A stretch of DNA of 64,000 nucleotides from a virus (IMGVR_UViG_3300036791_000892:1-64000); one strand, 5' to 3'. Shown: positions 1-64,000, counted from the first letter of the stretch. Numbers and translations: made by a program. Notes: generated by a model not told the origin, from the letters alone.

Positions 1-105
1 GGTGACAGTTCCCTCTCCGGACTTCTTCGCATCTTCTGGAGACTTCGGAGCTTTTGTAGCTGCGGAGGCAAAAGGCGTTTGTTCCTGTTGTTTTTCGTCA
101 ACCAT
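1..105 (-). CDS. Unidentified virion-region protein, N-terminal 35 residues (partial)
   Basis: The reading frame starts at ATG 105, with a GAGGAG ribosome site just upstream (minus strand), and runs off the left edge. It begins MVDEKQQEQ and continues as a Lys/Ser/Pro/Ala-rich, probably disordered stretch. It lies directly downstream of the major capsid gene in the same transcription direction, so it is probably a minor structural or head-completion protein. The visible part has no diagnostic motif. Confidence 0.6.
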   Translation of the reverse strand, partial: MVDEKQQEQTPFASAATKAPKSPEDAKKSGEGTVT

Positions 106-160
106 TTCTAATCTCCTCACATTCTTTAGAGCTTTTGTGAAGTTGTTGTTCAAGATAACA

Positions 161-1234
161 TCAGATCATGTCAAAGTAGCCCATGGTCTCCGGGTATACA
201 ACCTCGAGCACACCGAGCTTGCAGAAATAGGTGCACTTCTGATAGATACTTTCGTACTGAAGAGGAGTACGATTCAGAAGAGTCATGGGGAAACGGACAT
301 ATTCTTGATTCTTTGTGTAAACGGCCATGCGATCGTTGGTACCGAGGGTTCCAATGGTACCACCAGCACCGGCGCCAATTGCCCACTTCACTGGAAAGAT
401 CTCAAGACGGCCCTGACCGGATGAGACTAGAATGTTGTTCTCAAGCAGGTACTTGAGAAGTGATTGGTTACCAGCTGTACTGACAATCGTGGAGCTGAGA
501 TATCCGAATTGTGCAGGTGGAATGAGAATGCGGTTAGGCATCACTTTCCACGCGCTTGCTGCCCACACGGCAGTGATTCCGTTGTTGACGTCCGCAAGAA
601 TCTCATTCGGAGTTTTTGTGCTTATCCACTTTGTGGGGTTGCCGGCCGAAGCACTGGCGGCGACGTTCGTTGCTGTAACGCCAGTGGCATTCATGAGTCC
701 GGTATCACCGAATTGTGAGTCGCCGGCGTAGACCTGTTCATCGATATCCATGTCATGCTTCATCAGCAAGGCATTGTATTTTTGCTGGTCAACCGGTCGT
801 CCGACTCTGATGGACGATTCGAGTTCCAGGATAGTGTATTTGAGCTCGATGGCCCATGGCCGCAATGGATGGGGAATCTTACCCAGATCAAGTCCAACGC
901 CCGTGATCTGGTCAGTATTCTTGCCGATCCACGACTTGCCTGTGAGGATACCATTGCCAGTTCCCAGTCCTCCTGCGGAAGCGTAAGTCGAAAGCATGAA
1001 GCTGGTTACTTCATCGCCAATCGTCACATCTTCACGAAGGTCTATGTCTCGACCCCAACTGGTCATAACCAAGGGTTCGTGGAGTTTCATGTCGAGACGT
1101 TCAAGCTCACCCACGAGGAAAGCACCTGTCGAGTCAACAGTTTTTCCGTCGTGAGTTGTGTAGGTATGGGGAAGCCGTTTTCCCTGTGCATTCCCCTGCT
1201 CATCAAAACTCATCTGACGATCAAAGGTTAACAT
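161..1234 (-). CDS. Major capsid protein (DUF2184-type)
   Basis: This 357-residue protein resembles the Major_capsid/DUF2184 family (PF09950) found in contractile phages with a DUF1073 portal and DUF2213 protein. Features seen are an N-arm with acidic and Asp-Arg stretches, a central YAGD loop near residue 167, and a C-terminal beta-rich half ending in a VYPETMGY segment. It should form the icosahedral shell. The start at 1234 follows an AAGGAGAA ribosome site. It is the last complete gene of the capsid block, after the cement protein, the usual order for this virion type. No internal cleavage site is evident by eye. Confidence 0.82.
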   Translation of the reverse strand: MLTFDRQMSFDEQGNAQGKRLPHTYTTHDGKTVDSTGAFLVGELERLDMKLHEPLVMTSWGRDIDLREDVTIGDEVTSFMLSTYASAGGLGTGNGILTGKSWIGKNTDQITGVGLDLGKIPHPLRPWAIELKYTILELESSIRVGRPVDQQKYNALLMKHDMDIDEQVYAGDSQFGDTGLMNATGVTATNVAASASAGNPTKWISTKTPNEILADVNNGITAVWAASAWKVMPNRILIPPAQFGYLSSTIVSTAGNQSLLKYLLENNILVSSGQGRLEIFPVKWAIGAGAGGTIGTLGTNDRMAVYTKNQEYVRFPMTLLNRTPLQYESIYQKCTYFCKLGVLEVVYPETMGYFDMI

Positions 1235-1280
1235 ATTCAGTTCTCCTTGTTCAAAATTGGTTAGTTATGCTAACCTTTGT

Positions 1281-1877
1281 TTATCCGTTAAAACAGAGCT
1301 CAGCGATTCCGTTGGCATCAGCGGAACCGTTCCAAGTGGTCTTAGCATCGAGAGCGATGGTTGAAGTGCCGCCGGATGCCGACTCAAACCCGCCTTGAAC
1401 ATGAGATCCGCCGGATGCCGCAATCCACACCCAGACCGCGCCACCTTTGGCAACTGCGACAGATCCGGAAACTTTCACCATGATATAACCAGACCGCAGA
1501 ATATCAATGGCACCAGGTTGTGGAGCGACAGGACCGAATCCCTGATTGGACAGTGAACCAAACAAAACTGCGCTGTTAGGACTGATCGGATAGGGCCGGA
1601 CGGTAACTCCGTAGATTGCAGTTAAAGCGGTGTCAGTGGCAAGCATCTGGCGAACAGACTGAGTCGATGCAACAGCTACCACACCCAGACCGTATGCTGC
1701 CGGAGGATTGGTTGGATCAGTATTGCAAGGTTCGATGGAAGCGGGATGAGTACGGTTAACATCACCGATAAAGCCTGCTCCCATACGGAACTGGAATGCA
1801 ACATCATGAGTCCGCTGCCGACCAACAAAATGACCTGCCGGATGACGGCGGAAAAGACTAAGGAAATGTTTGAACAT
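1281..1877 (-). CDS. Capsid cement / decoration protein
   Basis: A 198-residue beta-rich, Gly/Ala/Thr-rich protein. It contains a GAGFIGDVNRTHPASIEP-like segment near residues 33-50 that recalls the phage structural cement protein Gp24 family, whose genes sit just before DUF2184 capsid genes. It probably binds the capsid exterior or subunit junctions and stabilises the shell. The start at 1877 has an AAGGAGAA ribosome site. Identification rests on position plus this motif, so the family name is likely rather than certain. Confidence 0.62.
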   Translation of the reverse strand: MFKHFLSLFRRHPAGHFVGRQRTHDVAFQFRMGAGFIGDVNRTHPASIEPCNTDPTNPPAAYGLGVVAVASTQSVRQMLATDTALTAIYGVTVRPYPISPNSAVLFGSLSNQGFGPVAPQPGAIDILRSGYIMVKVSGSVAVAKGGAVWVWIAASGGSHVQGGFESASGGTSTIALDAKTTWNGSADANGIAELCFNG

Positions 1878-1933
1878 AGAGTTCTCCTTTTTAGTTAATG
1901 CCGCAATGACGGCAGGTTAGAGAAAACTGATCT

Positions 1934-3328
1934 CTACCACTTACGTTCGCGGTTCCTCTTATTCACGTCGGCGATAGATGTTTTGTTAGTTCCGGCCGCC
2001 GCAGCTAAATCGACGGAACCACTGGCAGCAGACGCCTTGTTATTCGCTGCTTTCTTCAAAGCACCAACAGCGAAGAACAGGGAACGCAGTGGAGAGCAAT
2101 CCATAGTCTTGATTTCCGATTCACTCAGAACTCGTCCGCCACGAGCTTGCTTGATGAGATCCGCGGTCTCGGCATCTTTCGATGCCAGTTGTAAACTCTT
2201 GCGCCTCAACCCACAGACAACCTCTACCGTGTCGCCGGGCTTCGCCGCCTTGTCAAAGGTAGGAATGTGGATACCCGGTGAAATGATTTCAGCCAGAGCC
2301 ACGGTGTCATTGAAATTACCTTCAAGCATCACGGAATCCTTGGATCCCTTTGCTTTCGGTTCTTCATCAGAGACAGAAGCGTCATCGGTCTCTTCATCTT
2401 CTTTCTTATCTTCTTTTTTCTTCTCGTCTTTCTTATCTGTGCTGTTTGCCACGGCGCCGGAAACTGCGTCGTTCAAAGTTTTCTTGAAGTCTGCACCATC
2501 GAAATATTTCTTGATACTGGCATCAACAGCGGTCTGGATGTCGGCGTCCTGGGTTTTTTCCAGCTCTTTCATACGAGTTTCGAGATTGCAGAATGAGGTA
2601 TCCAAACACTTCTCATCGTATTTTCCAAGATCGCCATCAACATGAATCACACCGCCAGAATCATCTTGAGTTGTCAGCATGGAGTTCAGCGCATTGTTTA
2701 AACCCGACTCATCGCGGTTCTTAAATGCCTCTGAAGCTCTCGCCTTGAGTTCTTTAAAAGTAATGGTCATTGAACCTCCCTGACATGCTTTTGAGGCATT
2801 GTCCTGAATAGCGCAGCGTGAACCGCATCTGCCAGATCTTACCAACGCTACGTGGTTTCCGATGATGTTTACCTGGCGGCCTTTCCCAGGTTCAAATTGG
2901 ATATAATCATTATCATACCCAGAACTGACTTCTCTCTTTCCGTTCAAAACTTCTTCAATGATTACCGAGTCAGTGAGTACAAGATCGGCAATCATGTAGT
3001 CAGACATGTCACCCGTTCCTCTACGAGGATTCTGCACGTAACCCATGGCAACGCTACGCCAATTGTTTACGTCCACTCCATTCGTAGGATGGTCATTCGT
3101 TACAGGCTTTCCATTAAAGCTCGTTAAAGTAGCTTCACTGAAAAGTTCTACTTCTTCTCTATCGATGTAGGCTACTCCATCATAGCCTGTCTGGACGGGA
3201 GTTTCACCCGGCCCGTACATCATTGTCCCCACACGACCGATGGGAACATCCAGACACACTAAAAATCCTTCAGGGGTCAGATACCTGCTAGGACCTATCT
3301 TTTCGGTAGCGAAGTAACGAGGTTTCAT
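1934..3328 (-). CDS. DUF2213 protein, probable capsid maturation protease/scaffold
   Basis: This 464-residue protein opens with a DUF2213-like domain (about residues 1-190), including the TNDHP segment and a conserved GNHVALV block followed by a Cys-containing GRCG stretch. The middle third (about 270-330) is Lys/Glu/Asp-rich and predicted disordered, as in scaffold-like tails. The C-terminal region is helical with DUF2213-associated repeats. In related phages this gene lies between the head morphogenesis and capsid genes and is thought to act in procapsid assembly or processing. The start overlaps the end of the preceding small gene by 4 bp, indicating translational coupling. Confidence 0.75.
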
Positions 3329-3528
3329 TTCTTCGGATAAAGCTCCCGATGATCCTTGTTGATGTCAGCTAGAGTCTTGTCATTGACAGGAAAATAGCTG
3401 GCATTGTTGCTCTTACCAGCCTTCTTCATGGCAATGGCTACAGCCTGTTCTTGTGGGTGTCCGGACTTAACAAGTTCGGCAATGTTTTCACTGATAACTT
3501 CCTTGCTCGATCCCTCTTGCAATGGCAT
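3325..3528 (-). CDS. Small conserved phage protein in the head operon
   Basis: A 67-residue protein beginning [19 protein letters not shown], with the pattern [17 protein letters not shown]. This short type is common in tailed phages next to head morphogenesis or capsid genes; its function is unknown. The gene overlaps the head morphogenesis gene upstream by 41 bp and the DUF2213 gene downstream by 4 bp, so all three are probably translated from one message. Confidence 0.7.
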
Positions 3529-4267
3529 AGTGACCTCCGATCACGTCTGGCAAAATTGGTTCCGGCCAACAGCGACACAGATAGATAGCTCCAGCATGAG
3601 CTCTCTGGCCGTTATCACCGGATACTGGCGGACTACCCCACAAGATAACCTGGCCTTCCAGCTCTCTATGGAGCTGTCTGACATTTGTATCCAATCGAGT
3701 GCGCCATATATAAGATGTGCTCCCTACTGACTCTGCTCGAGTTTCCGTGACCAGCGAGGAGGCCCTTCTTGCCGAGGTGATGGCAAGGAAGTTTGACCTC
3801 CCCATAGCCACGGAGCCAGTACGGAGGATCTCATCAGTATAGTCAATTCCTTCAGAAAACATCCTCTGGGCATATCCCGAAACTCTATTATAAGCCTCAA
3901 GAGGTATTCCAGTAATTAAATCAACCTGTTCACTGAGAAGATTACGTAGAACAATATCAGTATGAAGCAGACGGGGACGAAGCTCATGACCTACAGAACG
4001 CCCAAGGTCAGTCCATGCTTTCAGATCCCGATTGGAAACATCAAGATGCATCTTCTGAGTAATTGACAGAGCCCAAGGACGCAGAGCGTCGGAATACTGG
4101 CGCATTACCTCATGAAGTCTCGGCAGGTTTCTCAGAGATACCGGCATCATGCCTTTGATGAGACTGTCCACCTGTTCTGCTACTGAGACCAGTGTTCTCC
4201 TGTATTGATTTTCAGCCAGCCCAGTGTGGCGGAATCTTTCTCGAACTAAGCGTCGTTCCTGTATCAT
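3488..4267 (-). CDS. Head morphogenesis protein (Mu gpF / SPP1 gp7-like)
   Basis: A 259-residue protein. Its C-terminal third carries the signature of the phage head morphogenesis family (PF04233): a DTNVRQLH segment, a WGSPP turn and a final CRCWPEP motif near residue 235. Members are minor head proteins packed with the portal and needed for procapsid assembly. The N-terminal half is helical and lacks a clear signature. It sits between the portal-side genes and the DUF2213 gene as expected. The upstream gap holds a perfect 11-bp stem-loop (4278-4310). Confidence 0.78.
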
Positions 4268-4277
4268 AAACTTGTTG

Positions 4278-4310
4278 CCCGGGACTAGATAGAAGGATTC
4301 TAGTCCCGGG
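4278..4310 (-). terminator. Perfect 11-bp stem-loop between head genes
   Basis: Arms CCCGGGACTAG (4278-4288) and CTAGTCCCGGG (4300-4310) enclose an 11-nt loop. It lies downstream of the 4363-4659 gene in the transcription direction. No U-tract follows, so it may be a Rho-independent-like pause, a processing or stability element, or an attenuator rather than a full terminator. Confidence 0.55.
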
Positions 4311-4362
4311 TGTCTCCGCTATTCAACCGAGAGAGGAAAGGTAGCAACCTCGAGCGGAGATT

Positions 4363-4659
4363 TCACTCCTTTTCCTTCTTTTCCTTCTTCCCCTTTTTCT
4401 CTTCCTTTCCCTCTTTTTCTTTCTTTTCTTTCTCCTCAAATGGATGAACGGCTGTCACAATTCCATCTGTCACCACTATGGAGTTCTGCCCGGGAGCTTG
4501 AACCATAAGGATTGCTTCAGAACCATCTCCATTCTGAGCGATTGAGGCCAGGTTGGTATTGGTGACCGACCACTTCACATTGGGCCCTGGCTGGAGGCTT
4601 ACCGGGTTTCCCTGTGCATCTTCATTCATGTCTGAGAGCTTAATAGTGTGATTACTCAT
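4363..4659 (-). CDS. Small Ig-like domain protein with a Lys/Glu tail
   Basis: A 98-residue protein. Residues 1-70 look like a small bacterial Ig-like (Big_2) fold: a WSVTNTNLASI strand pair, then a hydrophobic beta segment ending in VTDGIVTAV. The last about 25 residues are almost wholly Lys and Glu. Small Ig-like proteins in head operons are often capsid decorations, but nothing here proves that. The message continues from the secreted-type protein upstream. Confidence 0.6.
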   Translation of the reverse strand: MSNHTIKLSDMNEDAQGNPVSLQPGPNVKWSVTNTNLASIAQNGDGSEAILMVQAPGQNSIVVTDGIVTAVHPFEEKEKKEKEGKEEKKGKKEKKEKE

Positions 4660-4668
4660 TTTTTCTCC

Positions 4669-5112
4669 TCAATCGTGTATGCCAACACAGTTAACAGTTG
4701 CCACGTTGGCATTAACATTTGCTCCGTAGTTGCCTACGGTGACGATCATTGTAGTTGGGAACTTACTTCCTGTTTCTTCAACGACCATGGAACCACTGGT
4801 ACTGTCCAGAGTACAGACAGCACTGTAGAGACCGTCAACAAAAGGGGTAGGCCAATTTATTGTTGTACTGCAAGTGCCATAGGTTATTGCCGGAGTAGTA
4901 CAGGTTAGCTGCCTGACGTGCTGGAAACCCTTCCCAGGAGGTACACCGGTATTGATCCTTAGAGTAGTTACAGCGGCACTGCTCGGAGTCGTAGCGCCAA
5001 GTGATGTGCTGTCAACTGTGCTGTTTACCATCACTACGCTGGTTAATCTGGTAACTCCCCAGGACAGGATACACACGGCGAGAAAGAAAGCGATAATCTT
5101 TAGAGTCTTCAT
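4669..5112 (-). CDS. Hypothetical protein with N-terminal signal/anchor
   Basis: This 147-residue protein starts MKTLKIIAFFLAVCILSWGV, a short basic end plus a hydrophobic helix typical of a signal peptide or membrane anchor. The rest is Thr/Val-rich, beta-type, with several Cys (residues near 69, 79, 100, 143) that could form disulphides. A secretion-type signal is unusual inside a head gene cluster. It may act at the host envelope (for example superinfection exclusion) or be a modified surface protein. No family is recognised. Confidence 0.6.
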   Translation of the reverse strand: MKTLKIIAFFLAVCILSWGVTRLTSVVMVNSTVDSTSLGATTPSSAAVTTLRINTGVPPGKGFQHVRQLTCTTPAITYGTCSTTINWPTPFVDGLYSAVCTLDSTSGSMVVEETGSKFPTTMIVTVGNYGANVNANVATVNCVGIHD

Positions 5113-5127
5113 ATTTTATTTTCTCCT

Positions 5128-7092
5128 TCAAGAAGGCCGAGTAACCTGACCCTGAATATCTCCCACAGCATGTTGCAAATCAGCCTTGGTAATCCACGCT
5201 TTAAACTGATCTACTGACATAGATGTTACGGCACCGATACGTGCTGGTCCAGAACCATCGCTCCAGCTCTTGATGTAAGCAGCCAGAGCAGCATCCTGAC
5301 TGTCAAAACCCAACATTACCTTATGCTCATCAAAGTGGGCAGGACTGAGACTCAGCTGGTCAATAACAAATACGTAGGGGCTGGAGGGATCAGGCCCGAG
5401 GTAAGCGTCAAGCTGATCCCCATCAGCCCCGGTATGGGCACGAATATACCCATAATCTACAGGCATAACACTTTCCCAATCTTTACCTCGTCTTACACTT
5501 CCTGCGGGATTTTCAATGACCATATATAAGCCGGTGTGCCAAGCCAGTGTTGAGGCTGAGCTATCTTGCGTGGGGCCATTCTGTGTGGGCTTGCCATTCG
5601 ACTTAGTTCCTCGCGTTCCCCACTCACCACGTCCCCATGATGGATCGTTGACTCCTGCTTCACGACCCTCAGGGACTTCAGTACCAGCCTTGATAGCAGC
5701 GACCTGTACAGGTACAGGCAGCGGAGGTAGATCGTATTCAGCATTACGAATCTCTTCATCGCTGATGCTCTCAAACCTGCCAGTAGTATATGATGACGCG
5801 CGAAGTTCCTTCAGTGAATCCTGGCGATTGATAATACCAGCCTCATGAGCCTCACGTGTTGTCCTCTCATCTTTGGATGCAATCTCTGACTTCTCCGTGT
5901 CCGTAAGCTGCCATAGAGGCTTGAAGTCAATGACAAACCCATCAGGTATGCTGATGCCCAGAGATTGAGCTGTAGCACGGAACATAGCTGTCATAGGTAT
6001 GGTGAGGTCTGAAACCTGTCTCTGTCGGATGCCATCATAATATGTACGCAGATCACTTTCCCCGCTGGCATTCAGTCCTGTGGGGCTCTGACCAAGCAGC
6101 CGGACCAGCGGTATCTGTAAAGCTCCAGAAAGCTGCTGCCCCAGCTGGAGAAGCAACTCAGCGATTCCACTGAAGGCGTTGTGAACATGTCCCTCGAACT
6201 TGTCCTTGGCATCCAGCAGCGTGACACCTTCAATACTCTGAAATCGCCGCATCATGTCTACGTATTTGGTGAGACCGTCTAACGCTTTTCCTCCCTGTGA
6301 TGCGATAGTCCTCAAACCCTCGATAGAGTAGGTACGGATGTAAGCCTTGTAGACGAGTTGTGATGCGCCTGTTGTTGCGCTGTCGTAAGCAATCATCCTA
6401 TCGTAGATACGCTCCAGGACCGACAGACCCCACAGGTTTTCTGTGACTGACTGGTTAAACGGAAGTTCAATTCCCACAAGACGGAGGCAACGGGTGTGGT
6501 GTATCTTCATGCCGCGATATGCCTGTGCTGTGCTCATGATCTTGTAATACTTAGGCAGCCCCATCTCAGGACCGAGCTCAGTGATAAGATCATTAAAGCT
6601 AGGCTCGATCTGCCAGCGGTCCAGTACCATTAAACCCCTGAACTGGTCTTTACCGACACTCTGCAAGCGGAATGGTGTCTGTGGGTCCTGACCATCAATC
6701 AGTATTACTCCGATAGCACCACCATACAGACGGCTCCATTTTATTGTCTGGTTTACTTTTTTCCACAGCTTCAGACGGACAAATTCTTCATGTATCTTCT
6801 CAGCGTCGGACGATGGAAGCCTCCCGCGGATATCGATTCCAGCACGGGTCATGTCGTCAGCTACTAAGTCAATGGCTACGCCGCCAAGCCATGATCCTCG
6901 GTGAATCCATTCAAGCATCTGCCTCTGGCGAGTGATGGGATTAAAACCGTATGAACCACCGGTAGTAATATTGTCGTTTCCCAAGCCCATCTTAGCGATG
7001 AAGTTCGTGAATGAGTCTGCCGAACGGGCCAAAGCCTTCTTCTCTGCTGAGGATGCAGATCTCATTGCTTGTTTTATTGACAACTTTGACAT
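5128..7092 (-). CDS. Portal protein (DUF1073) fused to a C-terminal inorganic-pyrophosphatase-like domain
   Basis: A 654-residue protein. Residues about 40-440 match the DUF1073 phage portal family (PF06381), with the ITRQRQMLEWIHRGSWL and SRLYGGAI segments and the QSPTGLNASGESD motif near residue 340. The portal forms the dodecameric DNA channel at one capsid vertex. After a Pro/Gly linker, residues about 530-640 carry a second domain with a YGYIRAHTGADGDQLDAYLGP motif, a VIDQ strand and an FDEHKVMLGF motif. That is the pattern of the InPase domain (PF18823) appended to some phage structural proteins. The role of the second domain is not known. A promoter-like TTGACA-17-TATATC lies just upstream. 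Confidence 0.85.
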   Translation of the reverse strand: MSKLSIKQAMRSASSAEKKALARSADSFTNFIAKMGLGNDNITTGGSYGFNPITRQRQMLEWIHRGSWLGGVAIDLVADDMTRAGIDIRGRLPSSDAEKIHEEFVRLKLWKKVNQTIKWSRLYGGAIGVILIDGQDPQTPFRLQSVGKDQFRGLMVLDRWQIEPSFNDLITELGPEMGLPKYYKIMSTAQAYRGMKIHHTRCLRLVGIELPFNQSVTENLWGLSVLERIYDRMIAYDSATTGASQLVYKAYIRTYSIEGLRTIASQGGKALDGLTKYVDMMRRFQSIEGVTLLDAKDKFEGHVHNAFSGIAELLLQLGQQLSGALQIPLVRLLGQSPTGLNASGESDLRTYYDGIRQRQVSDLTIPMTAMFRATAQSLGISIPDGFVIDFKPLWQLTDTEKSEIASKDERTTREAHEAGIINRQDSLKELRASSYTTGRFESISDEEIRNAEYDLPPLPVPVQVAAIKAGTEVPEGREAGVNDPSWGRGEWGTRGTKSNGKPTQNGPTQDSSASTLAWHTGLYMVIENPAGSVRRGKDWESVMPVDYGYIRAHTGADGDQLDAYLGPDPSSPYVFVIDQLSLSPAHFDEHKVMLGFDSQDAALAAYIKSWSDGSGPARIGAVTSMSVDQFKAWITKADLQHAVGDIQGQVTRPS

Positions 7093-7101
7093 CCCTGAAA
7101 T

Positions 7102-7130
7102 GATATACCATGAGCTGGGTGCCTTGTCAA
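7102..7130 (-). promoter_or_regulatory. Promoter-like site upstream of the portal gene
   Basis: On the minus strand, TTGACA (7130-7125), a 17-bp spacer and TATATC (7107-7102) are followed after 9 nt by the portal ATG. The arrangement resembles the near-leaderless promoters elsewhere, but the -10 box is weaker. Confidence 0.45.
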
Positions 7131-7228
7131 GCTAAGATGAGAAATCCTACGGTGATATGAAATCCTACGTGTGATGTGGGATAATGTGGGAGTATGATGA
7201 TGGGAGTGTAACTTAAGTTACGTGTGGT

Positions 7229-8515
7229 TTATTGTGATAAGCGTTCCCACTGTGCCAATTCGCCGCGCTGCATGATGAACAGGTCATGCGCGTAGCGTAC
7301 TGAGTCCCACCCGTGATTGTGTCTGTCTTGGATGATAGGCAGCACTTCTCCTGTGACCCGATCGACCTTATACGAATACAACCGTGCCTCTTCCTGCATA
7401 TGCTTGCATGATGCGTGAATATGGATCTGGCGAAACGCCTTGAGATGCGCGATACCATCTTCCACTGAGCCCGGCCATTTTTCGCTTGGGGTGATATTAA
7501 ACCCGCGTTTAGCCAGGTAGCTGATGGACTCCGGCCGGGATGAGTCAGCGTGTATGGGCCAGGTCTTTGCCGTATGAATGCCGTGTGCGGAACTCTCTCC
7601 TGGGTTAGCATTAGGATCTCCCTCGTTGATAAAACTCTCATAATCATCAATCTCAATGTTAAAGCCAAAAATCTCACGGTCTATCCACAAATCCTCGTCC
7701 GGAGGCTCACCCGTAGTATAGCTGCGCGTGAGCGCCATAGGATCATTAGCAAAACCAAAATCCAGTCCATGACGGAACAGCGGTGATGATGTGATAGTAA
7801 GATTATTGAGTGAGGATGGGTCTGGTGTAGTCCAGGTTTCAATCACGTAGCGATTCTTGAAGATGACTGAGCTGCCAATCTTACGTGTGTTTCCTTCCCA
7901 CACATGTTCGTAGGCTTCAGGGTCGATGGAGAGCATGTAAACACGTTCTTTTTCCAGTGTCGGGGGAAACCATGGATTGCGGTCCCAATTGACCTTAAGA
8001 ATATCTGTATCTGGAGGGGTATTTACTACAAAACGCTGGTAGGTATCATCAGTCTCCTCCAGAGGATTGAATGAGACCCAAATCTCTGAGCCGGTTTTTC
8101 GTATCGTCGGTATCAGTACTTCCCACGAGGATGATGATACAAGCTGGGCTTCTTCAACCCAGCAGATGTCGATAGCCTCTGTGGACTTAATCTCATTAAA
8201 ATTATGGCGGAGACCCTTGAAAATGAATTCGGTACCTGTGAGGCGATGTGTAATGGAAGTCTTGGTGACATCAAACCATTGGGATAATTGGAGAAGGTCT
8301 ATCATGTCAACCAGGAGGCGGTGGACTGAATCTTTGATCGATGTTTGTAATTCGCGTGCACACAGGATACGGAGGCGTTTTTCGGTAGCTAGGATGAGCA
8401 GAGCTCTCGCAAATGACCAGCTCTTAAGTCCACCCCTGCCACCATAGCGCACCTTGTAGCGCATGGGACGAAAGAGACCAGCATACTCCGGAGTAAACTG
8501 CGCATTAATCTGCAT
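7229..8515 (-). CDS. terL: Terminase large subunit
   Basis: A 428-residue terminase of the Terminase_3/PBSX-like type, which cuts and pumps concatemeric DNA into the prohead. Visible parts are a Walker A variant GGRGGLKS (residues 25-32), Walker B IDICWVEEAQ (about 115-124), a coupling region FNPLEE, and the start of the RNase H-like nuclease LDFGFANDP near residue 260. The length is normal. The ATG at 8515 lies 6 nt after a TACAAT -10 box, so its own message should be leaderless. The small terminase is not adjacent: about 5.6 kb of small early genes on the other strand separate them. Confidence 0.92.
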   Translation of the reverse strand: MQINAQFTPEYAGLFRPMRYKVRYGGRGGLKSWSFARALLILATEKRLRILCARELQTSIKDSVHRLLVDMIDLLQLSQWFDVTKTSITHRLTGTEFIFKGLRHNFNEIKSTEAIDICWVEEAQLVSSSSWEVLIPTIRKTGSEIWVSFNPLEETDDTYQRFVVNTPPDTDILKVNWDRNPWFPPTLEKERVYMLSIDPEAYEHVWEGNTRKIGSSVIFKNRYVIETWTTPDPSSLNNLTITSSPLFRHGLDFGFANDPMALTRSYTTGEPPDEDLWIDREIFGFNIEIDDYESFINEGDPNANPGESSAHGIHTAKTWPIHADSSRPESISYLAKRGFNITPSEKWPGSVEDGIAHLKAFRQIHIHASCKHMQEEARLYSYKVDRVTGEVLPIIQDRHNHGWDSVRYAHDLFIMQRGELAQWERLSQ

Positions 8516-8521
8516 TAGGGA

Positions 8522-8551
8522 ATTGTATCAGAGGCTATGCCGCTCAGTCAA
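8522..8551 (-). promoter_or_regulatory. Leaderless promoter for large terminase
   Basis: Minus strand: TTGACT (8551-8546), an 18-bp spacer, TACAAT (8527-8522), then 6 nt and the terminase ATG. This is the same geometry as the early leaderless promoters, on the opposite strand. Confidence 0.65.
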
Positions 8552-8699
8552 GGCATGGGACGTTTGTAGGAATTTGGGAAAAAAATTTTGGCAACTTCGT
8601 GATTTTACAAAATCCTATCCCTGTATCAGGGCAACCTTGCGGTTGGCCAGAAATAAGAATGCTTCTCCAAGCAATTCAAATACCAAACTGCGAAAAAAA

Positions 8700-8721
8700 T
8701 TCTTATACGAACGTATAAGAA
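8700..8721. promoter_or_regulatory. Palindromic operator-like site 1
   Basis: Perfect arms TTCTTATACG (8700-8709) and CGTATAAGAA (8712-8721) flank an AA centre. The site lies between the divergent terminase and HTH gene promoters. The same half-site recurs singly at many early promoters, suggesting a phage DNA-binding protein. Confidence 0.7.
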
Positions 8722-8737
8722 ATAATTTCTAACCCCC

Positions 8738-8766
8738 TTGACAAAATTCGTATAAGAAATTATTAT
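8738..8766 (+). promoter_or_regulatory. Leaderless promoter with an operator half-site in the spacer
   Basis: TTGACA (8738-8743), 17 bp, TATTAT (8761-8766), then 7 nt to ATG 8774. A reversed operator half-site, TCGTATAAGAA (8748-8758), occupies the spacer, where a bound protein would block RNA polymerase. Confidence 0.8.
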
Positions 8767-8773
8767 CTTATTC

Positions 8774-9052
8774 ATGGACACGCTAGTAAATGACGCAATC
8801 GAAACGAACGATCAAGCCAATTCAGGCACAATAACAATCGAAAAGACATCCAAGCCAGTCAAGACATCCAAGCCAGTCAAGTCTGAAAAGACAATGACGA
8901 CACGCGACATGGCCAAAATTCTTGGCATAACATCCAAGCAATTGCGTCGCATCTTACGCGACACGGACAAGTATGACGACGGCAAATATACGCGCTATTT
9001 GCTGACAAAAAGCGACTTGGATGCTGTCAAGAAAAAAATAGCTGGCAAGTAA
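8774..9052 (+). CDS. Small HTH protein, Lys/Thr-rich N-terminus (paralogue A)
   Basis: A 92-residue protein. Residues 1-40 are Thr/Lys/Ser-rich with a duplicated KTSKPV unit. Residues 41-92 hold a helix-turn-helix-like segment, TTRDMAKILGITSKQLRRILR, followed by a DKYDDGKYTRYLL wing-like stretch. It is clearly paralogous to the proteins at 13750 and 21654. It probably binds DNA. Palindromic operator-like sites lie before and after the gene, so it is a candidate autoregulator. The start is at ATG 8774, 7 nt after the -10 box, with no ribosome site. Confidence 0.8.
   Translation: MDTLVNDAIETNDQANSGTITIEKTSKPVKTSKPVKSEKTMTTRDMAKILGITSKQLRRILRDTDKYDDGKYTRYLLTKSDLDAVKKKIAGK
8843..8878 (+). repeat. 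Two tandem 18-bp repeats inside the HTH gene
   Basis: The unit AAGACATCCAAGCCAGTC is present twice head to tail and encodes the repeated KTSKPV. It probably arose by slippage in the disordered linker. Confidence 0.9.
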
Positions 9053-9063
9053 ATCCAGACACG

Positions 9064-9091
9064 GACGCGCTAGTCATCAAGCTAGCGCGTC
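9064..9091 (+). terminator. Rho-independent-type terminator after HTH gene
   Basis: A 10-bp stem, GACGCGCTAG (9064-9073) with CTAGCGCGTC (9082-9091), has an 8-nt loop and is followed by ATTTT. It sits immediately before the second palindromic operator. Confidence 0.75.
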
Positions 9092-9094
9092 ATT

Positions 9095-9116
9095 TTCTTA
9101 TACGAACGTATAAGAA
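9095..9116. promoter_or_regulatory. Palindromic operator-like site 2
   Basis: Identical to the 8700-8721 palindrome: arms TTCTTATACG and CGTATAAGAA around AA. No good -35/-10 pair lies beside it, so it could act as a roadblock ('stoperator') for transcription entering the downstream membrane-protein genes. Confidence 0.7.
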
Positions 9117-9135
9117 AAAAATTCGAGGAGGTTTT

Positions 9136-9279
9136 ATGCTATTAGTTACTGACCCGCAAGAAAGACGTATGAACATCGCCGCCATGCTAGAACGCGCCAC
9201 CCCCTGCTGGCAAGCCCTAAACCCCATACCTCGGGCATCTGCCCTGCTCCAGACCCCAGCCCCCGGAGGAGACAAATAA
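9136..9279 (+). CDS. Small hypothetical protein (47 aa)
   Basis: ATG 9136 follows a strong GAGGAGG ribosome site. It encodes 47 residues beginning MLLVTDPQERRMNIAAMLER, Pro/Ala-rich at the end. Its stop codon touches the GTG of the next gene, so the two are coupled. No family is recognised. Confidence 0.6.
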   Translation: MLLVTDPQERRMNIAAMLERATPCWQALNPIPRASALLQTPAPGGDK

Positions 9280-9492
9280 GTGGATCCCAATACAGTCACA
9301 GCCGCGCTATTGCTGATCGGCCTAGCCGGTTTTACGATCGGCTTCTACTTCCTCCCGACCACCATCGCCGGGCTGCGAAAACACAAAAACACCTTCATGA
9401 TCCTCTCCCTGAACCTTGTTTTTGGGTGGACGATAATCGGGTGGTTCGCTCTGATAATCTTCGCTTGCGCATCCCAAGATAGGAAAGCATGA
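9280..9492 (+). CDS. Superinfection immunity-like membrane protein (T4 Imm family)
   Basis: A 70-residue protein from GTG 9280 with a GGAGGA ribosome site. It has two hydrophobic helices (about 7-28 and 41-64) and the family pattern of PF14373: FLPTTIAGLRKHKN, then LNLVFGWTIIGWFALII. In T4, Imm sits in the inner membrane and blocks DNA entry of superinfecting phages. The flanking tiny genes (47 and 42 aa) are coupled to it, giving a small exclusion-type operon. Confidence 0.8.
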   Translation: MDPNTVTAALLLIGLAGFTIGFYFLPTTIAGLRKHKNTFMILSLNLVFGWTIIGWFALIIFACASQDRKA

Positions 9493-9617
9493 AAAACGAC
9501 AAAAAACTTCTCCTCGTCATCTCCTTCACCTCCATCGCATGGGCGGTGCTCTCAGGCTCACTCCTCTCCATCCTCATCCTCATCGCAATATCAACCTACA
9601 TCGTCATCTCATCCTAA
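9489..9617 (+). CDS. Tiny membrane protein (42 aa)
   Basis: ATG 9489 overlaps the preceding stop codon (ATGA). After MKNDKK there are two closely spaced hydrophobic segments, Leu/Ile/Ser-rich, to the end. Coupling to the Imm-like gene suggests a partner membrane peptide. No family is recognised. Confidence 0.6.
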   Translation: MKNDKKLLLVISFTSIAWAVLSGSLLSILILIAISTYIVISS

Positions 9618-9620
9618 CCC

Positions 9621-9652
9621 GAATGGGAGATCCTCCGATCTCTCATTCTTTT
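9621..9652 (+). terminator. Terminator after the Imm-like operon
   Basis: The stem GAATGGGAGATC with GATCTCTCATTC contains one G-U pair and a 4-nt loop. It is followed by TTTT. Confidence 0.75.
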
Positions 9653-9739
9653 GCGTTGGGGTGATCACCACCAACACCACCAACACCCCGATTGGTTCGG
9701 GATCCCCTCGATCACCCCCAAAAATAAATCTCCACCCCC

Positions 9740-9768
9740 TTGACATGGGATTGGCTTTCTTATACGAT
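9740..9768 (+). promoter_or_regulatory. Leaderless promoter with operator half-site over the -10
   Basis: CCCCTTGACA with TTGACA at 9740-9745, a 17-bp spacer, TACGAT (9763-9768), then 6 nt to ATG 9775. The half-site TTCTTATACGA (9758-9768) overlaps the -10 box. Confidence 0.8.
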
Positions 9769-9774
9769 TCTTGC

Positions 9775-10011
9775 ATGGACATGAATCAAATTCGCAACTT
9801 ATTGCTAGCGCAACAAAAACATATTGGCACGATATCAACCAGACAATTTGGCATAGACGAATTTTACGATGTCACACGATCAGCTCTTGACTTGGCATCA
9901 CAACTTCTTGACATCGTACAAGACGGCAACCCCCAAGACTTTGAAAACCTCGATCTTGACAATTTTGACAACACTGGCATATGTCAAGAAATCCTCGATA
10001 TCAAGTCATAA
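9775..10011 (+). CDS. Small acidic protein, cassette family (78 aa)
   Basis: Encodes 78 residues from ATG 9775, 6 nt after the -10 box; longer upstream starts would lie outside the transcript. The protein is Asp/Leu/Gln-rich and shares the layout of the proteins at 10727 and 11599: an N-terminal LLLAQQKH-like helix, an LASQLL helix, and a C-terminal GICQEILD motif. Single-gene unit ended by a hairpin. Function unknown; position and small size suggest a host-takeover or counter-defence role (inference). Confidence 0.75.
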   Translation: MDMNQIRNLLLAQQKHIGTISTRQFGIDEFYDVTRSALDLASQLLDIVQDGNPQDFENLDLDNFDNTGICQEILDIKS

Positions 10012-10017
10012 CAAAAT

Positions 10018-10038
10018 CCCCCGAAAACGAATCGGGGG
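10018..10038 (+). terminator. Hairpin after cassette gene 1
   Basis: CCCCCGA (10018-10024) pairs with TCGGGGG (10032-10038), followed by TTTGTG. Confidence 0.65.
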
Positions 10039-10067
10039 TTTGTGTTGAAATTGAGATCACCACCCCC

Positions 10068-10096
10068 TTGACAAAATAAATCCCTTCGTTTATCAT
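10068..10096 (+). promoter_or_regulatory. Leaderless promoter
   Basis: CCCCCTTGACA with TTGACA at 10068-10073, 17 bp, TATCAT (10091-10096), then 6 nt to ATG 10103. It has no operator half-site. Confidence 0.8.
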
Positions 10097-10102
10097 GTCT
10101 GT

Positions 10103-10381
10103 ATGTCAAACATATCTCATACTTGCCAAGACCAACCTCACTTGGCTTGTCCCGCTTGCAAATCCGCAAACGTCTATGAATTCTTCACCGAACAACTCGG
10201 TCACCCACCAACCGACGAAACACTGAAAGAGCTCCTGATCACCGACCCCTGCGGCAGAGATTGCATGAAGGTCATTATGGCTGCAAGACTGTACATGATC
10301 CTCGCCGACCCCCACCCCGGTGTGACTGCACCACTTCTCACGTCAGTCGATTGCGCGGTTGGAATCCTCTGGCATGGCTAA
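10103..10381 (+). CDS. Small Cys-containing hypothetical protein (92 aa)
   Basis: Starts at ATG 10103, 6 nt after the -10 box. The N-terminus has a HTC ... CPAC pattern (residues 6-19) suggestive of a zinc-binding knuckle, followed by helical segments around LKELLITDPCGRDCMKV. No family is recognised. Single-gene unit between two hairpins. Confidence 0.7.
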   Translation: MSNISHTCQDQPHLACPACKSANVYEFFTEQLGHPPTDETLKELLITDPCGRDCMKVIMAARLYMILADPHPGVTAPLLTSVDCAVGILWHG

Positions 10382-10384
10382 ACT

Positions 10385-10419
10385 AACCCCCACAGACGAA
10401 ACGCTCGTTTGGGGGGTTT
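10385..10419 (+). terminator. Hairpin after cassette gene 2
   Basis: ACCCCC and ACGA on the left arm pair with TCGT and GGGGGT on the right arm, followed by TT. Confidence 0.6.
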
Positions 10420-10437
10420 AACACCAACACCAGCCCC

Positions 10438-10466
10438 TTGACAGACATATTCCACTTTGATACAAT
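10438..10466 (+). promoter_or_regulatory. Leaderless promoter
   Basis: CCCCTTGACA with TTGACA at 10438-10443, 17 bp, TACAAT (10461-10466), 6 nt, ATG 10473. It has no operator half-site. Confidence 0.8.
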
Positions 10467-10472
10467 TTACTT

Positions 10473-10643
10473 ATGAAAACTGAACAAATCGTTTCCGAAC
10501 TCCAACGCCTTTTTGCACTTCTTACTGACAATGCCCAACCCATCCCACCGTACAAAATCACCAACAACCAAGACAAGCTCCTGGAGGTTGCTAAGGGTTT
10601 AGACCACCTGGCTGACAAACTCCTTGACTCGATTGACAGCTAA
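10473..10643 (+). CDS. Small helical protein (56 aa)
   Basis: ATG 10473 lies 6 nt after the -10 box. The 56-residue product starts MKTEQIVSELQRLFALLTD and is mostly amphipathic helix, ending ADKLLDSIDS. No family is recognised. It forms a complete promoter-gene-hairpin unit of only about 220 bp. Confidence 0.7.
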   Translation: MKTEQIVSELQRLFALLTDNAQPIPPYKITNNQDKLLEVAKGLDHLADKLLDSIDS

Positions 10644-10660
10644 ACCCCATGAGGGGTTAG
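10640..10660 (+). terminator. Short hairpin after cassette gene 3
   Basis: AACCCC and GGGGTT with a 4-nt loop. No U-tract follows. Confidence 0.5.
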
Positions 10661-10691
10661 TGTAGGGGTGATCACCAACACCACCAGCCCC

Positions 10692-10720
10692 TTGACTAGG
10701 AGTTTATTTTCTTATACGAT
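10692..10720 (+). promoter_or_regulatory. Leaderless promoter with operator half-site over the -10
   Basis: CCCCTTGACT with TTGACT at 10692-10697, 17 bp, TACGAT (10715-10720), 6 nt, ATG 10727. TTCTTATACGA overlaps the -10 box. Confidence 0.78.
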
Positions 10721-10726
10721 TATTGC

Positions 10727-11116
10727 ATGACAATTTTCAATTCTGGCACGTTAACCCGCGAAACATTACGTAAACTAACCCTTGCTCAACTTAAATATAT
10801 GTCCACCCTCGCAACTGACGATGACTGGCAACACTCCGACGAAACGAATGATAATCTAACCTCAGCAATTACGCTCGCCGACCTTCTCCACGATCTGACA
10901 ATCGATACAAGCATGAAAAATTCTGAATCTCAAGAATTTCAAGACACCCTCGATATGGCAAGATACATCTTCGATAACAAACTCCACTTGTTTACGGGTG
11001 GCATTTGCCAAGAAATTCATGACCTTCACCCTCGATCGCTCGATGACAATTTCGAACCACCTCCTCCAACCTCACATAAAAACACCCGGTGGGTTCATGC
11101 TTGGATATTTGATTAA
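10727..11116 (+). CDS. Small acidic protein, cassette family (129 aa)
   Basis: ATG 10727 is 6 nt after the -10 box. It is paralogous to the 11599 product (shared AQLKYMSTLATDDDW/AQLKHTATLCNDDHW, then a SD motif, an LADLLHDL helix and a GICQEIHDLH ending) and more distantly to the 9775 product. It carries an extra Pro-rich C-terminus. Acidic and helical; function unknown. The repeated family suggests duplication of a host-interaction gene. Confidence 0.75.
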   Translation: MTIFNSGTLTRETLRKLTLAQLKYMSTLATDDDWQHSDETNDNLTSAITLADLLHDLTIDTSMKNSESQEFQDTLDMARYIFDNKLHLFTGGICQEIHDLHPRSLDDNFEPPPPTSHKNTRWVHAWIFD

Positions 11117-11122
11117 ACACCA

Positions 11123-11142
11123 TCAGACTAGAAATAGTCTGA
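11123..11142 (+). terminator. Perfect 8-bp hairpin with GAAA tetraloop
   Basis: TCAGACTA, GAAA, TAGTCTGA. A GNRA loop but no U-tract, so it may act by protecting the 3' end or by Rho-dependent termination. Confidence 0.6.
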
Positions 11143-11169
11143 GTCGTCAATACCAACACCTCCTTCCCC

Positions 11170-11198
11170 TTGACGAGGAGTTTATTTTCTTATACGAT
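11170..11198 (+). promoter_or_regulatory. Leaderless promoter with operator half-site over the -10
   Basis: CCCCTTGACG with TTGACG at 11170-11175, 17 bp, TACGAT (11193-11198), 6 nt, ATG 11205. TTCTTATACGA overlaps the -10 box. The stretch from the -35 to the -10 is nearly identical to the 10692 promoter. Confidence 0.78.
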
Positions 11199-11204
11199 TT
11201 ATGC

Positions 11205-11516
11205 ATGACATATCAAAACCTCTTGCAAGCAATTGACGCGAAACTTGACTTAACCATCGACAACCTCACCTCCGAATTTGGCAATGAGGGTGCTGACATC
11301 GGGGATGCGGGAAATGCGATGGAGCTAATTGGCAATGCCATCGGGGACGATCATGAATCATACACCGCTGAGGAGTTTATTGCCAATCTAGCCAAAACCC
11401 TCGAACTCCCCAAATCCGAAATTCAAACCGCCTGGGATGAAATGAAATCGTGGGATAACAAGCAATGGCATGACGCATTTAAAACTTATGACGCATACCC
11501 CGGCTTTCGGGGATAG
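11205..11516 (+). CDS. Small acidic hypothetical protein (103 aa)
   Basis: Begins at ATG 11205, 6 nt after the -10 box (ATG 11201 is out of frame). Starts MTYQNLLQAIDAKLDLTID. Rich in Asp/Glu/Ala/Asn with three helical stretches, ending DAYPGFRG. Not obviously related to the GICQEI family beside it. Single-gene unit. Confidence 0.72.
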   Translation: MTYQNLLQAIDAKLDLTIDNLTSEFGNEGADIGDAGNAMELIGNAIGDDHESYTAEEFIANLAKTLELPKSEIQTAWDEMKSWDNKQWHDAFKTYDAYPGFRG

Positions 11517-11519
11517 CAT

Positions 11520-11548
11520 CGAACAAACCCCACAATGTGGGGTGTTCG
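11520..11548 (+). terminator. Strong hairpin after cassette gene 5
   Basis: CGAAC pairs with GTTCG outside, and ACCCCAC with GTGGGGT inside. No U-tract. Confidence 0.65.
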
Positions 11549-11563
11549 AGTCGCAAAAATCCC

Positions 11564-11592
11564 TTGACAAGAGATTCGTTTTCTTATACGAT
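11564..11592 (+). promoter_or_regulatory. Leaderless promoter with operator half-site over the -10
   Basis: TCCCTTGACA with TTGACA at 11564-11569, 17 bp, TACGAT (11587-11592), 6 nt, ATG 11599. TTCTTATACGA (11582-11592) overlaps the -10 box. Confidence 0.8.
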
Positions 11593-11598
11593 TCAGGC

Positions 11599-11907
11599 AT
11601 GACATATTTCGATATCGATTCTCTTACCAAAATTCAACTCCGTGAGATTACGATCGCCCAACTCAAACACACCGCAACACTCTGCAATGACGACCACTGG
11701 CTATACTCCGACGACGGGTTCGATTACGTTCAAGCTGGTGTAACCTTGGCATCAAATCTGCTCCATGCTATGGACCAATCACAAACCGACGCCGGTCAAG
11801 ACCTCCATGATGCCAAAGAGCTCCTGGCAAACTTGGATGACTATGCATGTGATGGTGTTTGCCAATACATCTACGACCTCCATTTTAAATGCCTTGAACA
11901 AGACTAG
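11599..11907 (+). CDS. Small acidic protein, cassette family (102 aa)
   Basis: ATG 11599 is 6 nt after the -10 box. Paralogue of the 10727 product (AQLKHTATLCNDDHW, SDDGFDYV, LASNLLHAM, and a final DGVCQYIYDLH). Acidic and helical, function unknown. Unlike the other cassette genes it is followed by two further genes with ribosome sites before the next promoter. Confidence 0.75.
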   Translation: MTYFDIDSLTKIQLREITIAQLKHTATLCNDDHWLYSDDGFDYVQAGVTLASNLLHAMDQSQTDAGQDLHDAKELLANLDDYACDGVCQYIYDLHFKCLEQD

Positions 11908-11914
11908 GGGAGAT

Positions 11915-12232
11915 ATGAAAATTATAAGAGATAGCAACCCACGTATCGGGGAGATTGAAACCGAGATAAGTAAACTCACCACTGAGCTGGAGCAGCTAAT
12001 AGCTGCAACACCAAAAGAACTAGATCATAGCCGAACAAGCGTGTTCGAGGACATGCGTGACTGTGGTGAGGATGGAATACCAAAGATTGAGGTGCTAAAA
12101 GATGTATTAGACTGGCGCGTGGAGTGCATGGAAATGGCAAGAGATCTCTTAAGTCAGGGGAGGACGGTCGAAGCAGCAGAGGAACTAAAGAGCATAGATG
12201 AAACAATCGAAGGTCTAAACTACGGAGGTTAG
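11915..12232 (+). CDS. Hypothetical coiled-coil-like protein (105 aa)
   Basis: ATG 11915 follows a GGGGAGA ribosome site just after the previous stop codon. The N-terminal IGEIETEISKLTTELEQLI stretch is a predicted coiled coil, and the C-terminal part, EAAEELKSIDETIEG, is also helical. No family recognised. It may oligomerise. Confidence 0.65.
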   Translation: MKIIRDSNPRIGEIETEISKLTTELEQLIAATPKELDHSRTSVFEDMRDCGEDGIPKIEVLKDVLDWRVECMEMARDLLSQGRTVEAAEELKSIDETIEGLNYGG

Positions 12233-12233
12233 A

Positions 12234-12407
12234 ATGAGAAGTATAGACGATGATGCGCGTATACTCATCGCCAGTGTGGAGAGAGCACTGGCGAGGGGAA
12301 CGAAACACTTCGACATCGACGGCAATGCACTCAACACCGTCGAGGAGATTCTTGAAGCACTGTGTATAGATGGTAGAATCAGGTTTGAACCGAAGCCACC
12401 ACAGTAG
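12234..12407 (+). CDS. Small hypothetical protein (57 aa)
   Basis: ATG 12234, with GGAGG upstream inside the previous gene's end. The 57-residue product starts MRSIDDDARILIASVERAL and ends Arg/Pro-rich. Helical and compact; function unknown. Last gene before a structured noncoding stretch. Confidence 0.6.
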   Translation: MRSIDDDARILIASVERALARGTKHFDIDGNALNTVEEILEALCIDGRIRFEPKPPQ

Positions 12408-12418
12408 GGGGCGGTCGC

Positions 12419-12495
12419 GGCAGGTAATTGAGGTCACGAAGTAATTTACCCTTCCCTCATTGGGTAATGATCCTTCACGAAGCTCTTTACCTGCC
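12419..12495. repeat. Nested inverted repeat, structured noncoding element
   Basis: Outer arms GGCAGGTAA (12419-12427) and TTACCTGCC (12487-12495) enclose inner arms TTACCC (12446-12451) and GGGTAA (12462-12467). CACGAAG occurs once on each side as a direct repeat. It lies between a gene end and the next promoter and may be a large terminator or RNA stability element. No coding potential is seen. Confidence 0.6.
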
Positions 12496-12512
12496 ACGAG
12501 CACCCCCTCCCC

Positions 12513-12541
12513 TTGACAAGGTGATCTTTTTCGTATAAGAT
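12513..12541 (+). promoter_or_regulatory. Leaderless promoter with reversed half-site
   Basis: CCCCTTGACA with TTGACA at 12513-12518, 17 bp, TAAGAT (12536-12541), 6 nt, ATG 12548. A reversed half-site, TCGTATAAGA, overlaps the -10 box. Confidence 0.75.
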
Positions 12542-12547
12542 ACTTGT

Positions 12548-12655
12548 ATGAAATTAAGACTGGCAAAACTGGCAAGACTAATCTCTTTTACCAACCACAA
12601 GCCAATACTCGGCAAAAACCAAATTGTCAAAATTCTCCTGGAGAAGTCAAAATGA
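12548..12655 (+). CDS. Leaderless short ORF (35 aa), coupled to the next gene
   Basis: ATG 12548 lies 6 nt after the -10 box. It encodes a basic 35-residue peptide starting MKLRLAKLARLISFTNHK, and its stop codon overlaps the next ATG (ATGA at 12652). It may be a leader peptide that delivers ribosomes to the downstream gene, or a functional small protein. Confidence 0.55.
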   Translation: MKLRLAKLARLISFTNHKPILGKNQIVKILLEKSK

Positions 12656-13017
12656 CAAGCAAAAAACAACAGAAACAAATCTTCCTCGCAGCACTTGATC
12701 TCTATGTAACCTGGCTTAACTCCTTTCACGACGCCGCCGATCCCACTGATAACGAGCACCCATACACCGCCAAAGATTTTACCGAAGGTTATGGACGTTA
12801 TACAATCGTCTCCTGCAACCCAGCTGCAAACGCTGACCTCGTCCTCCATGTATCTCTGACCGACGGGGATGAAGGTGGACCTCATGACCTCATTTTTGGC
12901 TGGCATGAATCTGACAATACCATCAAATTCATCCTCCAGGGATTTGATACCCTCTGGTGCATGATTTATAACGACGGGGAATTTGACCTGAAGGGATTTA
13001 AGCCAAATGCAATCTGA
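12652..13017 (+). CDS. Hypothetical protein (121 aa)
   Basis: ATG 12652 has a GGAG ribosome site and overlaps the leader ORF stop. A TTG 36 codons upstream in the same frame is less likely because it would lie at or before the transcription start. The product is acidic with mixed alpha/beta character, including FILQGFDTLWCMIYNDGEF near the end. No family is recognised. Confidence 0.7.
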   Translation: MTSKKQQKQIFLAALDLYVTWLNSFHDAADPTDNEHPYTAKDFTEGYGRYTIVSCNPAANADLVLHVSLTDGDEGGPHDLIFGWHESDNTIKFILQGFDTLWCMIYNDGEFDLKGFKPNAI

Positions 13018-13324
13018 AGAGATGCTAGAACCTTCACTACCCTGCTGCGAGTTCTGCAACAAGGAGTTCAACCCCAACAACCTGGAAAGCACAAATGGTG
13101 AGTATCACGAACGCCGAGAAGATGAGTTCTCCCGCGGCAAGAAGTTCCCCTGGCAAAAGAAGCAAGGATCACATCCGTACATCTTCTGCTCTGAAGAATG
13201 TGAGCTGGAGTCGGTAGATGATTACCGCATAGGTATGTGCGAGCTGCGTGATGCAATCGCCCATGGAGAATACCCTGACGACACCGAAGATCTTGGACCG
13301 GATCCCATGAGGCCGGAATACTAG
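13007..13324 (+). CDS. Small zinc-finger-like protein (105 aa)
   Basis: Overlaps the previous gene by 11 bp from ATG 13007 (ATG 13022 is an alternative). It has CCEFCNKEF near residue 14 and FCSEECELES near residue 60, a CxxC...CxxxC pair typical of a treble-clef or MYM-type zinc site. Rich in Glu/Asp at the end. Function unknown. Confidence 0.65.
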   Translation: MQSEEMLEPSLPCCEFCNKEFNPNNLESTNGEYHERREDEFSRGKKFPWQKKQGSHPYIFCSEECELESVDDYRIGMCELRDAIAHGEYPDDTEDLGPDPMRPEY

Positions 13325-13461
13325 GCAAAATGACAGTCAAGATACGAATTGAGATATCATTTTATCATCTCGGGGTGGCCTTTTAAAATCCCCTCTGACA
13401 TGTCTTGACCGTATCATGCCAAGACTAGAAGCAAATCGCCTAGAGGCAAGCAGAAAATCCC

Positions 13462-13491
13462 TTGACAATCTGTGATATCTCTTGATATGCT
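13462..13491 (+). promoter_or_regulatory. Leaderless promoter (18-bp spacer)
   Basis: TCCCTTGACA with TTGACA at 13462-13467, 18 bp, TATGCT (13486-13491), then 5 nt to ATG 13497. Confidence 0.6.
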
Positions 13492-13496
13492 TAGGC

Positions 13497-13676
13497 ATGT
13501 CAAACGAATTGAGTAATACGCGGATCGTTCGCCACCCTCAAAGACACCTGGAAGTGGTCGAGGTTGTTGATAAGAAAACATACTTCGTCTACTTCCGCGC
13601 TATCACCAAACCCCAGGAGCTCACTGACTTCCAGATCTACAAGCTGTACCAACAGAGTGACCACCTGGAAAATTAA
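13497..13676 (+). CDS. Small hypothetical protein (59 aa)
   Basis: ATG 13497 lies 5 nt after the -10 box. It reads MSNELSNTRIVRHPQRHLEV with a central beta-like VVDKKTYFVYFR segment and a C-terminal helix. Possibly a small beta-hairpin DNA- or protein-binding fold. No family is recognised. Confidence 0.62.
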   Translation: MSNELSNTRIVRHPQRHLEVVEVVDKKTYFVYFRAITKPQELTDFQIYKLYQQSDHLEN

Positions 13677-13688
13677 TTTGAGCCCCCC

Positions 13689-13717
13689 TTGACAAATTGT
13701 CAGGGATAACTTATGAT
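13689..13717 (+). promoter_or_regulatory. Strong early promoter with ordinary leader
   Basis: CCCCCTTGACA with TTGACA at 13689-13694, 17 bp, TATGAT (13712-13717). The start site should be near 13724. The gene follows with an AAAGGAGA ribosome site, so this promoter is not leaderless. Confidence 0.8.
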
Positions 13718-13749
13718 AATGCAAGTAAGAAATTCAAAGGAGACAAATC

Positions 13750-14109
13750 ATGGACAACGAAACTGTTAAACCGATCGATACTAACCCCGCCGTTCTCAAC
13801 CTGGCCAAGAAGCCGGTCGAAGCTGCCAAGACCGCCAAGACAGCCAAGGCCAAGATCGCCAAGACCGCCAAGACCAAGACCGAAGCCAAGACCAATGGCA
13901 AAGAGGCCAAGACCACCAAGACCAACGGTGAGGCCAAACAGACCAAAGGTGGCATGACCACACGCGAGGCGGCCAAGATCCTCAAGACGACCCCGAAGGC
14001 TCTCCGCCGGGCACTTCGTGACATGGACAAATACGACGACGGTGTCTACACCCGTTACCTTCTGGGCAAAGCCGACCTCAACGCCCTGGGCAAGATTCTC
14101 AACGCTTAA
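13750..14109 (+). CDS. HTH protein with histone-H1-like Lys/Ala/Thr tail (paralogue B)
   Basis: A 119-residue protein, ATG 13750, with a good ribosome site. Residues about 18-68 are repeats of AAKTAKT-like Lys/Ala/Thr units resembling histone H1-like tails. Residues about 70-119 carry an HTH segment, TTREAAKILKTTPKALRRALR, then DKYDDGVYTRYLLGKADL, closely matching the 8774 product and, less closely, the 21654 product. Probably an abundant DNA-binding protein; it has its own strong promoter and terminator. Its codons are more GC-rich than its neighbours'. Confidence 0.82.
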   Translation: MDNETVKPIDTNPAVLNLAKKPVEAAKTAKTAKAKIAKTAKTKTEAKTNGKEAKTTKTNGEAKQTKGGMTTREAAKILKTTPKALRRALRDMDKYDDGVYTRYLLGKADLNALGKILNA

Positions 14110-14863
14110 CTTCGTCCGCCGGTGGCATAAGTATCTCTCTAGCCACCGGCTTCTTTTTGTCTTTTTTATTGACCACCTGCAACACCTGCACGGTGATCTT
14201 GGGTGGCTGTATGGGTGATCCGTCGGGATTGCTGAACTCATGCTTCATGATGTTCTGCCCCAGCTCATCCCTCACCGCCTTGTGTATGCTGATCAATGAG
14301 TCCACCACGGGTGTATCAATATTATACACCTCCACCACCTGAAAATCATCACCCTTACCAATCCCCTTCAGCGTGCGGGTGACCAACCCAGTTCTCCCTC
14401 CTGGGACCTCTGCCATATCATCAGACTCCCCGCGCTCAAACACTGCGGTGGTGATGCGTTCGTGCATGTCGTTGAGCACCGCTAGCCTCCGCTCCTTCTT
14501 CGCCAGACCCTCGCTCAAGAATCTCTTAGCATATGCTTCTGCACTGTTGTTCACCATCACCTTAAATTCATCATGAGATTTCCAAGCCAACAACTGGCGT
14601 CTGGACATTCCCACAGTCTGGGCTACCTCGTTGAGTGTGTACCTTCCTTCACCGATCATCGCCGCAGCCATGATCTTCTTCTGCGAGCGTATGTCCAGAC
14701 AAACCTGCTCTTTACTCCTTTTCTTGCCACCTTTCCTTCTATGCTTCAAACTTGGCTTCTCGTCAGTTGCCTGTACTTCTTCAGTGGTCATGTCATCAAG
14801 CTCTGCTCTACGCCTGAATCCTTCAGTGTTTGAGTCCCTCCGACATTTTGGTGTTACTCTCAT
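14099..14863 (-). CDS. Probable terminase small subunit
   Basis: A 254-residue protein. Residues about 55-110 form an HTH-like unit, NEVAQTVGMSRRQLLAWKSHDEF, the DNA-recognition type seen in small terminases. The middle is helical, suiting oligomerisation. The C-terminal part has an FSNPDGSPIQPPKITVQVLQVV segment resembling the tail of many small terminases. It would recognise the packaging site and regulate the large subunit. The start at 14863 has a GGGGAG ribosome site. Its promoter carries an operator half-site. Its 3' end overlaps the convergent HTH gene by 11 bp and includes that gene's terminator. Confidence 0.65.
   Translation of the reverse strand: MRVTPKCRRDSNTEGFRRRAELDDMTTEEVQATDEKPSLKHRRKGGKKRSKEQVCLDIRSQKKIMAAAMIGEGRYTLNEVAQTVGMSRRQLLAWKSHDEFKVMVNNSAEAYAKRFLSEGLAKKERRLAVLNDMHERITTAVFERGESDDMAEVPGGRTGLVTRTLKGIGKGDDFQVVEVYNIDTPVVDSLISIHKAVRDELGQNIMKHEFSNPDGSPIQPPKITVQVLQVVNKKDKKKPVAREILMPPADEVKR
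14118..14156 (+). terminator. Rho-independent terminator for paralogue B
   Basis: GCCGGTGGC (14118-14126) pairs with GCCACCGGC (14142-14150), followed by TTCTTTTT. It is embedded in the 3' end of the minus-strand small terminase gene. Confidence 0.85.
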
Positions 14864-14882
14864 AATTAACTCCCCACAACGT

Positions 14883-14912
14883 ATGGTACAAAATTCTTAT
14901 ACGAAGATTCAA
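14883..14912 (-). promoter_or_regulatory. Small-terminase promoter carrying an operator half-site
   Basis: Minus strand: TTGAAT (14912-14907), an 18-bp spacer, TACCAT (14888-14883). The spacer contains TTCGTATAAGAATT, the same placement as at the 8738 promoter. Confidence 0.6.
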
Positions 14913-15092
14913 GGCACCTGAAAACTTCTCATACTCATTCTTATACGAGAATCAAAATTCTTATACGAGGGAGTATCAAACACCACCCCACCCCGATCTA
15001 GCAAGGGTGTGAGCGGTCTAGCGGAGTAATCTAGCAACCTATCCTCAAACCAAAAAACGATCACAAACCTGTGAAAAAAAATTCTTATACGA
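14892..15092 (+). promoter_or_regulatory. Cluster of four operator half-sites
   Basis: The core TTCTTATACGA occurs four times in the same orientation: within 14892-14904, 14937-14948, 14956-14968 and 15080-15092. Only the first overlaps a promoter. The rest stand alone in noncoding DNA, an arrangement seen for phage 'stoperators' and cooperative repressor sites. Confidence 0.75.
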
Positions 15093-15234
15093 TCTTTAAA
15101 AATGGTCCGAGTTTCGCCCCTGATTTCAGGTATTTTCGACATCATTCTAACTTCTCTTTTTTGCCTCCATCGAGATTAAAAGTCGCTGGATCATTTTAAA
15201 AACTTTGCTGGTTTTGAGATTAAATATATCTGCA

Positions 15235-15433
15235 TTATCTGCTTATTCTTAGATAGCAAGTGTTAATAAAATGAACTACTATGATAATCCAGTAAAAATC
15301 ATATTCTCACTATCTCAATCTTCACGACTTTTTAAAATGAAACATTCATACCTCGACTCAAAAGAGAAACGCTACTGTCTCCAGCGTTTTTTCTATTTTT
15401 TTTAACTGTCCGTATCTAAGAATAAGCAGATAA
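15235..15433. repeat. Perfect 21-bp inverted repeat with 157-bp spacing
   Basis: The arm at 15235-15255 (core CTGCTTATTCTTAG) and its exact reverse complement at 15413-15433. A chance match of this length in 200 bp is very unlikely. It could be paired protein-binding sites, an origin element, or the closing stem of a structured transcript. Confidence 0.85.
15367..15392 (+). terminator. Orphan Rho-independent terminator
   Basis: AAACGCT pairs with AGCGTTT across a 9-nt loop, followed by a T-run. There is no gene upstream for about 500 bp on this strand, so it may end a noncoding transcript or insulate the next operon. Confidence 0.65.
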
Positions 15434-15484
15434 CCCAGCGATTTCTCACCTTTTACTTTTTTGACATCTCTTTGCCCCCTTCCC

Positions 15485-15513
15485 TTGACATGTCCTCATC
15501 CCTCTGTTATCAT
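15485..15513 (+). promoter_or_regulatory. Promoter of the 15.5-kb early operon
   Basis: TTCCCTTGACA with TTGACA at 15485-15490, 17 bp, TATCAT (15508-15513). An ATG lies 5 nt downstream (15519) and opens a 26-codon ORF that overlaps the real gene out of frame. The real gene has its own ribosome site. Confidence 0.75.
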
Positions 15514-15540
15514 TTTTCATGCAATTCTACGGAGCCAATT

Positions 15541-16680
15541 ATGTCCAGACCTCGCAAAGAAATCTTCGACTGTATTCACGAGATTTATCATGCATTTGAA
15601 AGAGAAGGAATGTACATCTCAGCATCTTCAAAGCTGCTTACCAACATAAAATCTCTCTACTCTTACCTCACATTCAAACGAGCACTTAATCTCCTCGGCG
15701 CAAAACTTGTAACTCGCAAAGTCAATATTCTCACCAACACACACAGCATGTCATCTTCACGAGTTACACGGCATTACTATCATCTTGTAATAGACCCCAA
15801 ACTAACACTCTGGAAAGCTAAACAGCGGGCTGATGAGCTCCCACTAGCATCCTACACTGAGTTATCTACCCGTATCCGTGCTCCCCGGCTCATGAAAAAA
15901 ACCAAGACGGAGAGAGAAAAAATAGAAGATATCAAGAAACACCTACACGACCGAAGAAAGAAGGAAGCACACGACATGCAGAAGTCTGAGCCGGCCGGAC
16001 TTTTCCACAACCGTCCTATGCAGACTAAGCAAGAGATTTTTGCCTCTGTACGCGAGTTGTTTCCAGTAACTAACTACAGATATCGAATAAGCCTCATCAC
16101 GCTCAGTAAAGCACTCCGTCTTGTGGGAGCTAGACCTATCCAGATGGAAGATGGGTGGTATTGGATGTATCCATCCGAGCAGATACTTGAGTTCGTCGAG
16201 GAGTTAACTCGGGACAAGCTGCCTGTCCCTGAGGTAGAAATCTTCAAGGAATGCCGCAGGCATAACTATCTATGGATCCCCGAGGTTGTTGTGTTTAGTA
16301 TAAAAGATAGAGAAATGCATAGGATGGTATGGCCCCAGGACAACTCTGCCCACATGAAATGGTGCTGGTATAATGGCAGGGCCGGGGCTTCATATCCACG
16401 CACAACACCAGAGGTTATTTACATGCCCATCGAGCCTCCCGTGAGAGTTAGAAAGCCGGAAGGAACTGACATTGTGGGAGACTTTCTGCGAGATATTTTG
16501 GGAGAAGAACTCAAGGTAGATCACAAGATCATACACAGGGCAGCTGCTGATGTGGGTATATTACCATTGCAGCTGCGCCAGAAAAATAGTTATGCCATAG
16601 GCCCAGGACAGCAGGTAGTAGGAGAGCGTTGGGGAGTAAAGAACAAGTTCGCATACTGGCACATCACATATAAAGATTAA
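15541..16680 (+). CDS. Hypothetical protein with two related helical domains (379 aa)
   Basis: Starts at ATG 15541 with a GGAG ribosome site. Two segments look like copies of one fold: residues about 5-55 (KEIFDCIHEIYHAF ... RALNLLGAKLV) and about 160-215 (KQEIFASVRELF ... KALRLVGARPI), each ending in a Tyr/Trp-rich strand. This is a winged-helix-like pattern. The middle is highly charged, with RRKKEAHD. A DNA-binding role is plausible; no named family. Confidence 0.7.
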   Translation: MSRPRKEIFDCIHEIYHAFEREGMYISASSKLLTNIKSLYSYLTFKRALNLLGAKLVTRKVNILTNTHSMSSSRVTRHYYHLVIDPKLTLWKAKQRADELPLASYTELSTRIRAPRLMKKTKTEREKIEDIKKHLHDRRKKEAHDMQKSEPAGLFHNRPMQTKQEIFASVRELFPVTNYRYRISLITLSKALRLVGARPIQMEDGWYWMYPSEQILEFVEELTRDKLPVPEVEIFKECRRHNYLWIPEVVVFSIKDREMHRMVWPQDNSAHMKWCWYNGRAGASYPRTTPEVIYMPIEPPVRVRKPEGTDIVGDFLRDILGEELKVDHKIIHRAAADVGILPLQLRQKNSYAIGPGQQVVGERWGVKNKFAYWHITYKD

Positions 16681-16700
16681 CACCACACAGGAGTAACATC

Positions 16701-16943
16701 ATGGAGATAAATGAAGTAGTAAAGAAGTTTCTAGCCAGCCCGCCGAAAGATCTCATCAGAGAGTTTCGCCAGTTCGTGATTCATGAGCCCATAGCCAAGA
16801 ATCTTCTCATTGAGATATGTACTGAATCGCTTGAACGTGGTGCCCGGCCATCAGACCTGGCTGGATTCTCACTTATGTACGGGATGGCTATAGGAGTTAT
16901 GCTTGAACGCCATCGAACCTCAACCCTTGACAAAGAATCCTGA
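16701..16943 (+). CDS. Small hypothetical protein (80 aa)
   Basis: ATG 16701 has a good AGGAG site. The product is helical: an N-terminal MEINEVVKKFLASPPKDLIREF stretch, a central hydrophobic LAGFSLMYGMAIGVML helix and a polar end. It shares the operon with the 15541 gene. The next promoter overlaps its last codons. Function unknown. Confidence 0.68.
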   Translation: MEINEVVKKFLASPPKDLIREFRQFVIHEPIAKNLLIEICTESLERGARPSDLAGFSLMYGMAIGVMLERHRTSTLDKES

Positions 16944-16955
16944 CGCATGTATCAT
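16927..16955 (+). promoter_or_regulatory. Promoter inside the end of the previous gene
   Basis: AACCCTTGACA with TTGACA at 16927-16932, 17 bp, TATCAT (16950-16955). Start near 16962, then a leader with a CGGAGAA ribosome site. Confidence 0.75.
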
Positions 16956-16990
16956 ATATTACGTTTCAAAAAATTTTTTTCGGAGAAACT

Positions 16991-17416
16991 ATGAATGGAC
17001 AAGACATTGACCAGCAAACGGCGTTTGCAGTTGGTCACATCTCATGCTGGCTCGGTACCTATGCAGAAAGCTGCTCAGTACTTCGGTCACAACTTACCCT
17101 CAGGGTGGCATCGATACTTCTCGCCGAGGCGGACGGGACGCTACTTCGGCCTGAAGATATTATGCCCTCACTGCCAAGACGTGCCACCAAAACACGTAAA
17201 GCCTTGGAACCGATGGCGTTGGCTAACGGTACACATCCTGACACACCGCCACACCATACAGTGAGAAAGCAAAAGAAAACGAGGAAGGGGTGGAAGATGC
17301 CTCAGGCGCAGAAAGACCACTTGTCGCACCTCGCTAAACTACGGTGGGGTAGTATGTCCAAGAACAAGAAAACTCGCTTGCAGAACAAGATGAGTAAAGC
17401 CAGGTTGGGTAAATAA
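16991..17416 (+). CDS. Hypothetical protein with basic C-terminus (141 aa)
   Basis: ATG 16991 is 5 nt after GGAG. The C-terminal 40 residues are Lys/Arg-rich with a QKDHLSHLAKLRWG motif seen at the ends of assorted phage proteins; the middle has an LPRRATKTRK linker. A second open frame from ATG 16995 overlaps for 270 bp and encodes 89 residues with a CPHC motif. I favour the longer frame because of its C-terminal motif, but both could be translated. Confidence 0.55.
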   Translation: MNGQDIDQQTAFAVGHISCWLGTYAESCSVLRSQLTLRVASILLAEADGTLLRPEDIMPSLPRRATKTRKALEPMALANGTHPDTPPHHTVRKQKKTRKGWKMPQAQKDHLSHLAKLRWGSMSKNKKTRLQNKMSKARLGK

Positions 17417-17425
17417 CACCTGTGG

Positions 17426-17444
17426 GGCCCCAGAAGATGGGGCC
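17426..17444 (+). terminator. Weak hairpin between early genes
   Basis: GGCCCC and GGGGCC with a 7-nt loop. No U-tract. Confidence 0.4.
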
Positions 17445-17461
17445 TCCGTGTTTGAGGGCAT

Positions 17462-17650
17462 ATGAGAAAGAAGAAAAAATTGAAGACTGCCCTGCTCAAT
17501 GCTGCTCATAGTCTTGAGAAGGCAAGCGAGGCGATAGCTAAGGTTCTGGAGGTAATACCTAAAGACCACGTGCATCGGAGAATGTTTTCCGAGCTCGAGA
17601 GTAGTTTGATGGATTCATCGGAGATGGCAGAGAGTCTTGCGAAGCTGTAA
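17462..17650 (+). CDS. Small basic-start helical protein (62 aa)
   Basis: ATG 17462 follows GAGGG. The 62 residues start MRKKKKLKTALLNAAHSLEK and form amphipathic helices to the end, with alternating Ser/Ala/Glu. No family is recognised. Confidence 0.65.
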   Translation: MRKKKKLKTALLNAAHSLEKASEAIAKVLEVIPKDHVHRRMFSELESSLMDSSEMAESLAKL

Positions 17651-17686
17651 AAAAATACCCCCTTGATATCAAATAGGTGGTGAAAA

Positions 17687-17956
17687 ATGGACAGAGAAAT
17701 GAAATACATTATCTTTGAAGTAACTAAAGGCCACACAATTCATATCCCTGTGGTATTCCATCGGGTTCTTAATCACAAGGATGTGAGTCAGGCATTGCTG
17801 CCCGTGTTGCTTGAAACTTTCTCACCTCACACGGTGAAGCCAGTGAGTGCTGGATTTTATAGCCTGCTGACTGGCCGGTGTACGGGTGAGTCGACATCTC
17901 TGGATTTGAGACACCGTGCTGAGGACAAGGAAATTATAGAACACGGCATCCCTTGA
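17687..17956 (+). CDS. Hypothetical protein (89 aa)
   Basis: ATG 17687 after AGGTGG. Mixed alpha/beta: a beta-rich N-half, YIIFEVTKGHTIHIPVVFH, then a helix, SQALLPVLLETF. The end of the gene contains the next promoter. No family is recognised. Confidence 0.62.
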   Translation: MDREMKYIIFEVTKGHTIHIPVVFHRVLNHKDVSQALLPVLLETFSPHTVKPVSAGFYSLLTGRCTGESTSLDLRHRAEDKEIIEHGIP

Positions 17957-17988
17957 CATAGTGAATTCTCGCATGTAACATATGTTAC
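17953..17988 (+). promoter_or_regulatory. Promoter with a 14-bp palindrome at -10/+1
   Basis: TCCCTTGACA with TTGACA at 17953-17958, 17 bp, TAACAT (17976-17981). The perfect palindrome GTAACATATGTTAC (17975-17988) covers the -10 box and start region and could be an operator different from the TTCTTATACGA family. Confidence 0.65.
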
Positions 17989-18018
17989 GTTATGTTAGTC
18001 AATTCAAAAGGAGCCTAC

Positions 18019-18252
18019 ATGGCGGACAAGAAGCCAACCTACGAAGAACTGCAGGAACAGTTGGAAGAGATGAAAAAGAAAGAAGCCAACCTGTCTTTCA
18101 AGGTAAGCGATAAAGGCGGAGTGAGTGTTTATGGCCTCGGCCGCTTTCCCGTGACATTGTATTATGAACAGTGGCAGAAACTGTTTGACAACATCGAGCA
18201 GCTTAAAACCTTCGTCAAGGACAACAAGAAAAAGATGAAGATGAAAGAATAA
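18019..18252 (+). CDS. Conserved small phage protein (77 aa)
   Basis: ATG 18019 with an AAAGGAGCC site. It has a coiled-coil N-half (EELQEQLEEMKKKEA) and a GGVSVYGLGRFPVTLYYEQW motif typical of a small protein family found in many environmental phages; function unknown. Lys-rich C-terminus. An upstream in-frame ATG lacks a ribosome site. Confidence 0.75.
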   Translation: MADKKPTYEELQEQLEEMKKKEANLSFKVSDKGGVSVYGLGRFPVTLYYEQWQKLFDNIEQLKTFVKDNKKKMKMKE

Positions 18253-18360
18253 AACAATTTGCCTGCGTGCTGCGTGTCCATACACTGAGTACGCCGTGGG
18301 ACTTTTGTCCATGGGGCCCCCAACGTCCACAGGCACAGTATTAAACCAATAGGAGGAAGG

Positions 18361-18705
18361 ATGACAACCATCAACAGCAAGGAACTTACCTCAGCACTGT
18401 CAGAGTTACAGGAACTACACCGCGAATCACACCGCAAAAATTTCAATGAACAAATCACACAGGCAATGAGATCCGAATTGGGCTGTCCCATCTGCGATGT
18501 CGGAAACAGACTCCTTGCCGATGATGAGATGTTTAAAGAATTCTTTGATTTCATGATGTCATCACTTGGGATTCGCTGTGTCACGATGGCAACCGTATTG
18601 GGACTTCAGTTTGATGTTTTCTATTCTCATACATCCATGCTATCTTTGGGAATCATAATCGGGAGAAAACAAGCCCAGGTGGAGGCCATGAAGGTTAAAG
18701 TATGA
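18361..18705 (+). CDS. Hypothetical protein with a CPIC motif (114 aa)
   Basis: ATG 18361 after a strong AGGAGGA site. It has a helical N-half rich in Glu/Gln, a single CPIC near residue 42, then a hydrophobic C-half that may dip into the membrane (IRCVTMATVLGLQFDVFY, SMLSLGIIIG). First gene of a 4-gene overlapping operon. Confidence 0.65.
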   Translation: MTTINSKELTSALSELQELHRESHRKNFNEQITQAMRSELGCPICDVGNRLLADDEMFKEFFDFMMSSLGIRCVTMATVLGLQFDVFYSHTSMLSLGIIIGRKQAQVEAMKVKV

Positions 18706-19124
18706 GTGTGCTCCAGCCTTGGCTAGAAAAACTCTCGTGGAAGAAGCAGACGGTCATGCTTGGTGCTATCCGTTCACCGGACAACGTGCATACACTAAAG
18801 CTCAAAGCACTTGTTATATGGATCCGTAACAACATAGTCCAGAATGCTGATCCTATGACTGGGTTCTTACATGCAGCCTTAGATGACCTTCCGCTGTTCG
18901 AGCACATGGACAGGGAGTTTGAGAGGCTCACATTACATGCCGCGCACCACATTCTACTGGCAATGGAAGTTATTGGATTCGACCACCCCGATGAGTTTAC
19001 CCGGATGAATGCATGGAAGTTTTATTCCGACGCAGTTGATGCTCAGCATTTAAACCCAGAAACTCCGGCACAATACGAATCCCGATACACAGACAATCCT
19101 TCAAGAACTAAAGGAGTGAGTTAA
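18702..19124 (+). CDS. Hypothetical protein (140 aa)
   Basis: Overlaps the previous gene by ATGA. A helical protein with a long amphipathic central region (FERLTLHAAHHILLAMEVIGFDHP). No family is recognised. It is followed without a gap by the next start codon. Confidence 0.65.
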   Translation: MSVLQPWLEKLSWKKQTVMLGAIRSPDNVHTLKLKALVIWIRNNIVQNADPMTGFLHAALDDLPLFEHMDREFERLTLHAAHHILLAMEVIGFDHPDEFTRMNAWKFYSDAVDAQHLNPETPAQYESRYTDNPSRTKGVS

Positions 19125-19628
19125 ATGAGAGATATTCTGATGTTCCAGTGGCTACTGGAGAACTGCCTGGAGAAGGTACAAAATGGCGCAGTCATCTTCC
19201 GCAGTGAACAAAGCCGCGACCACGCCATACAGAAATTCATGACGTACTTCTGTGGTGGCTCGTATGATGCTGCCAATCACAAGTACACGCTACCCAACGG
19301 AAGCACCATCACATTTTCAGTTATCCCGCCTGACCTCGAGCCGCCCGAGATGTACTATGACGAGGTGAGCCGGGTGAACCCAGCTCTGTACGAAATTGCG
19401 AAACGAGTAACACTGGACGCCGGTCTGCCCTATACGGACCCGCGAACCGGCATAACTACGAAACCAAAACCACCTAAAAGAGACCCGAAAAAGATCAGTA
19501 AAGCAGATTACGAGAACTTGGTAGCTTTCGTGAATGGCACCCCACAGAAGAATAAGAATGGTGTAAAGTTCATCGGAGAGCCAGTGCCAACGCCGAGAAA
19601 GAGTTCTAAAAAGAGGAGAAAAAAATGA
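19125..19628 (+). CDS. Hypothetical protein with basic tail (167 aa)
   Basis: The ATG follows the preceding stop codon directly. The N-terminal two thirds are mixed alpha/beta, with PNGSTITFSVIPPDLEPPEMYYDE resembling a domain in terminase-like or ATPase proteins without the catalytic parts. The last 45 residues are Lys/Pro-rich and basic. Possible nucleic-acid contact; no family is assigned. Confidence 0.65.
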   Translation: MRDILMFQWLLENCLEKVQNGAVIFRSEQSRDHAIQKFMTYFCGGSYDAANHKYTLPNGSTITFSVIPPDLEPPEMYYDEVSRVNPALYEIAKRVTLDAGLPYTDPRTGITTKPKPPKRDPKKISKADYENLVAFVNGTPQKNKNGVKFIGEPVPTPRKSSKKRRKK

Positions 19629-19813
19629 GTGAGCGAACATGGAAGTGGGGAAGAATCCAGCTTGATCTTGATTTCACGATGTTCGGTGTAGGCTTAGGGT
19701 TCTGTTTCAGTAACGGCTCGGCTTTTTTCTGTGTGCCGTTCTTTCTAGTTACTCGCGGGCCGGTAGAAGAGAAGCCGGTAGAAGAGGACGAATGTTCACC
19801 CGAGAAGAATTAA
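19625..19813 (+). CDS. Small hydrophobic hypothetical protein (62 aa)
   Basis: 4-bp overlap with the previous gene. A Phe/Gly-rich core (residues 18-43, TMFGVGLGFCFSNGSAFFCV) may insert in a membrane; the tail is acidic. No family is recognised. Confidence 0.6.
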   Translation: MSERTWKWGRIQLDLDFTMFGVGLGFCFSNGSAFFCVPFFLVTRGPVEEKPVEEDECSPEKN

Positions 19814-19992
19814 TACACTTACAATCACGTTTAAGAATCCAGTGTTATTGGATAATTTATCTCTCAAACCCAGACCTTCCCCTTGATCGTGATGAGATTA
19901 TTCTCGGCTATTTTGAAACTTTGGAGATATCCAAAATACTCAATCTATACCTTCCGCTTGAAAGCATCGGGGTCTCGTCTTTTCCGAGATAG
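19792..19992 (+). CDS. Small hypothetical protein overlapping a convergent gene (66 aa)
   Basis: ATG 19792 sits inside the end of the previous gene. Helical, Leu/Ile-rich with an acidic start. Its last 48 bp overlap the 3' end of the minus-strand HTH gene. No clear ribosome site, so its reality is uncertain. Confidence 0.4.
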   Translation: MFTREELIHLQSRLRIQCYWIIYLSNPDLPLDRDEIILGYFETLEISKILNLYLPLESIGVSSFPR

Positions 19993-20418
19993 TAAGTCAC
20001 GCAGTTTAAATAGATCGTCTGGTGAGATGTTGGAGATATCCAGATGCTTCAACCATTCAGCCGTCTTACCTTTGATCTTCCATTCCATCAATTCACTCAG
20101 CAAGTACTCAGCTTCACTGCGCCGGTTTGGATATTTGCGATGTCCTGTGCTACGATTCACATACTCATCGGAGTTCCAGAAGCCGTTAACTCCGGTATCT
20201 CTGGTAGAACCATCCCATGAAGTTTGTCGTTTCTTTCTACCTTTCCTATTATTGCTACCTTGTGGGTGTTTAAGTTGTGATTTATTTCCTACTCCACCTA
20301 ATACAGCTCGGATCTTTCTTCGACTTGCTGGGTTACGCTCCATTCCTAATGCCAGAGCGATCTCACCAGTTGTCAAGCCGCGTTCATGAAGATCCTTAAT
20401 CTTCAATATATCAAGCAT
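19945..20418 (-). CDS. HTH protein, minus strand, leaderless (157 aa)
   Basis: ATG 20418 is 5 nt after a TAGAAT -10 box. The N-terminal 40 residues are an HTH of the resolvase/Trp-repressor-like kind: KIKDLHERGLTTGEIALALGM. The middle (about 50-95) is very basic and polar, the C-terminus helical. As the only minus-strand gene inside the long plus-strand early block, it may be a regulator or a homing-nuclease-like accessory protein lacking a nuclease motif. Confidence 0.65.
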   Translation of the reverse strand: MLDILKIKDLHERGLTTGEIALALGMERNPASRRKIRAVLGGVGNKSQLKHPQGSNNRKGRKKRQTSWDGSTRDTGVNGFWNSDEYVNRSTGHRKYPNRRSEAEYLLSELMEWKIKGKTAEWLKHLDISNISPDDLFKLRDLLSRKRRDPDAFKRKV

Positions 20419-20423
20419 GTTTC

Positions 20424-20452
20424 ATTCTAGCAAAAAAAGACCCCTTTGTCAA
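20424..20452 (-). promoter_or_regulatory. Leaderless promoter of the minus-strand HTH gene
   Basis: Minus strand: CCCCTTGACA with TTGACA at 20452-20447, 17 bp, TAGAAT (20429-20424), 5 nt, ATG 20418. The -35 lies within the loop and stem of the terminator that ends the upstream RNA candidate. Confidence 0.7.
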
Positions 20453-20543
20453 GGGGCCTAGAGGTGGGGAGAGTGCCGGGAGGAACAAGTCGTAGTCGGG
20501 CTTTTTTTTCACGAAGTAACCGACCACTTTCGCCATCCCAGCA
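20430..20543 (-). ncRNA. Candidate small RNA of about 115 nt
   Basis: On the minus strand, TTGACT-17-TATAAT predicts a start near 20543. A hairpin CCCCTT/AAGGGG followed by seven T ends transcription near 20430. Between them, GTGGTCGG and CCGACTAC (20527-20520 and 20499-20492) form an 8-bp stem, then a C/U-rich single-stranded stretch containing TTCCTCCCGG and CTCCCCACCTC. The only ORF (ATG 20536, 41 codons) reads through the terminator, which argues for an untranslated RNA. The exposed CCUCC-like sequence could pair with ribosome-binding sites (inference). Confidence 0.6.
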
Positions 20544-20549
20544 GAATTC

Positions 20550-20578
20550 ATTATAGCAAACGGGCTCCTCAAAGTCAA
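20550..20578 (-). promoter_or_regulatory. Near-consensus promoter of the small RNA
   Basis: Minus strand: TTGACT (20578-20573), 17 bp, a perfect TATAAT (20555-20550). One of the strongest promoters by sequence in the window. Confidence 0.8.
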
Positions 20579-20588
20579 GCTGGATCCC

Positions 20589-20617
20589 TTGACAAAAGTT
20601 TGTATAAGAATTAATAT
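20589..20617 (+). promoter_or_regulatory. Leaderless promoter with reversed operator-like half-site
   Basis: TCCCTTGACA with TTGACA at 20589-20594, 17 bp, TAATAT (20612-20617), 6 nt, ATG 20624. The spacer contains TTGTATAAGAATT, a one-mismatch half-site, placed as at 8738. Confidence 0.75.
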
Positions 20618-20623
20618 ACGTCT

Positions 20624-20827
20624 ATGACAAACAAGAAACTCAAGACGAAACCCGAGAACGGGCATAAGCGTGTTGTTAAAGATTCAATCCAACCCGTTAG
20701 ATTCACCCAACGTGAGCTAAGAGTGCTCAAGAAGCTCGCTTGGCCCAAGCAGAGCATCTCAGAATGGATTCGTGAATCTATCCGGCAAAGAGTTAACAGG
20801 GAGTATCGCAAGGAATTCTCGGCATAA
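20624..20827 (+). CDS. Ribbon-helix-helix (Arc/MetJ-like) DNA-binding protein (67 aa)
   Basis: Starts at ATG 20624, 6 nt after the -10 box. After a basic N-terminus, residues about 24-60 match the RHH pattern: a PVRFTQ beta strand, helix RELRVLKKLAW, helix SISEWIRESIRQRV. Such dimers bind operators as tandem half-sites. With an operator-like half-site in its own promoter it is a candidate binder of the TTCTTATACGA family. Confidence 0.72.
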   Translation: MTNKKLKTKPENGHKRVVKDSIQPVRFTQRELRVLKKLAWPKQSISEWIRESIRQRVNREYRKEFSA

Positions 20828-20847
20828 AAAAAGTTTCAAAGATTTCC

Positions 20848-20877
20848 TTGACATACTGCCAGCAAAGGACTTAATAT
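20848..20877 (+). promoter_or_regulatory. Promoter upstream of the 20895 gene
   Basis: TTCCTTGACA with TTGACA at 20848-20853 and TAATAT (20872-20877) 18 bp on; TATAGA at 20875 is an alternative -10. A GAGG site precedes ATG 20895, so this is a short ordinary leader. Confidence 0.55.
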
Positions 20878-20894
20878 AGACTAGACGAGGCCAC

Positions 20895-21626
20895 ATGGAC
20901 AAAAAGAAATGTCGGTGCCAAAAACCCGCAAAGTTTTATTCCAAGCGATTAGGGGCACCGTTCTGTTCCGACAAATGCTATGAGGAAGCCCAGACTCCTC
21001 TTGATATCAACGAGCCCCACATCGTAGTGACGCGCAAGACCGGCGCCTACTTCAAGCAAGGCGAAATCACATTCCACGTCGATGAACACAATCTCGATAA
21101 GGTATTAGGCGCAGGGACCTATTCAGGATCCAACTCGTGCTTGGACCTGTTGCTGGATTCGCAGGTCACAACTCTGGCCCTCGCAAATGGTCTAAGCGTC
21201 ACACCTTTCGTCTACGAGCTGGTAAAGCATCCACTCCACGGCATCATCCAGATGGTTTGGTATAGAGATCTCAAGCATAATGTGGACTTCAAACATCTTG
21301 AGAAGAATCAAATCCAACGAATCCGGGACTACAACATAGCTCTGGCAAGTTACAAGCCGGGGGAGAACGGGGAGGCCAAGCGAGTTACGAAGAAGGCATC
21401 CATGCTCTCCACTGTTTTTCGGGTCATCAAAAAACATCCAAAAGTTCCAGCCGGACGTGCAACCCAAATGCTGAGTGTGATAAAATCCTTCCCTGATGGA
21501 GCTACGCTCGCACAAATCATCGAAGCTGCGCCGGACAAGGTCAAGACCAAACAACCAATTGACAAAATCTGCACCCGCTTTGTGGGGGAGCTAATGAAGG
21601 CTGGAGCAGTGGAGGAAGTTAAGTGA
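20895..21626 (+). CDS. Hypothetical protein with N-terminal zinc knuckle (243 aa)
   Basis: The N-terminus has CRCQKPAKFYSKRLGAPFC ... C (residues 6-28), a likely small zinc-binding knuckle. The middle is mixed alpha/beta; the C-terminal 80 residues look like a winged-helix module (SVIKSFPDGATLAQIIEAAP ... FVGELMKAGAVEEV). Probably DNA- or RNA-binding. It is followed 27 bp later by HTH paralogue C, likely in one operon. Confidence 0.68.
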   Translation: MDKKKCRCQKPAKFYSKRLGAPFCSDKCYEEAQTPLDINEPHIVVTRKTGAYFKQGEITFHVDEHNLDKVLGAGTYSGSNSCLDLLLDSQVTTLALANGLSVTPFVYELVKHPLHGIIQMVWYRDLKHNVDFKHLEKNQIQRIRDYNIALASYKPGENGEAKRVTKKASMLSTVFRVIKKHPKVPAGRATQMLSVIKSFPDGATLAQIIEAAPDKVKTKQPIDKICTRFVGELMKAGAVEEVK

Positions 21627-21653
21627 CCACACAATTTAAAAAGGAGCAACAAA

Positions 21654-22070
21654 ATGGCAGAAAAGAAGAAAGCTAAGAAAGTACTATCCAAAAAACCAAC
21701 CAAGAAAGAGAAGGAAAAGAAAAATACCATCGGCACAACCGAGGTAGCCAAGAAGTTCGGTATCGAACCAACAGCCCTACGGCGCCTGCTCAGGGCCGAA
21801 GGTTACAACACCAAAGGCGAGTACAGCCGCTATGAATGGGACAAGGATGAAGATCTTTCCGACATCAAGGAACTGATCGACAAGATGAAAGAAGGAAAGA
21901 AGAAGAAAAACGGCAAAGGCAAAACCAAGGCAACCAAGAAAAAGAAGAAGGCGGAGCCTGAAGATACCGAGGATTTGGAGGGCGAAGAAGAAGAAGAACC
22001 CCTCGACGAAGAAGGAACCTCGGACGACGAAGAAGAAGAGGAAGAGGAAGAAGAAGAAGTTGACGACTGA
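21654..22070 (+). CDS. HTH protein with Lys-rich head and poly-acidic tail (paralogue C)
   Basis: A 138-residue protein, ATG 21654, with an AAAGGAG site. Residues 1-24 are Lys-rich; 25-75 hold the HTH shared with the 8774 and 13750 products (TTEVAKKFGIEPTALRRLLR, then YNTKGEYSRYEW). From about 78 the chain is Lys-rich and then almost pure Glu/Asp to the end. The acidic tail could mimic DNA or tune DNA binding. A strong hairpin ends the operon. Confidence 0.78.
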   Translation: MAEKKKAKKVLSKKPTKKEKEKKNTIGTTEVAKKFGIEPTALRRLLRAEGYNTKGEYSRYEWDKDEDLSDIKELIDKMKEGKKKKNGKGKTKATKKKKKAEPEDTEDLEGEEEEEPLDEEGTSDDEEEEEEEEEEVDD

Positions 22071-22098
22071 GGCCGGCCTGTAAACCTGTGTAATCTGT

Positions 22099-22121
22099 GA
22101 GCGGACTTCGGAGGTCCGCTC
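22099..22121 (+). terminator. Hairpin after paralogue C
   Basis: GAGCGGAC pairs with GTCCGCTC across 7 nt. A weak U content follows (CCTCTTCC). Confidence 0.65.
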
Positions 22122-22136
22122 CTCTTCCTAGACCCC

Positions 22137-22165
22137 TTGACATGCGAGAATCTCTTAATTATGAT
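22137..22165 (+). promoter_or_regulatory. Leaderless promoter
   Basis: CCCCTTGACA with TTGACA at 22137-22142, 17 bp, TATGAT (22160-22165), 6 nt, ATG 22172. Confidence 0.78.
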
Positions 22166-22171
22166 AATGGC

Positions 22172-22459
22172 ATGTCATTATCGAATTACCCGCCAGGTCA
22201 TCCAACCGGAGTATCACACGGAGAATCGTCCGTTGTCTATCACTGCGAACCATGCTGTCGCTGGATAACTCCAGAAGATACTGATGCTCTGAAATTCCGA
22301 CTTCAACTCAAACATAAAAAACAACCGACTTGCCCACAATGCAACAAGCCGGTCGAACGGGCTCTGTGTGATAACTGCGATGCGCCTGCAACGCGAATCG
22401 ACGAGGACAGAGCAGTAAACTTCTACATGGCATATTGCGATCAGTGCAGGATGAGGTAA
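22172..22459 (+). CDS. Zinc-ribbon-like protein (95 aa)
   Basis: Starts at ATG 22172, 6 nt after the -10 box; a longer frame from 22097 would begin upstream of the promoter. Four CxxC-type pairs (CEPCC, CPQC, CDNC, CDQC) indicate two zinc-ribbon or rubredoxin-like knuckles. Leads an operon of small genes to 23621. Function unknown. Confidence 0.7.
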   Translation: MSLSNYPPGHPTGVSHGESSVVYHCEPCCRWITPEDTDALKFRLQLKHKKQPTCPQCNKPVERALCDNCDAPATRIDEDRAVNFYMAYCDQCRMR

Positions 22460-22462
22460 GAC

Positions 22463-22642
22463 ATGGATCAATTGGTAATCGCGGTTAAAGAACATGCAAG
22501 AAAACACTATAATGAAGATGGGTGGGACATTCTTGAACTTTACGATGATACCGATATTGTGGAGGCAATCGGGTGTGCAAGCACCAAAGCAGGAGCTATT
22601 CGTAATGTTGGAAAAGAGCTGCGTACTCATCTCAGGAGGTAA
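22463..22642 (+). CDS. Small helical hypothetical protein (59 aa)
   Basis: ATG 22463, 3 nt after the previous stop codon, with a GATGAGG site. It starts MDQLVIAVKEHARKHYNEDG, with a short helical hairpin and a basic end. It resembles the small helical proteins common in phage early regions; no family is named. Confidence 0.6.
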   Translation: MDQLVIAVKEHARKHYNEDGWDILELYDDTDIVEAIGCASTKAGAIRNVGKELRTHLRR

Positions 22643-22644
22643 AC

Positions 22645-22932
22645 ATGGGAAAACTAGTAAAAACTGACGGAACTGAAGAGGATCTGCAACCTCGGAATAA
22701 GAAGTTCGTTTTTAACGGCGAGCTCTACAAGATCCTCACAACTGATATGATTCAAGTCATCCGACTAGCCGACGGGAGCTTGATGCTGTTGGATGAGATG
22801 GCAAAGCTTCATCGGCCTCTAAAGCCTCTGAACCAGAAAGCAACCGAACTGCTGCGACAAGCCGGAAGCCTTCCCGGCGACTATGTTCTAGGCGATGTTG
22901 TTATCTGCTCACGCAAGGAGTTCAGAAGATGA
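22645..22932 (+). CDS. DUF3846-like protein (95 aa)
   Basis: ATG 22645 after CAGGAGG. The pattern KTDGTEEDLQP, a DMIQVIRLADGSLMLLDE strand pair, then PLNQKATELL and a VLGDVVIC strand matches the layout of DUF3846 (PF12957), a small domain found in phages and Firmicutes plasmids, function unknown. Confidence 0.62.
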   Translation: MGKLVKTDGTEEDLQPRNKKFVFNGELYKILTTDMIQVIRLADGSLMLLDEMAKLHRPLKPLNQKATELLRQAGSLPGDYVLGDVVICSRKEFRR

Positions 22933-22997
22933 AGAAAAAAATGGTTCCATCTGTTCAACCAGAAGACACCTCCATCCCTTCGTATCGGGAGGATTAA
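22929..22997 (+). CDS. Very small ORF (22 aa)
   Basis: An ATGA overlap with the previous gene. Starts MKKKMVPSVQPED. Its end carries the ribosome site (GGGAGG) for the next gene. Could be a coupling peptide; low certainty. Confidence 0.35.
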   Translation: MKKKMVPSVQPEDTSIPSYRED

Positions 22998-22998
22998 G

Positions 22999-23223
22999 AT
23001 GACCACTACGGGAAGTAAACCGATTATCGTTCTCGCTGGTAATTACCGTGAGTTCAGGGACTACGCCAAAGGAGACAAACGATGCATCTTCGGCGATCGG
23101 GAAGATAAACTACGCGGCCTAGACGCTGAAAAGGTGGTTGAGGTCGGGACGTTTTGGCAACGCAAAGATTCCCACGAGCTGTTTCAAATTGCAAGATTGC
23201 AGGTACGAGGTAAAACCCCATGA
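22999..23223 (+). CDS. Hypothetical protein (74 aa)
   Basis: ATG 22999 with a GGGAGG site. The N-terminal PIIVLAGNYREFRDY is a beta-alpha start seen in several small phage proteins. Otherwise no family. 4-bp overlap with the next gene. Confidence 0.65.
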   Translation: MTTTGSKPIIVLAGNYREFRDYAKGDKRCIFGDREDKLRGLDAEKVVEVGTFWQRKDSHELFQIARLQVRGKTP

Positions 23224-23621
23224 CCGCTAAAGTAGAGCCGCGGTGTCCGGAGTGCAATATTCAGTTCGATCATACATGGGAACGCGGCGATATTGCCGTG
23301 GTCTGTCCCAACTTGCACCGGTTTCCAATTGAGAAAGTTTCCGACTTCGCCCAATTCTTTCTCACACCACCGGAACCGTCACCAGCCGAGAAGTATGAAG
23401 CATATCGGCAGGATAATTGGGATCACAATTTACCCGAGTGGGACAAGTTGCCGCCGGAAGAGAAAGCAAAATGGTCTCCCCCCGATCCGCCTTTAAAGCA
23501 GCGTCTTAAGTTAATAAAAGACCTGTTCGTGAACGAGGACAACCGTATTGGTTTCGGAATTGAAGGATCAAACGGCTTACTTGAGCTGGAGGAGCTCATT
23601 AAAGAGATACCAAACCCTTGA
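23220..23621 (+). CDS. Zinc-ribbon hypothetical protein (133 aa)
   Basis: ATGA overlap. The N-terminus has CPECNIQF and later CPN, a possible single zinc ribbon with His residues. The centre is Pro/Asp-rich, then a basic amphipathic helix (LKQRLKLIKDLFVN). The gene's end contains the next -35 box. Confidence 0.62.
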   Translation: MTAKVEPRCPECNIQFDHTWERGDIAVVCPNLHRFPIEKVSDFAQFFLTPPEPSPAEKYEAYRQDNWDHNLPEWDKLPPEEKAKWSPPDPPLKQRLKLIKDLFVNEDNRIGFGIEGSNGLLELEELIKEIPNP

Positions 23622-23646
23622 CAAATAGAGAAACTCTAGCTAAAAT
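23618..23646 (+). promoter_or_regulatory. Early promoter with short leader
   Basis: AACCCTTGACA with TTGACA at 23618-23623, 17 bp, TAAAAT (23641-23646). ATG 23667 has a GAGG site about 14 nt into the transcript, so it is not leaderless. Confidence 0.75.
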
Positions 23647-23666
23647 AGATACAGAGGCCAAATAAA

Positions 23667-23969
23667 ATGCCGGAACAATTTGAATCTCAGCCTAAGCCGG
23701 TGGATAATGCCATCGGTATGGTTGTCACGCAGAGTGAAGATGAGGCAAGACGCACCATCAACTTTCTGCGAGGACGATTTAGTTACAACAGCATAGGATG
23801 GTTTTATAAGGAGGGCTGTTACAATGTCCTCATTATTGGAAAACCAGAAGATTTTGTCGGAGGGGAAGAATATTTCCACTATCTCAAAGGAATCCTCGAC
23901 AAATATCTTCATGATGAGCTCATGCCAAGCTCTCTTCCATTAGAAGTATTTCAGGAGGTATATCTGTGA
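23667..23969 (+). CDS. Hypothetical protein (100 aa)
   Basis: ATG 23667. An alpha/beta protein with an IGMVVTQSEDEARRTINFLRG start and a hydrophobic strand, YNVLIIGKPEDF. It overlaps the DUF2786 gene by 4 bp. No family is recognised. Confidence 0.65.
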   Translation: MPEQFESQPKPVDNAIGMVVTQSEDEARRTINFLRGRFSYNSIGWFYKEGCYNVLIIGKPEDFVGGEEYFHYLKGILDKYLHDELMPSSLPLEVFQEVYL

Positions 23970-24799
23970 ACGGTAAAGAAAAAGTGCTCGACACCTTGGG
24001 CAAACTCAGGGCCCACATGGAGTCAGCACAAGACCTCGGTAGCGAGCAGGAAGCACAGGCTTTCGCCGAGATGATTCAAAGACTTCTCATCAAACATAAA
24101 CTCGAGATGACTGACATCCAGTACAACAAGCATCTCCAAGACGAACCAGTTGAGGAATATCGGGTCGGCGGTGGCACAATGCCCCAATCACCTGGTTCAC
24201 GAGTAAGAGTAATGGTTGACTTTCCCGATGTTGAAGTCGCCGGCCAACGAATTGAGTGGATGGAAACTCTTGGAGGAGTCATCGCCAGAGCACATTCCTG
24301 TTCCATTCTCGTTCCTGCCAAAGGCAGCTCGCTCATCTGGTTTGTGGGCAGACATTCCGACATAAAGGTTGCGGAATACATGTATGTCACCATGATCCGC
24401 GCTGTCAATAAACTCTCCCACAAGGCATACATGAAGCTGCGTAGAGAATGTCGGGCTCAGGATAACGGAGGAGGGAGATACCTAGGCAGGACTTATCACT
24501 TCAAGGAGAGTTGGAGAGCTGGTTTTATTACCAGACTCCATGAAAGATTTGAGGAGGCCAAGCGCGAGATGGAAGGGGCCGGCTCAAAAACTGCTCTGGT
24601 AAGAATCAACAAGGAGGCTCTGGCAGTCCGAGATTATATGAAGGAAAAATTCGGAGACAAGTCAGCCAGGAGTCTCGGGGGGGCTAGAGGTCATAACTCT
24701 GAAGGATATCTTAAAGGTAAAGAGATGGCCGATGGCATCAACTTGAAACCTAATGTAATGGAAGGTGGTAACCCGGAAGTACCGAAGGAGCTAAAATGA
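23966..24799 (+). CDS. DUF2786-domain protein (277 aa)
   Basis: GTG 23966 after AGGAGG. Residues about 5-45 match DUF2786 (PF10979): KEKVLDTLGKLRAHMESAQD, then EQEAQAFAEMIQRLLIKHKL. The rest includes a beta-rich domain with SLIWFVGRHSDIKVAEYMY and basic helices. Found in many phages and bacteria; a ssDNA- or protease-linked role has been suggested elsewhere but is not established. Confidence 0.75.
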   Translation: MNGKEKVLDTLGKLRAHMESAQDLGSEQEAQAFAEMIQRLLIKHKLEMTDIQYNKHLQDEPVEEYRVGGGTMPQSPGSRVRVMVDFPDVEVAGQRIEWMETLGGVIARAHSCSILVPAKGSSLIWFVGRHSDIKVAEYMYVTMIRAVNKLSHKAYMKLRRECRAQDNGGGRYLGRTYHFKESWRAGFITRLHERFEEAKREMEGAGSKTALVRINKEALAVRDYMKEKFGDKSARSLGGARGHNSEGYLKGKEMADGINLKPNVMEGGNPEVPKELK

Positions 24800-25020
24800 G
24801 AAATGTGTTATCGAATGATGTAATCGATCTGGCAATCGAAGCTCTGCAAAGAGCTCGTAACCCCGACCCATTCGTGGCGCGGGATAACTTAGACGCAGCT
24901 ATCAGAGAGTTGGCTGTTCTAGTCAAGATAGAAGGAATCAACCCCGATGACAAGGGAATTAGTCCTATGGTGATGCCGGTTATCATTCAACTCCACTTGT
25001 TATCGAGTTTCTTGGGGTGA
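24796..25020 (+). CDS. Small helical hypothetical protein (74 aa)
   Basis: ATGA overlap with the DUF2786 gene. A helical N-half (NDVIDLAIEALQRARN) and a hydrophobic end. Likely co-translated; function unknown. Confidence 0.62.
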   Translation: MRNVLSNDVIDLAIEALQRARNPDPFVARDNLDAAIRELAVLVKIEGINPDDKGISPMVMPVIIQLHLLSSFLG

Positions 25021-25024
25021 GAAG

Positions 25025-25246
25025 ATGAAAATAACACGAAGTCTTGCTGCTCTTGTCCGTAGTGGTAAAATAAAAATGTTAGTCGGTTCTCTTACTAAAC
25101 CGGCGAAGCCGGGGCGCCAGAGTGGTAAGGGAAAGTCAATCCCTGTTGGTTCTATTAGCGGTAATTGCAAGGCCGGAAAATGTTGGAGTTGTACAAGTAT
25201 TAATTGTGGTCATAAATGTCATGGCCAATCACTGGAGATCAAATGA
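25025..25246 (+). CDS. Small basic Cys/His protein (73 aa)
   Basis: ATG 25025 with a GGGGTGAG site. Basic, Gly/Ser/Lys-rich first half; the end has CKAGKC, CTSINC and GHKC, a compact possible zinc or metal knuckle. No family is recognised. Confidence 0.58.
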   Translation: MKITRSLAALVRSGKIKMLVGSLTKPAKPGRQSGKGKSIPVGSISGNCKAGKCWSCTSINCGHKCHGQSLEIK

Positions 25247-25476
25247 CTTTCCGATTCGTCGGCATCCACTCCTGCTCTGCTAGCGACTTCACCGAAATGG
25301 CTGATGAGAAAGAATATTCTCTGGTAACAGAGGCCTCATCGCTACAACTTCCGCCGGGAAATTTCCCCAGAGCTCTTGATATTGATGGAGAGAAATATTA
25401 CGTGAGCTCATGGGACAAAGATGCAGTAAGATATCTCCATGATAATGGTTCAAGTGCAACGATACTAAACGATTGA
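25243..25476 (+). CDS. Hypothetical protein (77 aa)
   Basis: ATG 25243 overlaps the previous stop codon (ATGA). A beta-rich small protein with a YYVSSWDKDAVRYL segment. No family is recognised. Confidence 0.6.
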   Translation: MTFRFVGIHSCSASDFTEMADEKEYSLVTEASSLQLPPGNFPRALDIDGEKYYVSSWDKDAVRYLHDNGSSATILND

Positions 25477-25487
25477 GGGAGATTGAC

Positions 25488-25682
25488 ATGGCGAAGAACT
25501 ACGACGACCCAAATCAGCCAGAGATGCAGACAGACAAGCCTTGTCCTGGCTGCCAGAACGACAACGTAGACCTGCTCATCTGGGACGACTTCGACAATAT
25601 AGACGGACCCGTAACCTGTCTTACCTGTGGGACTCGATACCACCCGCATCATCCAGAGATACCGCCTACGAGGCCATCATGA
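25488..25682 (+). CDS. Zinc-ribbon protein (64 aa)
   Basis: ATG 25488 after GAGGGAGA, preferred to an in-frame TTG 15 bp upstream. Contains CPGC ... CLTCG, a classic two-knuckle zinc ribbon with acidic strands between. Probable small nucleic-acid or protein adaptor. Confidence 0.7.
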   Translation: MAKNYDDPNQPEMQTDKPCPGCQNDNVDLLIWDDFDNIDGPVTCLTCGTRYHPHHPEIPPTRPS

Positions 25683-25700
25683 AAGTTATGGAGGTAGTAT

Positions 25701-25976
25701 ATGAAAGCTGAATTAGTAAGGATGCCGGGATTCGCGGCTGCTGTTATCGTTCGAGAAGAGACATCTTATGACAGCAATTGCGTAGTCCTATTTCAAGGAC
25801 AGTTCTGTTATCAACTGGCCCAAGCACTTGTCACCTCTGTGGAAAAAAACATGTGCCCAGAGTGCGGAGGATTCAATGGGGATCACAGAGAGAACTGGGT
25901 CAAGACGGGCCAGGATGGTTTCGGATCGGTGGAAGGATTCTGGCAGAAGTGCAACACTGCCAAGGTGAAGTCATGA
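25701..25976 (+). CDS. Hypothetical protein with CPECGG motif (91 aa)
   Basis: ATG 25701 with GGAGGTA. The N-half is beta-rich (AAAVIVREETSYDSNCVVLF). The second half has a single CPECGG plus a later Cys and His, a possible partial zinc site. 4-bp overlap with the next gene. Confidence 0.62.
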   Translation: MKAELVRMPGFAAAVIVREETSYDSNCVVLFQGQFCYQLAQALVTSVEKNMCPECGGFNGDHRENWVKTGQDGFGSVEGFWQKCNTAKVKS

Positions 25977-26176
25977 AAAAAAGGATACCGGTTGTACCCC
26001 AGCTAATCCCAAGAGAGGTAAACGAACAGCAGAGAGACATGAGTGTTGTTACCACTATGGAGATTTTCAACAAGGTGAGAGACGATGCCGTCAATCAGAG
26101 ATATTATGACAAAGAGATGTGGGAACATCTTGAGGGTAGATTAAAATACCTTCTCCACATGGTCGGAATGCAATAG
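25973..26176 (+). CDS. Small hypothetical protein (67 aa)
   Basis: ATGA overlap at 25973. A basic start (MKKRIPVVPQLIPREVNE), then helical. It ends just before a strong promoter. No family is recognised. Confidence 0.6.
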   Translation: MKKRIPVVPQLIPREVNEQQRDMSVVTTMEIFNKVRDDAVNQRYYDKEMWEHLEGRLKYLLHMVGMQ

Positions 26177-26181
26177 AACCC

Positions 26182-26210
26182 TTGACAAGAGAATCTCTGG
26201 CATTTATAAT
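26182..26210 (+). promoter_or_regulatory. Consensus leaderless promoter
   Basis: AACCCTTGACA with perfect TTGACA (26182-26187), 17 bp, perfect TATAAT (26205-26210), 6 nt, ATG 26217. The best match to consensus on the plus strand. Confidence 0.85.
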
Positions 26211-26216
26211 TAGCCT

Positions 26217-26495
26217 ATGAAAAACAAGACTAACGGAGGTAAAGGAAATAATATGCAGAAAGATGATGTGATCGCTAAAGGAAAGAATGTGCTGGTTCGT
26301 CTGAAACGTGGGCAGGCACCCAGGAAGATGTTCTCCATGCTTCTCCCAACCGTAAAAGAGGATGAGTTCCTGGCGTACATTCACAAGATAACCAACAAGT
26401 CCATCATCCTTCACATCGATGACCCAAATGGAACCTACTTCGAGGTTCATTATCCGGCGAACAAGGCATATCAACTCAAGAGAGCGGAGGAATAA
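26217..26495 (+). CDS. Hypothetical protein with two possible starts (92 or 80 aa)
   Basis: ATG 26217 is 6 nt after a perfect -10 box and would be read leaderless. In the same frame, ATG 26253 has a strong GGAGGTAAAGG ribosome site. Two isoforms differing by 12 residues are possible. The core is beta-rich with a HIDDPNGTYFEVHYPANKAYQL end. No family is recognised. Confidence 0.7.
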   Translation: MKNKTNGGKGNNMQKDDVIAKGKNVLVRLKRGQAPRKMFSMLLPTVKEDEFLAYIHKITNKSIILHIDDPNGTYFEVHYPANKAYQLKRAEE

Positions 26496-26695
26496 TGGAG
26501 GAACATCGTCATCTCATGGACATGTGGGAGCTAGAGAACCTCATTAAATCTCCCACAACATCGAAAGAGGACAGAGAAGATGCAGAACTCCGCTTGCAGA
26601 TACTCAAAGGACTTATCGAGTTCTGTATGAAGATGCAAAAGGAAACACCCCTATGCTACGAAGATGTCTGCACTTTGATCGTGGAATTGATATGA
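26495..26695 (+). CDS. Small helical protein (66 aa)
   Basis: ATG 26495 with GGAGGA, overlapping the previous stop codon by one base. Acidic helical chain (MEEHRHLMDMWELENLIK ...). No family is recognised. Last gene before a terminator. Confidence 0.65.
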   Translation: MEEHRHLMDMWELENLIKSPTTSKEDREDAELRLQILKGLIEFCMKMQKETPLCYEDVCTLIVELI

Positions 26696-26751
26696 AATCG
26701 CCGTTTAGTCTAGTTAGGCTAGTATAGTCTGAATGCAATCGGAGACGCCAG

Positions 26752-26785
26752 GAGGCAATCAGGGATGCCCTGAGATGCCTCTTTA
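26752..26785 (+). terminator. Rho-independent terminator
   Basis: GAGGCA pairs with TGCCTC, and inner CAGGG with CCCTG, followed by TTT. It lies in a 127-bp noncoding gap. Confidence 0.75.
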
Positions 26786-26822
26786 TTGGCAATTAGGCTA
26801 AAAATATCGATATGGGGAAAAC

Positions 26823-27098
26823 ATGGATAATAGCAATCTGAGAGTGAAATGGATAGATCGGCATAGAGAGCCGCAGTGCCCGCCTAACCCGGATTACCCA
26901 AATGGGATTGATCTGGATGTGACCCGTGGACAGGAAGCGAATTGTGAGACTAGCCTCCCCTATCCGGCCAAACGCTGTGGGTATTTTTTGATTGAGTGTT
27001 CTCTATGTAAACTTTCCGTTATTGTCACGACCGCTGGCAGACCGGATGATCCACGGTCAATCAAATTGCCCTGCAACTTGAGTAATAAGGAGAATTGA
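26823..27098 (+). CDS. Hypothetical Cys-containing protein (91 aa)
   Basis: ATG 26823 with a GGGGAAA site. It has a WIDRHREPQCPPNPDYPNG start and several Cys, including CSLCKLSVIVTT, a knuckle-like beta-hairpin. This pattern is widespread in phage proteins of unknown role. No promoter is evident just upstream. Confidence 0.65.
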   Translation: MDNSNLRVKWIDRHREPQCPPNPDYPNGIDLDVTRGQEANCETSLPYPAKRCGYFLIECSLCKLSVIVTTAGRPDDPRSIKLPCNLSNKEN

Positions 27099-27101
27099 GT
27101 T

Positions 27102-27371
27102 TTGAAGGAAAAAGAACTGATCCACGCACAGGTGCTTGTAGGGGGAGACACGTTTGTCGGTTTTCGCCGTTGTTTCAAATGCGGGCATGTAGAGTTAATG
27201 GACCCAAAACTATTTCCGTACGACAAACCTGGACCTACCCACTGTGGAACAACAATGATTCCGCTTTTGGATAAGGAAGTGAGTTATTATTTGGAGAAGG
27301 AATGGAAGATTAAAGAGAACCTCCGTAACTTCTCCCGCCTCCTTGAATCGGGAGGATTAACAACTGAATGA
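27102..27371 (+). CDS. Zinc-finger-like hypothetical protein, TTG start (89 aa)
   Basis: TTG 27102 is 8 nt after GGAG. It has CFKCGH (residues 24-29) and a later HCG, a probable zinc site, then a charged amphipathic helix (YYLEKEWKIKENLRNF). No family is recognised. Confidence 0.6.
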   Translation: MKEKELIHAQVLVGGDTFVGFRRCFKCGHVELMDPKLFPYDKPGPTHCGTTMIPLLDKEVSYYLEKEWKIKENLRNFSRLLESGGLTTE

Positions 27372-27378
27372 GGTAGAG

Positions 27379-27594
27379 ATGACTCAAGACGAAATGAATA
27401 AAGAACTCGACGATGCCCTGACTGAGGCAATCTACAATGGGGATATAACGCCATACACCTCTGTGAAGAACATAAAGAAAATTCTTAGTTGCATGGTTCA
27501 ATTCAGCGATGAGCAGTGGCAGCAGTTTGCCATCTACTGCTTACAGGTGACAATGGACCAAAGAACTGAGATACCGAAGGAAAGAATACAGTGA
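27379..27594 (+). CDS. Small acidic helical protein (71 aa)
   Basis: ATG 27379 with GAGGTAGAG. Helical and acidic; starts MTQDEMNKELDDALTEAIYN. No family is recognised. The next gene starts 2 bp after its stop codon. Confidence 0.65.
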   Translation: MTQDEMNKELDDALTEAIYNGDITPYTSVKNIKKILSCMVQFSDEQWQQFAIYCLQVTMDQRTEIPKERIQ

Positions 27595-27595
27595 T

Positions 27596-28054
27596 ATGAA
27601 AACACCAACACATTACGAACTCTACGACCCTCTCAGCGGGAGGACGATAGTTACAGAAAAGTTTAGACCTCCCGCCACGTCATGGAAGAATGCTGTGACG
27701 CGGATCGGAAAAATTAACCTCCAACTTACCAAGCATCAAGCTCTTAATCGCGCAAGGCTGCCTCTGACAGACAAGCAGAAAGAAGCTTTGTTGCGTTCCT
27801 GGGACTCAGCTCGCTTGGAAGCCATTAGAGACCAGATTAACGTCCTGACGAAAGAATACTTGCAGTTGGTCGCACCGACGCCTGAGGAACTCGCTGAGGC
27901 CAGAGAACAGATATCCGAGGACGGTAGTGGCTGTGCTGAGGTATTGTCCGACCTCGACGACTGCCTCGGCCAATATATGATTGCCGACGAGATCCTAGCT
28001 ATGAGGAGTGACAGGCAGGACAAACCCCTTGACACAAAGATCTCTGACAATTAA
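27596..28054 (+). CDS. Hypothetical helical protein (152 aa)
   Basis: ATG 27596. Long charged helices with probable coiled-coil in the second half (LEAIRDQINVLTKEYLQL). The last codons contain the next promoter's -35 and -10. No family is recognised. Confidence 0.65.
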   Translation: MKTPTHYELYDPLSGRTIVTEKFRPPATSWKNAVTRIGKINLQLTKHQALNRARLPLTDKQKEALLRSWDSARLEAIRDQINVLTKEYLQLVAPTPEELAEAREQISEDGSGCAEVLSDLDDCLGQYMIADEILAMRSDRQDKPLDTKISDN

Positions 28055-28057
28055 TAT
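28029..28057 (+). promoter_or_regulatory. Leaderless promoter
   Basis: CCCCTTGACA with TTGACA at 28029-28034, 17 bp, TAATAT (28052-28057), 5 nt, ATG 28063. Confidence 0.75.
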
Positions 28058-28062
28058 TAATC

Positions 28063-28110
28063 ATGTCAGACAATCAGATCTACGAGAGGAAACGAAACAT
28101 AAGACTATGA
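28063..28110 (+). CDS. Leaderless 15-aa leader ORF
   Basis: ATG 28063 lies 5 nt after the -10 box. It encodes MSDNQIYERKRNIRL and stops in an ATGA overlap with the next gene. A GAGAGGAAA sequence sits inside it. Same plan as the 12548 leader ORF. Confidence 0.5.
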   Translation: MSDNQIYERKRNIRL

Positions 28111-28493
28111 TTGCTCAAATCTACACTGTGAAATCCCTGATGGGACAGGATGATATGCGACCTCGCCCAGAACTCGGAGAGACCCAGGTGCGACATGCTG
28201 ATATGTTGCGCTACGACCTGGCTTTCCACAACCCGGACAATCCGAATGAGGTCATTTTCCCCGTATTCAAAGGACCATACGGACTCAGCTCAAGAACAAT
28301 AACCACTGCTCGCTGGCATTCCTTCTCGATGATTCTTCAAGCGAATCTGGCGAAGAATCGATACATCGAAAATTATGGAGATTGGATTACGTATCGCCAT
28401 CCTGACGGAAAGCACTTCGACCTCGTCCCACAAACCTTGAGAGAATACTTGGAGTCTCAGAAGAGAACCAAGCTGGCGGAGAGGCACAGATGA
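28107..28493 (+). CDS. Hypothetical protein (128 aa)
   Basis: ATG 28107, coupled to the leader ORF, with GAGAGG about 16 nt upstream. Mixed alpha/beta with LAFHNPDNPNEVIFPVFKGPYG and a C-terminal helix. No family is recognised. Overlaps the next gene by 4 bp. Confidence 0.65.
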   Translation: MIAQIYTVKSLMGQDDMRPRPELGETQVRHADMLRYDLAFHNPDNPNEVIFPVFKGPYGLSSRTITTARWHSFSMILQANLAKNRYIENYGDWITYRHPDGKHFDLVPQTLREYLESQKRTKLAERHR

Positions 28494-28714
28494 ATACCCA
28501 TTGGATGGCTTACGACGCCGACGACCAAGGCAGCTCTCACGAATCACGCGAGGATGCAGTAACTTATCTCGCTAACAAATACAACATGTCCGATGCTCAG
28601 AAGGCTGAGCTCGGTAAAGATCTGGTCACCAGAGTTAAGAAAGGTCGCAGGAAAATCCTGATTGCAGTAGAGTCCTGCGATTGCACTGATGGAGAACATG
28701 AGGAGGATGAATGA
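28490..28714 (+). CDS. Small hypothetical protein with acidic end (74 aa)
   Basis: ATGA overlap. Contains a LANKYNMSDAQKAEL helix and an ESCDCTDG segment, ending Glu-rich. No family is recognised. Confidence 0.62.
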   Translation: MNTHWMAYDADDQGSSHESREDAVTYLANKYNMSDAQKAELGKDLVTRVKKGRRKILIAVESCDCTDGEHEEDE

Positions 28715-28848
28715 ACGTGTGGTGGATGGTAGTCGCAACTCCTTTCATATTCGGAGGTGTGTGGTTCTACGTATATAAAGGTTTCAGGAAGAAGAAGAAG
28801 TTTCATCACCATATCGGGACATTCCCGAGCGGAAAGGATAAACAATGA
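28711..28848 (+). CDS. Tiny membrane protein (45 aa)
   Basis: ATGA overlap, with GAGGAGG upstream. One transmembrane helix (MNVWWMVVATPFIFGGVWF), then a basic His/Lys tail. Could be an inner-membrane effector or lysis-related peptide; no proof. Confidence 0.6.
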   Translation: MNVWWMVVATPFIFGGVWFYVYKGFRKKKKFHHHIGTFPSGKDKQ

Positions 28849-29018
28849 AGGTCATCTTATATCCGGGTGGCGGGGATTCCATCGAGTATGAGGATTGTAC
28901 TCTAGTCAGCGTGATAGATTCCGGACATGGAGAACCTGATGCTGTTGTCTTCACAGACAATGAAGGGTTCTTACACACAGCTCATAACATGCCCTTTCAG
29001 GTAATCGAGAAGCCATGA
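28845..29018 (+). CDS. Small beta-rich protein (57 aa)
   Basis: ATGA overlap. It starts MKVILYPGGGDSIEYEDC, all beta-like, possibly an SH3-type small barrel. No family is recognised. Confidence 0.6.
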   Translation: MKVILYPGGGDSIEYEDCTLVSVIDSGHGEPDAVVFTDNEGFLHTAHNMPFQVIEKP

Positions 29019-29293
29019 TCCATCGAGCTCGATATAAATCTGCCGAGGAAATTGCTCAGCTGGAGTGGGTGAAGAAGTGTAGATGCAATAAGATAGTTGA
29101 GGATGTCATCAACCACCCTCAAAATTTTCTGGTTGATACAGAGCTGTGTGCAGAAAATCTAGTTAGATGCTGCGGGTGTCATCAGATACTCGGTACTGTA
29201 AGAGGAGTATATGATATCCGGTTCAGAGCACTTGTACCTTTTGACATGATCGACATAGAAGAAGGAGAATATCATGAAGAAGAAACAAGGTAA
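29015..29293 (+). CDS. Cys-rich hypothetical protein (92 aa)
   Basis: ATGA overlap. It has CRCNK and CCGCHQ pairs forming a likely zinc site, then a beta-rich acidic end. No family is recognised. Overlaps the next gene by 20 bp. Confidence 0.62.
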   Translation: MIHRARYKSAEEIAQLEWVKKCRCNKIVEDVINHPQNFLVDTELCAENLVRCCGCHQILGTVRGVYDIRFRALVPFDMIDIEEGEYHEEETR

Positions 29294-29570
29294 GGATTAT
29301 ATTCTAACAACTACAAATGACACCGGTAGAGAAGAGGGTCACAGTCATGAAGGGCTTGGACAGAACGTGGATGAGATTCAACGTGTAGGCGCGATCGTTG
29401 TACTTAACCCACGTCAGACTTCGGTCATCATAGCAGATGCCACATCTTGCCCTGAGTGTGGCAGCGGTTATAGGATAATAATGAACAAGGTAAAGGGCCG
29501 CGGATGGTGTAGAAACGAGTGGCACACAGTCACACCTGTGGACCCGCCGGAGAAAAAATCTGGTGAGTAA
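29274..29570 (+). CDS. Zinc-ribbon hypothetical protein (98 aa)
   Basis: ATG 29274 with an AGAAGGAGA site. The second half has CPECGSGYRI and a later Cys and His (WCRNEWH), a one-and-a-half knuckle zinc pattern. No family is recognised. Confidence 0.62.
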   Translation: MKKKQGKDYILTTTNDTGREEGHSHEGLGQNVDEIQRVGAIVVLNPRQTSVIIADATSCPECGSGYRIIMNKVKGRGWCRNEWHTVTPVDPPEKKSGE

Positions 29571-29574
29571 ACCC

Positions 29575-29603
29575 TTGACAAAGAGATCTTTATCAAATAT
29601 ACT
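29575..29603 (+). promoter_or_regulatory. Leaderless promoter
   Basis: AACCCTTGACA with TTGACA at 29575-29580, 17 bp, TATACT (29598-29603), 6 nt, ATG 29610. Confidence 0.8.
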
Positions 29604-29609
29604 TGACAA

Positions 29610-29990
29610 ATGACAGACGAAATCCTACCGAGTCTCATGAAAAATCCGAAGGAGATTTTGAGTTACATGATGGCCGGAAAATCAAGTTTTACCATCGCAT
29701 CCAAACCAACTGGCAAGACCTATAAATTTAAGGTCAATATCTCCGACGATGGTAGTGTTCATTTCGTTTCCGTCCTGTGGGGATCAGGCCATAAGTCCAG
29801 CTATCGCTACCTCGGAATCATCGGTAAAGATGGAGTCTTCAAGACAACCCGAAGATCTGCTGGTCAATTAGCTAATAACCCACAGGCAAAAGCATTCGAT
29901 TGGGTGCTACGCTATGTCAGTCACCCAGGAGCTAAGGATCTCGTCAATTTGGAGTTCTGGAAAGAAGAGGAGAAAAAAGATGGCAGATAG
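29610..29990 (+). CDS. Conserved phage hypothetical protein (126 aa)
   Basis: ATG 29610 is 6 nt after the -10 box. The order LPSLMKNPKEILSYMMAGKSSFTIASKPTG ... FVSVLWGSG ... YRYLGIIGKDG ... AFDWVLRYV resembles a widespread phage protein that usually ends in a zinc knuckle (CGRCGR). Here that C-terminal knuckle is absent; the next gene encodes Cys-rich knuckles instead. Function unknown. Confidence 0.68.
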   Translation: MTDEILPSLMKNPKEILSYMMAGKSSFTIASKPTGKTYKFKVNISDDGSVHFVSVLWGSGHKSSYRYLGIIGKDGVFKTTRRSAGQLANNPQAKAFDWVLRYVSHPGAKDLVNLEFWKEEEKKDGR

Positions 29991-30165
29991 CAGACCCTGT
30001 CCCTGTGGAAGCGGATTACCCTCATGGTGGGAGTATGACGCACAGAATATTCCTCTGTGCCGCGTATGTCCCAAGTGCAGAGGGGAAAAACTTTCACACT
30101 ACCGCCCAGAGATCTTAACTGGGTACACGCAAGCCGATGTCGATGAGCCCATTGAGGAGGATTAA
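29980..30165 (+). CDS. Conserved small Cys-rich phage protein (61 aa)
   Basis: ATG 29980, 11-bp overlap with the previous gene. CPCGSG and CRVCPKC give a compact zinc site. The end, YRPEILTGYTQADVDEPIEED, is a pattern I recognise from many environmental phages; function unknown. Its stop codon overlaps the next start (TAATG). Confidence 0.7.
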   Translation: MADSRPCPCGSGLPSWWEYDAQNIPLCRVCPKCRGEKLSHYRPEILTGYTQADVDEPIEED

Positions 30166-30455
30166 TGAGAACCGTGATACATCTTTGAGCTGACGGGACT
30201 TTTACTGCCCGGCGGGCGGATGCAATACTTCCAAGATCAGTGGAGATGGCAATACCTGTGATGGTTGTGCCATCTGAGGAGCTGGCTAAAGACCTCATGA
30301 TATTGACCTGCAAAAAATCCTATGATGAAGAAAGATTCATCATCAATCCAGAAAGCGGATTTATGAGAGGAGAGGTATCAACTCTTCCCGATGCAACACG
30401 ATACCTCGAAAGAAACCTGAGCTTGATAATGAATAGGAGTAAAATCAATGAGTAG
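30165..30455 (+). pseudogene. Gene with an in-frame UGA at codon 8
   Basis: ATG 30165 has an excellent GAGGAGG site and reads MRTVIHL, then TGA (30186-30188), then continues open as ADGTFTARRADAILPRSVEMAIPVMVVPSEEL to 30455. The part before the stop reads naturally into the part after it, and TGG to TGA is one base change. This could be a recent nonsense mutation, a sequencing error, or UGA readthrough. Without readthrough, translation could restart at GTG 30240 or ATG 30246, giving about 70 residues. Confidence 0.6.
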
Positions 30456-30636
30456 ACAAACGTGGAACATTCCCGTACACAAGGAAGCACACGCCAAACT
30501 AGCCTCAGAAGGTTATTACTTTGTAGAAAGCAAATACGAAGGTGAGATAGCCGTCTCCAAGTACCGGAATGATTCTGGGAACATTAAACGGGTATCACAG
30601 TATGGAGATATCAAAAATGGTGAAGCAAAAAGATAG
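30448..30636 (+). CDS. Small hypothetical protein (62 aa)
   Basis: ATG 30448 with an AATAGGAG site, overlapping the previous gene by 8 bp. Basic, mixed alpha/beta, with an EGYYFVESKYEGEIAVSKY strand pair. No family is recognised. Confidence 0.65.
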   Translation: MSRQTWNIPVHKEAHAKLASEGYYFVESKYEGEIAVSKYRNDSGNIKRVSQYGDIKNGEAKR

Positions 30637-30688
30637 GATTCCTGTCATCATTGATACACTCCCGTAAAGATGCCAGGAGGTCGTCTAC

Positions 30689-31093
30689 ATGACTTACGAA
30701 ACAAACGCGAGTGTATCAATGGTAACAGGAGCGAGCATGAAGATCAAGAGAACTGTTTCAAGTAGAAACGATAGTAATAACCTTATAGATCTCGATCAAG
30801 CAGTTAGAGAAATCCATAGGTATAACCATATGCAACAACCATTGATCCAACAAGCATTACGTGATGGATCAACAATATTAGCCTCCGGTCATTATTACTA
30901 CCGTCAACCATCAATCTTGGACATGTTGAATGAAGATAACAACTTCGACAAATTGATGGAGATAATTATTAAAAAGTTTGGCGACCAAGGAAGCTGTGAG
31001 AATGTGGAAGATCTGATTCTGGATAGTGACAGCGATCGCCGCGAAATTCTTCAAGAGGTATTTGCCTTCGCGGATGAGGTATTGGGATTATGA
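30689..31093 (+). CDS. Hypothetical protein (134 aa)
   Basis: ATG 30689 with CCAGGAGG. Helical C-half rich in Asp/Glu/Asn; the N-half has a DLDQAVREIHRYNHM helix. No family is recognised. Coupled to the next gene by a 4-bp overlap. Confidence 0.65.
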   Translation: MTYETNASVSMVTGASMKIKRTVSSRNDSNNLIDLDQAVREIHRYNHMQQPLIQQALRDGSTILASGHYYYRQPSILDMLNEDNNFDKLMEIIIKKFGDQGSCENVEDLILDSDSDRREILQEVFAFADEVLGL

Positions 31094-31356
31094 GCGAAGT
31101 ATGTTTGAGTCCTCGTTGGACAAAAGAAGAACACGAAAAGATTGAGTTCTTACGTAATGAATACTACCGCATCGGTAAGGAACTGAAAGAGATTGTTAAA
31201 CCAACTGACGAAGAGATTAAAGATCTCATAGAAGATCTAAATCTTAACCGCGAAATTTATACAAGCTACATGGAGGAAGATCCATTTTTCCAATCAGAAA
31301 ACATCTACGATGAATGTAACGCTCAATTAGAGGCAGAACAAGATGACAAAAGCTGA
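31090..31356 (+). CDS. Charged helical protein (88 aa)
   Basis: ATGA overlap. Almost entirely charged alpha helix, with KIEFLRNEYYRIGKELKEIVK as a probable coiled coil. No family is recognised. Confidence 0.63.
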   Translation: MSEVCLSPRWTKEEHEKIEFLRNEYYRIGKELKEIVKPTDEEIKDLIEDLNLNREIYTSYMEEDPFFQSENIYDECNAQLEAEQDDKS

Positions 31357-31573
31357 GGCAGTAAAGGCACTTAGAGAACGGCGTAAACATCCTCCTAATC
31401 AAATCGACAACTCCAGCTTGTATGCTGGCTCGGACATGTACTACTACTGCATCTCTTGTGGGGCTCTGGCAGATCAATTACCTGAGACACATATGAGCAG
31501 GCCGAAAAAGCTCTGCAATGAATGTCAGGAAATGAAAGACAATGGATGGTTGAATGAAAAGAGCAAGAATTAA
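31343..31573 (+). CDS. Zinc-ribbon conserved phage protein (76 aa)
   Basis: ATG 31343, 14-bp overlap. YYCISCGALADQLPETH ... KLCNECQEM makes a two-knuckle zinc ribbon typical of small phage proteins that end in GWL. Possible role in transcription or DNA contact; unproven. Confidence 0.7.
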   Translation: MTKAEAVKALRERRKHPPNQIDNSSLYAGSDMYYYCISCGALADQLPETHMSRPKKLCNECQEMKDNGWLNEKSKN

Positions 31574-31814
31574 ATCCTTTGAGAATTTGCCAGAGTGGTT
31601 GAAATGCTGCCCTCAGATGATCGAGGAGACAAAGGAAACTACTGGGCAAGTTATAACTATAACCGAGGCTAGATGGAGAACTACTGTTAAGTGTGGATAT
31701 TGCGGTTCCGAGAAAGATGGCAAACTTTATACCGAAGCCAAGGTAAACGGAGGTTTTATCTGGATTCCATTGGAAGTGCTCGATATTGATGAAGGGGAAA
31801 CAAGTGACAATTAA
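31554..31814 (+). CDS. Hypothetical Cys-containing protein (86 aa)
   Basis: ATG 31554, 20-bp overlap. It has CCPQM and CGYCGSEKDG motifs (a likely partial zinc site) and beta strands to the end. No family is recognised. Confidence 0.6.
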   Translation: MKRARIKSFENLPEWLKCCPQMIEETKETTGQVITITEARWRTTVKCGYCGSEKDGKLYTEAKVNGGFIWIPLEVLDIDEGETSDN

Positions 31815-32238
31815 AGTTGGTTTCACCGGAACCCAGAAAGGAATGACTCCGGCACAAGAGTTTAGACTTAGAAAAGAACTTGAAATACTCCGCCGCCAAG
31901 GTGCCAGAAAGTTCCATCATGGAGATTGTATCGGAGCAGACGAGCAGGCCCATAAGATAGCAAAAAGTTTAGGGTATGAAATTCATATTCATCCTCCTAC
32001 CAACAGTATCAAAAGAGCTTTTTGTAAAGGAGATGTCGTTTATCCTGAGCGGGATTATATAGCTCGCAATCATAATATCGTATCTCTATGTGATATGTTG
32101 ATAGCAACTCCAGGAACAATCAATGAGCAATTGAGATCTGGCACCTGGGCAACAGTCCGTTATGCAAGGAAGGTTGGGAAGAAAACCGTTATTATTTTAA
32201 AGGAGAATAGAGAAGGAGAGATCATTGACAATCTCTAA
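31804..32238 (+). CDS. SLOG / Rossmann-like nucleotide-binding protein
   Basis: GTG 31804 follows AAGGGG; ATG 31789 is an alternative. The 144-residue protein has the SLOG (LOG/DprA-like Rossmann) pattern seen in phages: GFTGTQKGMTPAQ at the start, HHGDCIGADEQAH, then HPP and PERDYIARNHNIV, and GTWATVRYARKVGK near the end. Such proteins bind nucleotides or NAD-like ligands; some act in defence or counter-defence signalling. The last codons overlap a promoter. Confidence 0.75.
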   Translation: MTIKVGFTGTQKGMTPAQEFRLRKELEILRRQGARKFHHGDCIGADEQAHKIAKSLGYEIHIHPPTNSIKRAFCKGDVVYPERDYIARNHNIVSLCDMLIATPGTINEQLRSGTWATVRYARKVGKKTVIILKENREGEIIDNL

Positions 32239-32254
32239 ATCTATCATGTATGAT
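32225..32254 (+). promoter_or_regulatory. Leaderless-type promoter, 18-bp spacer
   Basis: TTGACA (32225-32230), 18 bp, TATGAT (32249-32254), 5 nt, ATG 32260 of a short ORF. Confidence 0.6.
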
Positions 32255-32259
32255 TTTTT

Positions 32260-32316
32260 ATGAGGCGGACATTGCTAAATCGAAGCATAGGATTGAAGGG
32301 AACTTGTTTGTCATGA
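32260..32316 (+). CDS. Leaderless 18-aa ORF
   Basis: ATG 32260 to TGA 32316, MRRTLLNRSIGLKGTCLS. Overlaps a further 19-codon ORF (ATG 32313) by ATGA. Peptides of this size at leaderless promoters recur in the window. Function, if any, unknown. Confidence 0.35.
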   Translation: MRRTLLNRSIGLKGTCLS

Positions 32317-32449
32317 ACTCGACTCCACCCCGAAACCTATGCTTCGACTTGGCAATGAGGTCAAGAAACTAGCCATTTTGCTAGAGACGACTAGAATGGG
32401 TGCCAATAGACACGCTAAGGAGACCCGTAGGGGATCTGCCTCTGTCTAT
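32281..32449 (+). other. Structured 5' region upstream of the Pro-rich gene
   Basis: CGAAGCATAGG (32281-32291) pairs with CCTATGCTTCG (32336-32346). Further on, ATAGACA (32406-32412) pairs with TGTCTAT (32443-32449), with AGACCC/GGG inside. The 32239-32498 stretch has no convincing gene and could be a folded leader or noncoding RNA. Confidence 0.45.
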
Positions 32450-32498
32450 CGCATTCATACCAAACATAAACGAATAAAGGCCAAAAAAGGAGATTCAA

Positions 32499-33197
32499 GT
32501 GAAGCACAAGAGAAAGATTCACAGAGAAACCTCAAACGATGTGGAATCCAAGAAAGCTATTGCAAAGAGTGTTGTGATTCCGCCGTTTAATGCCATCATC
32601 GAACCAAAAGATGGTGAAGCATTTCCGGCCAAAATCACTCCTCTGGCTCCACTCACACCCGGAGTACCGTCCTTCCCAATCATCCTACCGCCGGGGACAG
32701 TGCTTCCGCCGGGACTACCAATTGGGGGTTATCCGCCAGTCATCGGCGGTGGCCCGATTGTTCCAGGTACACCGGGCGCACCAGCATTCCCAATCGTATT
32801 GCCACCGGGAACTATATTTCCACCGGGAACACCGATTACGGGTTACCCACCAATAATAGGCGGTGGTCCGATTATTCCGCCGCCAGTAGATCCAACTGAA
32901 CCACCACAACCAGGAGTCCCACAATTCCCGATTTGGGGACCTCCGGGCGTTGACTTCCCAGACAATCCCGGTTATCCGCCATGGGTTGGCGGTGGGCCAA
33001 TCATACCAATCGGAGAGCCGCCTGACACCGGCGATGTTCCTTCACATCCAATAAACCTTCCTCCACCAGGCGAACCACCAGACGGGACGATGTGGGTGCT
33101 GGTTTACATTTACAGCATCGGCTGGATGTGGGTATTGGTTCCTATTCCAAATATGCCCAAATCAGAAGAGAGCGAAGAAGAAGAAGACGACGTTTAA
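32499..33197 (+). CDS. Pro/Gly-rich repeat protein (232 aa)
   Basis: GTG 32499 after AAAGGAGA. A basic N-terminus, then repeats built on FPIxLPPGT, PPGxPI, GYPPxIGGGPI about four times (residues about 55-180), then a hydrophobic Trp-rich stretch (MWVLVYIYSIGWMWVLVPIP) and a Glu/Asp tail. The repeats suggest an extended or polyproline-II form. Similar proline-rich phage proteins are unexplained; the Trp-rich part could touch the membrane. Confidence 0.72.
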   Translation: MKHKRKIHRETSNDVESKKAIAKSVVIPPFNAIIEPKDGEAFPAKITPLAPLTPGVPSFPIILPPGTVLPPGLPIGGYPPVIGGGPIVPGTPGAPAFPIVLPPGTIFPPGTPITGYPPIIGGGPIIPPPVDPTEPPQPGVPQFPIWGPPGVDFPDNPGYPPWVGGGPIIPIGEPPDTGDVPSHPINLPPPGEPPDGTMWVLVYIYSIGWMWVLVPIPNMPKSEESEEEEDDV

Positions 33198-33208
33198 CCC
33201 AACAGCCA

Positions 33209-33240
33209 ACGGGGGTGGTAGAAATACCGCCCTCGTTTTT
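33209..33240 (+). terminator. Rho-independent terminator
   Basis: CGGGGGTGGTA and TACCGCCCTCG with a GAAA loop, then TTTTT. Strong. Confidence 0.85.
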
Positions 33241-33244
33241 ACAC

Positions 33245-33274
33245 TTGACAAAGTAACCACATTTAATTTAGGGT
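33245..33274 (+). promoter_or_regulatory. Weak leaderless-type promoter
   Basis: TTGACA (33245-33250), 18 bp, TAGGGT (33269-33274), 7 nt, ATG 33282. The -10 is poor; it may need an activator. Confidence 0.45.
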
Positions 33275-33281
33275 ATATATT

Positions 33282-33485
33282 ATGAAGGACAGATACACAA
33301 AAATCTATCAGCTCCGCCGGGAAAAGAGAATGACCTTTAAGGAAATTGGAGAGTATATGGGCATCTCTCGTCAGAGAGCTCATGAGATTTATCATCGTGC
33401 AGTTAAGAAACTGAAGCTTACAAAGAGGATGGAGCGCCGGACCAACGCCATTCAAACCCGCCCTTCGAATTCCGCCGTGGCTTAA
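33282..33485 (+). CDS. Sigma-70 region 4-like HTH protein (67 aa)
   Basis: Residues about 10-48, LRREKRMTFKEIGEYMGISRQRAHEIYHRAVKKLK, match the sigma region 4 / LuxR-like HTH that reads -35 DNA. No other sigma regions are present, so it may be a small regulator or anti-sigma-like factor. The last 68 bp overlap the convergent primase-helicase gene. Confidence 0.68.
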   Translation: MKDRYTKIYQLRREKRMTFKEIGEYMGISRQRAHEIYHRAVKKLKLTKRMERRTNAIQTRPSNSAVA

Positions 33486-35448
33486 GACCCATATCAGCAT
33501 AAATTTTCTTGAGAAGATGGATTTCAATTCCACCCTGCCTTGCTTGTTCAAATAGTAATTCTTCCTTCATTGGACCGTCAGAGAGTGTTTTTACTAGAAA
33601 TTCGGTAGCCTTCGCTGTGTCCTTTTGAGAAGCATTGTCCGACTTGGGAGATGACTTATACCATTTTATTCTACTTGATTGGACGTAGTCTTCTCCTTTC
33701 CATTCACCGTTGGTTTTATGTTTCTCGGCTGAGTGAATTTCGTATTCCAAACTCAAAGGTATTTTGGAGTTAGTTACCTTCGAATTAGAGATAATCATTC
33801 TCTCTTTTGATTCTTCAGTTCTCTTCACATTTATTACCGATCTTGCAGCACCTACAATAGCTATCGAGCCCAGTACTCTATATATCTCACTGGATTCTTC
33901 TTTCTTATTGTAGTGAGTAACTCCGGCAATGGTAGCTCTTGTCCTCTCAGCTATCTTCTCTATAGGGCCTAAGACTGATCTTACATCTGAATCAGTGTTG
34001 GAATTGAGACCACCAAGAAAAGCACCAAGCGGGTCTATCATTACGAAGTGTATACACCTCTTTAGTATGTATTGCTCCAAGGAATTAAAATCACGAAACA
34101 GGGAAAAGGACATTTTATCATCTCCATTGTTTACGTGTTTAAAGATATCAATCCTATCAAGGTTTGCATCGGCCATGATTAAACGAGGTACGATGGTATC
34201 TCCGGCGGCATCTTCAAAACTGATTATCAGACAATTACCTGTTCCTACTCTGTTTTTCTCGAGAGGTAATTTTCCTCCTCGAGAGATTCTAGAGATCATA
34301 TCCAAAGTAAAAGTAGATTTACCAAGACCGGGATCACCGGCTATTACAGTCAGTTTTCCATCGGGAAACCAGCCACGCCAGGTCCAATGAACATTCTGCA
34401 CTGTTACCTTACTGGCTCTAACAGCAACCAATCCTTGTTTACCGTCATCTACGGTATCATCTACTTCTCCAGAGAAATCTACCCAGAATCCCCCGGTATC
34501 ATCCCTTCTAATCTTTTTGTCAGGTTTAGGAAGCATCACTACTACTCCTCGCCCCTTAGGATTCTTCTTGATAAATTCGGCAGCTTTGCGAACAGTACGT
34601 TGGACGTAATCTTCGGCATGTCCTGACTTCCTTTCCAACACATCCTTGCCCCGATGACTGGACATGAAAGTTGAGTAGGTGTCTTGCTGGCTGAGTCCGA
34701 AATTTAGGAGTCTTGTGATAACTGCTGAATCGTCTTGGCTGGGATCGTCACCATCATTCCTGTCACTGATATGTCTGAGAGCATCTATTATCTTAGGAGG
34801 AAGATCAGTTCTAACTTTACCAGTTCCCACGTAATTGCCGGGATCGTCTGTTTTTTCTTTAAAGAACCCGGACTTACGGAATGTCTCAAGTTGGTATAGA
34901 TTCTCATGAACAAGATAGGATTTAATAAGTGGCGGAGATTCATATTCAGGCTTACGATTCCTGAATCCTGGAACTCTAAGGATTCTGGTAATATCTATAG
35001 TTTTTGTATCAGCACCGAATCTCTCAGCTAGACCACGAGCTATTGCTTCTATGTACCTGATATCTTCAATATCTCTTACCAGCTTTGGGCAAGTTAGAAG
35101 CCAATAGCCGTGAGTACCTCCGCCGGACCCCACAACAATGTTAGGAGGTAAAGATAGGTTTATAACTTTTTTCATTGGGATTTCATCAAAGTCTGCCCAG
35201 ATGGCGTTGACTCGGAAGCAATCACGTTTTGTCCCACCTTCACGAAATCGGGTGGATACTCCGAAGTAAACATCTAACTTGGTGTACTGGCCAGCAGACT
35301 CTAGAAATTCGGACACTGAACTGGAGAACTCACGATGAATCTCATCGGCTTTTCTATCAATAGCTCTTAGTTCTAATTTCTCATCTCTAATCAACCTTGT
35401 CGGCCAGACCCTTGAAAAAAACTCGGAAGGAGTCAGTAAGTTCATCAT
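33418..35448 (-). CDS. Primase-helicase (RepB-type primase + RecA-like helicase)
   Basis: A 676-residue fusion. The N-terminal part (about 30-175) looks like an archaeo-eukaryotic RepB-type primase: AIWADFDE (DFD at 86-88), SGGGTHGYWLL (108-118) and DITRILRVPGFRNRKP (152-167). The C-terminal half has a RecA/AAA_25 helicase: Walker A AGDPGLGKST (370-379) and Walker B HFVMIDPLGAF (467-477). It should make primers and unwind DNA at the fork. It is the only large replication gene on the minus strand here, with its own promoter-like TTGACA-17-TATCGT upstream. Confidence 0.82.
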   Translation of the reverse strand: MMNLLTPSEFFSRVWPTRLIRDEKLELRAIDRKADEIHREFSSSVSEFLESAGQYTKLDVYFGVSTRFREGGTKRDCFRVNAIWADFDEIPMKKVINLSLPPNIVVGSGGGTHGYWLLTCPKLVRDIEDIRYIEAIARGLAERFGADTKTIDITRILRVPGFRNRKPEYESPPLIKSYLVHENLYQLETFRKSGFFKEKTDDPGNYVGTGKVRTDLPPKIIDALRHISDRNDGDDPSQDDSAVITRLLNFGLSQQDTYSTFMSSHRGKDVLERKSGHAEDYVQRTVRKAAEFIKKNPKGRGVVVMLPKPDKKIRRDDTGGFWVDFSGEVDDTVDDGKQGLVAVRASKVTVQNVHWTWRGWFPDGKLTVIAGDPGLGKSTFTLDMISRISRGGKLPLEKNRVGTGNCLIISFEDAAGDTIVPRLIMADANLDRIDIFKHVNNGDDKMSFSLFRDFNSLEQYILKRCIHFVMIDPLGAFLGGLNSNTDSDVRSVLGPIEKIAERTRATIAGVTHYNKKEESSEIYRVLGSIAIVGAARSVINVKRTEESKERMIISNSKVTNSKIPLSLEYEIHSAEKHKTNGEWKGEDYVQSSRIKWYKSSPKSDNASQKDTAKATEFLVKTLSDGPMKEELLFEQARQGGIEIHLLKKIYADMGLKPRRNSKGGFEWRWSGAPSSL

Positions 35449-35540
35449 ATATTTTAACTTATCAAAATCAAACGATATACCGAGAAAATCGAGATGTCAA
35501 TGTACGTGGTCATGTAAGTTTCTGGGTTTGTTTGGGATCC

Positions 35541-35570
35541 TTGACAACACAAAAATTTTCGTCTTATAAT
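35541..35570 (+). promoter_or_regulatory. Promoter for the replication/metabolism block
   Basis: ATCCTTGACA with TTGACA at 35541-35546, 18 bp, perfect TATAAT (35565-35570). The box overlaps the earliest ATG (35569), so translation must start further on. Confidence 0.78.
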
Positions 35571-35616
35571 GCCATTTTATTTGAGCGGAGAAATATACTA
35601 CAGTGGACAAAAATTC

Positions 35617-37074
35617 ATGAGATATCCCTATGCTCGAAAGCCCAGACCGGGACAGTTGCGGGCGATGAAACGAGCTTACAAGTATAAGAGACAGGCTGTA
35701 TTCGGTCCGCCGGGAACTGGAAAAACCAAGGTAGCACTTGACTTCATTGGAGTATTACTAAAGAATAAGATTATCAAGAGAGTCCTTGTACTCGCTCCTC
35801 TCACGGCTATTGTGGGAGTATGGGAAGAACAGATAGAGATCGATTGTCCTTGGCTTAGATATTCAATATGGAGAAGGAAGCAAGAACCAGACTGGAATTC
35901 TCAAGCTCTCCTCATTAATTATGATCTCTTTATTCCTCGCCGCAAGAAAAAACGCAGTAAGAGAACTGGTAAGATCATTCCTGATAAATTCTTCAGAGAC
36001 CATGCTATTCTAAATAAACTCATTGAATGGGAACCTGATGTTATTATCTTTGATGAAAGCCATAAGATAAAGAATCCGTATAGCAAAAGATCAAAGGCAG
36101 CTCACAAGCTGGCTCGTACTGGAACCTACGTTCTCTGCCTGACTGGGTCCCCACAAGGCAACAAGAAGGTACTTGATTTGTGGAGTCAATTTGAAGCATT
36201 ACAACCTGGATTGTTGGACCAGACGTATGATGAGTTCAAGAACCATTATTGTATCTGGACGGGATTCGGTGGACATGAGCTTCTTAAATTCAAGAATATC
36301 AAACACTTAGCTCATCTCATTGCTCCATTTGTAACACGACTAAAGGAGGAGGAGTTGCCCAAACAAAATGATATACCTATCCGCATAGACATGACTCCTC
36401 GGGCAAAGCAGATCTATAGACAAATGGAGAAAGAGTTCTTGACCGACGTTAGTGAGGAGTTCAAGAAATTAAAGAGGTCCAAAAAGCCAGTCTCCAAGAT
36501 GGTTGCTACACCCATCGTTTTATCCAAGATGCTTAAGCTCTCTCAGATCAGTGGAGGATTCATTCGTGATGAAGAAGGAAATGATATTCCTCTGCATACC
36601 TGTAAGCTAGAAGCTCTAAAAGAAATCATGGATGACTTGAAGGAATCAAAAATCAAACGAGTTGTTATCTATGCCCGATTCAAATGGGAGCTCAAGAAAA
36701 TTCGTGAGTGGTTAGGAGACTGGGTAACCTACACGATTGACGGCGATACGCCGATAGAAATGAGGAGGATGGCTATAGAGATGTATAACAATTCCGGCGG
36801 TGTCGTCATTTGTCAGACAGCTACAGGTTCTGAATCTCTCAATCTTCAGGCGGGTAATTACGAGATTGACTATTCCACGGATTATTCGTACATCAATTAT
36901 TTCCAGCGTAGGAAAAGGATTCATAGATCAGGTCAGAAAAAACCATGTTACTTCTACCAGCTTAAATGTAAAGGAACTATAGATGTTGATCTTTATAGAC
37001 TCTTTGCTGACAATGAAAGTGCAGACAAGGAATTCATGAAACTCATTGATATGGTGAAGGAGCGCAATGCGTGA
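35617..37074 (+). CDS. SNF2-like DNA helicase/translocase
   Basis: A 485-residue protein from ATG 35617; the upstream ATG 35569 lies in the -10 box and cannot be in the transcript. Motif I FGPPGTGKT (about 29-37), motif II IIFDESHKIKN (about 144-154), motif III LTGSP, and motifs V-VI in TATGSESLNLQAG and QRRKRIHRSGQ identify a superfamily 2 SNF2 enzyme, probably remodelling replication or recombination intermediates. Its stop codon overlaps the next start. Confidence 0.85.
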   Translation: MRYPYARKPRPGQLRAMKRAYKYKRQAVFGPPGTGKTKVALDFIGVLLKNKIIKRVLVLAPLTAIVGVWEEQIEIDCPWLRYSIWRRKQEPDWNSQALLINYDLFIPRRKKKRSKRTGKIIPDKFFRDHAILNKLIEWEPDVIIFDESHKIKNPYSKRSKAAHKLARTGTYVLCLTGSPQGNKKVLDLWSQFEALQPGLLDQTYDEFKNHYCIWTGFGGHELLKFKNIKHLAHLIAPFVTRLKEEELPKQNDIPIRIDMTPRAKQIYRQMEKEFLTDVSEEFKKLKRSKKPVSKMVATPIVLSKMLKLSQISGGFIRDEEGNDIPLHTCKLEALKEIMDDLKESKIKRVVIYARFKWELKKIREWLGDWVTYTIDGDTPIEMRRMAIEMYNNSGGVVICQTATGSESLNLQAGNYEIDYSTDYSYINYFQRRKRIHRSGQKKPCYFYQLKCKGTIDVDLYRLFADNESADKEFMKLIDMVKERNA

Positions 37075-37322
37075 GTGAAGTCATAGACATGCTCAACACA
37101 TTCATGGATGAGATCACGAAAGAAATCCATCCTAGTCTGGTGCCCTTTCATAAGGGTCTAAGAATTCTTCGTGATGTCATACAATATCTTGATGGTTCAA
37201 ATCCAGCACCAGGTGGTGGAGTAAGCTGGGTTTTAACCTGGTGGAAAAGCGAGGAAAGCCGTGAAATTAGAGAAGCGTATTTTCGAACACACAAAGTTCC
37301 TGCTCCTCATACCGGAGAATGA
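37071..37322 (+). CDS. Hypothetical protein (83 aa)
   Basis: GTG 37071, 4-bp overlap with the helicase gene. Helical N-half (VIDMLNTFMDEITKEIHPSL), Pro/Gly-rich middle. The next gene begins 62 bp before its end. No family is recognised. Confidence 0.58.
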   Translation: MSEVIDMLNTFMDEITKEIHPSLVPFHKGLRILRDVIQYLDGSNPAPGGGVSWVLTWWKSEESREIREAYFRTHKVPAPHTGE

Positions 37323-37446
37323 GGATGAGAGTAAAATTATCGACGAGATGCTTGGTGATACCGATCTCCCAATAAATGTCATCGGGCAGGTGAGATTGTC
37401 TGATGACTATGCCGAGCACTACATAAGTATTAGGAGGATGGAATGA
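37261..37446 (+). CDS. Small hypothetical protein, GTG start (61 aa)
   Basis: GTG 37261 with a GCGAGGAAA site, inside the previous gene in another frame. Contains KFLLLIPENEDESKIIDEML and a beta end. No family is recognised. Confidence 0.55.
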   Translation: MKLEKRIFEHTKFLLLIPENEDESKIIDEMLGDTDLPINVIGQVRLSDDYAEHYISIRRME

Positions 37447-37664
37447 ATGGTCTAGATGCGCTGTCAGAAAATTATCCGTGGTGGGAGTCCGTTGAACGTA
37501 TTCGTAAAGAGCATAATGGAGTCTTCAGCGTAGACCTGTTTCTCGGGCACGATGGTCATAACGTGTGCAGGTTCCGTGACTATACTCACATAATTGCCGA
37601 GGGACAATCCGGCCGCGGGATGCAGCAGGCGGTTGACCGTTGCATAGACGAATGGAGGAAATAA
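37443..37664 (+). CDS. Hypothetical protein (73 aa)
   Basis: ATGA overlap with the previous gene, with AGGAGG upstream. Alpha/beta with an HNVCRFRDYTHIIAEG strand and a helical end. No family is recognised. Confidence 0.62.
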   Translation: MNGLDALSENYPWWESVERIRKEHNGVFSVDLFLGHDGHNVCRFRDYTHIIAEGQSGRGMQQAVDRCIDEWRK

Positions 37665-37666
37665 AA

Positions 37667-38377
37667 ATGCAAAGATTTTCAAGAACCGCAGTAATGGATA
37701 AAGAAGGAAAATTCTTACTCATTCACACCACAGCACATGGACGAAACCGCTGGGAGTTTCCCGGAGGTAAATCTCTTAAAGGGGAGAGTACAGAGGAAAC
37801 AGCTTACCGAGAATTACAAGAGGAGACTGGACTCATTTCACAGATACTCATACCAGTATTTAGAACCGATACCATCTTGCTGGATGATGACTATTGGGTT
37901 GGAAGCTTTTTTTATACCAATAGCTATGACGGGACCCCACAGGTTATGGAACCTAATAAAGCAGATAAAGTTGACTGGTTTACAGTTGAACAGATGAAGC
38001 TTCTTCCAACGATTCCTCTTCTCAGTCTCGAAGTTGCCAGACTCCTAATGCGACCCAAGATCGTTTGTCTCTGTGGGTCCACTAAATTCCATGATGAGTT
38101 TGTTTTAGCAAACTATCAGGAAACCATGAAAGGACACATTGTTCTTTCTGTGGGTTTCTTCATGCATACTCCGCAAACTGTACACGGACAAACTCTGGGC
38201 TGTACTCCAGGGCAGAAGATCAAACTTGACCAACTACATAAAAAGAAGATTGAGATGGCCGATGAAATACTCGTTCTCGACATCGGCGGATACATCGGTG
38301 ATTCAACTCGCAGCGAAATCGAACACGCTGAGAAATTAGGTAAACACATCCGCTACATTTCAAAAGAAGGGTGGTAA
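37667..38377 (+). CDS. Nudix hydrolase fused to a DUF4406-like domain
   Basis: 236 residues from ATG 37667 (GGAGGAAA site; 9 further codons upstream are open). N-half: a complete Nudix box, GGKSLKGESTEETAYRELQE followed by ETGL, so a likely nucleoside-diphosphate-linked pyrophosphohydrolase. C-half (from about 138): KIVCLCGSTKFHDEF, HIVLSVGFF, LHKKKIEMADEILVLDIGGY and STRSEIEHAEKLGK, the DUF4406 / deoxyribosyltransferase-like Rossmann fold. The pair may clean or remodel the nucleotide pool. Confidence 0.82.
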   Translation: MQRFSRTAVMDKEGKFLLIHTTAHGRNRWEFPGGKSLKGESTEETAYRELQEETGLISQILIPVFRTDTILLDDDYWVGSFFYTNSYDGTPQVMEPNKADKVDWFTVEQMKLLPTIPLLSLEVARLLMRPKIVCLCGSTKFHDEFVLANYQETMKGHIVLSVGFFMHTPQTVHGQTLGCTPGQKIKLDQLHKKKIEMADEILVLDIGGYIGDSTRSEIEHAEKLGKHIRYISKEGW

Positions 38378-38381
38378 CTAC

Positions 38382-38744
38382 ATGATTACTATGACAGAGC
38401 GTGAGGAGCTGTTTCAGCTCTTACAAAAGATCATGACTGAAAACCGTGAAGAACTTTTTGACTTTCTTCATAAAAAGATGTTTGAAGTTCAAGCTAAGAA
38501 AGGTCGAGATTATGGAGAAGAACAAGACGGACTGGGAAATCTTCGTCGTCGAGGTATCGCTGGAATCCTTAATCGCATGGAGGATAAGATATATCGCATC
38601 CGAAATCTCACCTCCTCTGATCGTCAGCCACTAGTAGAGGATGAGTCGGTTGAAGATACCTGTATTGATACCGCTAACTATTCTCTTCTGATTGTTATTC
38701 TCTATTGGGACTTAACCGGACATAACCCTTTGAAAGGAGGGTAG
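38382..38744 (+). CDS. DUF1599 / nucleotide-modification-associated protein
   Basis: A 120-residue protein with GRDYGEEQDGLGNLRRRG ... GILNRMEDKIYRIRNL ... VEDESVEDTCIDTANYSLL, the pattern of DUF1599 (PF07659, 'nucleotide modification associated domain 1'). Found in phages with unusual bases or salvage genes. ATG 38382 with a GGGTGG site. Its end carries AAAGGAGGG, placed as a ribosome site for the following gene. Confidence 0.75.
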   Translation: MITMTEREELFQLLQKIMTENREELFDFLHKKMFEVQAKKGRDYGEEQDGLGNLRRRGIAGILNRMEDKIYRIRNLTSSDRQPLVEDESVEDTCIDTANYSLLIVILYWDLTGHNPLKGG

Positions 38745-38790
38745 CTATATCAACGTAACCGACTTCAATATCGAAATTCCAAAAGGTGAT

Positions 38791-39429
38791 TTGTTGGAAG
38801 TCATCTTCAATTATCAGACCGGGCTCATGGACAAATATCATGTACTCGAACAGCAAAATCTTGGGAGAGTTTTGCCTGATCCCCACAAGATAGACCTCGA
38901 TGCTCAAGAGGATCAGTTGCGCCTGAAAGAGTTTTCATGGCGAGTTACCGAAGAACTGGCTGAGGCAACAGAATGTGTTCAGTGTGGTGGCAAGCTGGAC
39001 GAGCTACACTTTCTTGAAGAAATGATTGATGCCTTACACTTCTCTGTTGAACTCTTTATGATGTCAGGTCTTACGGTTAATGACCTCACAACAGAACCAA
39101 ACAGGCTGACATTCTTGTATGAACTCTGGGAAGATTCACGGGTATTCCCTACCGCTTCCGGAAACAGCCGGTCATTCTACAACACTATCCATATCAAGAC
39201 ATGGGAGACAGTTGAGATTCTTGGTACGGCTATGAACTGCTTGAAAAACAAACCATGGAAAACAACTCATATGGTGACTGACAAAGCGGCGTTCAGACAC
39301 CTCATGACCAGATTCATGCACAGCCTTTTACGGCTGATGTGGGTATCCGGGTTCAATCCAAAAACCTTAACCCAGCTTTACCTGAACAAAAATGCGGTCA
39401 ATAATTTCCGCTTAAGATCGGCATACTAA
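38791..39429 (+). CDS. dUTPase-like all-alpha NTP pyrophosphohydrolase
   Basis: A 212-residue frame from TTG 38791 (TTG 38794 also possible). It shows the MazG/dimeric dUTPase-type metal motif: FSWRVTEELAEATEC followed by HFLEEMIDALHFSVELFM (about 50-90), so it likely degrades dUTP or related nucleotides. The same frame is open back to 38746, reading FNIEIPKGDLLEVIF, and a strong AAAGGAGGG lies at 38735-38741. The true start may therefore be upstream at a non-standard codon. Confidence 0.72.
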   Translation: MLEVIFNYQTGLMDKYHVLEQQNLGRVLPDPHKIDLDAQEDQLRLKEFSWRVTEELAEATECVQCGGKLDELHFLEEMIDALHFSVELFMMSGLTVNDLTTEPNRLTFLYELWEDSRVFPTASGNSRSFYNTIHIKTWETVEILGTAMNCLKNKPWKTTHMVTDKAAFRHLMTRFMHSLLRLMWVSGFNPKTLTQLYLNKNAVNNFRLRSAY

Positions 39430-39443
39430 TGCCAAAATTCCCC

Positions 39444-39472
39444 CTGACAAGGAGATCTTTTTTTGCTAGAAT
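39444..39472 (+). promoter_or_regulatory. Leaderless promoter
   Basis: CCCCCTGACA with CTGACA at 39444-39449, 17 bp, TAGAAT (39467-39472), 6 nt, ATG 39479. Confidence 0.72.
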
Positions 39473-39478
39473 AGACAT

Positions 39479-39697
39479 ATGATGAGAAAACGTGCCAGGA
39501 TTATCGAGGATCGTCTCCTCCCAAGTACCAAGATCGTTTTAGAAGAGGGAGATATAGTCTGGTTAGAGATTGGTATGAATCTAGTCTATGTCTATGACAA
39601 TGATGGAAGTAATTCAACTACTCAAGGATTGCTCTATACATTCCAGAGTAAACATGAGGCCAACAAACACGTAAGAGTATTGAAGGAGAAGAAATGA
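39479..39697 (+). CDS. Small hypothetical protein (72 aa)
   Basis: ATG 39479 (a second ATG follows at once). A basic N-terminus, then beta-rich (IVLEEGDIVWLEIGMNLVYVY). Coupled to the next gene by ATGA. No family is recognised. Confidence 0.68.
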   Translation: MMRKRARIIEDRLLPSTKIVLEEGDIVWLEIGMNLVYVYDNDGSNSTTQGLLYTFQSKHEANKHVRVLKEKK

Positions 39698-40509
39698 TTC
39701 GAAGGAATTTTCCAGATCTGTTCACTGGATGGAGAGGAATCGTCGATGAGCTTGCCTATAACTGGCCTCACGATGATTACGATGTTCCTCTCAAATGGGG
39801 AGTATGCATGTCTTATCCTGAATGTGTAGAAGTAACCTTTGATGATGCTCTTCTCGACAGGGGATCCACAATGAAAGACAAGTTGCATCTCGATATGTCG
39901 AGCTACACTAAAAGCCGATGGACTCGATTCATGCGCCGTTATTTCCGTACCGACTTCGGAGAGTGGATCGATGAATCGATGGAAAAATTGCAGAGGTACC
40001 CCCGAAGACCATTCGTTGCCAGCTACTCAATATCTTACAACATCTATGATACCAACGGGCGCATCGGCCACAACTACGGAGGATGTTTGGCTTCACTTCA
40101 AATTCGTATCTGCCCAAAACCCATGGTGATGCTTTTTTCCAGAGCTTGCCAGGTTGACAAAATCGGATTTCTGGACTTTGCTCTGATGCATCTTGTGGCC
40201 AAACGTATGGGAGTCAAGCCAGTATCAGCACAGTGGGTGGTATCACTACCATTCATCTCTGCTATAAGTCAAACCTATTATACACTTCGCTTCGGGCTCG
40301 GTCTCAAAACTCATGTGATGCGTAATCGTGTGATTGAAAACCTGAGATTAGAGAGCTCAACTTACGGTCCACTAGAACGTACAATTAAAAGATTAGGTCA
40401 ATGGAAGAATGACCAGTTTGTTCCCGGCAGTAAAGCAGTAAAAGATTTGAGTCTTGAGTTCGAGATGCCGAAAGTAAAAAAGAAAAAGATCCTTGACAAC
40501 TTGGAATAG
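39694..40509 (+). CDS. Thymidylate-synthase-fold protein (271 aa)
   Basis: ATGA overlap. The middle, HNYGGCLASLQIRICPKPMVMLFSRACQVDKIGFLDFALMHLVAKRMG (spanning about 130-180), has the Cys, Arg and Asp spacing of the thymidylate synthase / hydroxymethylase fold. The C-terminus is very Lys-rich. Whether it makes dTMP, a hydroxymethyl base or is inactive cannot be told. A second TS-like gene follows at 40550. Confidence 0.55.
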   Translation: MIRRNFPDLFTGWRGIVDELAYNWPHDDYDVPLKWGVCMSYPECVEVTFDDALLDRGSTMKDKLHLDMSSYTKSRWTRFMRRYFRTDFGEWIDESMEKLQRYPRRPFVASYSISYNIYDTNGRIGHNYGGCLASLQIRICPKPMVMLFSRACQVDKIGFLDFALMHLVAKRMGVKPVSAQWVVSLPFISAISQTYYTLRFGLGLKTHVMRNRVIENLRLESSTYGPLERTIKRLGQWKNDQFVPGSKAVKDLSLEFEMPKVKKKKILDNLE

Positions 40510-40520
40510 TCGCGTATAAA
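40493..40520 (+). promoter_or_regulatory. Promoter between the two TS-like genes
   Basis: ATCCTTGACA with TTGACA at 40493-40498, 16 bp, TATAAA (40515-40520). It overlaps the end of the upstream gene. A CGGAGG site precedes GTG 40550. Confidence 0.55.
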
Positions 40521-40549
40521 ATCAAATCCTTGACAAACGGAGGTTATAG

Positions 40550-41227
40550 GTGCGTTTTTATAAGAACTTTGCTGAGGCTCTTAATGAGCTTAAAAGAGAA
40601 CTGAAAGAAATGGGTTGCAACATCCACACTAAAAGCGTTCAGAATATTGATATCACTAACAATCCTGATTACGACTCGAAAGAGATTACTAACTACATCT
40701 ACACTGTCCTCGAACCTAACTGTGACGAGATCCCATTAAACAATCAAGAGTGGTGTAATGCTGAGTTCTCCGAACGTGTGGGAGGAAAGCCCGTGAATCC
40801 TGGCAGGGCATGGAAATTACGTGAGAAGTATTGGAAACAATTCATTACTCCTGATGGAATTTTTGACTATGCCTACCCACAAAGATTGTGGATGACTTTA
40901 CCACATGCTGTTAGTCTGCTTAAAAAAGACTCAATGAGCCGTCGAGTATACATCCCAATCTTTAATCCTGATTTGGATGATGTATCCAATCTCACCACTC
41001 GCATACCGTGTTCTCTTGGATACTGGTTCGTTTATCGACAAAACAAACTCAGCGTAACTTACCTTCAGAGATCTTCAGATTTCTCAGAACACTTTAACAA
41101 CGACATCTGGCTTGCCAATAAACTTAAAGATCATGTAGCCAAGGAAGCAGGACTTGAACCAGGTCCATTTATTCACTGGCTCGGGAGCTTGCATATCTTC
41201 TCGAAAGATGTAGCTGGCGTGTTCTAA
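40550..41227 (+). CDS. Thymidylate-synthase-like protein (225 aa)
   Basis: GTG 40550 after CGGAGG. Residues about 125-215 follow the TS pattern: RRVYIPIFNPD, RIPCSLGYWFVYRQNKLSVTYLQRSSDF (active-site-like Cys, then the RSSD dUMP-binding motif), a long helix, and HWLGSLHIF near the end. Together with dCMP deaminase and dUTPase it would feed deoxypyrimidine synthesis. Confidence 0.68.
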   Translation: MRFYKNFAEALNELKRELKEMGCNIHTKSVQNIDITNNPDYDSKEITNYIYTVLEPNCDEIPLNNQEWCNAEFSERVGGKPVNPGRAWKLREKYWKQFITPDGIFDYAYPQRLWMTLPHAVSLLKKDSMSRRVYIPIFNPDLDDVSNLTTRIPCSLGYWFVYRQNKLSVTYLQRSSDFSEHFNNDIWLANKLKDHVAKEAGLEPGPFIHWLGSLHIFSKDVAGVF

Positions 41228-41243
41228 AAAACTGGAGGGTTCT

Positions 41244-41549
41244 ATGAGAAGGCTGCTCGCAGTTCCACCATTCAATATCAAGGTACTTGTCGATCGTATG
41301 CATAACGGAGCCGACCTCAGCGAGAACCTCGTCAATTGGATGGCAGAGCAAGGTCTGCTGACTATCCAAGGTGGGCCTATTGGCCCCAACTCGCTGATTA
41401 ACAGGTCCATCCTGAACTTCACGGTCAATTGGGTCGCAGCATGGGACGATGCAGAACTCCCGTCACGAATCAGCGAGACATACACGGCGACGGGGACAAC
41501 TCTTTTTAAGGCCCTTGAGTCCGTACTTGAGATGGCAGGTGTTTTATGA
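41244..41549 (+). CDS. Hypothetical protein (101 aa)
   Basis: ATG 41244 with CTGGAGG. Mixed alpha/beta with LLAVPPFNIKVLVDRMHNGAD; sits between nucleotide-metabolism genes. 4-bp overlap with the next gene. No family is recognised. Confidence 0.63.
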   Translation: MRRLLAVPPFNIKVLVDRMHNGADLSENLVNWMAEQGLLTIQGGPIGPNSLINRSILNFTVNWVAAWDDAELPSRISETYTATGTTLFKALESVLEMAGVL

Positions 41550-42058
41550 CAGATCGAATAAGTCGTGAAGAATTCTTGATCGAAATGACTAAACTCATCT
41601 CACGTAGAGGAACCTGCCTACGAGCTCAAGTAGGATGTGTCCTTGCAATCGATGGGCGTCCGATAGCAAGTGGTTACAACGGATCAGAACCGGGAGAACC
41701 TCATTGCATCGATGCAGGATGCCTGATGGAAGAAGGGCATTGTGTTAGAACAATTCATGCTGAGGCGAATGCCATAGCGTGGAGTGCTCGTAAAGGTATC
41801 GCTATCGAAGGCGCAACTTTATACACCTACGGTTGGGAGTCTGGTATCTGTCACAGATGCCGGAAGCTTGCCTTGTCCGCCGGGATTGTCAAGATTGTGG
41901 AGATCCCTATGGAGACTGCGGAAGATGCCTCTTTTTTTAAAGGTGAAACGATTAACTTTGATGACAAGACCGCCGGAGAACCTCAAAGAGTTCATGAATG
42001 TGGGGATCCGAATTGCATAGTTCCTCATCCAGCACCTCATAAAAAGAGGCCAGCTTGA
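41546..42058 (+). CDS. dCMP deaminase family protein
   Basis: A 170-residue zinc-dependent cytidine/deoxycytidylate deaminase: HAEANAIAW (zinc His and catalytic Glu, about 71-79) and the second zinc motif in ICHRCRKLALSAGI (about 100-113), GICHRC replacing the usual PCxxC. It should convert dCMP to dUMP for TS. A C-terminal His/Cys-rich tail (HECGDPNCIVPHP) may hold a second metal. Its end overlaps the polymerase start. Confidence 0.82.
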   Translation: MTDRISREEFLIEMTKLISRRGTCLRAQVGCVLAIDGRPIASGYNGSEPGEPHCIDAGCLMEEGHCVRTIHAEANAIAWSARKGIAIEGATLYTYGWESGICHRCRKLALSAGIVKIVEIPMETAEDASFFKGETINFDDKTAGEPQRVHECGDPNCIVPHPAPHKKRPA

Positions 42059-44592
42059 ACCATCACCCACAGTCACTGAAACTCTGGGACAGACTCCGTA
42101 ATCCTGAGTGTACTAATTGTGAACTCTCTCAGGGAGCACATACCGTCTGCTGTCTAGGAGATGGGCCAGTACCGTGTGATGGCATGGTCATTGGTGAAGC
42201 CCCAGGTTCCGGTGAGGATCAAACTGGAATACCATTCTCTGGCAGGTCTGGTCTCCTTCTTAGAAGAACTCTGAAAGAAATAGGAGTTGACCCGAGGACA
42301 GTATTCATTACGAACACCGTGGCCTGCCGTCCTCCGATGAATCGAACACCATCACGAACAGAAGCCAAGACATGCTCATCACTCTTTCTCATCCCACAGA
42401 TTGACCTGGTTAAGCCTAAAGTCATCCTGCTACTAGGTAATACGGCTGTTCAATTCGTAACGGGACGGAAGGCCGCTGTGACTAAGCTAGAGGGCAGTAC
42501 GATAACCTATAATGGCATAACTTGTGTGCCATGTCGCCACCCATCGGCTGTATGCCGAGTTGAGGACATTGATAGAGGAGCCTACAACAGAGCTCTTGCT
42601 GAATTCAAATTAAACCTGATACTGTTTCGTAGATTGCTCGATCCCAAGAGTGTGGACAAGATCAAGTTCTCGAAAGAACCCATTGAACTGGATAAGAATA
42701 TTCCCTATACCTATACGGACATTGAAACTAATGGATTGGATCCTTTCAAACCGGATGCAAAAATATGGTGCTTTGGTTTTGCTCAGTCCTCGGACAACGT
42801 ATGCTCAATCAAGAATGAACCAGACGATCTTTTCAACGATGAGGTAACTCGCTATGTCAAGTTCACCCTCAAGCACTATTCAATTATGGTTCAACGTGCA
42901 GGTTTTGAAGGTACATGGTATCGCCGTCACTTTGGTATTACTCCTCGAATCTACCATGATACCAAAGTCTCCGCTTATCTGATTGATGAGAACGAACAAA
43001 CAGGTCTCAAGTATCAAGCCGTGAAATGCCTTAATGTGGAGCCATGGGAGGAAGGACAGAACTTTCGGGACCCAGACTTCAATACCCTGATGCCATATAA
43101 CGCAAGAGATCTCAAGTACAGCTTACGACTCTATCATGAACGTGACCTGCCATTCTTCAAGAAAAACCCCAAGATAGCCAAGCTCATGCGTTATATCATC
43201 TTACCCAGTTCTGAAGTACTGATAGAGATGGTGTGTAATGGTTTCCATATTGATGAGATTCTGGCAAAACGACGGCTTGAAATCTGTGAGCAAAATAAAC
43301 GAAAACTCAATGACAAAATTAATTCCATCGCAAGTGCTGTCACCGGGGAAGAGGAAGATGTCAATCCGGGATCACCGAAGCAAATGGCAAAATTACTGTA
43401 CGAAGATCTGGGATTGATTTGCCAAATCTATACGGATAAAGGAAAGAAGTCTACCGGAGAAGCAGCTCGAATCCGCCTTAAAGGTCAACACAAGATCATA
43501 GGTATATTGGATGAATGGCATAAGTGGGAAAAATATGAATCCACGTACTTTACTCCGTGGATAAAGAGAGGACCAATTCTACATGCTAATTATGACAACA
43601 CCGGTACCGACACGGGCCGACTTAGTTCTTCAATGGTTAAAGACAAACGTGGTCAGAAAAAACTTGGAGCAGTTATACATCAGTGTCCAAGAGATCCTTT
43701 TGTGCGGACTATTATTTCTCCTCGCGGGTATTTACCTAGCCCTTTTCTGGATGCTTGTCCGCCCGGAATAAAAGCTCATCCAGAAGATTGGTGTCTTGTA
43801 GCGAGTGATTTATCTCAGATCGAATTAAGGTTGGTCGCTCACTGTGCTCAAGAACCAACTATGATTAAGATTTTCAATGACCCCACAGGAGATATTCACA
43901 TAGCTACAGCTAGAACGCTTCAACCAGAAGGTGAGATAGAAAAAGAGACACGTAAGAAGGCGAAGGCAGTTAACTTCGGATTTGTCTATGGTATGTGGTG
44001 GCGCAAGTTCATTGCCTATGCTCTGGAAAAATTTAATCTGCGACTATCAGAAAATAATGGTAAGGAGTATCGTAGAAAATTCTTTGAGAAATATTCTGGT
44101 CTCTTGCCTTGGCATCGCCGAGTAGAGGCTTTTGTGGGTCATAACGGTTATATCGATTCCCCGATAGGAAGAAGGCGTCATCTACCGGAAGCCAAGATAA
44201 CCGATGATACGGACTTTGAGAATGACTGGGTTCGTAAGGAAAAGATTAGACAGGCAATCAACAGCCCAATTCAGGGCATGGCTTCTGACCTCATGATGCT
44301 CATCCTTGCACTCATATGCAGTTATTCGCTAGACTGGAAATTTAAGATCGACAGGCAGAAAGCATTCCCGATGGGGACCGCCCATGATTCCGGCCTGTTT
44401 GAATGCCATAAGTCATATGCCCAGGAATTGAAGGAAGGTATCCTGTGGACAATCAAGAATCTGCCTCTTGTAAGATTTTTCGGTGTTGAGATGCTAGTTC
44501 CTATACTCATTGATGTCAGCATCTTTGATAATCACTGGGAGTTCGACGGGACTCCAGAAGAACTTAAAAAATTAACAGCGAAGGTAGACTAG
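42055..44592 (+). CDS. Uracil-DNA glycosylase (family 4-like) fused to DNA polymerase I
   Basis: An 845-residue protein, TTG start at 42055, 4-bp overlap upstream. Residues 1-185: UDG-like with Cys19, Cys22, Cys91 and Cys107 as in FeS family-4 enzymes, GEAPGSGEDQTGIPFSG (47-63), CRPPMNR and HPSAV. About 215-390: 3'-5' exonuclease (YTDIETNGLDPF). About 480-845: family A polymerase with motif A VASDLSQIELR (about 581-591), O-helix AKAVNFGFVYG (Phe at the dNTP-selecting position), and motif C AHDSG, where the usual Glu after HD is Ser. The main replicative polymerase, with a built-in uracil sensor. Confidence 0.88.
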   Translation: MNHHPQSLKLWDRLRNPECTNCELSQGAHTVCCLGDGPVPCDGMVIGEAPGSGEDQTGIPFSGRSGLLLRRTLKEIGVDPRTVFITNTVACRPPMNRTPSRTEAKTCSSLFLIPQIDLVKPKVILLLGNTAVQFVTGRKAAVTKLEGSTITYNGITCVPCRHPSAVCRVEDIDRGAYNRALAEFKLNLILFRRLLDPKSVDKIKFSKEPIELDKNIPYTYTDIETNGLDPFKPDAKIWCFGFAQSSDNVCSIKNEPDDLFNDEVTRYVKFTLKHYSIMVQRAGFEGTWYRRHFGITPRIYHDTKVSAYLIDENEQTGLKYQAVKCLNVEPWEEGQNFRDPDFNTLMPYNARDLKYSLRLYHERDLPFFKKNPKIAKLMRYIILPSSEVLIEMVCNGFHIDEILAKRRLEICEQNKRKLNDKINSIASAVTGEEEDVNPGSPKQMAKLLYEDLGLICQIYTDKGKKSTGEAARIRLKGQHKIIGILDEWHKWEKYESTYFTPWIKRGPILHANYDNTGTDTGRLSSSMVKDKRGQKKLGAVIHQCPRDPFVRTIISPRGYLPSPFLDACPPGIKAHPEDWCLVASDLSQIELRLVAHCAQEPTMIKIFNDPTGDIHIATARTLQPEGEIEKETRKKAKAVNFGFVYGMWWRKFIAYALEKFNLRLSENNGKEYRRKFFEKYSGLLPWHRRVEAFVGHNGYIDSPIGRRRHLPEAKITDDTDFENDWVRKEKIRQAINSPIQGMASDLMMLILALICSYSLDWKFKIDRQKAFPMGTAHDSGLFECHKSYAQELKEGILWTIKNLPLVRFFGVEMLVPILIDVSIFDNHWEFDGTPEELKKLTAKVD

Positions 44593-44593
44593 A

Positions 44594-44740
44594 ATGATAC
44601 ACTGGCTAAATCACATATGGAATGACCCGCTCAGTATGAAAGAACAAATTAAAGTAGGTCTTATCTTCGCAGGTATAATCATCTTAGTCGGCTGGTTCAT
44701 TGAGGTAATTTACCTCAGAGCAAAAGGAAGGGATCTATGA
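44594..44740 (+). CDS. Tiny membrane protein (48 aa)
   Basis: ATG 44594, 1 nt after the polymerase stop codon. One transmembrane helix (VGLIFAGIIILVGWFIEVIYL) and a basic tail. Unknown role; its stop codon overlaps the next ATG. Confidence 0.6.
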   Translation: MIHWLNHIWNDPLSMKEQIKVGLIFAGIIILVGWFIEVIYLRAKGRDL

Positions 44741-45333
44741 ATGGCAACACAAACCCATGGGGTAGATATACCATGAATGCTAGTGGAACTCCAAACATCT
44801 TACAAACACTCACAGATATAGGTTATAATTATCGAGAACATCGTATAGACAGAGGAGATGAGGATCTTGAGAAATTCTTACGAGACAACAGAGATCCGGC
44901 AGCTCTACAGGTTAGACATACAGCAATGTACTTCTTTTGGAACAATCGGAGAAGAAATCCTGCTGGTTTTTTTAACACTAAGATATGCAAAGCAGCGTAT
45001 TATTCTGCGGAGATAGATCAAATAAAGATCATGAAAGACCTTGAAAACTCATTTTTCATCATCTCAGACGTCAGAGAAAAAATCCTTGTGTGTTTAAAGG
45101 TTTCATCCCTCTGGCCTATTACTAAGATCACATTGCCACTTATAGGACAGAGGAGAACGGAGTGGATAGAGAGGGAGAAAAGAAAAATTAGAGATTATGA
45201 TCCAAATTACCGGAATATACCGATTGAAGTTGAGATGTCAACTCCGAACGGATCTGGAGCCCCGCATTTACGAGTGGAGAAAAATAGCCATCTAGTGTTA
45301 CGATTTGATGAGGTGTTTTCATATGAAAGTTAG
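44737..45333 (+). CDS. Hypothetical protein (198 aa)
   Basis: ATG 44737 with AAAAGGAAGG. Basic and polar, helical with an Arg-rich middle; no domain recognised. Lies between polymerase and nuclease genes, so a replication accessory role is possible. Overlaps the next start by 11 bp. Confidence 0.62.
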   Translation: MNGNTNPWGRYTMNASGTPNILQTLTDIGYNYREHRIDRGDEDLEKFLRDNRDPAALQVRHTAMYFFWNNRRRNPAGFFNTKICKAAYYSAEIDQIKIMKDLENSFFIISDVREKILVCLKVSSLWPITKITLPLIGQRRTEWIEREKRKIRDYDPNYRNIPIEVEMSTPNGSGAPHLRVEKNSHLVLRFDEVFSYES

Positions 45334-46300
45334 TGGGGTAAGTTACAGTTCGGACAAGAAGTTGTCCCGTTGTGAGAAGCAATACTCCTACCGCTACGAT
45401 CAGAAGCTAAAACGTAAGGTAAAGAAGATTGGATTATTCCGAGGGGATTGGCTACACCAGCTCATCGAGGCATATCGTAGAAAACAGGATTGGAAAGCCA
45501 AATTCAAAAAACTTAAGAAAGAACAATGGGATATCTTGTTTGATGAGGAGAAGGAAAATTACGGCCTCGATTTTCCGAGAGAAGTCTACGGATTGATGGC
45601 ACACTACGTAGCAACTTATCGTGATCACGATGCCAGATGGAAGATAGTCGAAATTGAAAAGAGCCACGAACTAATGACCAAATTCGGATGGCCGGTCAGA
45701 TGGAAAAGTGACTTCATTGTTCATGAAGGTGACATTAACATCTTGGTTGAGAACAAGAATAAGAAAGAGATCCCAAAATCTGAAGAGAGAATTCTCGCTC
45801 CACAGGTACACGGATATTGCTATCTCTTATCCAAGATAGGCATTCGCATCGACAAAATTGTTTGGGATTACGTGAGGACAGAGCCAGTCCCCAGACCGAA
45901 GATCTTAAAAGATGGGTCATTGTCAAGACGCAAGATTAACACCGATCAGCGTAGCTATCGTAAATCTCTCAAAGAAGCCGGAATTGATCCGAGTGATTAC
46001 GATGGAATGGAAGAACACATTGACAGTCTGCCTGAGACTCTATCACTCCTGCGCATTGCCAATTCTCCCAATCTGCTTGTGGGTAGACTATTCGTTACTA
46101 GCTGGGTAACTAGAGCAAAAAGAGCAGAGTCAATCAAGGACCCGCTACGCACCTGGGTAAGTTCATGTAAATGGGATTGTGACTATTATGCTCTGTGTCA
46201 GATCGATATGCTGGGTAAAGACAGAACGATGGAGATTAGTAAAAACTTTGTTCAAGAGACCCCAACACCAGAGGAGGAGTTGCACATTAAGGAGGTGTAA
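45323..46300 (+). CDS. Cas4/RecB-type PD-(D/E)XK nuclease with FeS cysteines
   Basis: 325 residues from ATG 45323 (GAGGTG site). It starts SSDKKLSRCEKQY, with RGDWLHQLIEAY after. The core has WKSDFIVHEGDINILVENKNKK (D...ExK catalytic pattern, about 125-147) and a QVHGYCYLL helix. At the end, CKWDCDYYALC supplies three Cys which, with the N-terminal one, fit a 4Fe-4S clamp as in AddB/Cas4. Probably processes recombination ends. Confidence 0.78.
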   Translation: MKVSGVSYSSDKKLSRCEKQYSYRYDQKLKRKVKKIGLFRGDWLHQLIEAYRRKQDWKAKFKKLKKEQWDILFDEEKENYGLDFPREVYGLMAHYVATYRDHDARWKIVEIEKSHELMTKFGWPVRWKSDFIVHEGDINILVENKNKKEIPKSEERILAPQVHGYCYLLSKIGIRIDKIVWDYVRTEPVPRPKILKDGSLSRRKINTDQRSYRKSLKEAGIDPSDYDGMEEHIDSLPETLSLLRIANSPNLLVGRLFVTSWVTRAKRAESIKDPLRTWVSSCKWDCDYYALCQIDMLGKDRTMEISKNFVQETPTPEEELHIKEV

Positions 46301-46543
46301 TTGGAAATCAGAAGATTAATAGCGCAATGGAATGGAAGAAGCAGAGGAGTGAGGGATGAAAAAGGTAGAGTAAGAACACGTTTTCATTTTGTAGGAGAAA
46401 ACGGACTCACATACTGCCGAATTAAAATTCCATTCGAGGATCGTAATGCCGAGGTAGAAACTAGGATGTCACTAAAAGGTAAAAATCGAGTTTGTGGCAA
46501 GTGCTTACAAGTAGCAGGGAAAGGTGCAACATGGCTGATGTAA
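46301..46543 (+). CDS. Small basic protein, TTG start (80 aa)
   Basis: TTG 46301 after AAGGAGGTG. Very basic (Arg-rich), with a FHFVGENGLTYCRIKIPF beta segment and CGKC near the end. Overlaps the RecA-like gene by 13 bp. No family is recognised. Confidence 0.58.
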   Translation: MEIRRLIAQWNGRSRGVRDEKGRVRTRFHFVGENGLTYCRIKIPFEDRNAEVETRMSLKGKNRVCGKCLQVAGKGATWLM

Positions 46544-47223
46544 AATTCCATTCATTCGATGCATATTTCCATGACTTCCACCCCCACAGCCTGTACTACG
46601 GTTTTAATGGTACAGGAAAAACAACGTTGGCTGGAAAGAGTGGTCTGCGTACACTCCTGTTAGATTGTGGAGACGCTGGGGTACTTACTCTCCGTAAAGT
46701 GCCCAGAAAGTTCCTGAGAATCATTAGAGTTAAAAGTGCTCTGCATTATCTCGATATCATGGTCAAAGTTATTGGGATGGCGGAGCAAATTGATATTCTT
46801 GTGATTGATACTCTAACAGGACTTCAATCTATGGCAATTCAAGAGGTGAAAGGAAAACGAAACTTTGATGGTATGAACCAGAGACGCTGGGGACAAGTGT
46901 CATCCCGAGTTATTGAATGCATCTCTGAAACCAGAAACTTCCCAGGTGACGTAATCTACCTGGCTCAAGAAAAACGTAAAGGCAGGCCAGATGAAACAGG
47001 AATTGATATCTCGCCTAGCCTACAACCAGCAACACGAGAGTTTCTTTCCGGTTGTGTAGATTGGGTTGGACGCCTGTATGTCGAAGGAGGAAAGAGAAAA
47101 ATGTCCTTTGCCTTAACTGAAAACATCGAAGCTAAAGACAGAGGGGCTCTTTTCCCCAAGACAGTGATCAACCCAAAATACATTCCAATCCGCGAACGCA
47201 TCGTGGAAATTATTAACGGTTAA
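46531..47223 (+). CDS. RecA/Sak4-like ATPase (AAA_24)
   Basis: 230 residues from ATG 46531 (GGGAAAGGTG site). Walker A GFNGTGKTT (about 22-30), Walker B ILVIDTLTGL (about 89-98), then a WGQVSSRVIECI helix and IYLAQEK, the AAA_24 / Sak4 single-strand annealing recombinase pattern. Paired with the SSB next to it, it should drive phage recombination. Confidence 0.8.
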   Translation: MADVKFHSFDAYFHDFHPHSLYYGFNGTGKTTLAGKSGLRTLLLDCGDAGVLTLRKVPRKFLRIIRVKSALHYLDIMVKVIGMAEQIDILVIDTLTGLQSMAIQEVKGKRNFDGMNQRRWGQVSSRVIECISETRNFPGDVIYLAQEKRKGRPDETGIDISPSLQPATREFLSGCVDWVGRLYVEGGKRKMSFALTENIEAKDRGALFPKTVINPKYIPIRERIVEIING

Positions 47224-47241
47224 TTTTCAAAGGAGAAACTA

Positions 47242-48015
47242 ATGCCAGTAATCACAGTTGATTTTGCCGGGTTAAAGTCCGGTGGTGGAGGAGTGAATCC
47301 AAGGGTTCCGGCTGGAGACTACGGAGTCAAATGCACAAAGGTAGTATTAAAAACAAGTGACAAATCGAAACAGAAATATCTCGACATCTCTTTCAAACTC
47401 ATTAAAGGAAACAAGAAGGGCTTAGGCCAAGTTCTTCATCATTCTTGTTCACTTCAAACTCAATCACTCTGGAATCTCAGAGATATGCTGGAAGCCATGG
47501 GTAAAGAGATTCCGGCCAAGGCAATTAAAATCTCAACTGAGAGATTAGTCGGTTATACCTGTGCGTCATCAGTAACAGATGACGAGTATGAAGGCAGGAA
47601 GAAATCAAGAATTGCTTCTTTCTTCCCGCTTGCAGATCTGGGTAAGACTTCAGACAATGCCGACGACCTCGATACTGAAGAAGAACCTGAAGAGGAAGAG
47701 GAAGAGGAAGAAATCCCCAAGAAAAAGAAAAAGAAACCAGTCGAAGAAGAGGAACCAGAAGAGGAAGAGGAGGAAGAGGAACCAGCTCCCAAGAAGAAAA
47801 AGAAACCTCGTCCAGTAGTCTCTGATGATGAGGAAGAAGATGAAGGAGAAATTCCTGAACCTCCAAAGAAGAAAAAGAAGGTAGTTAAGGAAGAGGAAGA
47901 GGAAGAACCCGAAGAGGAAGAAGAAGAGGAAGAACCGGCTCCTAAGAAGAAAAAGAAGAAAAAACCGGTTCTGGAAGAAGAGGAAGAAGAAGAGGCTGAA
48001 GAACTCTTCTCTTAA
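47242..48015 (+). CDS. DUF669-type ssDNA-binding protein with charged block tail
   Basis: A 257-residue protein. Residues 1-135 match DUF669-like phage SSBs: VPAGDYGVKCTKVVLKTS, KYLDISFKLI, LWNLRDMLEAMG. From about 145 to the end the chain alternates Glu/Asp blocks with Lys blocks (KKKKKK) four times, ending EEEAEELFS. Such a polyampholyte tail may recruit partners, as acidic SSB tips do, and may drive condensation. ATG 47242 with AAAGGAGAA. Confidence 0.78.
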   Translation: MPVITVDFAGLKSGGGGVNPRVPAGDYGVKCTKVVLKTSDKSKQKYLDISFKLIKGNKKGLGQVLHHSCSLQTQSLWNLRDMLEAMGKEIPAKAIKISTERLVGYTCASSVTDDEYEGRKKSRIASFFPLADLGKTSDNADDLDTEEEPEEEEEEEEIPKKKKKKPVEEEEPEEEEEEEEPAPKKKKKPRPVVSDDEEEDEGEIPEPPKKKKKVVKEEEEEEPEEEEEEEEPAPKKKKKKKPVLEEEEEEEAEELFS

Positions 48016-48025
48016 CTGATAACTG

Positions 48026-48063
48026 ACTCTTGGGGCTATGATGAGTAGCCTCAAGAGTTTTTT
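48026..48063 (+). terminator. Strong terminator of the recombination operon
   Basis: ACTCTTGGGGCTA (48026-48038) pairs with TAGCCTCAAGAGT (48046-48058), then T6. The next gene starts 11 bp later, so some readthrough is expected. Confidence 0.85.
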
Positions 48064-48074
48064 AGGAGACTTAG

Positions 48075-48386
48075 ATGAGAGGCCCTGAAACAAGGCTTTA
48101 TAAAAAGATCAAGAAGGCAATCGAGGTCGAGTATCCGGGTTCCTGGGTACGTAAGATTCATGGTAATCAATTTCAAAACAGAGGAATACCAGATCTCCTA
48201 TGCTGTATCAAAACAAGACCTCATTCTTTTTTTGCTGGCATGGAAGTAAAAGTTCCCGGCAAACACGCTACTCCTATTCAGGAACATGAACTCAGTCAGA
48301 TAAGACTAGCCGGAGGAGCACAAGGTGAAGTTCATAGTGTGAAGGAAGCATTGAGTCTGATTAGAAAGTTTAAAAAGTATTTTTGA
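48075..48386 (+). CDS. VRR-NUC nuclease
   Basis: A 103-residue protein with the complete VRR-NUC (PF08774) order: RGPETRLYKKIKKAIE, KIHGNQFQNRGIPDLLCCI, FFAGMEVKVPGKHATPIQEHELSQIRLAGG. The PD...ExK site is GIPD and EVK. Likely a Holliday-junction resolvase or debranching nuclease. Its 3' end overlaps the convergent fibre gene by 17 bp. Confidence 0.82.
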   Translation: MRGPETRLYKKIKKAIEVEYPGSWVRKIHGNQFQNRGIPDLLCCIKTRPHSFFAGMEVKVPGKHATPIQEHELSQIRLAGGAQGEVHSVKEALSLIRKFKKYF

Positions 48387-49713
48387 AGCTTTGTTCCGCC
48401 ATGTGGTTTTGTAGGCTGGGCATACCCTGCGCTTCAACATAAAGTGTGTAAACTCCCGGTAAAGGTACATCAAGACCTCTCACGCTAAACTCTTTTGGTT
48501 CTCCGGGAATAACTGTGGAAAGAAGATAAGCGACTACACCATCTCTTGTTCCCCACAAGTTATATTGCCGGACGGTTGCTTCTGTGCCCTTAATTGTGAA
48601 GGCAATGGTATCTCCCGACGAAGAAGCCGAGATTGTGACATCGGTTCGGAGACCTCCTTGAGTAGCAGAACCTTCTTCGAAATCGTCCCATATTATGTTG
48701 CAGAGAAAGTCAATCCTACCACCACCCTCGACGTAAGCAGAGTTTGCAGCTAGTATATCAATCCAGGTCTGTCCGCCATTCTGTGGGATGTATTTCCCCA
48801 GCGACCACGACACGTTGCCGGTTAGTGTTCCATTAAACCCACTCCAGAATGAAGTCGCGTGGATCAGATCTGGATGCGAATCACAAGCCGGAAAGAAACT
48901 GTCTGTCAGATAAAGAACACCGGATGGGCTTTTTTCCGTATCTGCATCAGAATCAATCCATGAAAAACTCCCGTCGCTTTTGTCAACTTCAAATCCACTG
49001 GCTTGATATTGAACCAGCAGAGGATTAAAATGAGGAACGACTGCTTTACTTACCTCATTCCAGTCCACATTCTTACCAGCTACTGATACAACATTCCAGA
49101 GAAACAACACCGGGCGTGAGACACCATTGAACGTATAGTGCTCATACCCGGGATCAGAAGCATAGCGATCCATTAGGTGATTGATAGCTGAGATAATGTC
49201 TGCCTGCATCGTCTCAGGCGTACTACCTTGGTTGCCGAAATATTGCTGATCTATCATCAACAAGTAATTCAGTCCGTGATTAGTACACGCACTTGCCCAC
49301 AAGTCAATTACTGAGTCATTCGTACATGTGGTTTTGGTAGGATGGTACCAGTCAGGAATCAGGATGTCATAACCGCGCTCAATCATATCAACAACACAAT
49401 TGATAACAGTTGCGGGATCCATATCGTTCACGCCGATGTCAGGATGATTGGGACGTCCCCACCACAACATCGAATGTAACGCTATTCTGCCATTCCAACC
49501 TTTAGGCATCATGGTCCTGATTGACTCCTTACTGATAGTCATTGGAGCAGCAGCATTTTCTGAATCGTCGAACAGCGATGAGTCTACAGGCAAGATTGTG
49601 TTGTCATGGTATGTCATACCTGAAAACAGAGGTGGGTACGTAGCTGCATTGTAGCTAGGATTCGTTGACACGTTATGTGCCGTGAAGGAAGCTACTGAGC
49701 GTTTCTTCCACAT
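48370..49713 (-). CDS. GH99/GH71-like glycoside hydrolase or fibre protein (447 aa)
   Basis: Residues about 20-330 look like the (beta/alpha)8 GH99/GH71-like domain: SMLWWGRPNHPDIGVNDMD, VVDMIERGYDILIPDWY, LLMIDQQYF. It is highly similar to the central domain of the 883-residue baseplate protein at 55712. The C-terminal about 100 residues are beta-rich (QYNLWGTRDG ... YTLYVEAQGMPSLQNHMA). Probably a receptor-binding or glycan-depolymerising tail appendage. ATG 49713 after AGAGGA. Confidence 0.68.
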   Translation of the reverse strand: MWKKRSVASFTAHNVSTNPSYNAATYPPLFSGMTYHDNTILPVDSSLFDDSENAAAPMTISKESIRTMMPKGWNGRIALHSMLWWGRPNHPDIGVNDMDPATVINCVVDMIERGYDILIPDWYHPTKTTCTNDSVIDLWASACTNHGLNYLLMIDQQYFGNQGSTPETMQADIISAINHLMDRYASDPGYEHYTFNGVSRPVLFLWNVVSVAGKNVDWNEVSKAVVPHFNPLLVQYQASGFEVDKSDGSFSWIDSDADTEKSPSGVLYLTDSFFPACDSHPDLIHATSFWSGFNGTLTGNVSWSLGKYIPQNGGQTWIDILAANSAYVEGGGRIDFLCNIIWDDFEEGSATQGGLRTDVTISASSSGDTIAFTIKGTEATVRQYNLWGTRDGVVAYLLSTVIPGEPKEFSVRGLDVPLPGVYTLYVEAQGMPSLQNHMAEQSFKNTF

Positions 49714-49721
49714 GGTTCCTC

Positions 49722-49883
49722 TCAGTGGTGAATAGATATTGACGACCCAGAGATCGTCAGCAGAAATGCCAATAAACCAACGGCAAACATGATTCGCCCG
49801 GCCTCCGAAGCTCTGGCGTGAGTGCTAAGCATGTAGACCAACAGGCCCACAATTGACAAGACTAGTGAGAGATAGATTATCAT
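49722..49883 (-). CDS. Small two-helix membrane protein (53 aa), holin-like size
   Basis: ATG 49883. Two transmembrane helices: IIYLSLVLSIVGLLVYML and IMFAVGLLAFLLTISG, with STHARASEAGR between. This is a compact phage membrane protein type often seen near fibre and baseplate genes. It could be a holin or spanin-related protein, but no endolysin gene is near, so the role is open. Overlaps the preceding gene by 4 bp. Confidence 0.65.
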   Translation of the reverse strand: MIIYLSLVLSIVGLLVYMLSTHARASEAGRIMFAVGLLAFLLTISGSSISIHH

Positions 49884-50089
49884 ATAGTTTTCCTTAGATT
49901 GATTTCTCCGATTCTACAAGACTTGGCCGTAATAATTATTGATGGTCGTTTTGGTCGTGTGGCCTTTGGATCATCAGTATCCTTTTCAGGCTCAGTCTCC
50001 TGAGTGATATAACCTCTTGAGGCTGGTGACCCCGCTGGGGAGGTTGACGGTTCCTTTAGGAACTCTTGAAAATTTATAACTTTTGCCAT
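49880..50089 (-). CDS. Small polar protein (69 aa)
   Basis: ATG 50089 with GAGAGGGGAAGG. Starts MAKVINFQEFLKEPSTSPAG, then disordered Glu/Asp/Pro/Arg. No family is recognised; lies upstream of the membrane protein with a 4-bp overlap. Confidence 0.58.
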   Translation of the reverse strand: MAKVINFQEFLKEPSTSPAGSPASRGYITQETEPEKDTDDPKATRPKRPSIIITAKSCRIGEINLRKTI

Positions 50090-50132
50090 ACCTTCCCCTC
50101 TCTTTATAACATGAACCTGACCTCAAAATGCC

Positions 50133-50501
50133 TTATCTGGTCTTCGGAGTGTGTCTGACTGTCTTATCTGTGTCTGACTTGTCCGAGTCCGCCTGGTCGT
50201 CATTTGAGGCTATTGGCAGGGCCTTCAGCGCGTCAATTGCATTTTGAATGTGGCTAGTTATTGACTGGGTATCTGATGGATATCCAATTTTCTTCAGACC
50301 AACTGTGAACTCAGGAGCATGCTGAAGAGTGGTGGATAACATTTGAGTGTCTGTCTCACTCTCAGCTCCTGCCTCGGCTGTTCTCCTGAGAATTTTGGAT
50401 ACAAGAGTCCCCACCTGCGGGGCGAGACCATTAACTAAATTACCGAGTTGATCAGCAAATGAGGCAACCTTACTCGGACTCGCAGAAATCATCTTAGACA
50501 T
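50133..50501 (-). CDS. Hypothetical virion-region protein (122 aa)
   Basis: ATG 50501 with CTAGGAGG, preferred over a longer frame from 50573 that lies inside the next gene. Helical, with LGNLVNGLAPQVGTLVSKIL and HIQNAIDALKALP, and an acidic/basic C-terminus. No family is recognised; could be a fibre chaperone. Confidence 0.6.
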   Translation of the reverse strand: MSKMISASPSKVASFADQLGNLVNGLAPQVGTLVSKILRRTAEAGAESETDTQMLSTTLQHAPEFTVGLKKIGYPSDTQSITSHIQNAIDALKALPIASNDDQADSDKSDTDKTVRHTPKTR

Positions 50502-50511
50502 AAAAAACCTC

Positions 50512-52179
50512 CTAGTTGTAGAATCTAACGAACTGGACTCTAGTTGTGATTGTATTGGATGCACTAGCGACACTCCAGGTTGGAGAAAAAGCTAAAGTAG
50601 TTGCCGTTGAGGAAGATATTGCCGTGTTTGGACCGGCGTTGCCATAATCGGCGTCGACTCCGTTGATTACACAGTGACCGTGAGTTTCCATTGAGTAGGT
50701 TGTGCTTACTGAGACAACAAGCAGATAACTAACACAGGACCACGGCACATTCGTAACACCAGATGCCAGAGTTAAAGTGGGGCCTTGTCCAAGAGTTGTA
50801 ATTCCGGTAGCCGCAAACTTCAAAGCAAGAGTCGGTGTACCGGTGTCAGACAACACACCCATTGAGTTTATCTCAACAAGCTCACCGGCATGGAGTTGCT
50901 GTACACCGCCAGGATTCAGAGTAAAGGCGGTGATAGTAGTACAACCAGTAGTGCAGTTTGCTGATGAAATTGGAGTTGAACTGGTTTGAGCTATTCCTGT
51001 ACTTTGAAGATTATTGTTTGGACCACCGATTGTTTTATTGGCATCAATTCCGGCATAACCACCAGCGACATTCTTATTGGCAAGCAGCTCGGCAAAACCA
51101 ACATCGGATGCCTGAATTGCACTGGAAGTCCAGACCGTCCCGTTAGATCTCTGATAGTTACCCGCAGTGCCCGGAGCTGGTATGTCACTCAAAAAAGACA
51201 TCTGTTGAGTAACTCCTCCTGCACGAATCATAAATCTACCGGTGTCAGTCCTATACCATGTATCACCATTAACCAGAGTACTAGGGTCCGCTGAAACTCC
51301 GGAATGATTGGTACCAGCAGTGGAGGCACTTGAACTGAACACTTGCTTAAACCCAGCACCATAGGTATTGGTTTGATTGTTATAAACTACTGTACCCGGT
51401 AACTGACCAGCAGTTGCTGTTCCACTCAGATTACCGAATCCCGGTTGAGTACTGGTAAAAAGACCAGTCGTAGAATCATAGCTATTAAACCATTGATTCA
51501 CTACGTTGGCTTTAGTAGCTGGTAGTTGTCCGCCACCTCCAGTGGCCGCAGAGCAGCTTACAGCATTACCTTGACTATCAATACCCAGCGGATAATTGCC
51601 AGCGGCACACTTAGTCGGAATGGCTGAGAAAGCCGTAGAAGTCGCTGCATTACCGGTTGTGTTTGAGGTGATGACAGCTGGAAGATCGGCAGAAGTAAGT
51701 ACTCGAAACGAATATGCTCCGGTACCGCCGCTGGCCTGTCCAGCCAATACGGTGTTTTGTGCCACTGCTGTGGGATTAAAAGTAGCAGATGTAGTTCGAT
51801 TAGAGACTGTAAACAGAACTGGCAGATCTCCGATCGAAGTCACTGAACCGGAAGCAGACAACATCAGACTCCAACTTGTGGGAGATGTAGAAGGAACATT
51901 TCCAGTATTGGAATTAGTTGAGGAAAAATAGAGATTACCGTTGTACGTTGCCATCTGCCCTTTGCTGTAAGTAAAGGTTGAGACCCACAAGCCCGTATAG
52001 GCATTTTGCAAAGTACCTACAGCAGTATCAATGATTGTAAAGTTGTTGTTCAAGATAACATCATAGTTTTGTGTTCCCTTGGGAGGAAGAGTCAGGCCCA
52101 GGTTTGGCGTGGTGGACACCTGGGCAATGACAAAGAGACACGAAGCTATGATCAGCAAGATGGTGTTAATGTATTTCAT
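50512..52179 (-). CDS. Tail-fibre-like protein with N-terminal signal-like helix (555 aa)
   Basis: It starts MKYINTILLIIASCLFVIAQ, signal-peptide-like, then PNLGLTLPPKGTQNYDVILNN, a typical trimeric fibre N-motif. A long Ser/Thr/Gly/Asn-rich beta region follows (NSNTGNVPSTSPTSW ...), with an FNSYDSTTGLFT repeat type common in fibres. The C-terminus has a VQFVRFYN ending. A secreted-type start on a fibre is unusual; alternatively the hydrophobic start anchors it. Confidence 0.7.
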   Translation of the reverse strand: MKYINTILLIIASCLFVIAQVSTTPNLGLTLPPKGTQNYDVILNNNFTIIDTAVGTLQNAYTGLWVSTFTYSKGQMATYNGNLYFSSTNSNTGNVPSTSPTSWSLMLSASGSVTSIGDLPVLFTVSNRTTSATFNPTAVAQNTVLAGQASGGTGAYSFRVLTSADLPAVITSNTTGNAATSTAFSAIPTKCAAGNYPLGIDSQGNAVSCSAATGGGGQLPATKANVVNQWFNSYDSTTGLFTSTQPGFGNLSGTATAGQLPGTVVYNNQTNTYGAGFKQVFSSSASTAGTNHSGVSADPSTLVNGDTWYRTDTGRFMIRAGGVTQQMSFLSDIPAPGTAGNYQRSNGTVWTSSAIQASDVGFAELLANKNVAGGYAGIDANKTIGGPNNNLQSTGIAQTSSTPISSANCTTGCTTITAFTLNPGGVQQLHAGELVEINSMGVLSDTGTPTLALKFAATGITTLGQGPTLTLASGVTNVPWSCVSYLLVVSVSTTYSMETHGHCVINGVDADYGNAGPNTAISSSTATTLAFSPTWSVASASNTITTRVQFVRFYN

Positions 52180-52191
52180 CTCAATCCTCTT

Positions 52192-52761
52192 TTATCCAGT
52201 AGCCACCATAGGAGATGTAACCATCAAAGTCCCATTGGATTGTACAACAAAAGATTGTGTACTGGTACTACCGGCTGTAGGACTAATCGGGTCCATAGGA
52301 AGATTTGAAGGAGGAGTGAATACGCGACCTCCTACTCCGTCCTGATGAATCACGAATCTCAACTCCTGTCCGGGAATCGTGTTAACGAGTGTTGGATTTA
52401 TGTTGCCTGTCAGGGTCATCTCAAATTTGCTGGCTTGGCTGGCATCAAAAACCGCTGCTGGATTGAAGGTCATGGCAAGGATGCTTGCATTTGCATTTCT
52501 CAAAGCAGATGTAAGGTTGGTAATGAGAACCGGTAGATTCCCATCATCAAGAATATTGATGTTGAGATTGTTACTGATGAAAGTTGCTAAAGCAGCAGCC
52601 ATCATGCTCGCCTGTCTCCAACACTTGTTGGCTTGATTGGGGAAGGCAGTACCATTCTGGAAACCAGCCGTTTGATAACCGGAACCAGCAAAAGCAGCTT
52701 GGGTATCGACATTGGACCCAGATGCCGCAGCTACGGGCAAATAATCAACCTGTTTCGCCAT
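52192..52761 (-). CDS. Tail fibre / collar protein (189 aa)
   Basis: Starts MAKQVDYLPVAAASGSNVD, a fibre-like opening with FAGSGYQTAGFQNG, a helical mid-part, and beta-rich LTGNINPTLVNTIPGQELRFVIHQDGVGGRVF near residue 115-150. The latter motif is typical of short fibres binding at the baseplate. Lies right after the DUF2612 baseplate gene, as fibres usually do. Confidence 0.65.
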   Translation of the reverse strand: MAKQVDYLPVAAASGSNVDTQAAFAGSGYQTAGFQNGTAFPNQANKCWRQASMMAAALATFISNNLNINILDDGNLPVLITNLTSALRNANASILAMTFNPAAVFDASQASKFEMTLTGNINPTLVNTIPGQELRFVIHQDGVGGRVFTPPSNLPMDPISPTAGSTSTQSFVVQSNGTLMVTSPMVATG

Positions 52762-52771
52762 AGAAACCTCC

Positions 52772-53434
52772 TCATAGTGGCTGTATCGTTATCCAGTTTC
52801 CTGTACCCCATCCCTGTATGATATTAGACGTTGGACCCCAGCCGAAGATGGGAGCAGTGGCTTGGAAATACCCCACAATGTTGACCCCGGCCGGACGCAT
52901 AATAAGTAAACCGCTTTTGAGTAGAGATATAAAAACTGCACTAGTGGTATGAGATAAAACAATGACGGACATGGACATGTCCTGATTGTCTTGAATAATC
53001 ATTTGAACTCCAGTAAGTTCAAATAGCAGTTGCATGATGTCATAAGCTCCCGGAATCGTACCATCCCACTGATTACTGGCAATCGTGGCAAGAAGTAAAG
53101 TTCTATAGTCTCCATCAGCTAGAACTATCATACCGGCAGATGTGTCGAATGGACTCGTCCAGTTGCCTTGACCCCAACCCAAACCTACTATACCCCACGA
53201 GAAAAATACTCCGGTAACTGGAACGGATAGGTTTCGACTAACACCAACCCACCTACCAATGATGTCAAGCTGATCTCCGACAGCTACCTCAATATCGAAC
53301 AAAGAAGGAAATGTATTACAAAGATTTTGAGAATCGATGGATGGCTGAACGAGAGCCTGTAACAGTGCCATGAAGTTAGGACGACCATTATGCTCCGAAG
53401 TGATAAGAGTCGTATATTGAAGTAGGTTAGCCAT
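52772..53434 (-). CDS. Baseplate protein, DUF2612 family
   Basis: A 220-residue protein: QALVQPSIDSQNLCNTFPSLFDIEVAVGDQLDIIGRWVGVSRNL (about 27-70), DGDYRTLLLATIASNQWDGTIPG, and MSVIVLSHTTSAVF. This is the DUF2612 (PF11041) order seen in contractile baseplates, following gpJ. ATG 53434 with ATCTCATC-side spacing and a weak ribosome site; coupled to the gpJ gene upstream. Confidence 0.8.
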   Translation of the reverse strand: MANLLQYTTLITSEHNGRPNFMALLQALVQPSIDSQNLCNTFPSLFDIEVAVGDQLDIIGRWVGVSRNLSVPVTGVFFSWGIVGLGWGQGNWTSPFDTSAGMIVLADGDYRTLLLATIASNQWDGTIPGAYDIMQLLFELTGVQMIIQDNQDMSMSVIVLSHTTSAVFISLLKSGLLIMRPAGVNIVGYFQATAPIFGWGPTSNIIQGWGTGNWITIQPL

Positions 53435-53435
53435 C

Positions 53436-54629
53436 TCATCCTATTAGAATTGTAACATTGTTGATGTTAATGACCGGTGCTTGATTAAAAGCGATAAAAA
53501 CATCGGCTACTGCTGTGGGGTTCGGAACTACATCAACGGTTAAACCGATAACCCGGAAAGTGACATTTCCATCCAAGGATGCAACTCCCAGGAGCCAGTT
53601 GTAATAAACGCTATCGCCAATAGGAATTGTGTTGATGAAGTTGATTACAGCAGTAGCAATCACTGAAGCTGTAATACTCGCGTAAGCTGACATTGGACGA
53701 ATGGTGATTGTAACGTAGACGGGTACTTGCACCAGAGTGAAGTAGTTGATGGTAACAGATAGACCAGCCGGGTCTTGTACTGTAATAGAGGTAGTTCCAA
53801 AAGTATCAGTTCCAGGAGTTTTCTTGGCTTCAATCGTTTGAGCAATCTCCAGAGAATCTCCCCCATCCACAACTACTGAGATACTATGAGGAGGTAATCC
53901 ATTGGCATCAATTGTACCACCATTGTTTTCATAGATGGCTGAACGATTTACTCCGTTGAGATTGGATACAGCAGCAAGAATCGACTGTATTGGAGTTTGC
54001 GCAGGTAGAGACGTACTCTGAGCTTGGCGAATACGAAGTTCTGCGTCTGTCTCCATATCGCTTCCTGGAAGTGCATCCGCAGCATTATTCACGGTTTGCC
54101 ACCCCAACACAGGAGTGGCAATGACAGTGATAGTGTTTGCTAAAGCAGAGACGTTTCCGGCCTGTAAAGCAATTGCCCCAACATCTATTCCTCCGCTGGC
54201 TGGAATCGTTACCAGTAATGGAAGAACCCATTGGTTGCCATTCGTATCAGTAGCAAGACCTGATACAATTTGAGTTCCTGCAACTCCAGTAATAGTGAGA
54301 GTAACAGTACTGTTTGTAGATCCTTTTCGGGCTATACCATTAATCTTAACAAGACTACTCAGGTTGGCTCCTTGAGCAAAATTCGGAGACATTCCATTGT
54401 AGATATTGACGAAAGCTTGGTTGGTATCATGAATAGCCAAAGCAAACACGGATATAAGTTGAAAGTCCTGACTGTCAGGTTCGAGATAGATATCAGAACC
54501 ATAGATCTGTTGAAAGCTGGCAATCAATGAGTTTAGTATGTCATCATAAGACGGAGTCCTTATTCCACTGGCATCAATCGTGGGTGCAAGCGTTGGTAAA
54601 ACTACCGGAACTAAAGATGTAGTAGACAT
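53436..54629 (-). CDS. Baseplate J-like protein (wedge)
   Basis: A 397-residue protein with the gpJ/gp47 (PF04865) layout: DDILNSLIASFQQIYGSDIYL at the start, GIARKGSTNSTVTLTITG, SDMETDAELRIRQAQSTSLPAQTP (about 190-215), then NGVNRSAIYENNGG, and beta-rich C-terminal arms. It builds the baseplate wedges. A 3-bp gap follows the gp25-like gene. Confidence 0.85.
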   Translation of the reverse strand: MSTTSLVPVVLPTLAPTIDASGIRTPSYDDILNSLIASFQQIYGSDIYLEPDSQDFQLISVFALAIHDTNQAFVNIYNGMSPNFAQGANLSSLVKINGIARKGSTNSTVTLTITGVAGTQIVSGLATDTNGNQWVLPLLVTIPASGGIDVGAIALQAGNVSALANTITVIATPVLGWQTVNNAADALPGSDMETDAELRIRQAQSTSLPAQTPIQSILAAVSNLNGVNRSAIYENNGGTIDANGLPPHSISVVVDGGDSLEIAQTIEAKKTPGTDTFGTTSITVQDPAGLSVTINYFTLVQVPVYVTITIRPMSAYASITASVIATAVINFINTIPIGDSVYYNWLLGVASLDGNVTFRVIGLTVDVVPNPTAVADVFIAFNQAPVININNVTILIG

Positions 54630-54632
54630 ATG

Positions 54633-55037
54633 CTATTCTCCGTATCCGCCTTCTCCAAAACCACCCATACCATATCCTGCCTGAACCGTCTTTACGACTC
54701 CTAAGGACACAGCACCATAAATCGTATCTACTCTGACGTTAATGGTTAAGTTACGGGTATTATCCAAAAAACTGCTATAACTAATAATTGATTTCACTCC
54801 CTGAACTTTACGAATAGCATCCTTAATAAGAAGATCATAAGTCGGCTTCGGAGTAAATCCAACAATCTGATTGAACCATGGTACACCGGCAGTGGTATCA
54901 AGAAACCACTCTCCCTGAAACAGAAGAAGAGTAGTTTGAATAGCTTGAGCTACAGCAGAGGGAGAATTAATAAAGAAATTAGACAGTCCTTGGCCCAAGC
55001 TGTAATCCCCGTTGCTGTCAAGTTTTCTGTATCTCAT
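54633..55037 (-). CDS. gp25-like baseplate/sheath initiator protein
   Basis: A 134-residue protein: NSPSAVAQAIQTTLLLFQGEWFLDTTAGVPWF (about 26-58) and AIRKVQGVKSIISY, the gp25/gpW-type wedge pattern. In contractile tails this protein links the baseplate to the sheath. 4-bp overlap with the spike gene upstream. Confidence 0.78.
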   Translation of the reverse strand: MRYRKLDSNGDYSLGQGLSNFFINSPSAVAQAIQTTLLLFQGEWFLDTTAGVPWFNQIVGFTPKPTYDLLIKDAIRKVQGVKSIISYSSFLDNTRNLTINVRVDTIYGAVSLGVVKTVQAGYGMGGFGEGGYGE

Positions 55038-55708
55038 CCTACCGGTCCTCCTGTAACTCCAGTGCCGGTTTGTACTCCGGGGTGTGTATGAGAACCTACC
55101 GTATGATTATTAAAAGACCCTTCACTGTCAGATGTCAATAATCCCTGAATACGAATGCCACCAGGAGCTACAATTCCGATTGAGTTATCTGGTGCGATCT
55201 CGATATAACAAGAGCCATCTTTACTTCTTAATTGAGCTCTGTCAGGACTGATATTCGGAATAATGTTGGGTCTACTGTATGGACCCACAATGGCAAACCC
55301 GTCGCTCATTCCATGCAAGCGGTAAACGGGGAGGCGATTGTTATTTCGATTAGTCCCTCTGATTTCTTTTCCTGTCCACCCTCCAATCCACCAGTCATCG
55401 ATACAACGACTGGCAAAGATGATAAGAGCCTCATCTCCGGGATTGATTGGAAAAGTCAGAACAAATGAACCGCCTCGGGGAAATAGAACTGGAACATTAA
55501 GAAGTTGAGGCAGGTTGACAACATCAAGAGTCTCATCGGGATTCTTCTGAACAACCTGGATCGTAGGTTGAGCAGTACAGGTCCCATCGCCTTGCTGATT
55601 AAAATCCTGTATGACGGCTGGAAGAGCAGTCCATATCCCTGACTGCCAGTTTATCAAAGCTGATTTCACGGCATCAATCGGATCTTTAAGTCTTTCTCTC
55701 GGGTCCAT
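55034..55708 (-). CDS. Baseplate spike protein (Gp138 N-terminal / gpV-like)
   Basis: A 224-residue protein. The N-terminal OB-fold of Gp138_N type (about 18-120) has WTALPAVIQDFNQQGDGTCTAQPTIQ, LLNVPVLFPRGGSFVLTFPI, ALIIFASRCID. The C-terminus is a beta-helix-like stretch ending with His-containing repeats (HTVGSHTHPGVQTGTGVTGG) that may bind a metal at the tip. It should be the membrane-piercing spike under the baseplate hub. Confidence 0.8.
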   Translation of the reverse strand: MDPRERLKDPIDAVKSALINWQSGIWTALPAVIQDFNQQGDGTCTAQPTIQVVQKNPDETLDVVNLPQLLNVPVLFPRGGSFVLTFPINPGDEALIIFASRCIDDWWIGGWTGKEIRGTNRNNNRLPVYRLHGMSDGFAIVGPYSRPNIIPNISPDRAQLRSKDGSCYIEIAPDNSIGIVAPGGIRIQGLLTSDSEGSFNNHTVGSHTHPGVQTGTGVTGGPVG

Positions 55709-55711
55709 AAA

Positions 55712-58363
55712 TCATCCATTCTGAGTCACAATAAAGAACATGCGAGAATTTTTTCCAAGACTATCATAAGTGGGTATAACCTTGTTGTCACCATCTGTTT
55801 GCACTTCGATAGCTCCGCCGATATTAAGATGCCCGTAAGGAGCAAGCAAGTCGGTACCTGTCACTAGAGGGATACCGGATAGAATAGGATTGCTGGATGT
55901 ATCCTTGATATCCAAAATCCAAGTTCCTTGAGGTCCAGTCTGGGTACTCCATCTGACTAGAAACAGGTATTCAACACCATTTAAAGTGATTGTGAAACTC
56001 TGTGCAACAGAACTCAACGGAATCTCATAGACAACTACTGTTTGAGAAACCAGTACTGTGACAATGGGAGTGATATCAACCTGTGACGGAGGAGGTCCAG
56101 CGATCACCACAGTGACGGATAACTGGACTTGATCGGTTCCCGTAAGACCTGCTGTATCTGTCACAGTCAGGATACAAGTATAAACTCCGGGATTCGTATA
56201 GATATGCTGAGCTCCAGCTGCGGTTCCAGACTGTGTAGCACCGTCTCCGAAATCAAAACGGTAGTTAGAGATTGAGTTGTCATTATCAACGGATAGACTG
56301 GCATCAAAGTTCACAGTTAATGGAGCAATACCACCTACTGAGTCCGATGCCAGATGTGCCGCAGGAGGAACGGCATTCAGAGTAAACTGTCTTTGCGGAG
56401 TTTGAGGAGCCATATGATTCTGCAAACTCGGCATACCCTGAGCTTCAAGATAAAGGGTGTAAAGACCGGAAACTGTCAATCCGGGAAGAGCGGTCAAATC
56501 AAACTGAGTCGCACCGCCGGGAAGCATAGTTGACAGAAGTGTAGCAGTGACACCATCTCTTGAACCCCACAAATTGTATCTACGAACGGTTTTCGTGTTT
56601 CCGGTGACTGTGAATATTAAGTTATTGCCAACCATTTGAAGACCGACAACAACATCAGTGCGGATGCCGCACATGACTCCTGAACCTTCCTGGAAATCAT
56701 CTCCGGTGATGGTACAGATGAAATCAAGTCTGCCACCAGTTGATATGTAAGCACTGTTGGTTTGCCAGACATCCAGCCACGTTTGACCTGCTCTCTGATC
56801 GATATATTTGCCCAGAGACCAAGAAGTAGATCTGGTCAAAGTTCCATTGAAACCTTTCCAGTTAGAGCTTAGACATATCTGACTCGGGTGTGCGGAGCAA
56901 GCCGGAAAGAATGAGCTAGTAAGATAACTTGAACCAGATGGGTCAGAAGAACTGTCAGCAGAACTACTTAACCATGCCAGAGAACCGTCGGATTTGGCTA
57001 CGGTAAAACCTGAAGCCTGATAGTGAATAAGTAGAGGATTCGCGTGGGAGGTGACTGCTGCACTTACCGCTGTCCAGTCAACATTTGCCCCGGCTACTGA
57101 TGCCACATTCCATAAGAGTATGAGTGGACGTGATGATCCCGCCAAAGTATAATGTTCATATCTCGGATGAGAAGCATATCTATCCATCAGATGATTGATA
57201 CCTGTGATGATACCCGATTGATAGGTCGCAGTCGTATATCCGTTGTGGGCAAAATATTGCTGGTCAATCATGATCGCAAAATTGAGACCCACAGTATTAC
57301 AAGCCGCGGCAAACAGATCTACAATGGCGTCATTACAAACTGTGGTGACAGTTGGGCTATTCCAATCGAAGATTACTAGATCATAACCCCTGTCATACAT
57401 GTCCTGAACCTGTCTCAAGACATCCGTTGAATTTAAGTCACTCATGCCAATCGCGGGGTGACTCGTAAGACCCCACCATGCTTGATAGTGCATCCCAATA
57501 CGTCCGGGAAATGCACTAGAACCATCAGGGTTAAGAGCCAAGTAATTGCGAACTGTTTCCTTGCTGATGACCATCGGAGCAGCAGCATTTTCGCTGTCAT
57601 CCACAAATGCCGGATTCACCGCAATATTAACTCCATCATGATTGGTCGTACCAGTAAAGAGACCCGGAAAATTGGTCTGGTTGTATCCTGAATACATCGC
57701 AACATTGTGGGTGGAGAAGGATGATACTGGCTTGGTAGAAGGAGGGTATCCCGGAGAAAATACTACAGCACCAGTGATTGTAATCGGAACACTGGTCATT
57801 TTAAGAGTTCCAGTATTATCCCAAGCTTTGAACAGGATGGTGTGAGAGCCGGCTACAGTTCCAGCCGGTGAACTAAGATTTTGACTGATGGATGACAGGC
57901 CTGATCCAGAAAGAGTGTAAATCCTGACAGAATCGAACCAGATCTCCCATCCAGTGATTCCTCCTCCAGTAGTTGTAGCATTGGCTGCATAGTTTATAAG
58001 TGCATTGACAGCGAATGATGCTCCGGAAGCTGGTGAGGTCACTGTAAGAGTCACCACTCCTGCTACGGGGTTAGCAACCACAATTGTAACAGGTTTATCC
58101 GTGTGGGCACCACTCCCGTCATACGCCTTTACCGTGATAGTGTGATTTCCTAAAGCTGTACTGGTTGGAATGAGGATATTGACATTGAGAGCTGGGGCTG
58201 AGGTAGTAGAAATAGAATAAACTCGGGTATTGTCGAGAAAGACTTCCCAACCAGTAATATTCCCTGTAGTAGAACTTCCAGAGGCGATGACATTGAGATT
58301 GGCTCCTGGGGCTACATTCTGATTCGGTACAGGCGCGGTGACGGTATTAGTTACGACTCCCAC
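55712..58363 (-). CDS. Baseplate protein fused to Ig-like, GH99-like and PKD domains (883 aa)
   Basis: Order of parts: two Ig-like domains (about 1-100 and 100-200, each with a GWEVFLDNTRVY-type strand), a GH99/GH71-like barrel (about 208-640, WWGLTSHPAIGMSDLNS), a PKD domain (about 660-760, FDFGDGATQSG), and a C-terminal domain of about 110 residues (QSFTITLNGVEYLFLVRW ... YDSLGKNSRMFF). The last part resembles the small DUF6983 / Pam3 gp18-like baseplate protein normally encoded at this spot. A baseplate component thus appears to carry a large glycan-binding or glycan-cleaving arm. Confidence 0.72.
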   Translation of the reverse strand: MGVVTNTVTAPVPNQNVAPGANLNVIASGSSTTGNITGWEVFLDNTRVYSISTTSAPALNVNILIPTSTALGNHTITVKAYDGSGAHTDKPVTIVVANPVAGVVTLTVTSPASGASFAVNALINYAANATTTGGGITGWEIWFDSVRIYTLSGSGLSSISQNLSSPAGTVAGSHTILFKAWDNTGTLKMTSVPITITGAVVFSPGYPPSTKPVSSFSTHNVAMYSGYNQTNFPGLFTGTTNHDGVNIAVNPAFVDDSENAAAPMVISKETVRNYLALNPDGSSAFPGRIGMHYQAWWGLTSHPAIGMSDLNSTDVLRQVQDMYDRGYDLVIFDWNSPTVTTVCNDAIVDLFAAACNTVGLNFAIMIDQQYFAHNGYTTATYQSGIITGINHLMDRYASHPRYEHYTLAGSSRPLILLWNVASVAGANVDWTAVSAAVTSHANPLLIHYQASGFTVAKSDGSLAWLSSSADSSSDPSGSSYLTSSFFPACSAHPSQICLSSNWKGFNGTLTRSTSWSLGKYIDQRAGQTWLDVWQTNSAYISTGGRLDFICTITGDDFQEGSGVMCGIRTDVVVGLQMVGNNLIFTVTGNTKTVRRYNLWGSRDGVTATLLSTMLPGGATQFDLTALPGLTVSGLYTLYLEAQGMPSLQNHMAPQTPQRQFTLNAVPPAAHLASDSVGGIAPLTVNFDASLSVDNDNSISNYRFDFGDGATQSGTAAGAQHIYTNPGVYTCILTVTDTAGLTGTDQVQLSVTVVIAGPPPSQVDITPIVTVLVSQTVVVYEIPLSSVAQSFTITLNGVEYLFLVRWSTQTGPQGTWILDIKDTSSNPILSGIPLVTGTDLLAPYGHLNIGGAIEVQTDGDNKVIPTYDSLGKNSRMFFIVTQNG

Positions 58364-58374
58364 TTAATTTCTCC

Positions 58375-58986
58375 TTATCTAGTACTATTCTGCACAGTAG
58401 CCACAGATGGGTTATAGATAATTCCACCACTCGGGTCAAGATTTGCCGCTCCCTTATTGGTTACAGGGTTTGTCTTTTGGGGTTGAGTTTGATGAGACGG
58501 GTCAGCTGCCATAGTAGAAGTACTGACTGTAGCCACGAGCAGTTCTTGCAAGGTGATTCTGGCAATCAACACATTCTCGCTGGCTCTGTCTGTAGTAACG
58601 CTGATACCCTGAATCATCATGTTGTTATAGGTCGCTTTACCGGTGATCACACGAAGCGGATTTCTGTCGGAATAAATTTGTCTTATCATTGTGTAGGTAT
58701 CAACAAGAAACTCTGTACTGAGATCAATATTCTGTCTCCCGCCTCCACTCCAAACATAAGTCAAAGTCAACTCAGTCGGTCTCCTATAAGCGTGATCAGA
58801 GATTGTAGTTCCTTCTTGTACAGGATGTTGGGTAATCTCCATCTCATCACTATGAATTTCTTCGAGCACACAATCGGCAATGATATCACTGCCAATACTG
58901 CGTTGAGGTCTCAGGATGACTGTCTGATAATCCCTCTCAAGAAGAGTTGGCTGCTCTCCGCCGAAACTAACACTCAGATCACTCAT
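58375..58986 (-). CDS. Dit-like baseplate protein
   Basis: A 203-residue protein: SIGSDIIADCVLEEIHSDEMEITQHPVQEGTTISDHAYRRPTELTLTYVWS (about 31-80) is the Dit-like N-domain pattern; the later TGKATYNNMMIQGISVTTDRA fits as well. Ser/Asn/Pro-rich disordered end. Likely part of the hub ring. 4-bp overlap with the hub gene upstream. Confidence 0.76.
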   Translation of the reverse strand: MSDLSVSFGGEQPTLLERDYQTVILRPQRSIGSDIIADCVLEEIHSDEMEITQHPVQEGTTISDHAYRRPTELTLTYVWSGGGRQNIDLSTEFLVDTYTMIRQIYSDRNPLRVITGKATYNNMMIQGISVTTDRASENVLIARITLQELLVATVSTSTMAADPSHQTQPQKTNPVTNKGAANLDPSGGIIYNPSVATVQNSTR

Positions 58987-59951
58987 TTTTCAACACCTCG
59001 ATTTACTGGCTGAGGCAGATTATCAAGAGCTAGGCATACAAGATCAGTGTACCATTCTTGCCCTCGAGTGTCCCCAGATTGCTCGGCTACCAGAACTTTG
59101 TATAAACCATTTTTATCGGCAGTAGCTATGAGAGATTGTTCTGGAGGAGCCTTATAAGCTGGAAACCCATAAGATTCAATCATCGTCTGAGTGATATCTT
59201 TCTCATTGAGATGAATGAGTCTGCCAATGCGAATACGAGGATCAAGTAGAACTCTCACGTTGATTCCTTCCAGTGTCGCTTGTGGTATCCCGATCATACC
59301 TGTAAGTGAGTTGATATTGTAAATTTCTCCTGGCAAATAGCCATCAAGAGGAATAAGGAATAATACTCCATTTTGGATACTCCAGTGAGCATTTAAACGC
59401 TTAGACAACTCACCTACTTGATCTCGAGCCATGCCCATAACTACTTTGCCTCGGCGGTTCGGAATAATTCCTCCAGATTTTTTCATTGCGTATTGCAGAG
59501 ATGATGGGTCTACCGTAATTCCCATAGCACTGGCATAGGCCTGTAGCTCTTGCTGAAATGTAGTTTCCGCAGCAAAGGTGCGATTGATTACTCCAGTAGC
59601 ATATCCGTAGTCGGTATCTCCGGCTTGAATCTCAAGAAAAGAGTCGGTGTTGTTTTCCTTTCCTTTAACAAATCTTTTTATGTTTCCAGTAAAGATAATT
59701 GAGTGATAGGTCTCATATCCAGCATCCAGAGATACGCTGGTATACTCATTGATGATCCTGTTTACTGTCTGATCTTTGAGGTTATAAACTCTGACAATAC
59801 AGATATTAGGAGTATCAATATCATTGTTCGTGATTCTAAACCTGAATCTCAACTGAGACAGGTCAATCGCTCTGTTGTTTACATCCTGCTTGCCCACAAG
59901 CAAGGTAGCATACCTCTTAAACAATACTCCGGGTTGAGTTCCATTACTCAT
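58983..59951 (-). CDS. Baseplate hub protein (gp44/gpD-like)
   Basis: A 322-residue protein. The N-domain has LRFRFRITNNDIDTPNICIVRVYNLKDQTVNRIIN (about 34-70), the hub beta-barrel start, and SIIFTGNIKRFVKGKENNTD. The middle holds GKVVMGMARDQVGELSKRLNAHWSIQNGVLFLIPLDG, as in gpD-type hubs. It should sit at the tail-tube end. 4-bp overlap with the tape measure gene. Confidence 0.76.
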   Translation of the reverse strand: MSNGTQPGVLFKRYATLLVGKQDVNNRAIDLSQLRFRFRITNNDIDTPNICIVRVYNLKDQTVNRIINEYTSVSLDAGYETYHSIIFTGNIKRFVKGKENNTDSFLEIQAGDTDYGYATGVINRTFAAETTFQQELQAYASAMGITVDPSSLQYAMKKSGGIIPNRRGKVVMGMARDQVGELSKRLNAHWSIQNGVLFLIPLDGYLPGEIYNINSLTGMIGIPQATLEGINVRVLLDPRIRIGRLIHLNEKDITQTMIESYGFPAYKAPPEQSLIATADKNGLYKVLVAEQSGDTRGQEWYTDLVCLALDNLPQPVNRGVEK

Positions 59952-61585
59952 TGATTACCAAAGTTCAGTGTGTAGCGAAATAGATCAGCATTAACATCGT
60001 CTTGACCACCAAGCACATGGTCGGCTACTGCTTTCGGGTCCCCGGCACCATTCACGTTGATTTCGGTTTTCTGGCTAAGAGTAACTTGAGCTCCTTTCTG
60101 TTCACCGAGTTTATATTGTTCAACGCGCTTGACATAATCTTGTGTTTCGGGGATATTCGGAATTTTTCCATGAACTGCGCCAGGACCAGCGTTGTAAGCT
60201 GCAACGGCTAATTCTTCATGCCCAGGATATAGAGCTAACATCTGTTTGAGATACTTGAGTCCTCCTGTGACATTCTGCTCAATATCGAATGGATTAGTTA
60301 CTCCGAGACCGGCAGCGGTCTTGGGCATAAGCTGCATTATTCCCATAGCTCCGGCTTTACTGATAGCAAACGGATTGAAGCCGGATTCCTGATGAGCTAA
60401 GGCAGCAGCGAGATTTGGGTCAATCCCCATCTCCTGAGCTTTCTGGCGGATAAAATCATGAATGGATTGACGTGAACCTGGTTGAGCTTGAGTACCCTTA
60501 TATTTCCTGGTAAGAGCCTCAAGTACCGGCTCATCTTCTTTGGCTAATCGACCTTGTCCTTTTAACAACTCAAGTCGATGCAGATGCATTTTTTCACGAT
60601 CATCACCCTCAAGTTGAGTGAAGTCCCAAGCCTTCTTCATAAAATAACCGCTGGCAGCTATTCCGGCTAGGGCAGTAGCAGCAAGAACAAAAGTTCCGAA
60701 TGCGCTGGCGGCTGCAATAGCAGATGCTGACGCTGCACTAAAACCTCCTGACAGTAGAGCAAGAGAGATGACTATAGGAGATATCGCTTCGGCTAAACCT
60801 CCTAAAGCAACCGCAATTGCGATAATTGCAGATGACCACCCTCCTGTCTCATCATGGAGTTTTACTATCCAGTTTATAAACTCCTCAAGCCAGTACATAA
60901 CCTTTTCTAGGATAGGGATCAGCTTATCCGTTGTGAGTGTAATAAAGTTTTGCCACTTCTCCTTGAGTTCTTCAACTCTCATGGCTGCTTCATGTATCTG
61001 CTTAGCTCTGGCCTCACTATACGGACTTACTTTTTGTTGTTCAATATAAGCCTTTTTAAGATCATCAAGATTCTGGATGAGAGCGTGGAAGGTCGGCTCA
61101 TCAATACCTAGAACTGTTTGTGCTTTTCCAGCAGCTATCATGGCAAAAGCCGGGCTCAGAGCTGCTTCTTTCTTAAGTCCCTCAAGAACATTGAAGAGAT
61201 TTTGAACATTATCTTTACTAACTGCAAAACCGAAGCCTCTAATTAAGGCTTCAAACCCTGGACCTCGGAGACCACTGGATATTTGGATTAAAGCACTATC
61301 AGCATTCTTTGCTTCAAACCCAACCTTTTTGAAGGCATATTCTAAAGCTTCCAGGTTCTTGACCGGAGTATCCGTTTTTTGACTGGTAATGTAGAGATCA
61401 TTAACAGTGTTTATTATGTTGTTCAGGTTAGAAACCATCTTTACAGCTGTTGCGACAGTTGCCTCCGCCAGAGCAATGATCTTATTTCTGGTGTCGCGTA
61501 AGTTCTCCTTATACTTACGGGAGGACTCTTCATCGATCTTATAACCTATGAAGATGTAATACGATTGTAGGTTGATTTCAGCCAT
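59948..61585 (-). CDS. Tape measure protein with C-terminal lytic transglycosylase domain
   Basis: A 545-residue protein. Helical N-half; hydrophobic middle (about 252-312) with several membrane-type stretches; C-terminal SLT transglycosylase (about 380-480): ALAHQESGFNPFAISKAGAMG, with Glu400 as the likely catalytic residue, then MQLMPKTAAGLGV and AVAAYNAGPGAV. It sets tail length (roughly 80 nm at 0.15 nm per residue, inference) and locally cuts peptidoglycan during DNA entry. It is short for a tape measure. Confidence 0.87.
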   Translation of the reverse strand: MAEINLQSYYIFIGYKIDEESSRKYKENLRDTRNKIIALAEATVATAVKMVSNLNNIINTVNDLYITSQKTDTPVKNLEALEYAFKKVGFEAKNADSALIQISSGLRGPGFEALIRGFGFAVSKDNVQNLFNVLEGLKKEAALSPAFAMIAAGKAQTVLGIDEPTFHALIQNLDDLKKAYIEQQKVSPYSEARAKQIHEAAMRVEELKEKWQNFITLTTDKLIPILEKVMYWLEEFINWIVKLHDETGGWSSAIIAIAVALGGLAEAISPIVISLALLSGGFSAASASAIAAASAFGTFVLAATALAGIAASGYFMKKAWDFTQLEGDDREKMHLHRLELLKGQGRLAKEDEPVLEALTRKYKGTQAQPGSRQSIHDFIRQKAQEMGIDPNLAAALAHQESGFNPFAISKAGAMGIMQLMPKTAAGLGVTNPFDIEQNVTGGLKYLKQMLALYPGHEELAVAAYNAGPGAVHGKIPNIPETQDYVKRVEQYKLGEQKGAQVTLSQKTEINVNGAGDPKAVADHVLGGQDDVNADLFRYTLNFGNQ

Positions 61586-61755
61586 TATCGTTTCTCAAAG
61601 TGTTTCCTAATTCTCGTTGTATTCTCATCCTGTACATCAAGAGCTTCATTCATACGTGCAATATCAACCAACATGAGAGTCCCGTCCAACAAAGACTCAT
61701 ACTTGCACAGACCACCTAGTACAGGACGCATAACCCAATCCTCGTGGCCTTTCAT
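61585..61755 (-). CDS. Small tail protein, DUF6889-like (56 aa)
   Basis: ATG 61755 to the TAATG overlap with the tape measure start. MKGHEDWVMRPVLGGLCKYESLLDG ... LVDIARMNEALDVQ fits the small DUF6889-type protein that follows tail-assembly chaperones. Too short for most gene finders. Its start lacks a strong ribosome site and may depend on coupling with the upstream gene 18 bp away. Confidence 0.65.
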   Translation of the reverse strand: MKGHEDWVMRPVLGGLCKYESLLDGTLMLVDIARMNEALDVQDENTTRIRKHFEKR

Positions 61756-61772
61756 CGAAACGAGATCAATAT

Positions 61773-62198
61773 CTACTTGGCGTCTGTAGTTGGCTGCTTG
61801 ATAGAAAAAAAATCCGACAGATTCTCCTGAATCACATTAATTGAGAGTCCCACAAGCGAGGTGAGAGTCAAATCTTCATACATCAGTTTTCCGCTCTTTG
61901 ACTGTACCGCAGCCCACCCATCTGGTTTAACCGATCTCTGACAAACGCTGAGGCATTTGTGGACGATGTAATCTACATCATCATCACTCATACTGGCAAA
62001 CGCCTTAGCAATTTGAGAAAAATCAATATTGGAATCTTTGTCCCCATTCTTCGGTGTCCGGTCAGGCACATCTTTGACTGCTTCTTCAAGGCCGGCAAGC
62101 AGCGGAGCAAGACGACGTGAAACATGGAGCTGGTCAAAGACGCCCAACCGACCTATGCGATAATTCACTCCCTCAACTTCAACTATGGTATCAGACAT
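61773..62198 (-). CDS. Tail assembly chaperone
   Basis: A 141-residue protein: VEVEGVNYRIGRLGVFDQLHVSRRLAPLLAGL ... FSQIAKAFASMSDDDVDYIVHKCLSVCQRS and a LTSLVGLSINVIQENLSDFF end. This is the TAC pattern (phage tail assembly chaperone) between the tube and tape measure genes. No frameshift product is evident; the small 61585-61755 gene takes the second slot instead. Its start overlaps the tube gene by 8 bp. Confidence 0.78.
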   Translation of the reverse strand: MSDTIVEVEGVNYRIGRLGVFDQLHVSRRLAPLLAGLEEAVKDVPDRTPKNGDKDSNIDFSQIAKAFASMSDDDVDYIVHKCLSVCQRSVKPDGWAAVQSKSGKLMYEDLTLTSLVGLSINVIQENLSDFFSIKQPTTDAK

Positions 62199-62652
62199 TC
62201 CTCAGTATTCCTCCACCCGGCTCAATGGCGATGGCATTGAATATCCATTCACGAATGCCAGCATCTTTGGCGTAGGTGTCGTTAGCGAAACGAGCAAACG
62301 CCACGCCGGTGCAAGTATAGACTTCTCCATTGATAATGTGTGTAATCACCAGAATATTCCTGCCGTGGAACAGAGAACTGCTTGTCTGGAAATTATACAT
62401 CTCAGTGAGAAGGATGTTGGTTGGCGATGTCTTGAGCAAACGGATTGTAACTTTTCCAGCTTTGCTTGCATGGAGACTGTGAGCTCCGCTGCCATCAGCC
62501 CCAATATGCATGACATCTTTTTCCTCGACTGGCTCAACACTGATACCTTCCTCGCTAGCTCCTGAATTGTTTCCCAGAACGGCGGTCCCGGCAGGTCCGG
62601 TCAGGGTAGCCTGTACATCGAGGAAGGAGTAAGTAAATTGTGGTTGTGGCAT
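62191..62652 (-). CDS. Tail tube protein (DUF3277-like)
   Basis: A 153-residue beta-rich protein: FTYSFLDVQATLTGPAGTAVLG, DVMHIGADGSGAHSLHASKAGKVTIRLLKTSPTN, and FARFANDTYAKDAGIREWIFNAIAIEPGGG. It matches the DUF3277 tail tube family that goes with DUF3383 sheaths. It should form the inner tube. ATG 62652 after AAGGAGAA. Confidence 0.83.
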   Translation of the reverse strand: MPQPQFTYSFLDVQATLTGPAGTAVLGNNSGASEEGISVEPVEEKDVMHIGADGSGAHSLHASKAGKVTIRLLKTSPTNILLTEMYNFQTSSSLFHGRNILVITHIINGEVYTCTGVAFARFANDTYAKDAGIREWIFNAIAIEPGGGILRNV

Positions 62653-62663
62653 TTAAATTCTCC

Positions 62664-64000
62664 TTAAGGATTGACAGTTACGATCACATTGACAGTGTGT
62701 ATAGCTCCCGCCAGTTTCGCCGCTACCTGAATGGGAACTGACATCCGTGAGCTCCTGTTAGCTTGGCTCTGGGTACTAATCGGAGGAGCAAAGACATAAT
62801 ATCCTTTTGACATGAAATCTCCCTGATCTAGTGCTCCGAATCCAGCTTGATTCCAGATGCCGGGGGCCAGTTGGCCGTTTTGTACGAACTGAGAACATAC
62901 CTGCTCAACAGTCGTAGTAAGAATATGCATCCCGGCATCGGTCTGTGGGATCTTCGTTGTTGTTGTATACAGATCATTATAGAGAGCAGTCTGTATGGTG
63001 ATGGCAAGAACATCAGTACCAATGACGGTATCGAGGAATTGGCCGCTCGAAGCAACTCCTGGTTCAATGATAGCTGTGCTGTTGTCATAGTTCACAAAAA
63101 CATTGCAGTTCTTGGCTTCAACTGCAGCGATCTGAGTAGTGTTGAGAGTTTCAGCGATGATACCGGGTTCCTGCTTATACATCAACGTAATCACCGAATT
63201 GTTCGCGGTGTAATCTGTAGTCAGGATACGAGCAAGCAAACTCACCACAGCATAGGGATTCGAGCTGCTATACTGTACGGTTGTCTTATTAAACTTCAAC
63301 TGACTGAGTAGATAAGCAACGTCGGTGATGGAACCAGGATTCAGTGTGTTGGCATCTAGTGTGGAAACACCATAAAGATGCTTGTTATTACCAGCCTCAA
63401 TGTATGGAGCAATGGCCTGATGATCAGCAGTCACAGCACCGAGAACCGTAACAGCATACCACTGCTGGCCAAACTGTGAATCAAACAGGGTTACAGCAGC
63501 CAGAGCAGTTTCTGCTACCATGCCATTGGCCTGATAACCGCCATCAGTGGACCCCAAGCCTAGAACATGACTGGCATCCGTGCCAGTACCCGGAGGAGTA
63601 GCAAATGAAACCAGAGACGTAGCTCCGGTTGTTGCACTGGTAATCTCAAATCGGTTATAAACCGAGTTGTAGACGCAGGTAGCTGAAGCTCCGAGGCCTG
63701 TCTGGATAATGGATGCAACTGCATTGAAACTTGAAGCTGCTGAGAAGTTGAGTGCCGCCAAATTCTTCACAGTCGCATCGATGGTGATAGTGAACCCACC
63801 AAGGCTAATGGCTTGAATGGAACCAAGTGAGCCCACAGGACCACCGAAAAGCCTGCCAGGAGTTGGGGTTTGAGCCCAACGACCAATCAGAAGTAGCGGT
63901 GGCTGAGGAGATTGTTCAAACCACAATACGGCTGCAAGATATTCGGGTGCACTGGAACCGAAATCAGCTGCAACCTGGTTAATACTGGTGTATTGCCGCA
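62664..64000 (-). CDS. Tail sheath protein (DUF3383-like), C-terminal part
   Basis: The frame is open from the window edge to 62664, at least 445 residues; the TTG at 63926 is internal, since 24 upstream codons (QVAADFGSSAPEYLAAV) read as the same protein. PQPPLLLIGRW, the LGSIQAISLGGFTITIDATVKN segment and the C-terminal VTVNP beta-strand fit DUF3383-type contractile sheaths. The N-terminus lies beyond the window. Confidence 0.85.
   Translation of the reverse strand, partial: RQYTSINQVAADFGSSAPEYLAAVLWFEQSPQPPLLLIGRWAQTPTPGRLFGGPVGSLGSIQAISLGGFTITIDATVKNLAALNFSAASSFNAVASIIQTGLGASATCVYNSVYNRFEITSATTGATSLVSFATPPGTGTDASHVLGLGSTDGGYQANGMVAETALAAVTLFDSQFGQQWYAVTVLGAVTADHQAIAPYIEAGNNKHLYGVSTLDANTLNPGSITDVAYLLSQLKFNKTTVQYSSSNPYAVVSLLARILTTDYTANNSVITLMYKQEPGIIAETLNTTQIAAVEAKNCNVFVNYDNSTAIIEPGVASSGQFLDTVIGTDVLAITIQTALYNDLYTTTTKIPQTDAGMHILTTTVEQVCSQFVQNGQLAPGIWNQAGFGALDQGDFMSKGYYVFAPPISTQSQANRSSRMSVPIQVAAKLAGAIHTVNVIVTVNP

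Follow-up and report, generated by a model that had tools for sequence, protein, structure and literature searches.

The early region of this phage contains 15 near-identical copies of an 11-bp site, which we read, with a probability of roughly 60%, as the operators of a single phage-encoded early-region repressor, most likely the winged-helix protein 8774, which would regulate itself. With seven site-bearing promoters and many matched site-free promoters in the same genome, these sites would constitute a compact phage regulon that is directly testable. The window that we analyzed comprises bases 1–64,000 of a 66,966-base IMG/VR virus record, and our motif counts cover the whole record. Protein family searches identified a contractile-tailed phage (tail sheath, baseplate, portal, TerL-type terminase, PolA-type DNA polymerase, SNF2 helicase, Sak4 and exonuclease), with leftward structural genes flanking both ends of the record and a rightward early/replication block running from 8.7 to 48 kb. 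Because neither an integrase nor a CI-type or CI-like repressor was seen among the ~45 proteins scanned, a role for the site set in lytic timing fits.

The site, TTCTTATACGA, occurs exactly 11 times in the record, on the forward strand at 8700, 9095, 9757, 10709, 11187, 11581, 14894, 14938, 14958 and 15082 and on the reverse strand at 8748, compared with 0.05–0.08 copies expected under order-0 and fourth-order Markov models (Poisson P about 5e-23). Four reversed copies differ by one mismatch (8711, 9106, 12531 and 20600), and every one of the 15 copies with at most one mismatch lies within 8700–20610. Allowing up to two mismatches gave 41 matches in the window, compared with 16.7 ± 4.0 in dinucleotide shuffles, of which 0 in 100 reached 41. 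These counts and shuffles bear out the claim of the initial annotation that the 11-mer and its one-mismatch versions are present far above chance in ~12 kb, and the coordinates that it gave for the sites were right to within 0–2 bases. A weight matrix built from the 15 sites parted them from all other places in the record: members scored 17.5–22.7 bits, and the next-best place scored 11.0 bits, which is at the noise level (matches above 8 bits numbered 23 in the record versus 6–12 in simulated sequence). The site set is therefore sharp and all-or-none, with no tail of half-good sites.

The core TCTTATAC does not vary among the 15 sites and is flanked by AT-rich sequence. The 11-mer comes close to being a palindrome in its own right (TTC-T-TATA-C-GAA), but a T/C asymmetry at positions 4 and 9 is retained in 15 of 15 sites; such strict asymmetry is unneeded by a symmetric dimer and counts against the repressor model. 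Two perfect palindromes had been described, at 8700 and 9095, and both inverted pairs are present, but they consist of 10-bp arms, TTCTTATACG and CGTATAAGAA, around a central AA, so the second half of each 22-bp pair is a one-mismatch copy of the site.

Table 1. Sites, promoters, genes and repeats of the site-bearing region (coordinates are those of the window).
Feature	Coordinates	Strand	Remarks
22-bp inverted pair TTCTTATACG-AA-CGTATAAGAA	8700..8721	.	Upstream of the 8738 promoter
Promoter TTGACA-17-TATTAT of gene 8774	8738..8766	+	Reversed site 8748-8758 in spacer; ATG 7 nt past the -10
Gene 8774, 92-aa protein	8774..9052	+	Lys-rich N-terminal tail and predicted MerR/RacA-like winged helix-turn-helix
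Intrinsic terminator of gene 8774	9064..9091	+	11-bp stem, then ATTTTCTTAT
Second identical 22-bp inverted pair	9095..9116	.	Just past the 8774 terminator
Promoter TTGACA-17-TACGAT, small gene 9775	9740..9768	+	Site 9757-9767 over the -10
Promoter TTGACT-17-TACGAT, small gene 10727	10692..10720	+	Site 10709-10719 over the -10
Promoter TTGACG-17-TACGAT, small gene 11205	11170..11198	+	Site 11187-11197 over the -10
Promoter TTGACA-17-TACGAT, small gene 11599	11564..11592	+	Site 11581-11591 over the -10
Promoter TTGACA-17-TAAGAT	12513..12541	+	Reversed one-mismatch site 12531-12541, spacer end and -10
Gene 13750, 8774 paralogue	13750..14109	+	48-aa domain 67% identical; long tail of Lys/Ala/Thr; own promoter without a site
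terS-like gene	14099..14863	-	Lone sites lie upstream of it; PHROG terminase small subunit, E 2e-6
Site upstream of terS	14894..14904	+	Within spacer of a putative weak minus-strand promoter, TTGAAT-18-TACCAT
Two lone sites, 14938-14948 and 14958-14968	14938..14968	+	20 bp apart
Lone site	15082..15092	+	Left edge of the AT-rich gap
21-bp perfect inverted repeat	15235..15433	.	Arms 15235-15255 and 15413-15433, in the record's most AT-rich stretch
Promoter TTGACA-17-TAATAT of gene 20624	20589..20617	+	Reversed one-mismatch site 20600-20610 in spacer
Gene 20624, 67-aa protein	20624..20827	+	Ribbon-helix-helix-like by reading of the sequence; second candidate binder

We listed by hand 27 promoters of the form (C)CTTGAC-16/18-TAnnnT and counted each inverted pair once, which left 13 independent sites. 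Seven of these overlap a −35/−10 core, and cores make up 4.8% of the start positions between 8.7 and 20.6 kb (p = 8e-7); recurrence of a site over several promoter cores is characteristic of phage repressor operator sets in general. At four promoters a forward site covers the −10 at a fixed offset (TTCTTA-TACGAT), and these overlaps, annotated initially at 9758, 10710, 11189 and 11582, were confirmed at 9757, 10709, 11187 and 11581. Reversed sites are found at three promoters. Those at 8748 and 20600 do lie inside the spacer, as the annotation had it, whereas the one at 12531 spans the spacer end and the −10, and the copy at 14894, assigned to the same class, is a forward copy in the spacer of what appears to be a weak minus-strand promoter. 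All seven site-bearing promoters have a 17-bp spacer and an intact −35, and in five of them the site covers the −10 itself. The −10 of the four forward-site promoters, TACGAT, is weaker than that of most other promoters. With 17-bp spacers no MerR-style untwisting is needed, with an intact −35 no MotA-style replacement is needed, and steric repression allows both site orientations within promoters. Judged from the sequence, the geometry of the sites in promoters is that of steric repression, and an upstream activator or a MotA-type replacement does not fit. Some strong early promoters in the same block (10068, 10438, 13462 and 13689) are without a site, which counts against the repressor model.

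Promoter duplication was rejected as the origin of the sites. Three of the four forward-site genes (9775, 10727 and 11599) are paralogues that are only 32–34% identical and their spacers mostly differ, but all three promoters carry an exact 11-mer, which is what selection on the site would produce; one spacer is common to promoters 10692 and 11170. An RNA element was also rejected, as Rfam gave no match and transcription is expected to start downstream of the promoter sites.

The identical inverted pairs bracket gene 8774, 395 bp apart, and five copies of the motif, including one in the gene's own promoter, fall within ~420 bp, which makes 8774 a likely autoregulated regulator. In a structure model of the protein, domain pLDDT was about 85 in the best two blocks, and VIA-align placed the model closest to the RacA DNA-binding domain (Z 7.0, rmsd 1.2 over 49 residues), pSK1 Par (6.7) and the MerR-family protein HiNmlR (6.3), Z values under 8 indicating a common arrangement rather than family membership. 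Foldseek searches with the same model returned nothing below E 0.01 (E-values about 0.5), sequence family searches gave only matches below their cutoffs and by none of them is 8774 a Rep protein, and a PDB sequence search yielded nothing useful; its fold, like those of the other candidates, is a predicted one. The initial annotation had proposed the products of 8774, 13750, 21654 and 20624 as binders, all of which are plausible DNA-binding proteins, and we favor 8774 among them because of its own-promoter site and the bracketing inverted pairs. Gene 13750 encodes a third candidate binder; that so close a paralogue lacks a site in its own promoter counts against the 8774 model. The second paralogue, 21654, has an acidic tail.

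Searching IMG/VR, phages, plasmids and GTDB by tblastn with 8774, 13750 and 20624 recovered no relatives. An HMM of the three paralogues (8774, 13750 and 21654) gave weak matches to Lys-rich winged-helix proteins from two PolA-related phages, so this type of protein recurs; the group to which the candidate binder belongs is recurrent in related phages and has no known role. These Lys-rich relatives could be general DNA-coating proteins, a point that counts against the repressor model. A repeat count on the PolA-related loci (3-kb loci around the relatives were viewed) revealed no comparable site family. Because TerL relatives are at most 57% identical and PolA relatives at most 31%, both are too distant for a comparison of site conservation; our searches turned up no relative with co-varying site and protein, a further point against the repressor model. 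A search with the forward promoter pattern gave four matches, which were single copies in unrelated AT-rich phages; three of these were examined for ORFs, and two fall within a terL-like gene while the third is intergenic. Seven matches were obtained with the reverse promoter pattern; six of them represent a single promoter shared by near-identical prophages of very high AT content, each with one exact site, and these we judged to be coincidence.

The site occurs in the promoters of two putative DNA-binding protein genes, 8774 and 20624, autoregulation being a feature of phage operator sets. Its presence in the promoter of the ribbon-helix-helix (RHH) gene 20624, in nearly the same register as at 8774, counts against the 8774 model and raises the alternative that the same operator set is bound by the 20624 protein. 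The sequence of this protein reads as RHH, and Arc-type dimers bind half-operators about 11 bp apart, a spacing that would fit both the 11-bp units and the 22-bp inverted pairs. However, 20624 has one site where 8774 has five, its structure model is of low confidence (pTM 0.30, with no strand modelled), and no RHH family match passes the cutoff, and we consider this binder unlikely.

Instead of a repressor, the sites might attract an activator or some alternative host factor, such as a regulator of the MerR kind that works from within the spacer, or a host-encoded regulator to which the phage responds. In favor are the MerR-like fold predicted for 8774, the activation by MerR proteins from spacer positions, and the weaker −10 of the forward-site promoters, but MerR promoters have spacers of 19–20 bp rather than the optimal 17 bp found here, and the coverage of the −10 itself speaks against activation. 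As for a host factor, the 22-bp inverted pair, searched as a whole, is absent from 84,980 bacterial and archaeal genomes, although single 11-mers may occur in the host; the pair is absent from IMG/VR as well. Taken together, we regard activation or host control through these sites as quite improbable.

Upstream of terS, four forward sites are spaced at 44, 20 and 124 bp in a gap that includes the record's most AT-rich 400 bp. The first of them, at 14894, is probably part of the weak minus-strand terS promoter, not an isolated copy. The comparison of the lone copies with stoperators is not supported: promoters carry the site in either orientation, and the lone copies are all found in this one non-coding gap. 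The 15235/15413 repeat is the only inverted repeat in the record with arms of at least 18 bp within 420 bp, and the cumulative GC-skew minimum, at 16117, lies ~1 kb from the terS cluster; together with the AT-rich 400 bp, these features make the gap a candidate origin, and it is possible that replication starts there. In phage L015, whose TerL shares 49% identity, a different 11-mer is repeated about 10 times in the gap that separates the primase-helicase from the terS/terL genes, with a 22-bp inverted pair among the copies. This layout resembles that of the terS cluster, although the similarity is one of layout and does not imply homology. Its position directly upstream of terS, the adjoining AT-rich stretch and sole long inverted repeat, the nearby skew minimum and the L015 repeats could make the 14.9–15.1 kb cluster a packaging (pac/cosB-like) or origin (iteron-like) element, with the promoter copies as secondary uses or duplicates, but seven sites lie inside promoter cores far from the gap and origin iterons are usually more numerous and more evenly spaced, so that we hold this to be very improbable.

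The site-bearing promoters have an ATG 6–7 bases after the −10, and their genes are tiny. We counted 16 instances of the arrangement TTGACA-16/18-TAnnnT-5/8-ATG in the record but hardly any in 80 TerL-related loci, and in whole records the version with a leading C occurs 15 times here versus once in 26 others. A TA-like signal ~10 bases before the start codon is an accepted sign of leaderless mRNAs, which are common in Actinobacteria and Deinococcus-Thermus (PMC3160421). With the ATG so close to the −10, the mRNAs of the site-bearing early promoters are probably leaderless. If leaderless initiation were confirmed, operator and start codon would lie within ~40 bases of each other, and one short stretch of DNA would set repression, promoter strength and translation start together.

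Under the repressor reading, the scheme that we infer begins with host RNA polymerase starting at the strong TTGACA-17-TAnnnT promoters of the tiny, probably leaderless genes. The repressor, once made, would occupy the 11-bp sites at the −10 or in the spacer, preventing either polymerase binding or promoter opening, and the site-bearing early genes would be shut off in a Cro-like manner. Autoregulation of protein 8774 would run through its promoter site and the two inverted pairs, perhaps by cooperative binding or looping, and with the four sites ahead of terS the same protein would also be able to act at the terS promoter and at the adjoining AT-rich gap. The suggestion of the initial annotation that the sites serve repression or timing is backed by their placement over promoter cores and by the all-or-none character of the set, and its stoperator comparison is not. 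A more extended proposal, which we find doubtful, is that one small protein shuts the leaderless early promoters and occupies sites beside the origin and terS, linking shut-off to the start of replication or packaging, with at least one further operator class on the next block of early promoters.

No relatives are known of the site or of its likely binder, but the regulatory principle is familiar. Stoperators are asymmetric, mostly not associated with promoters, distributed genome-wide and mainly oriented one way with respect to transcription (PMC9283540, PMC6550527). As in the operators of L5-type Cluster A mycobacteriophages (PMC9283540, PMC6550527), there are many copies of a short asymmetric site, some of them in early promoters, and a small HTH-type binder (here a candidate). 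L5-type phages, however, have more than 20 sites across the genome, most of them off promoters and oriented with transcription, whereas here 15 sites fall within 12 kb, 7 of the 13 independent ones in promoter cores, with four forward and three reversed at rightward promoters; the remaining sites form two inverted pairs and one cluster rather than scattered intergenic singles. The L5-type repressor is a monomeric two-domain protein (HTH and stoperator domain, ~180 aa). The candidates here are of 67–138 aa with one recognizable DNA-binding domain, and neither a two-domain repressor nor an integrase was seen among the ~45 proteins scanned.

In iteron-type Rep regulation an inverted pair serves as the autoregulatory operator and direct repeats lie at the origin. 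The present phage likewise has inverted pairs on either side of a small gene for a putative DNA-binding protein, and direct repeats next to an AT-rich gap near the GC-skew minimum, but 8774 is no Rep protein by family search, the direct copies are four and widely spaced, and most sites would be promoter operators. The T4 MotA box and other middle-promoter motifs resemble the present site in being a phage-specific word in many phage promoters; the MotA box replaces the −35 in middle promoters, whereas the present promoters keep their −35 hexamer and have the word across the spacer and −10. Lambda Cro is a small autoregulated DNA-binding protein of the early genes whose sites, arranged in two three-site operators, overlap early promoter cores. 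The present set differs in its 11-bp unit, single or as an inverted pair, over many separate promoters, and in the predicted fold of 8774, which is MerR/RacA-like rather than Cro-like, and it resembles early shut-off by Cro in having a small, putatively autoregulated DNA-binding protein encoded among the early genes and sites over early promoter cores.

The strict promoter-start codon arrangement TTGACA-16/18-TAnnnT-5/8-ATG occurs 16 times in the record, which suggests that leaderless early genes are widespread in this phage; it is almost missing from 80 TerL-related loci. The small proteins 9775, 10727 and 11599 (named by gene start and driven by promoters bearing the main putative 11-bp operator site) are diverged paralogues; all three have G(I/V)CQ-I close to their C-terminal end.

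Two further operator classes are possible. An AGA(N0-3)TCT dyad, a pattern picked post hoc, lies in the spacer near the -35 element in all five consecutive promoters at 22137, 23618, 26182, 28029 and 29575 and in none of the 22 remaining listed promoters, and may mark a second class. The word CGCATGTA(A/T)CATAT(A/G)TTACGTT, which spans the -10 element and beyond in two promoters, could represent a third. Separately, a perfect 21-bp inverted repeat within the record's most AT-rich stretch, with the GC-skew minimum ~1 kb away, defines a candidate replication origin.

Coordinates of the features discussed (window positions unless another record is named)
Feature	Position
Paralogous small proteins	9775-11907
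Strict promoter-ATG arrangements	8738-33284
Inverted repeat	15235-15433
Shared promoter word	16927-16970, 17953-17996
Dyad promoters	22137-29603
Prophage promoter	L109:4669-4695
Phage repeat copies	L015:9088-9473

In several very AT-rich prophages, TTCGTATAAGAA lies between TTGACA and TATAAT of a near-identical promoter; with a single exact 11-bp site per record, we judged this resemblance coincidental. In a further phage, L015, whose TerL is 49% identical, the word AACGTGAGTTA recurs ~10 times, in part as a 22-bp inverted pair, within a gap flanked by a primase-helicase gene on one side and the terminase genes terS/terL on the other.
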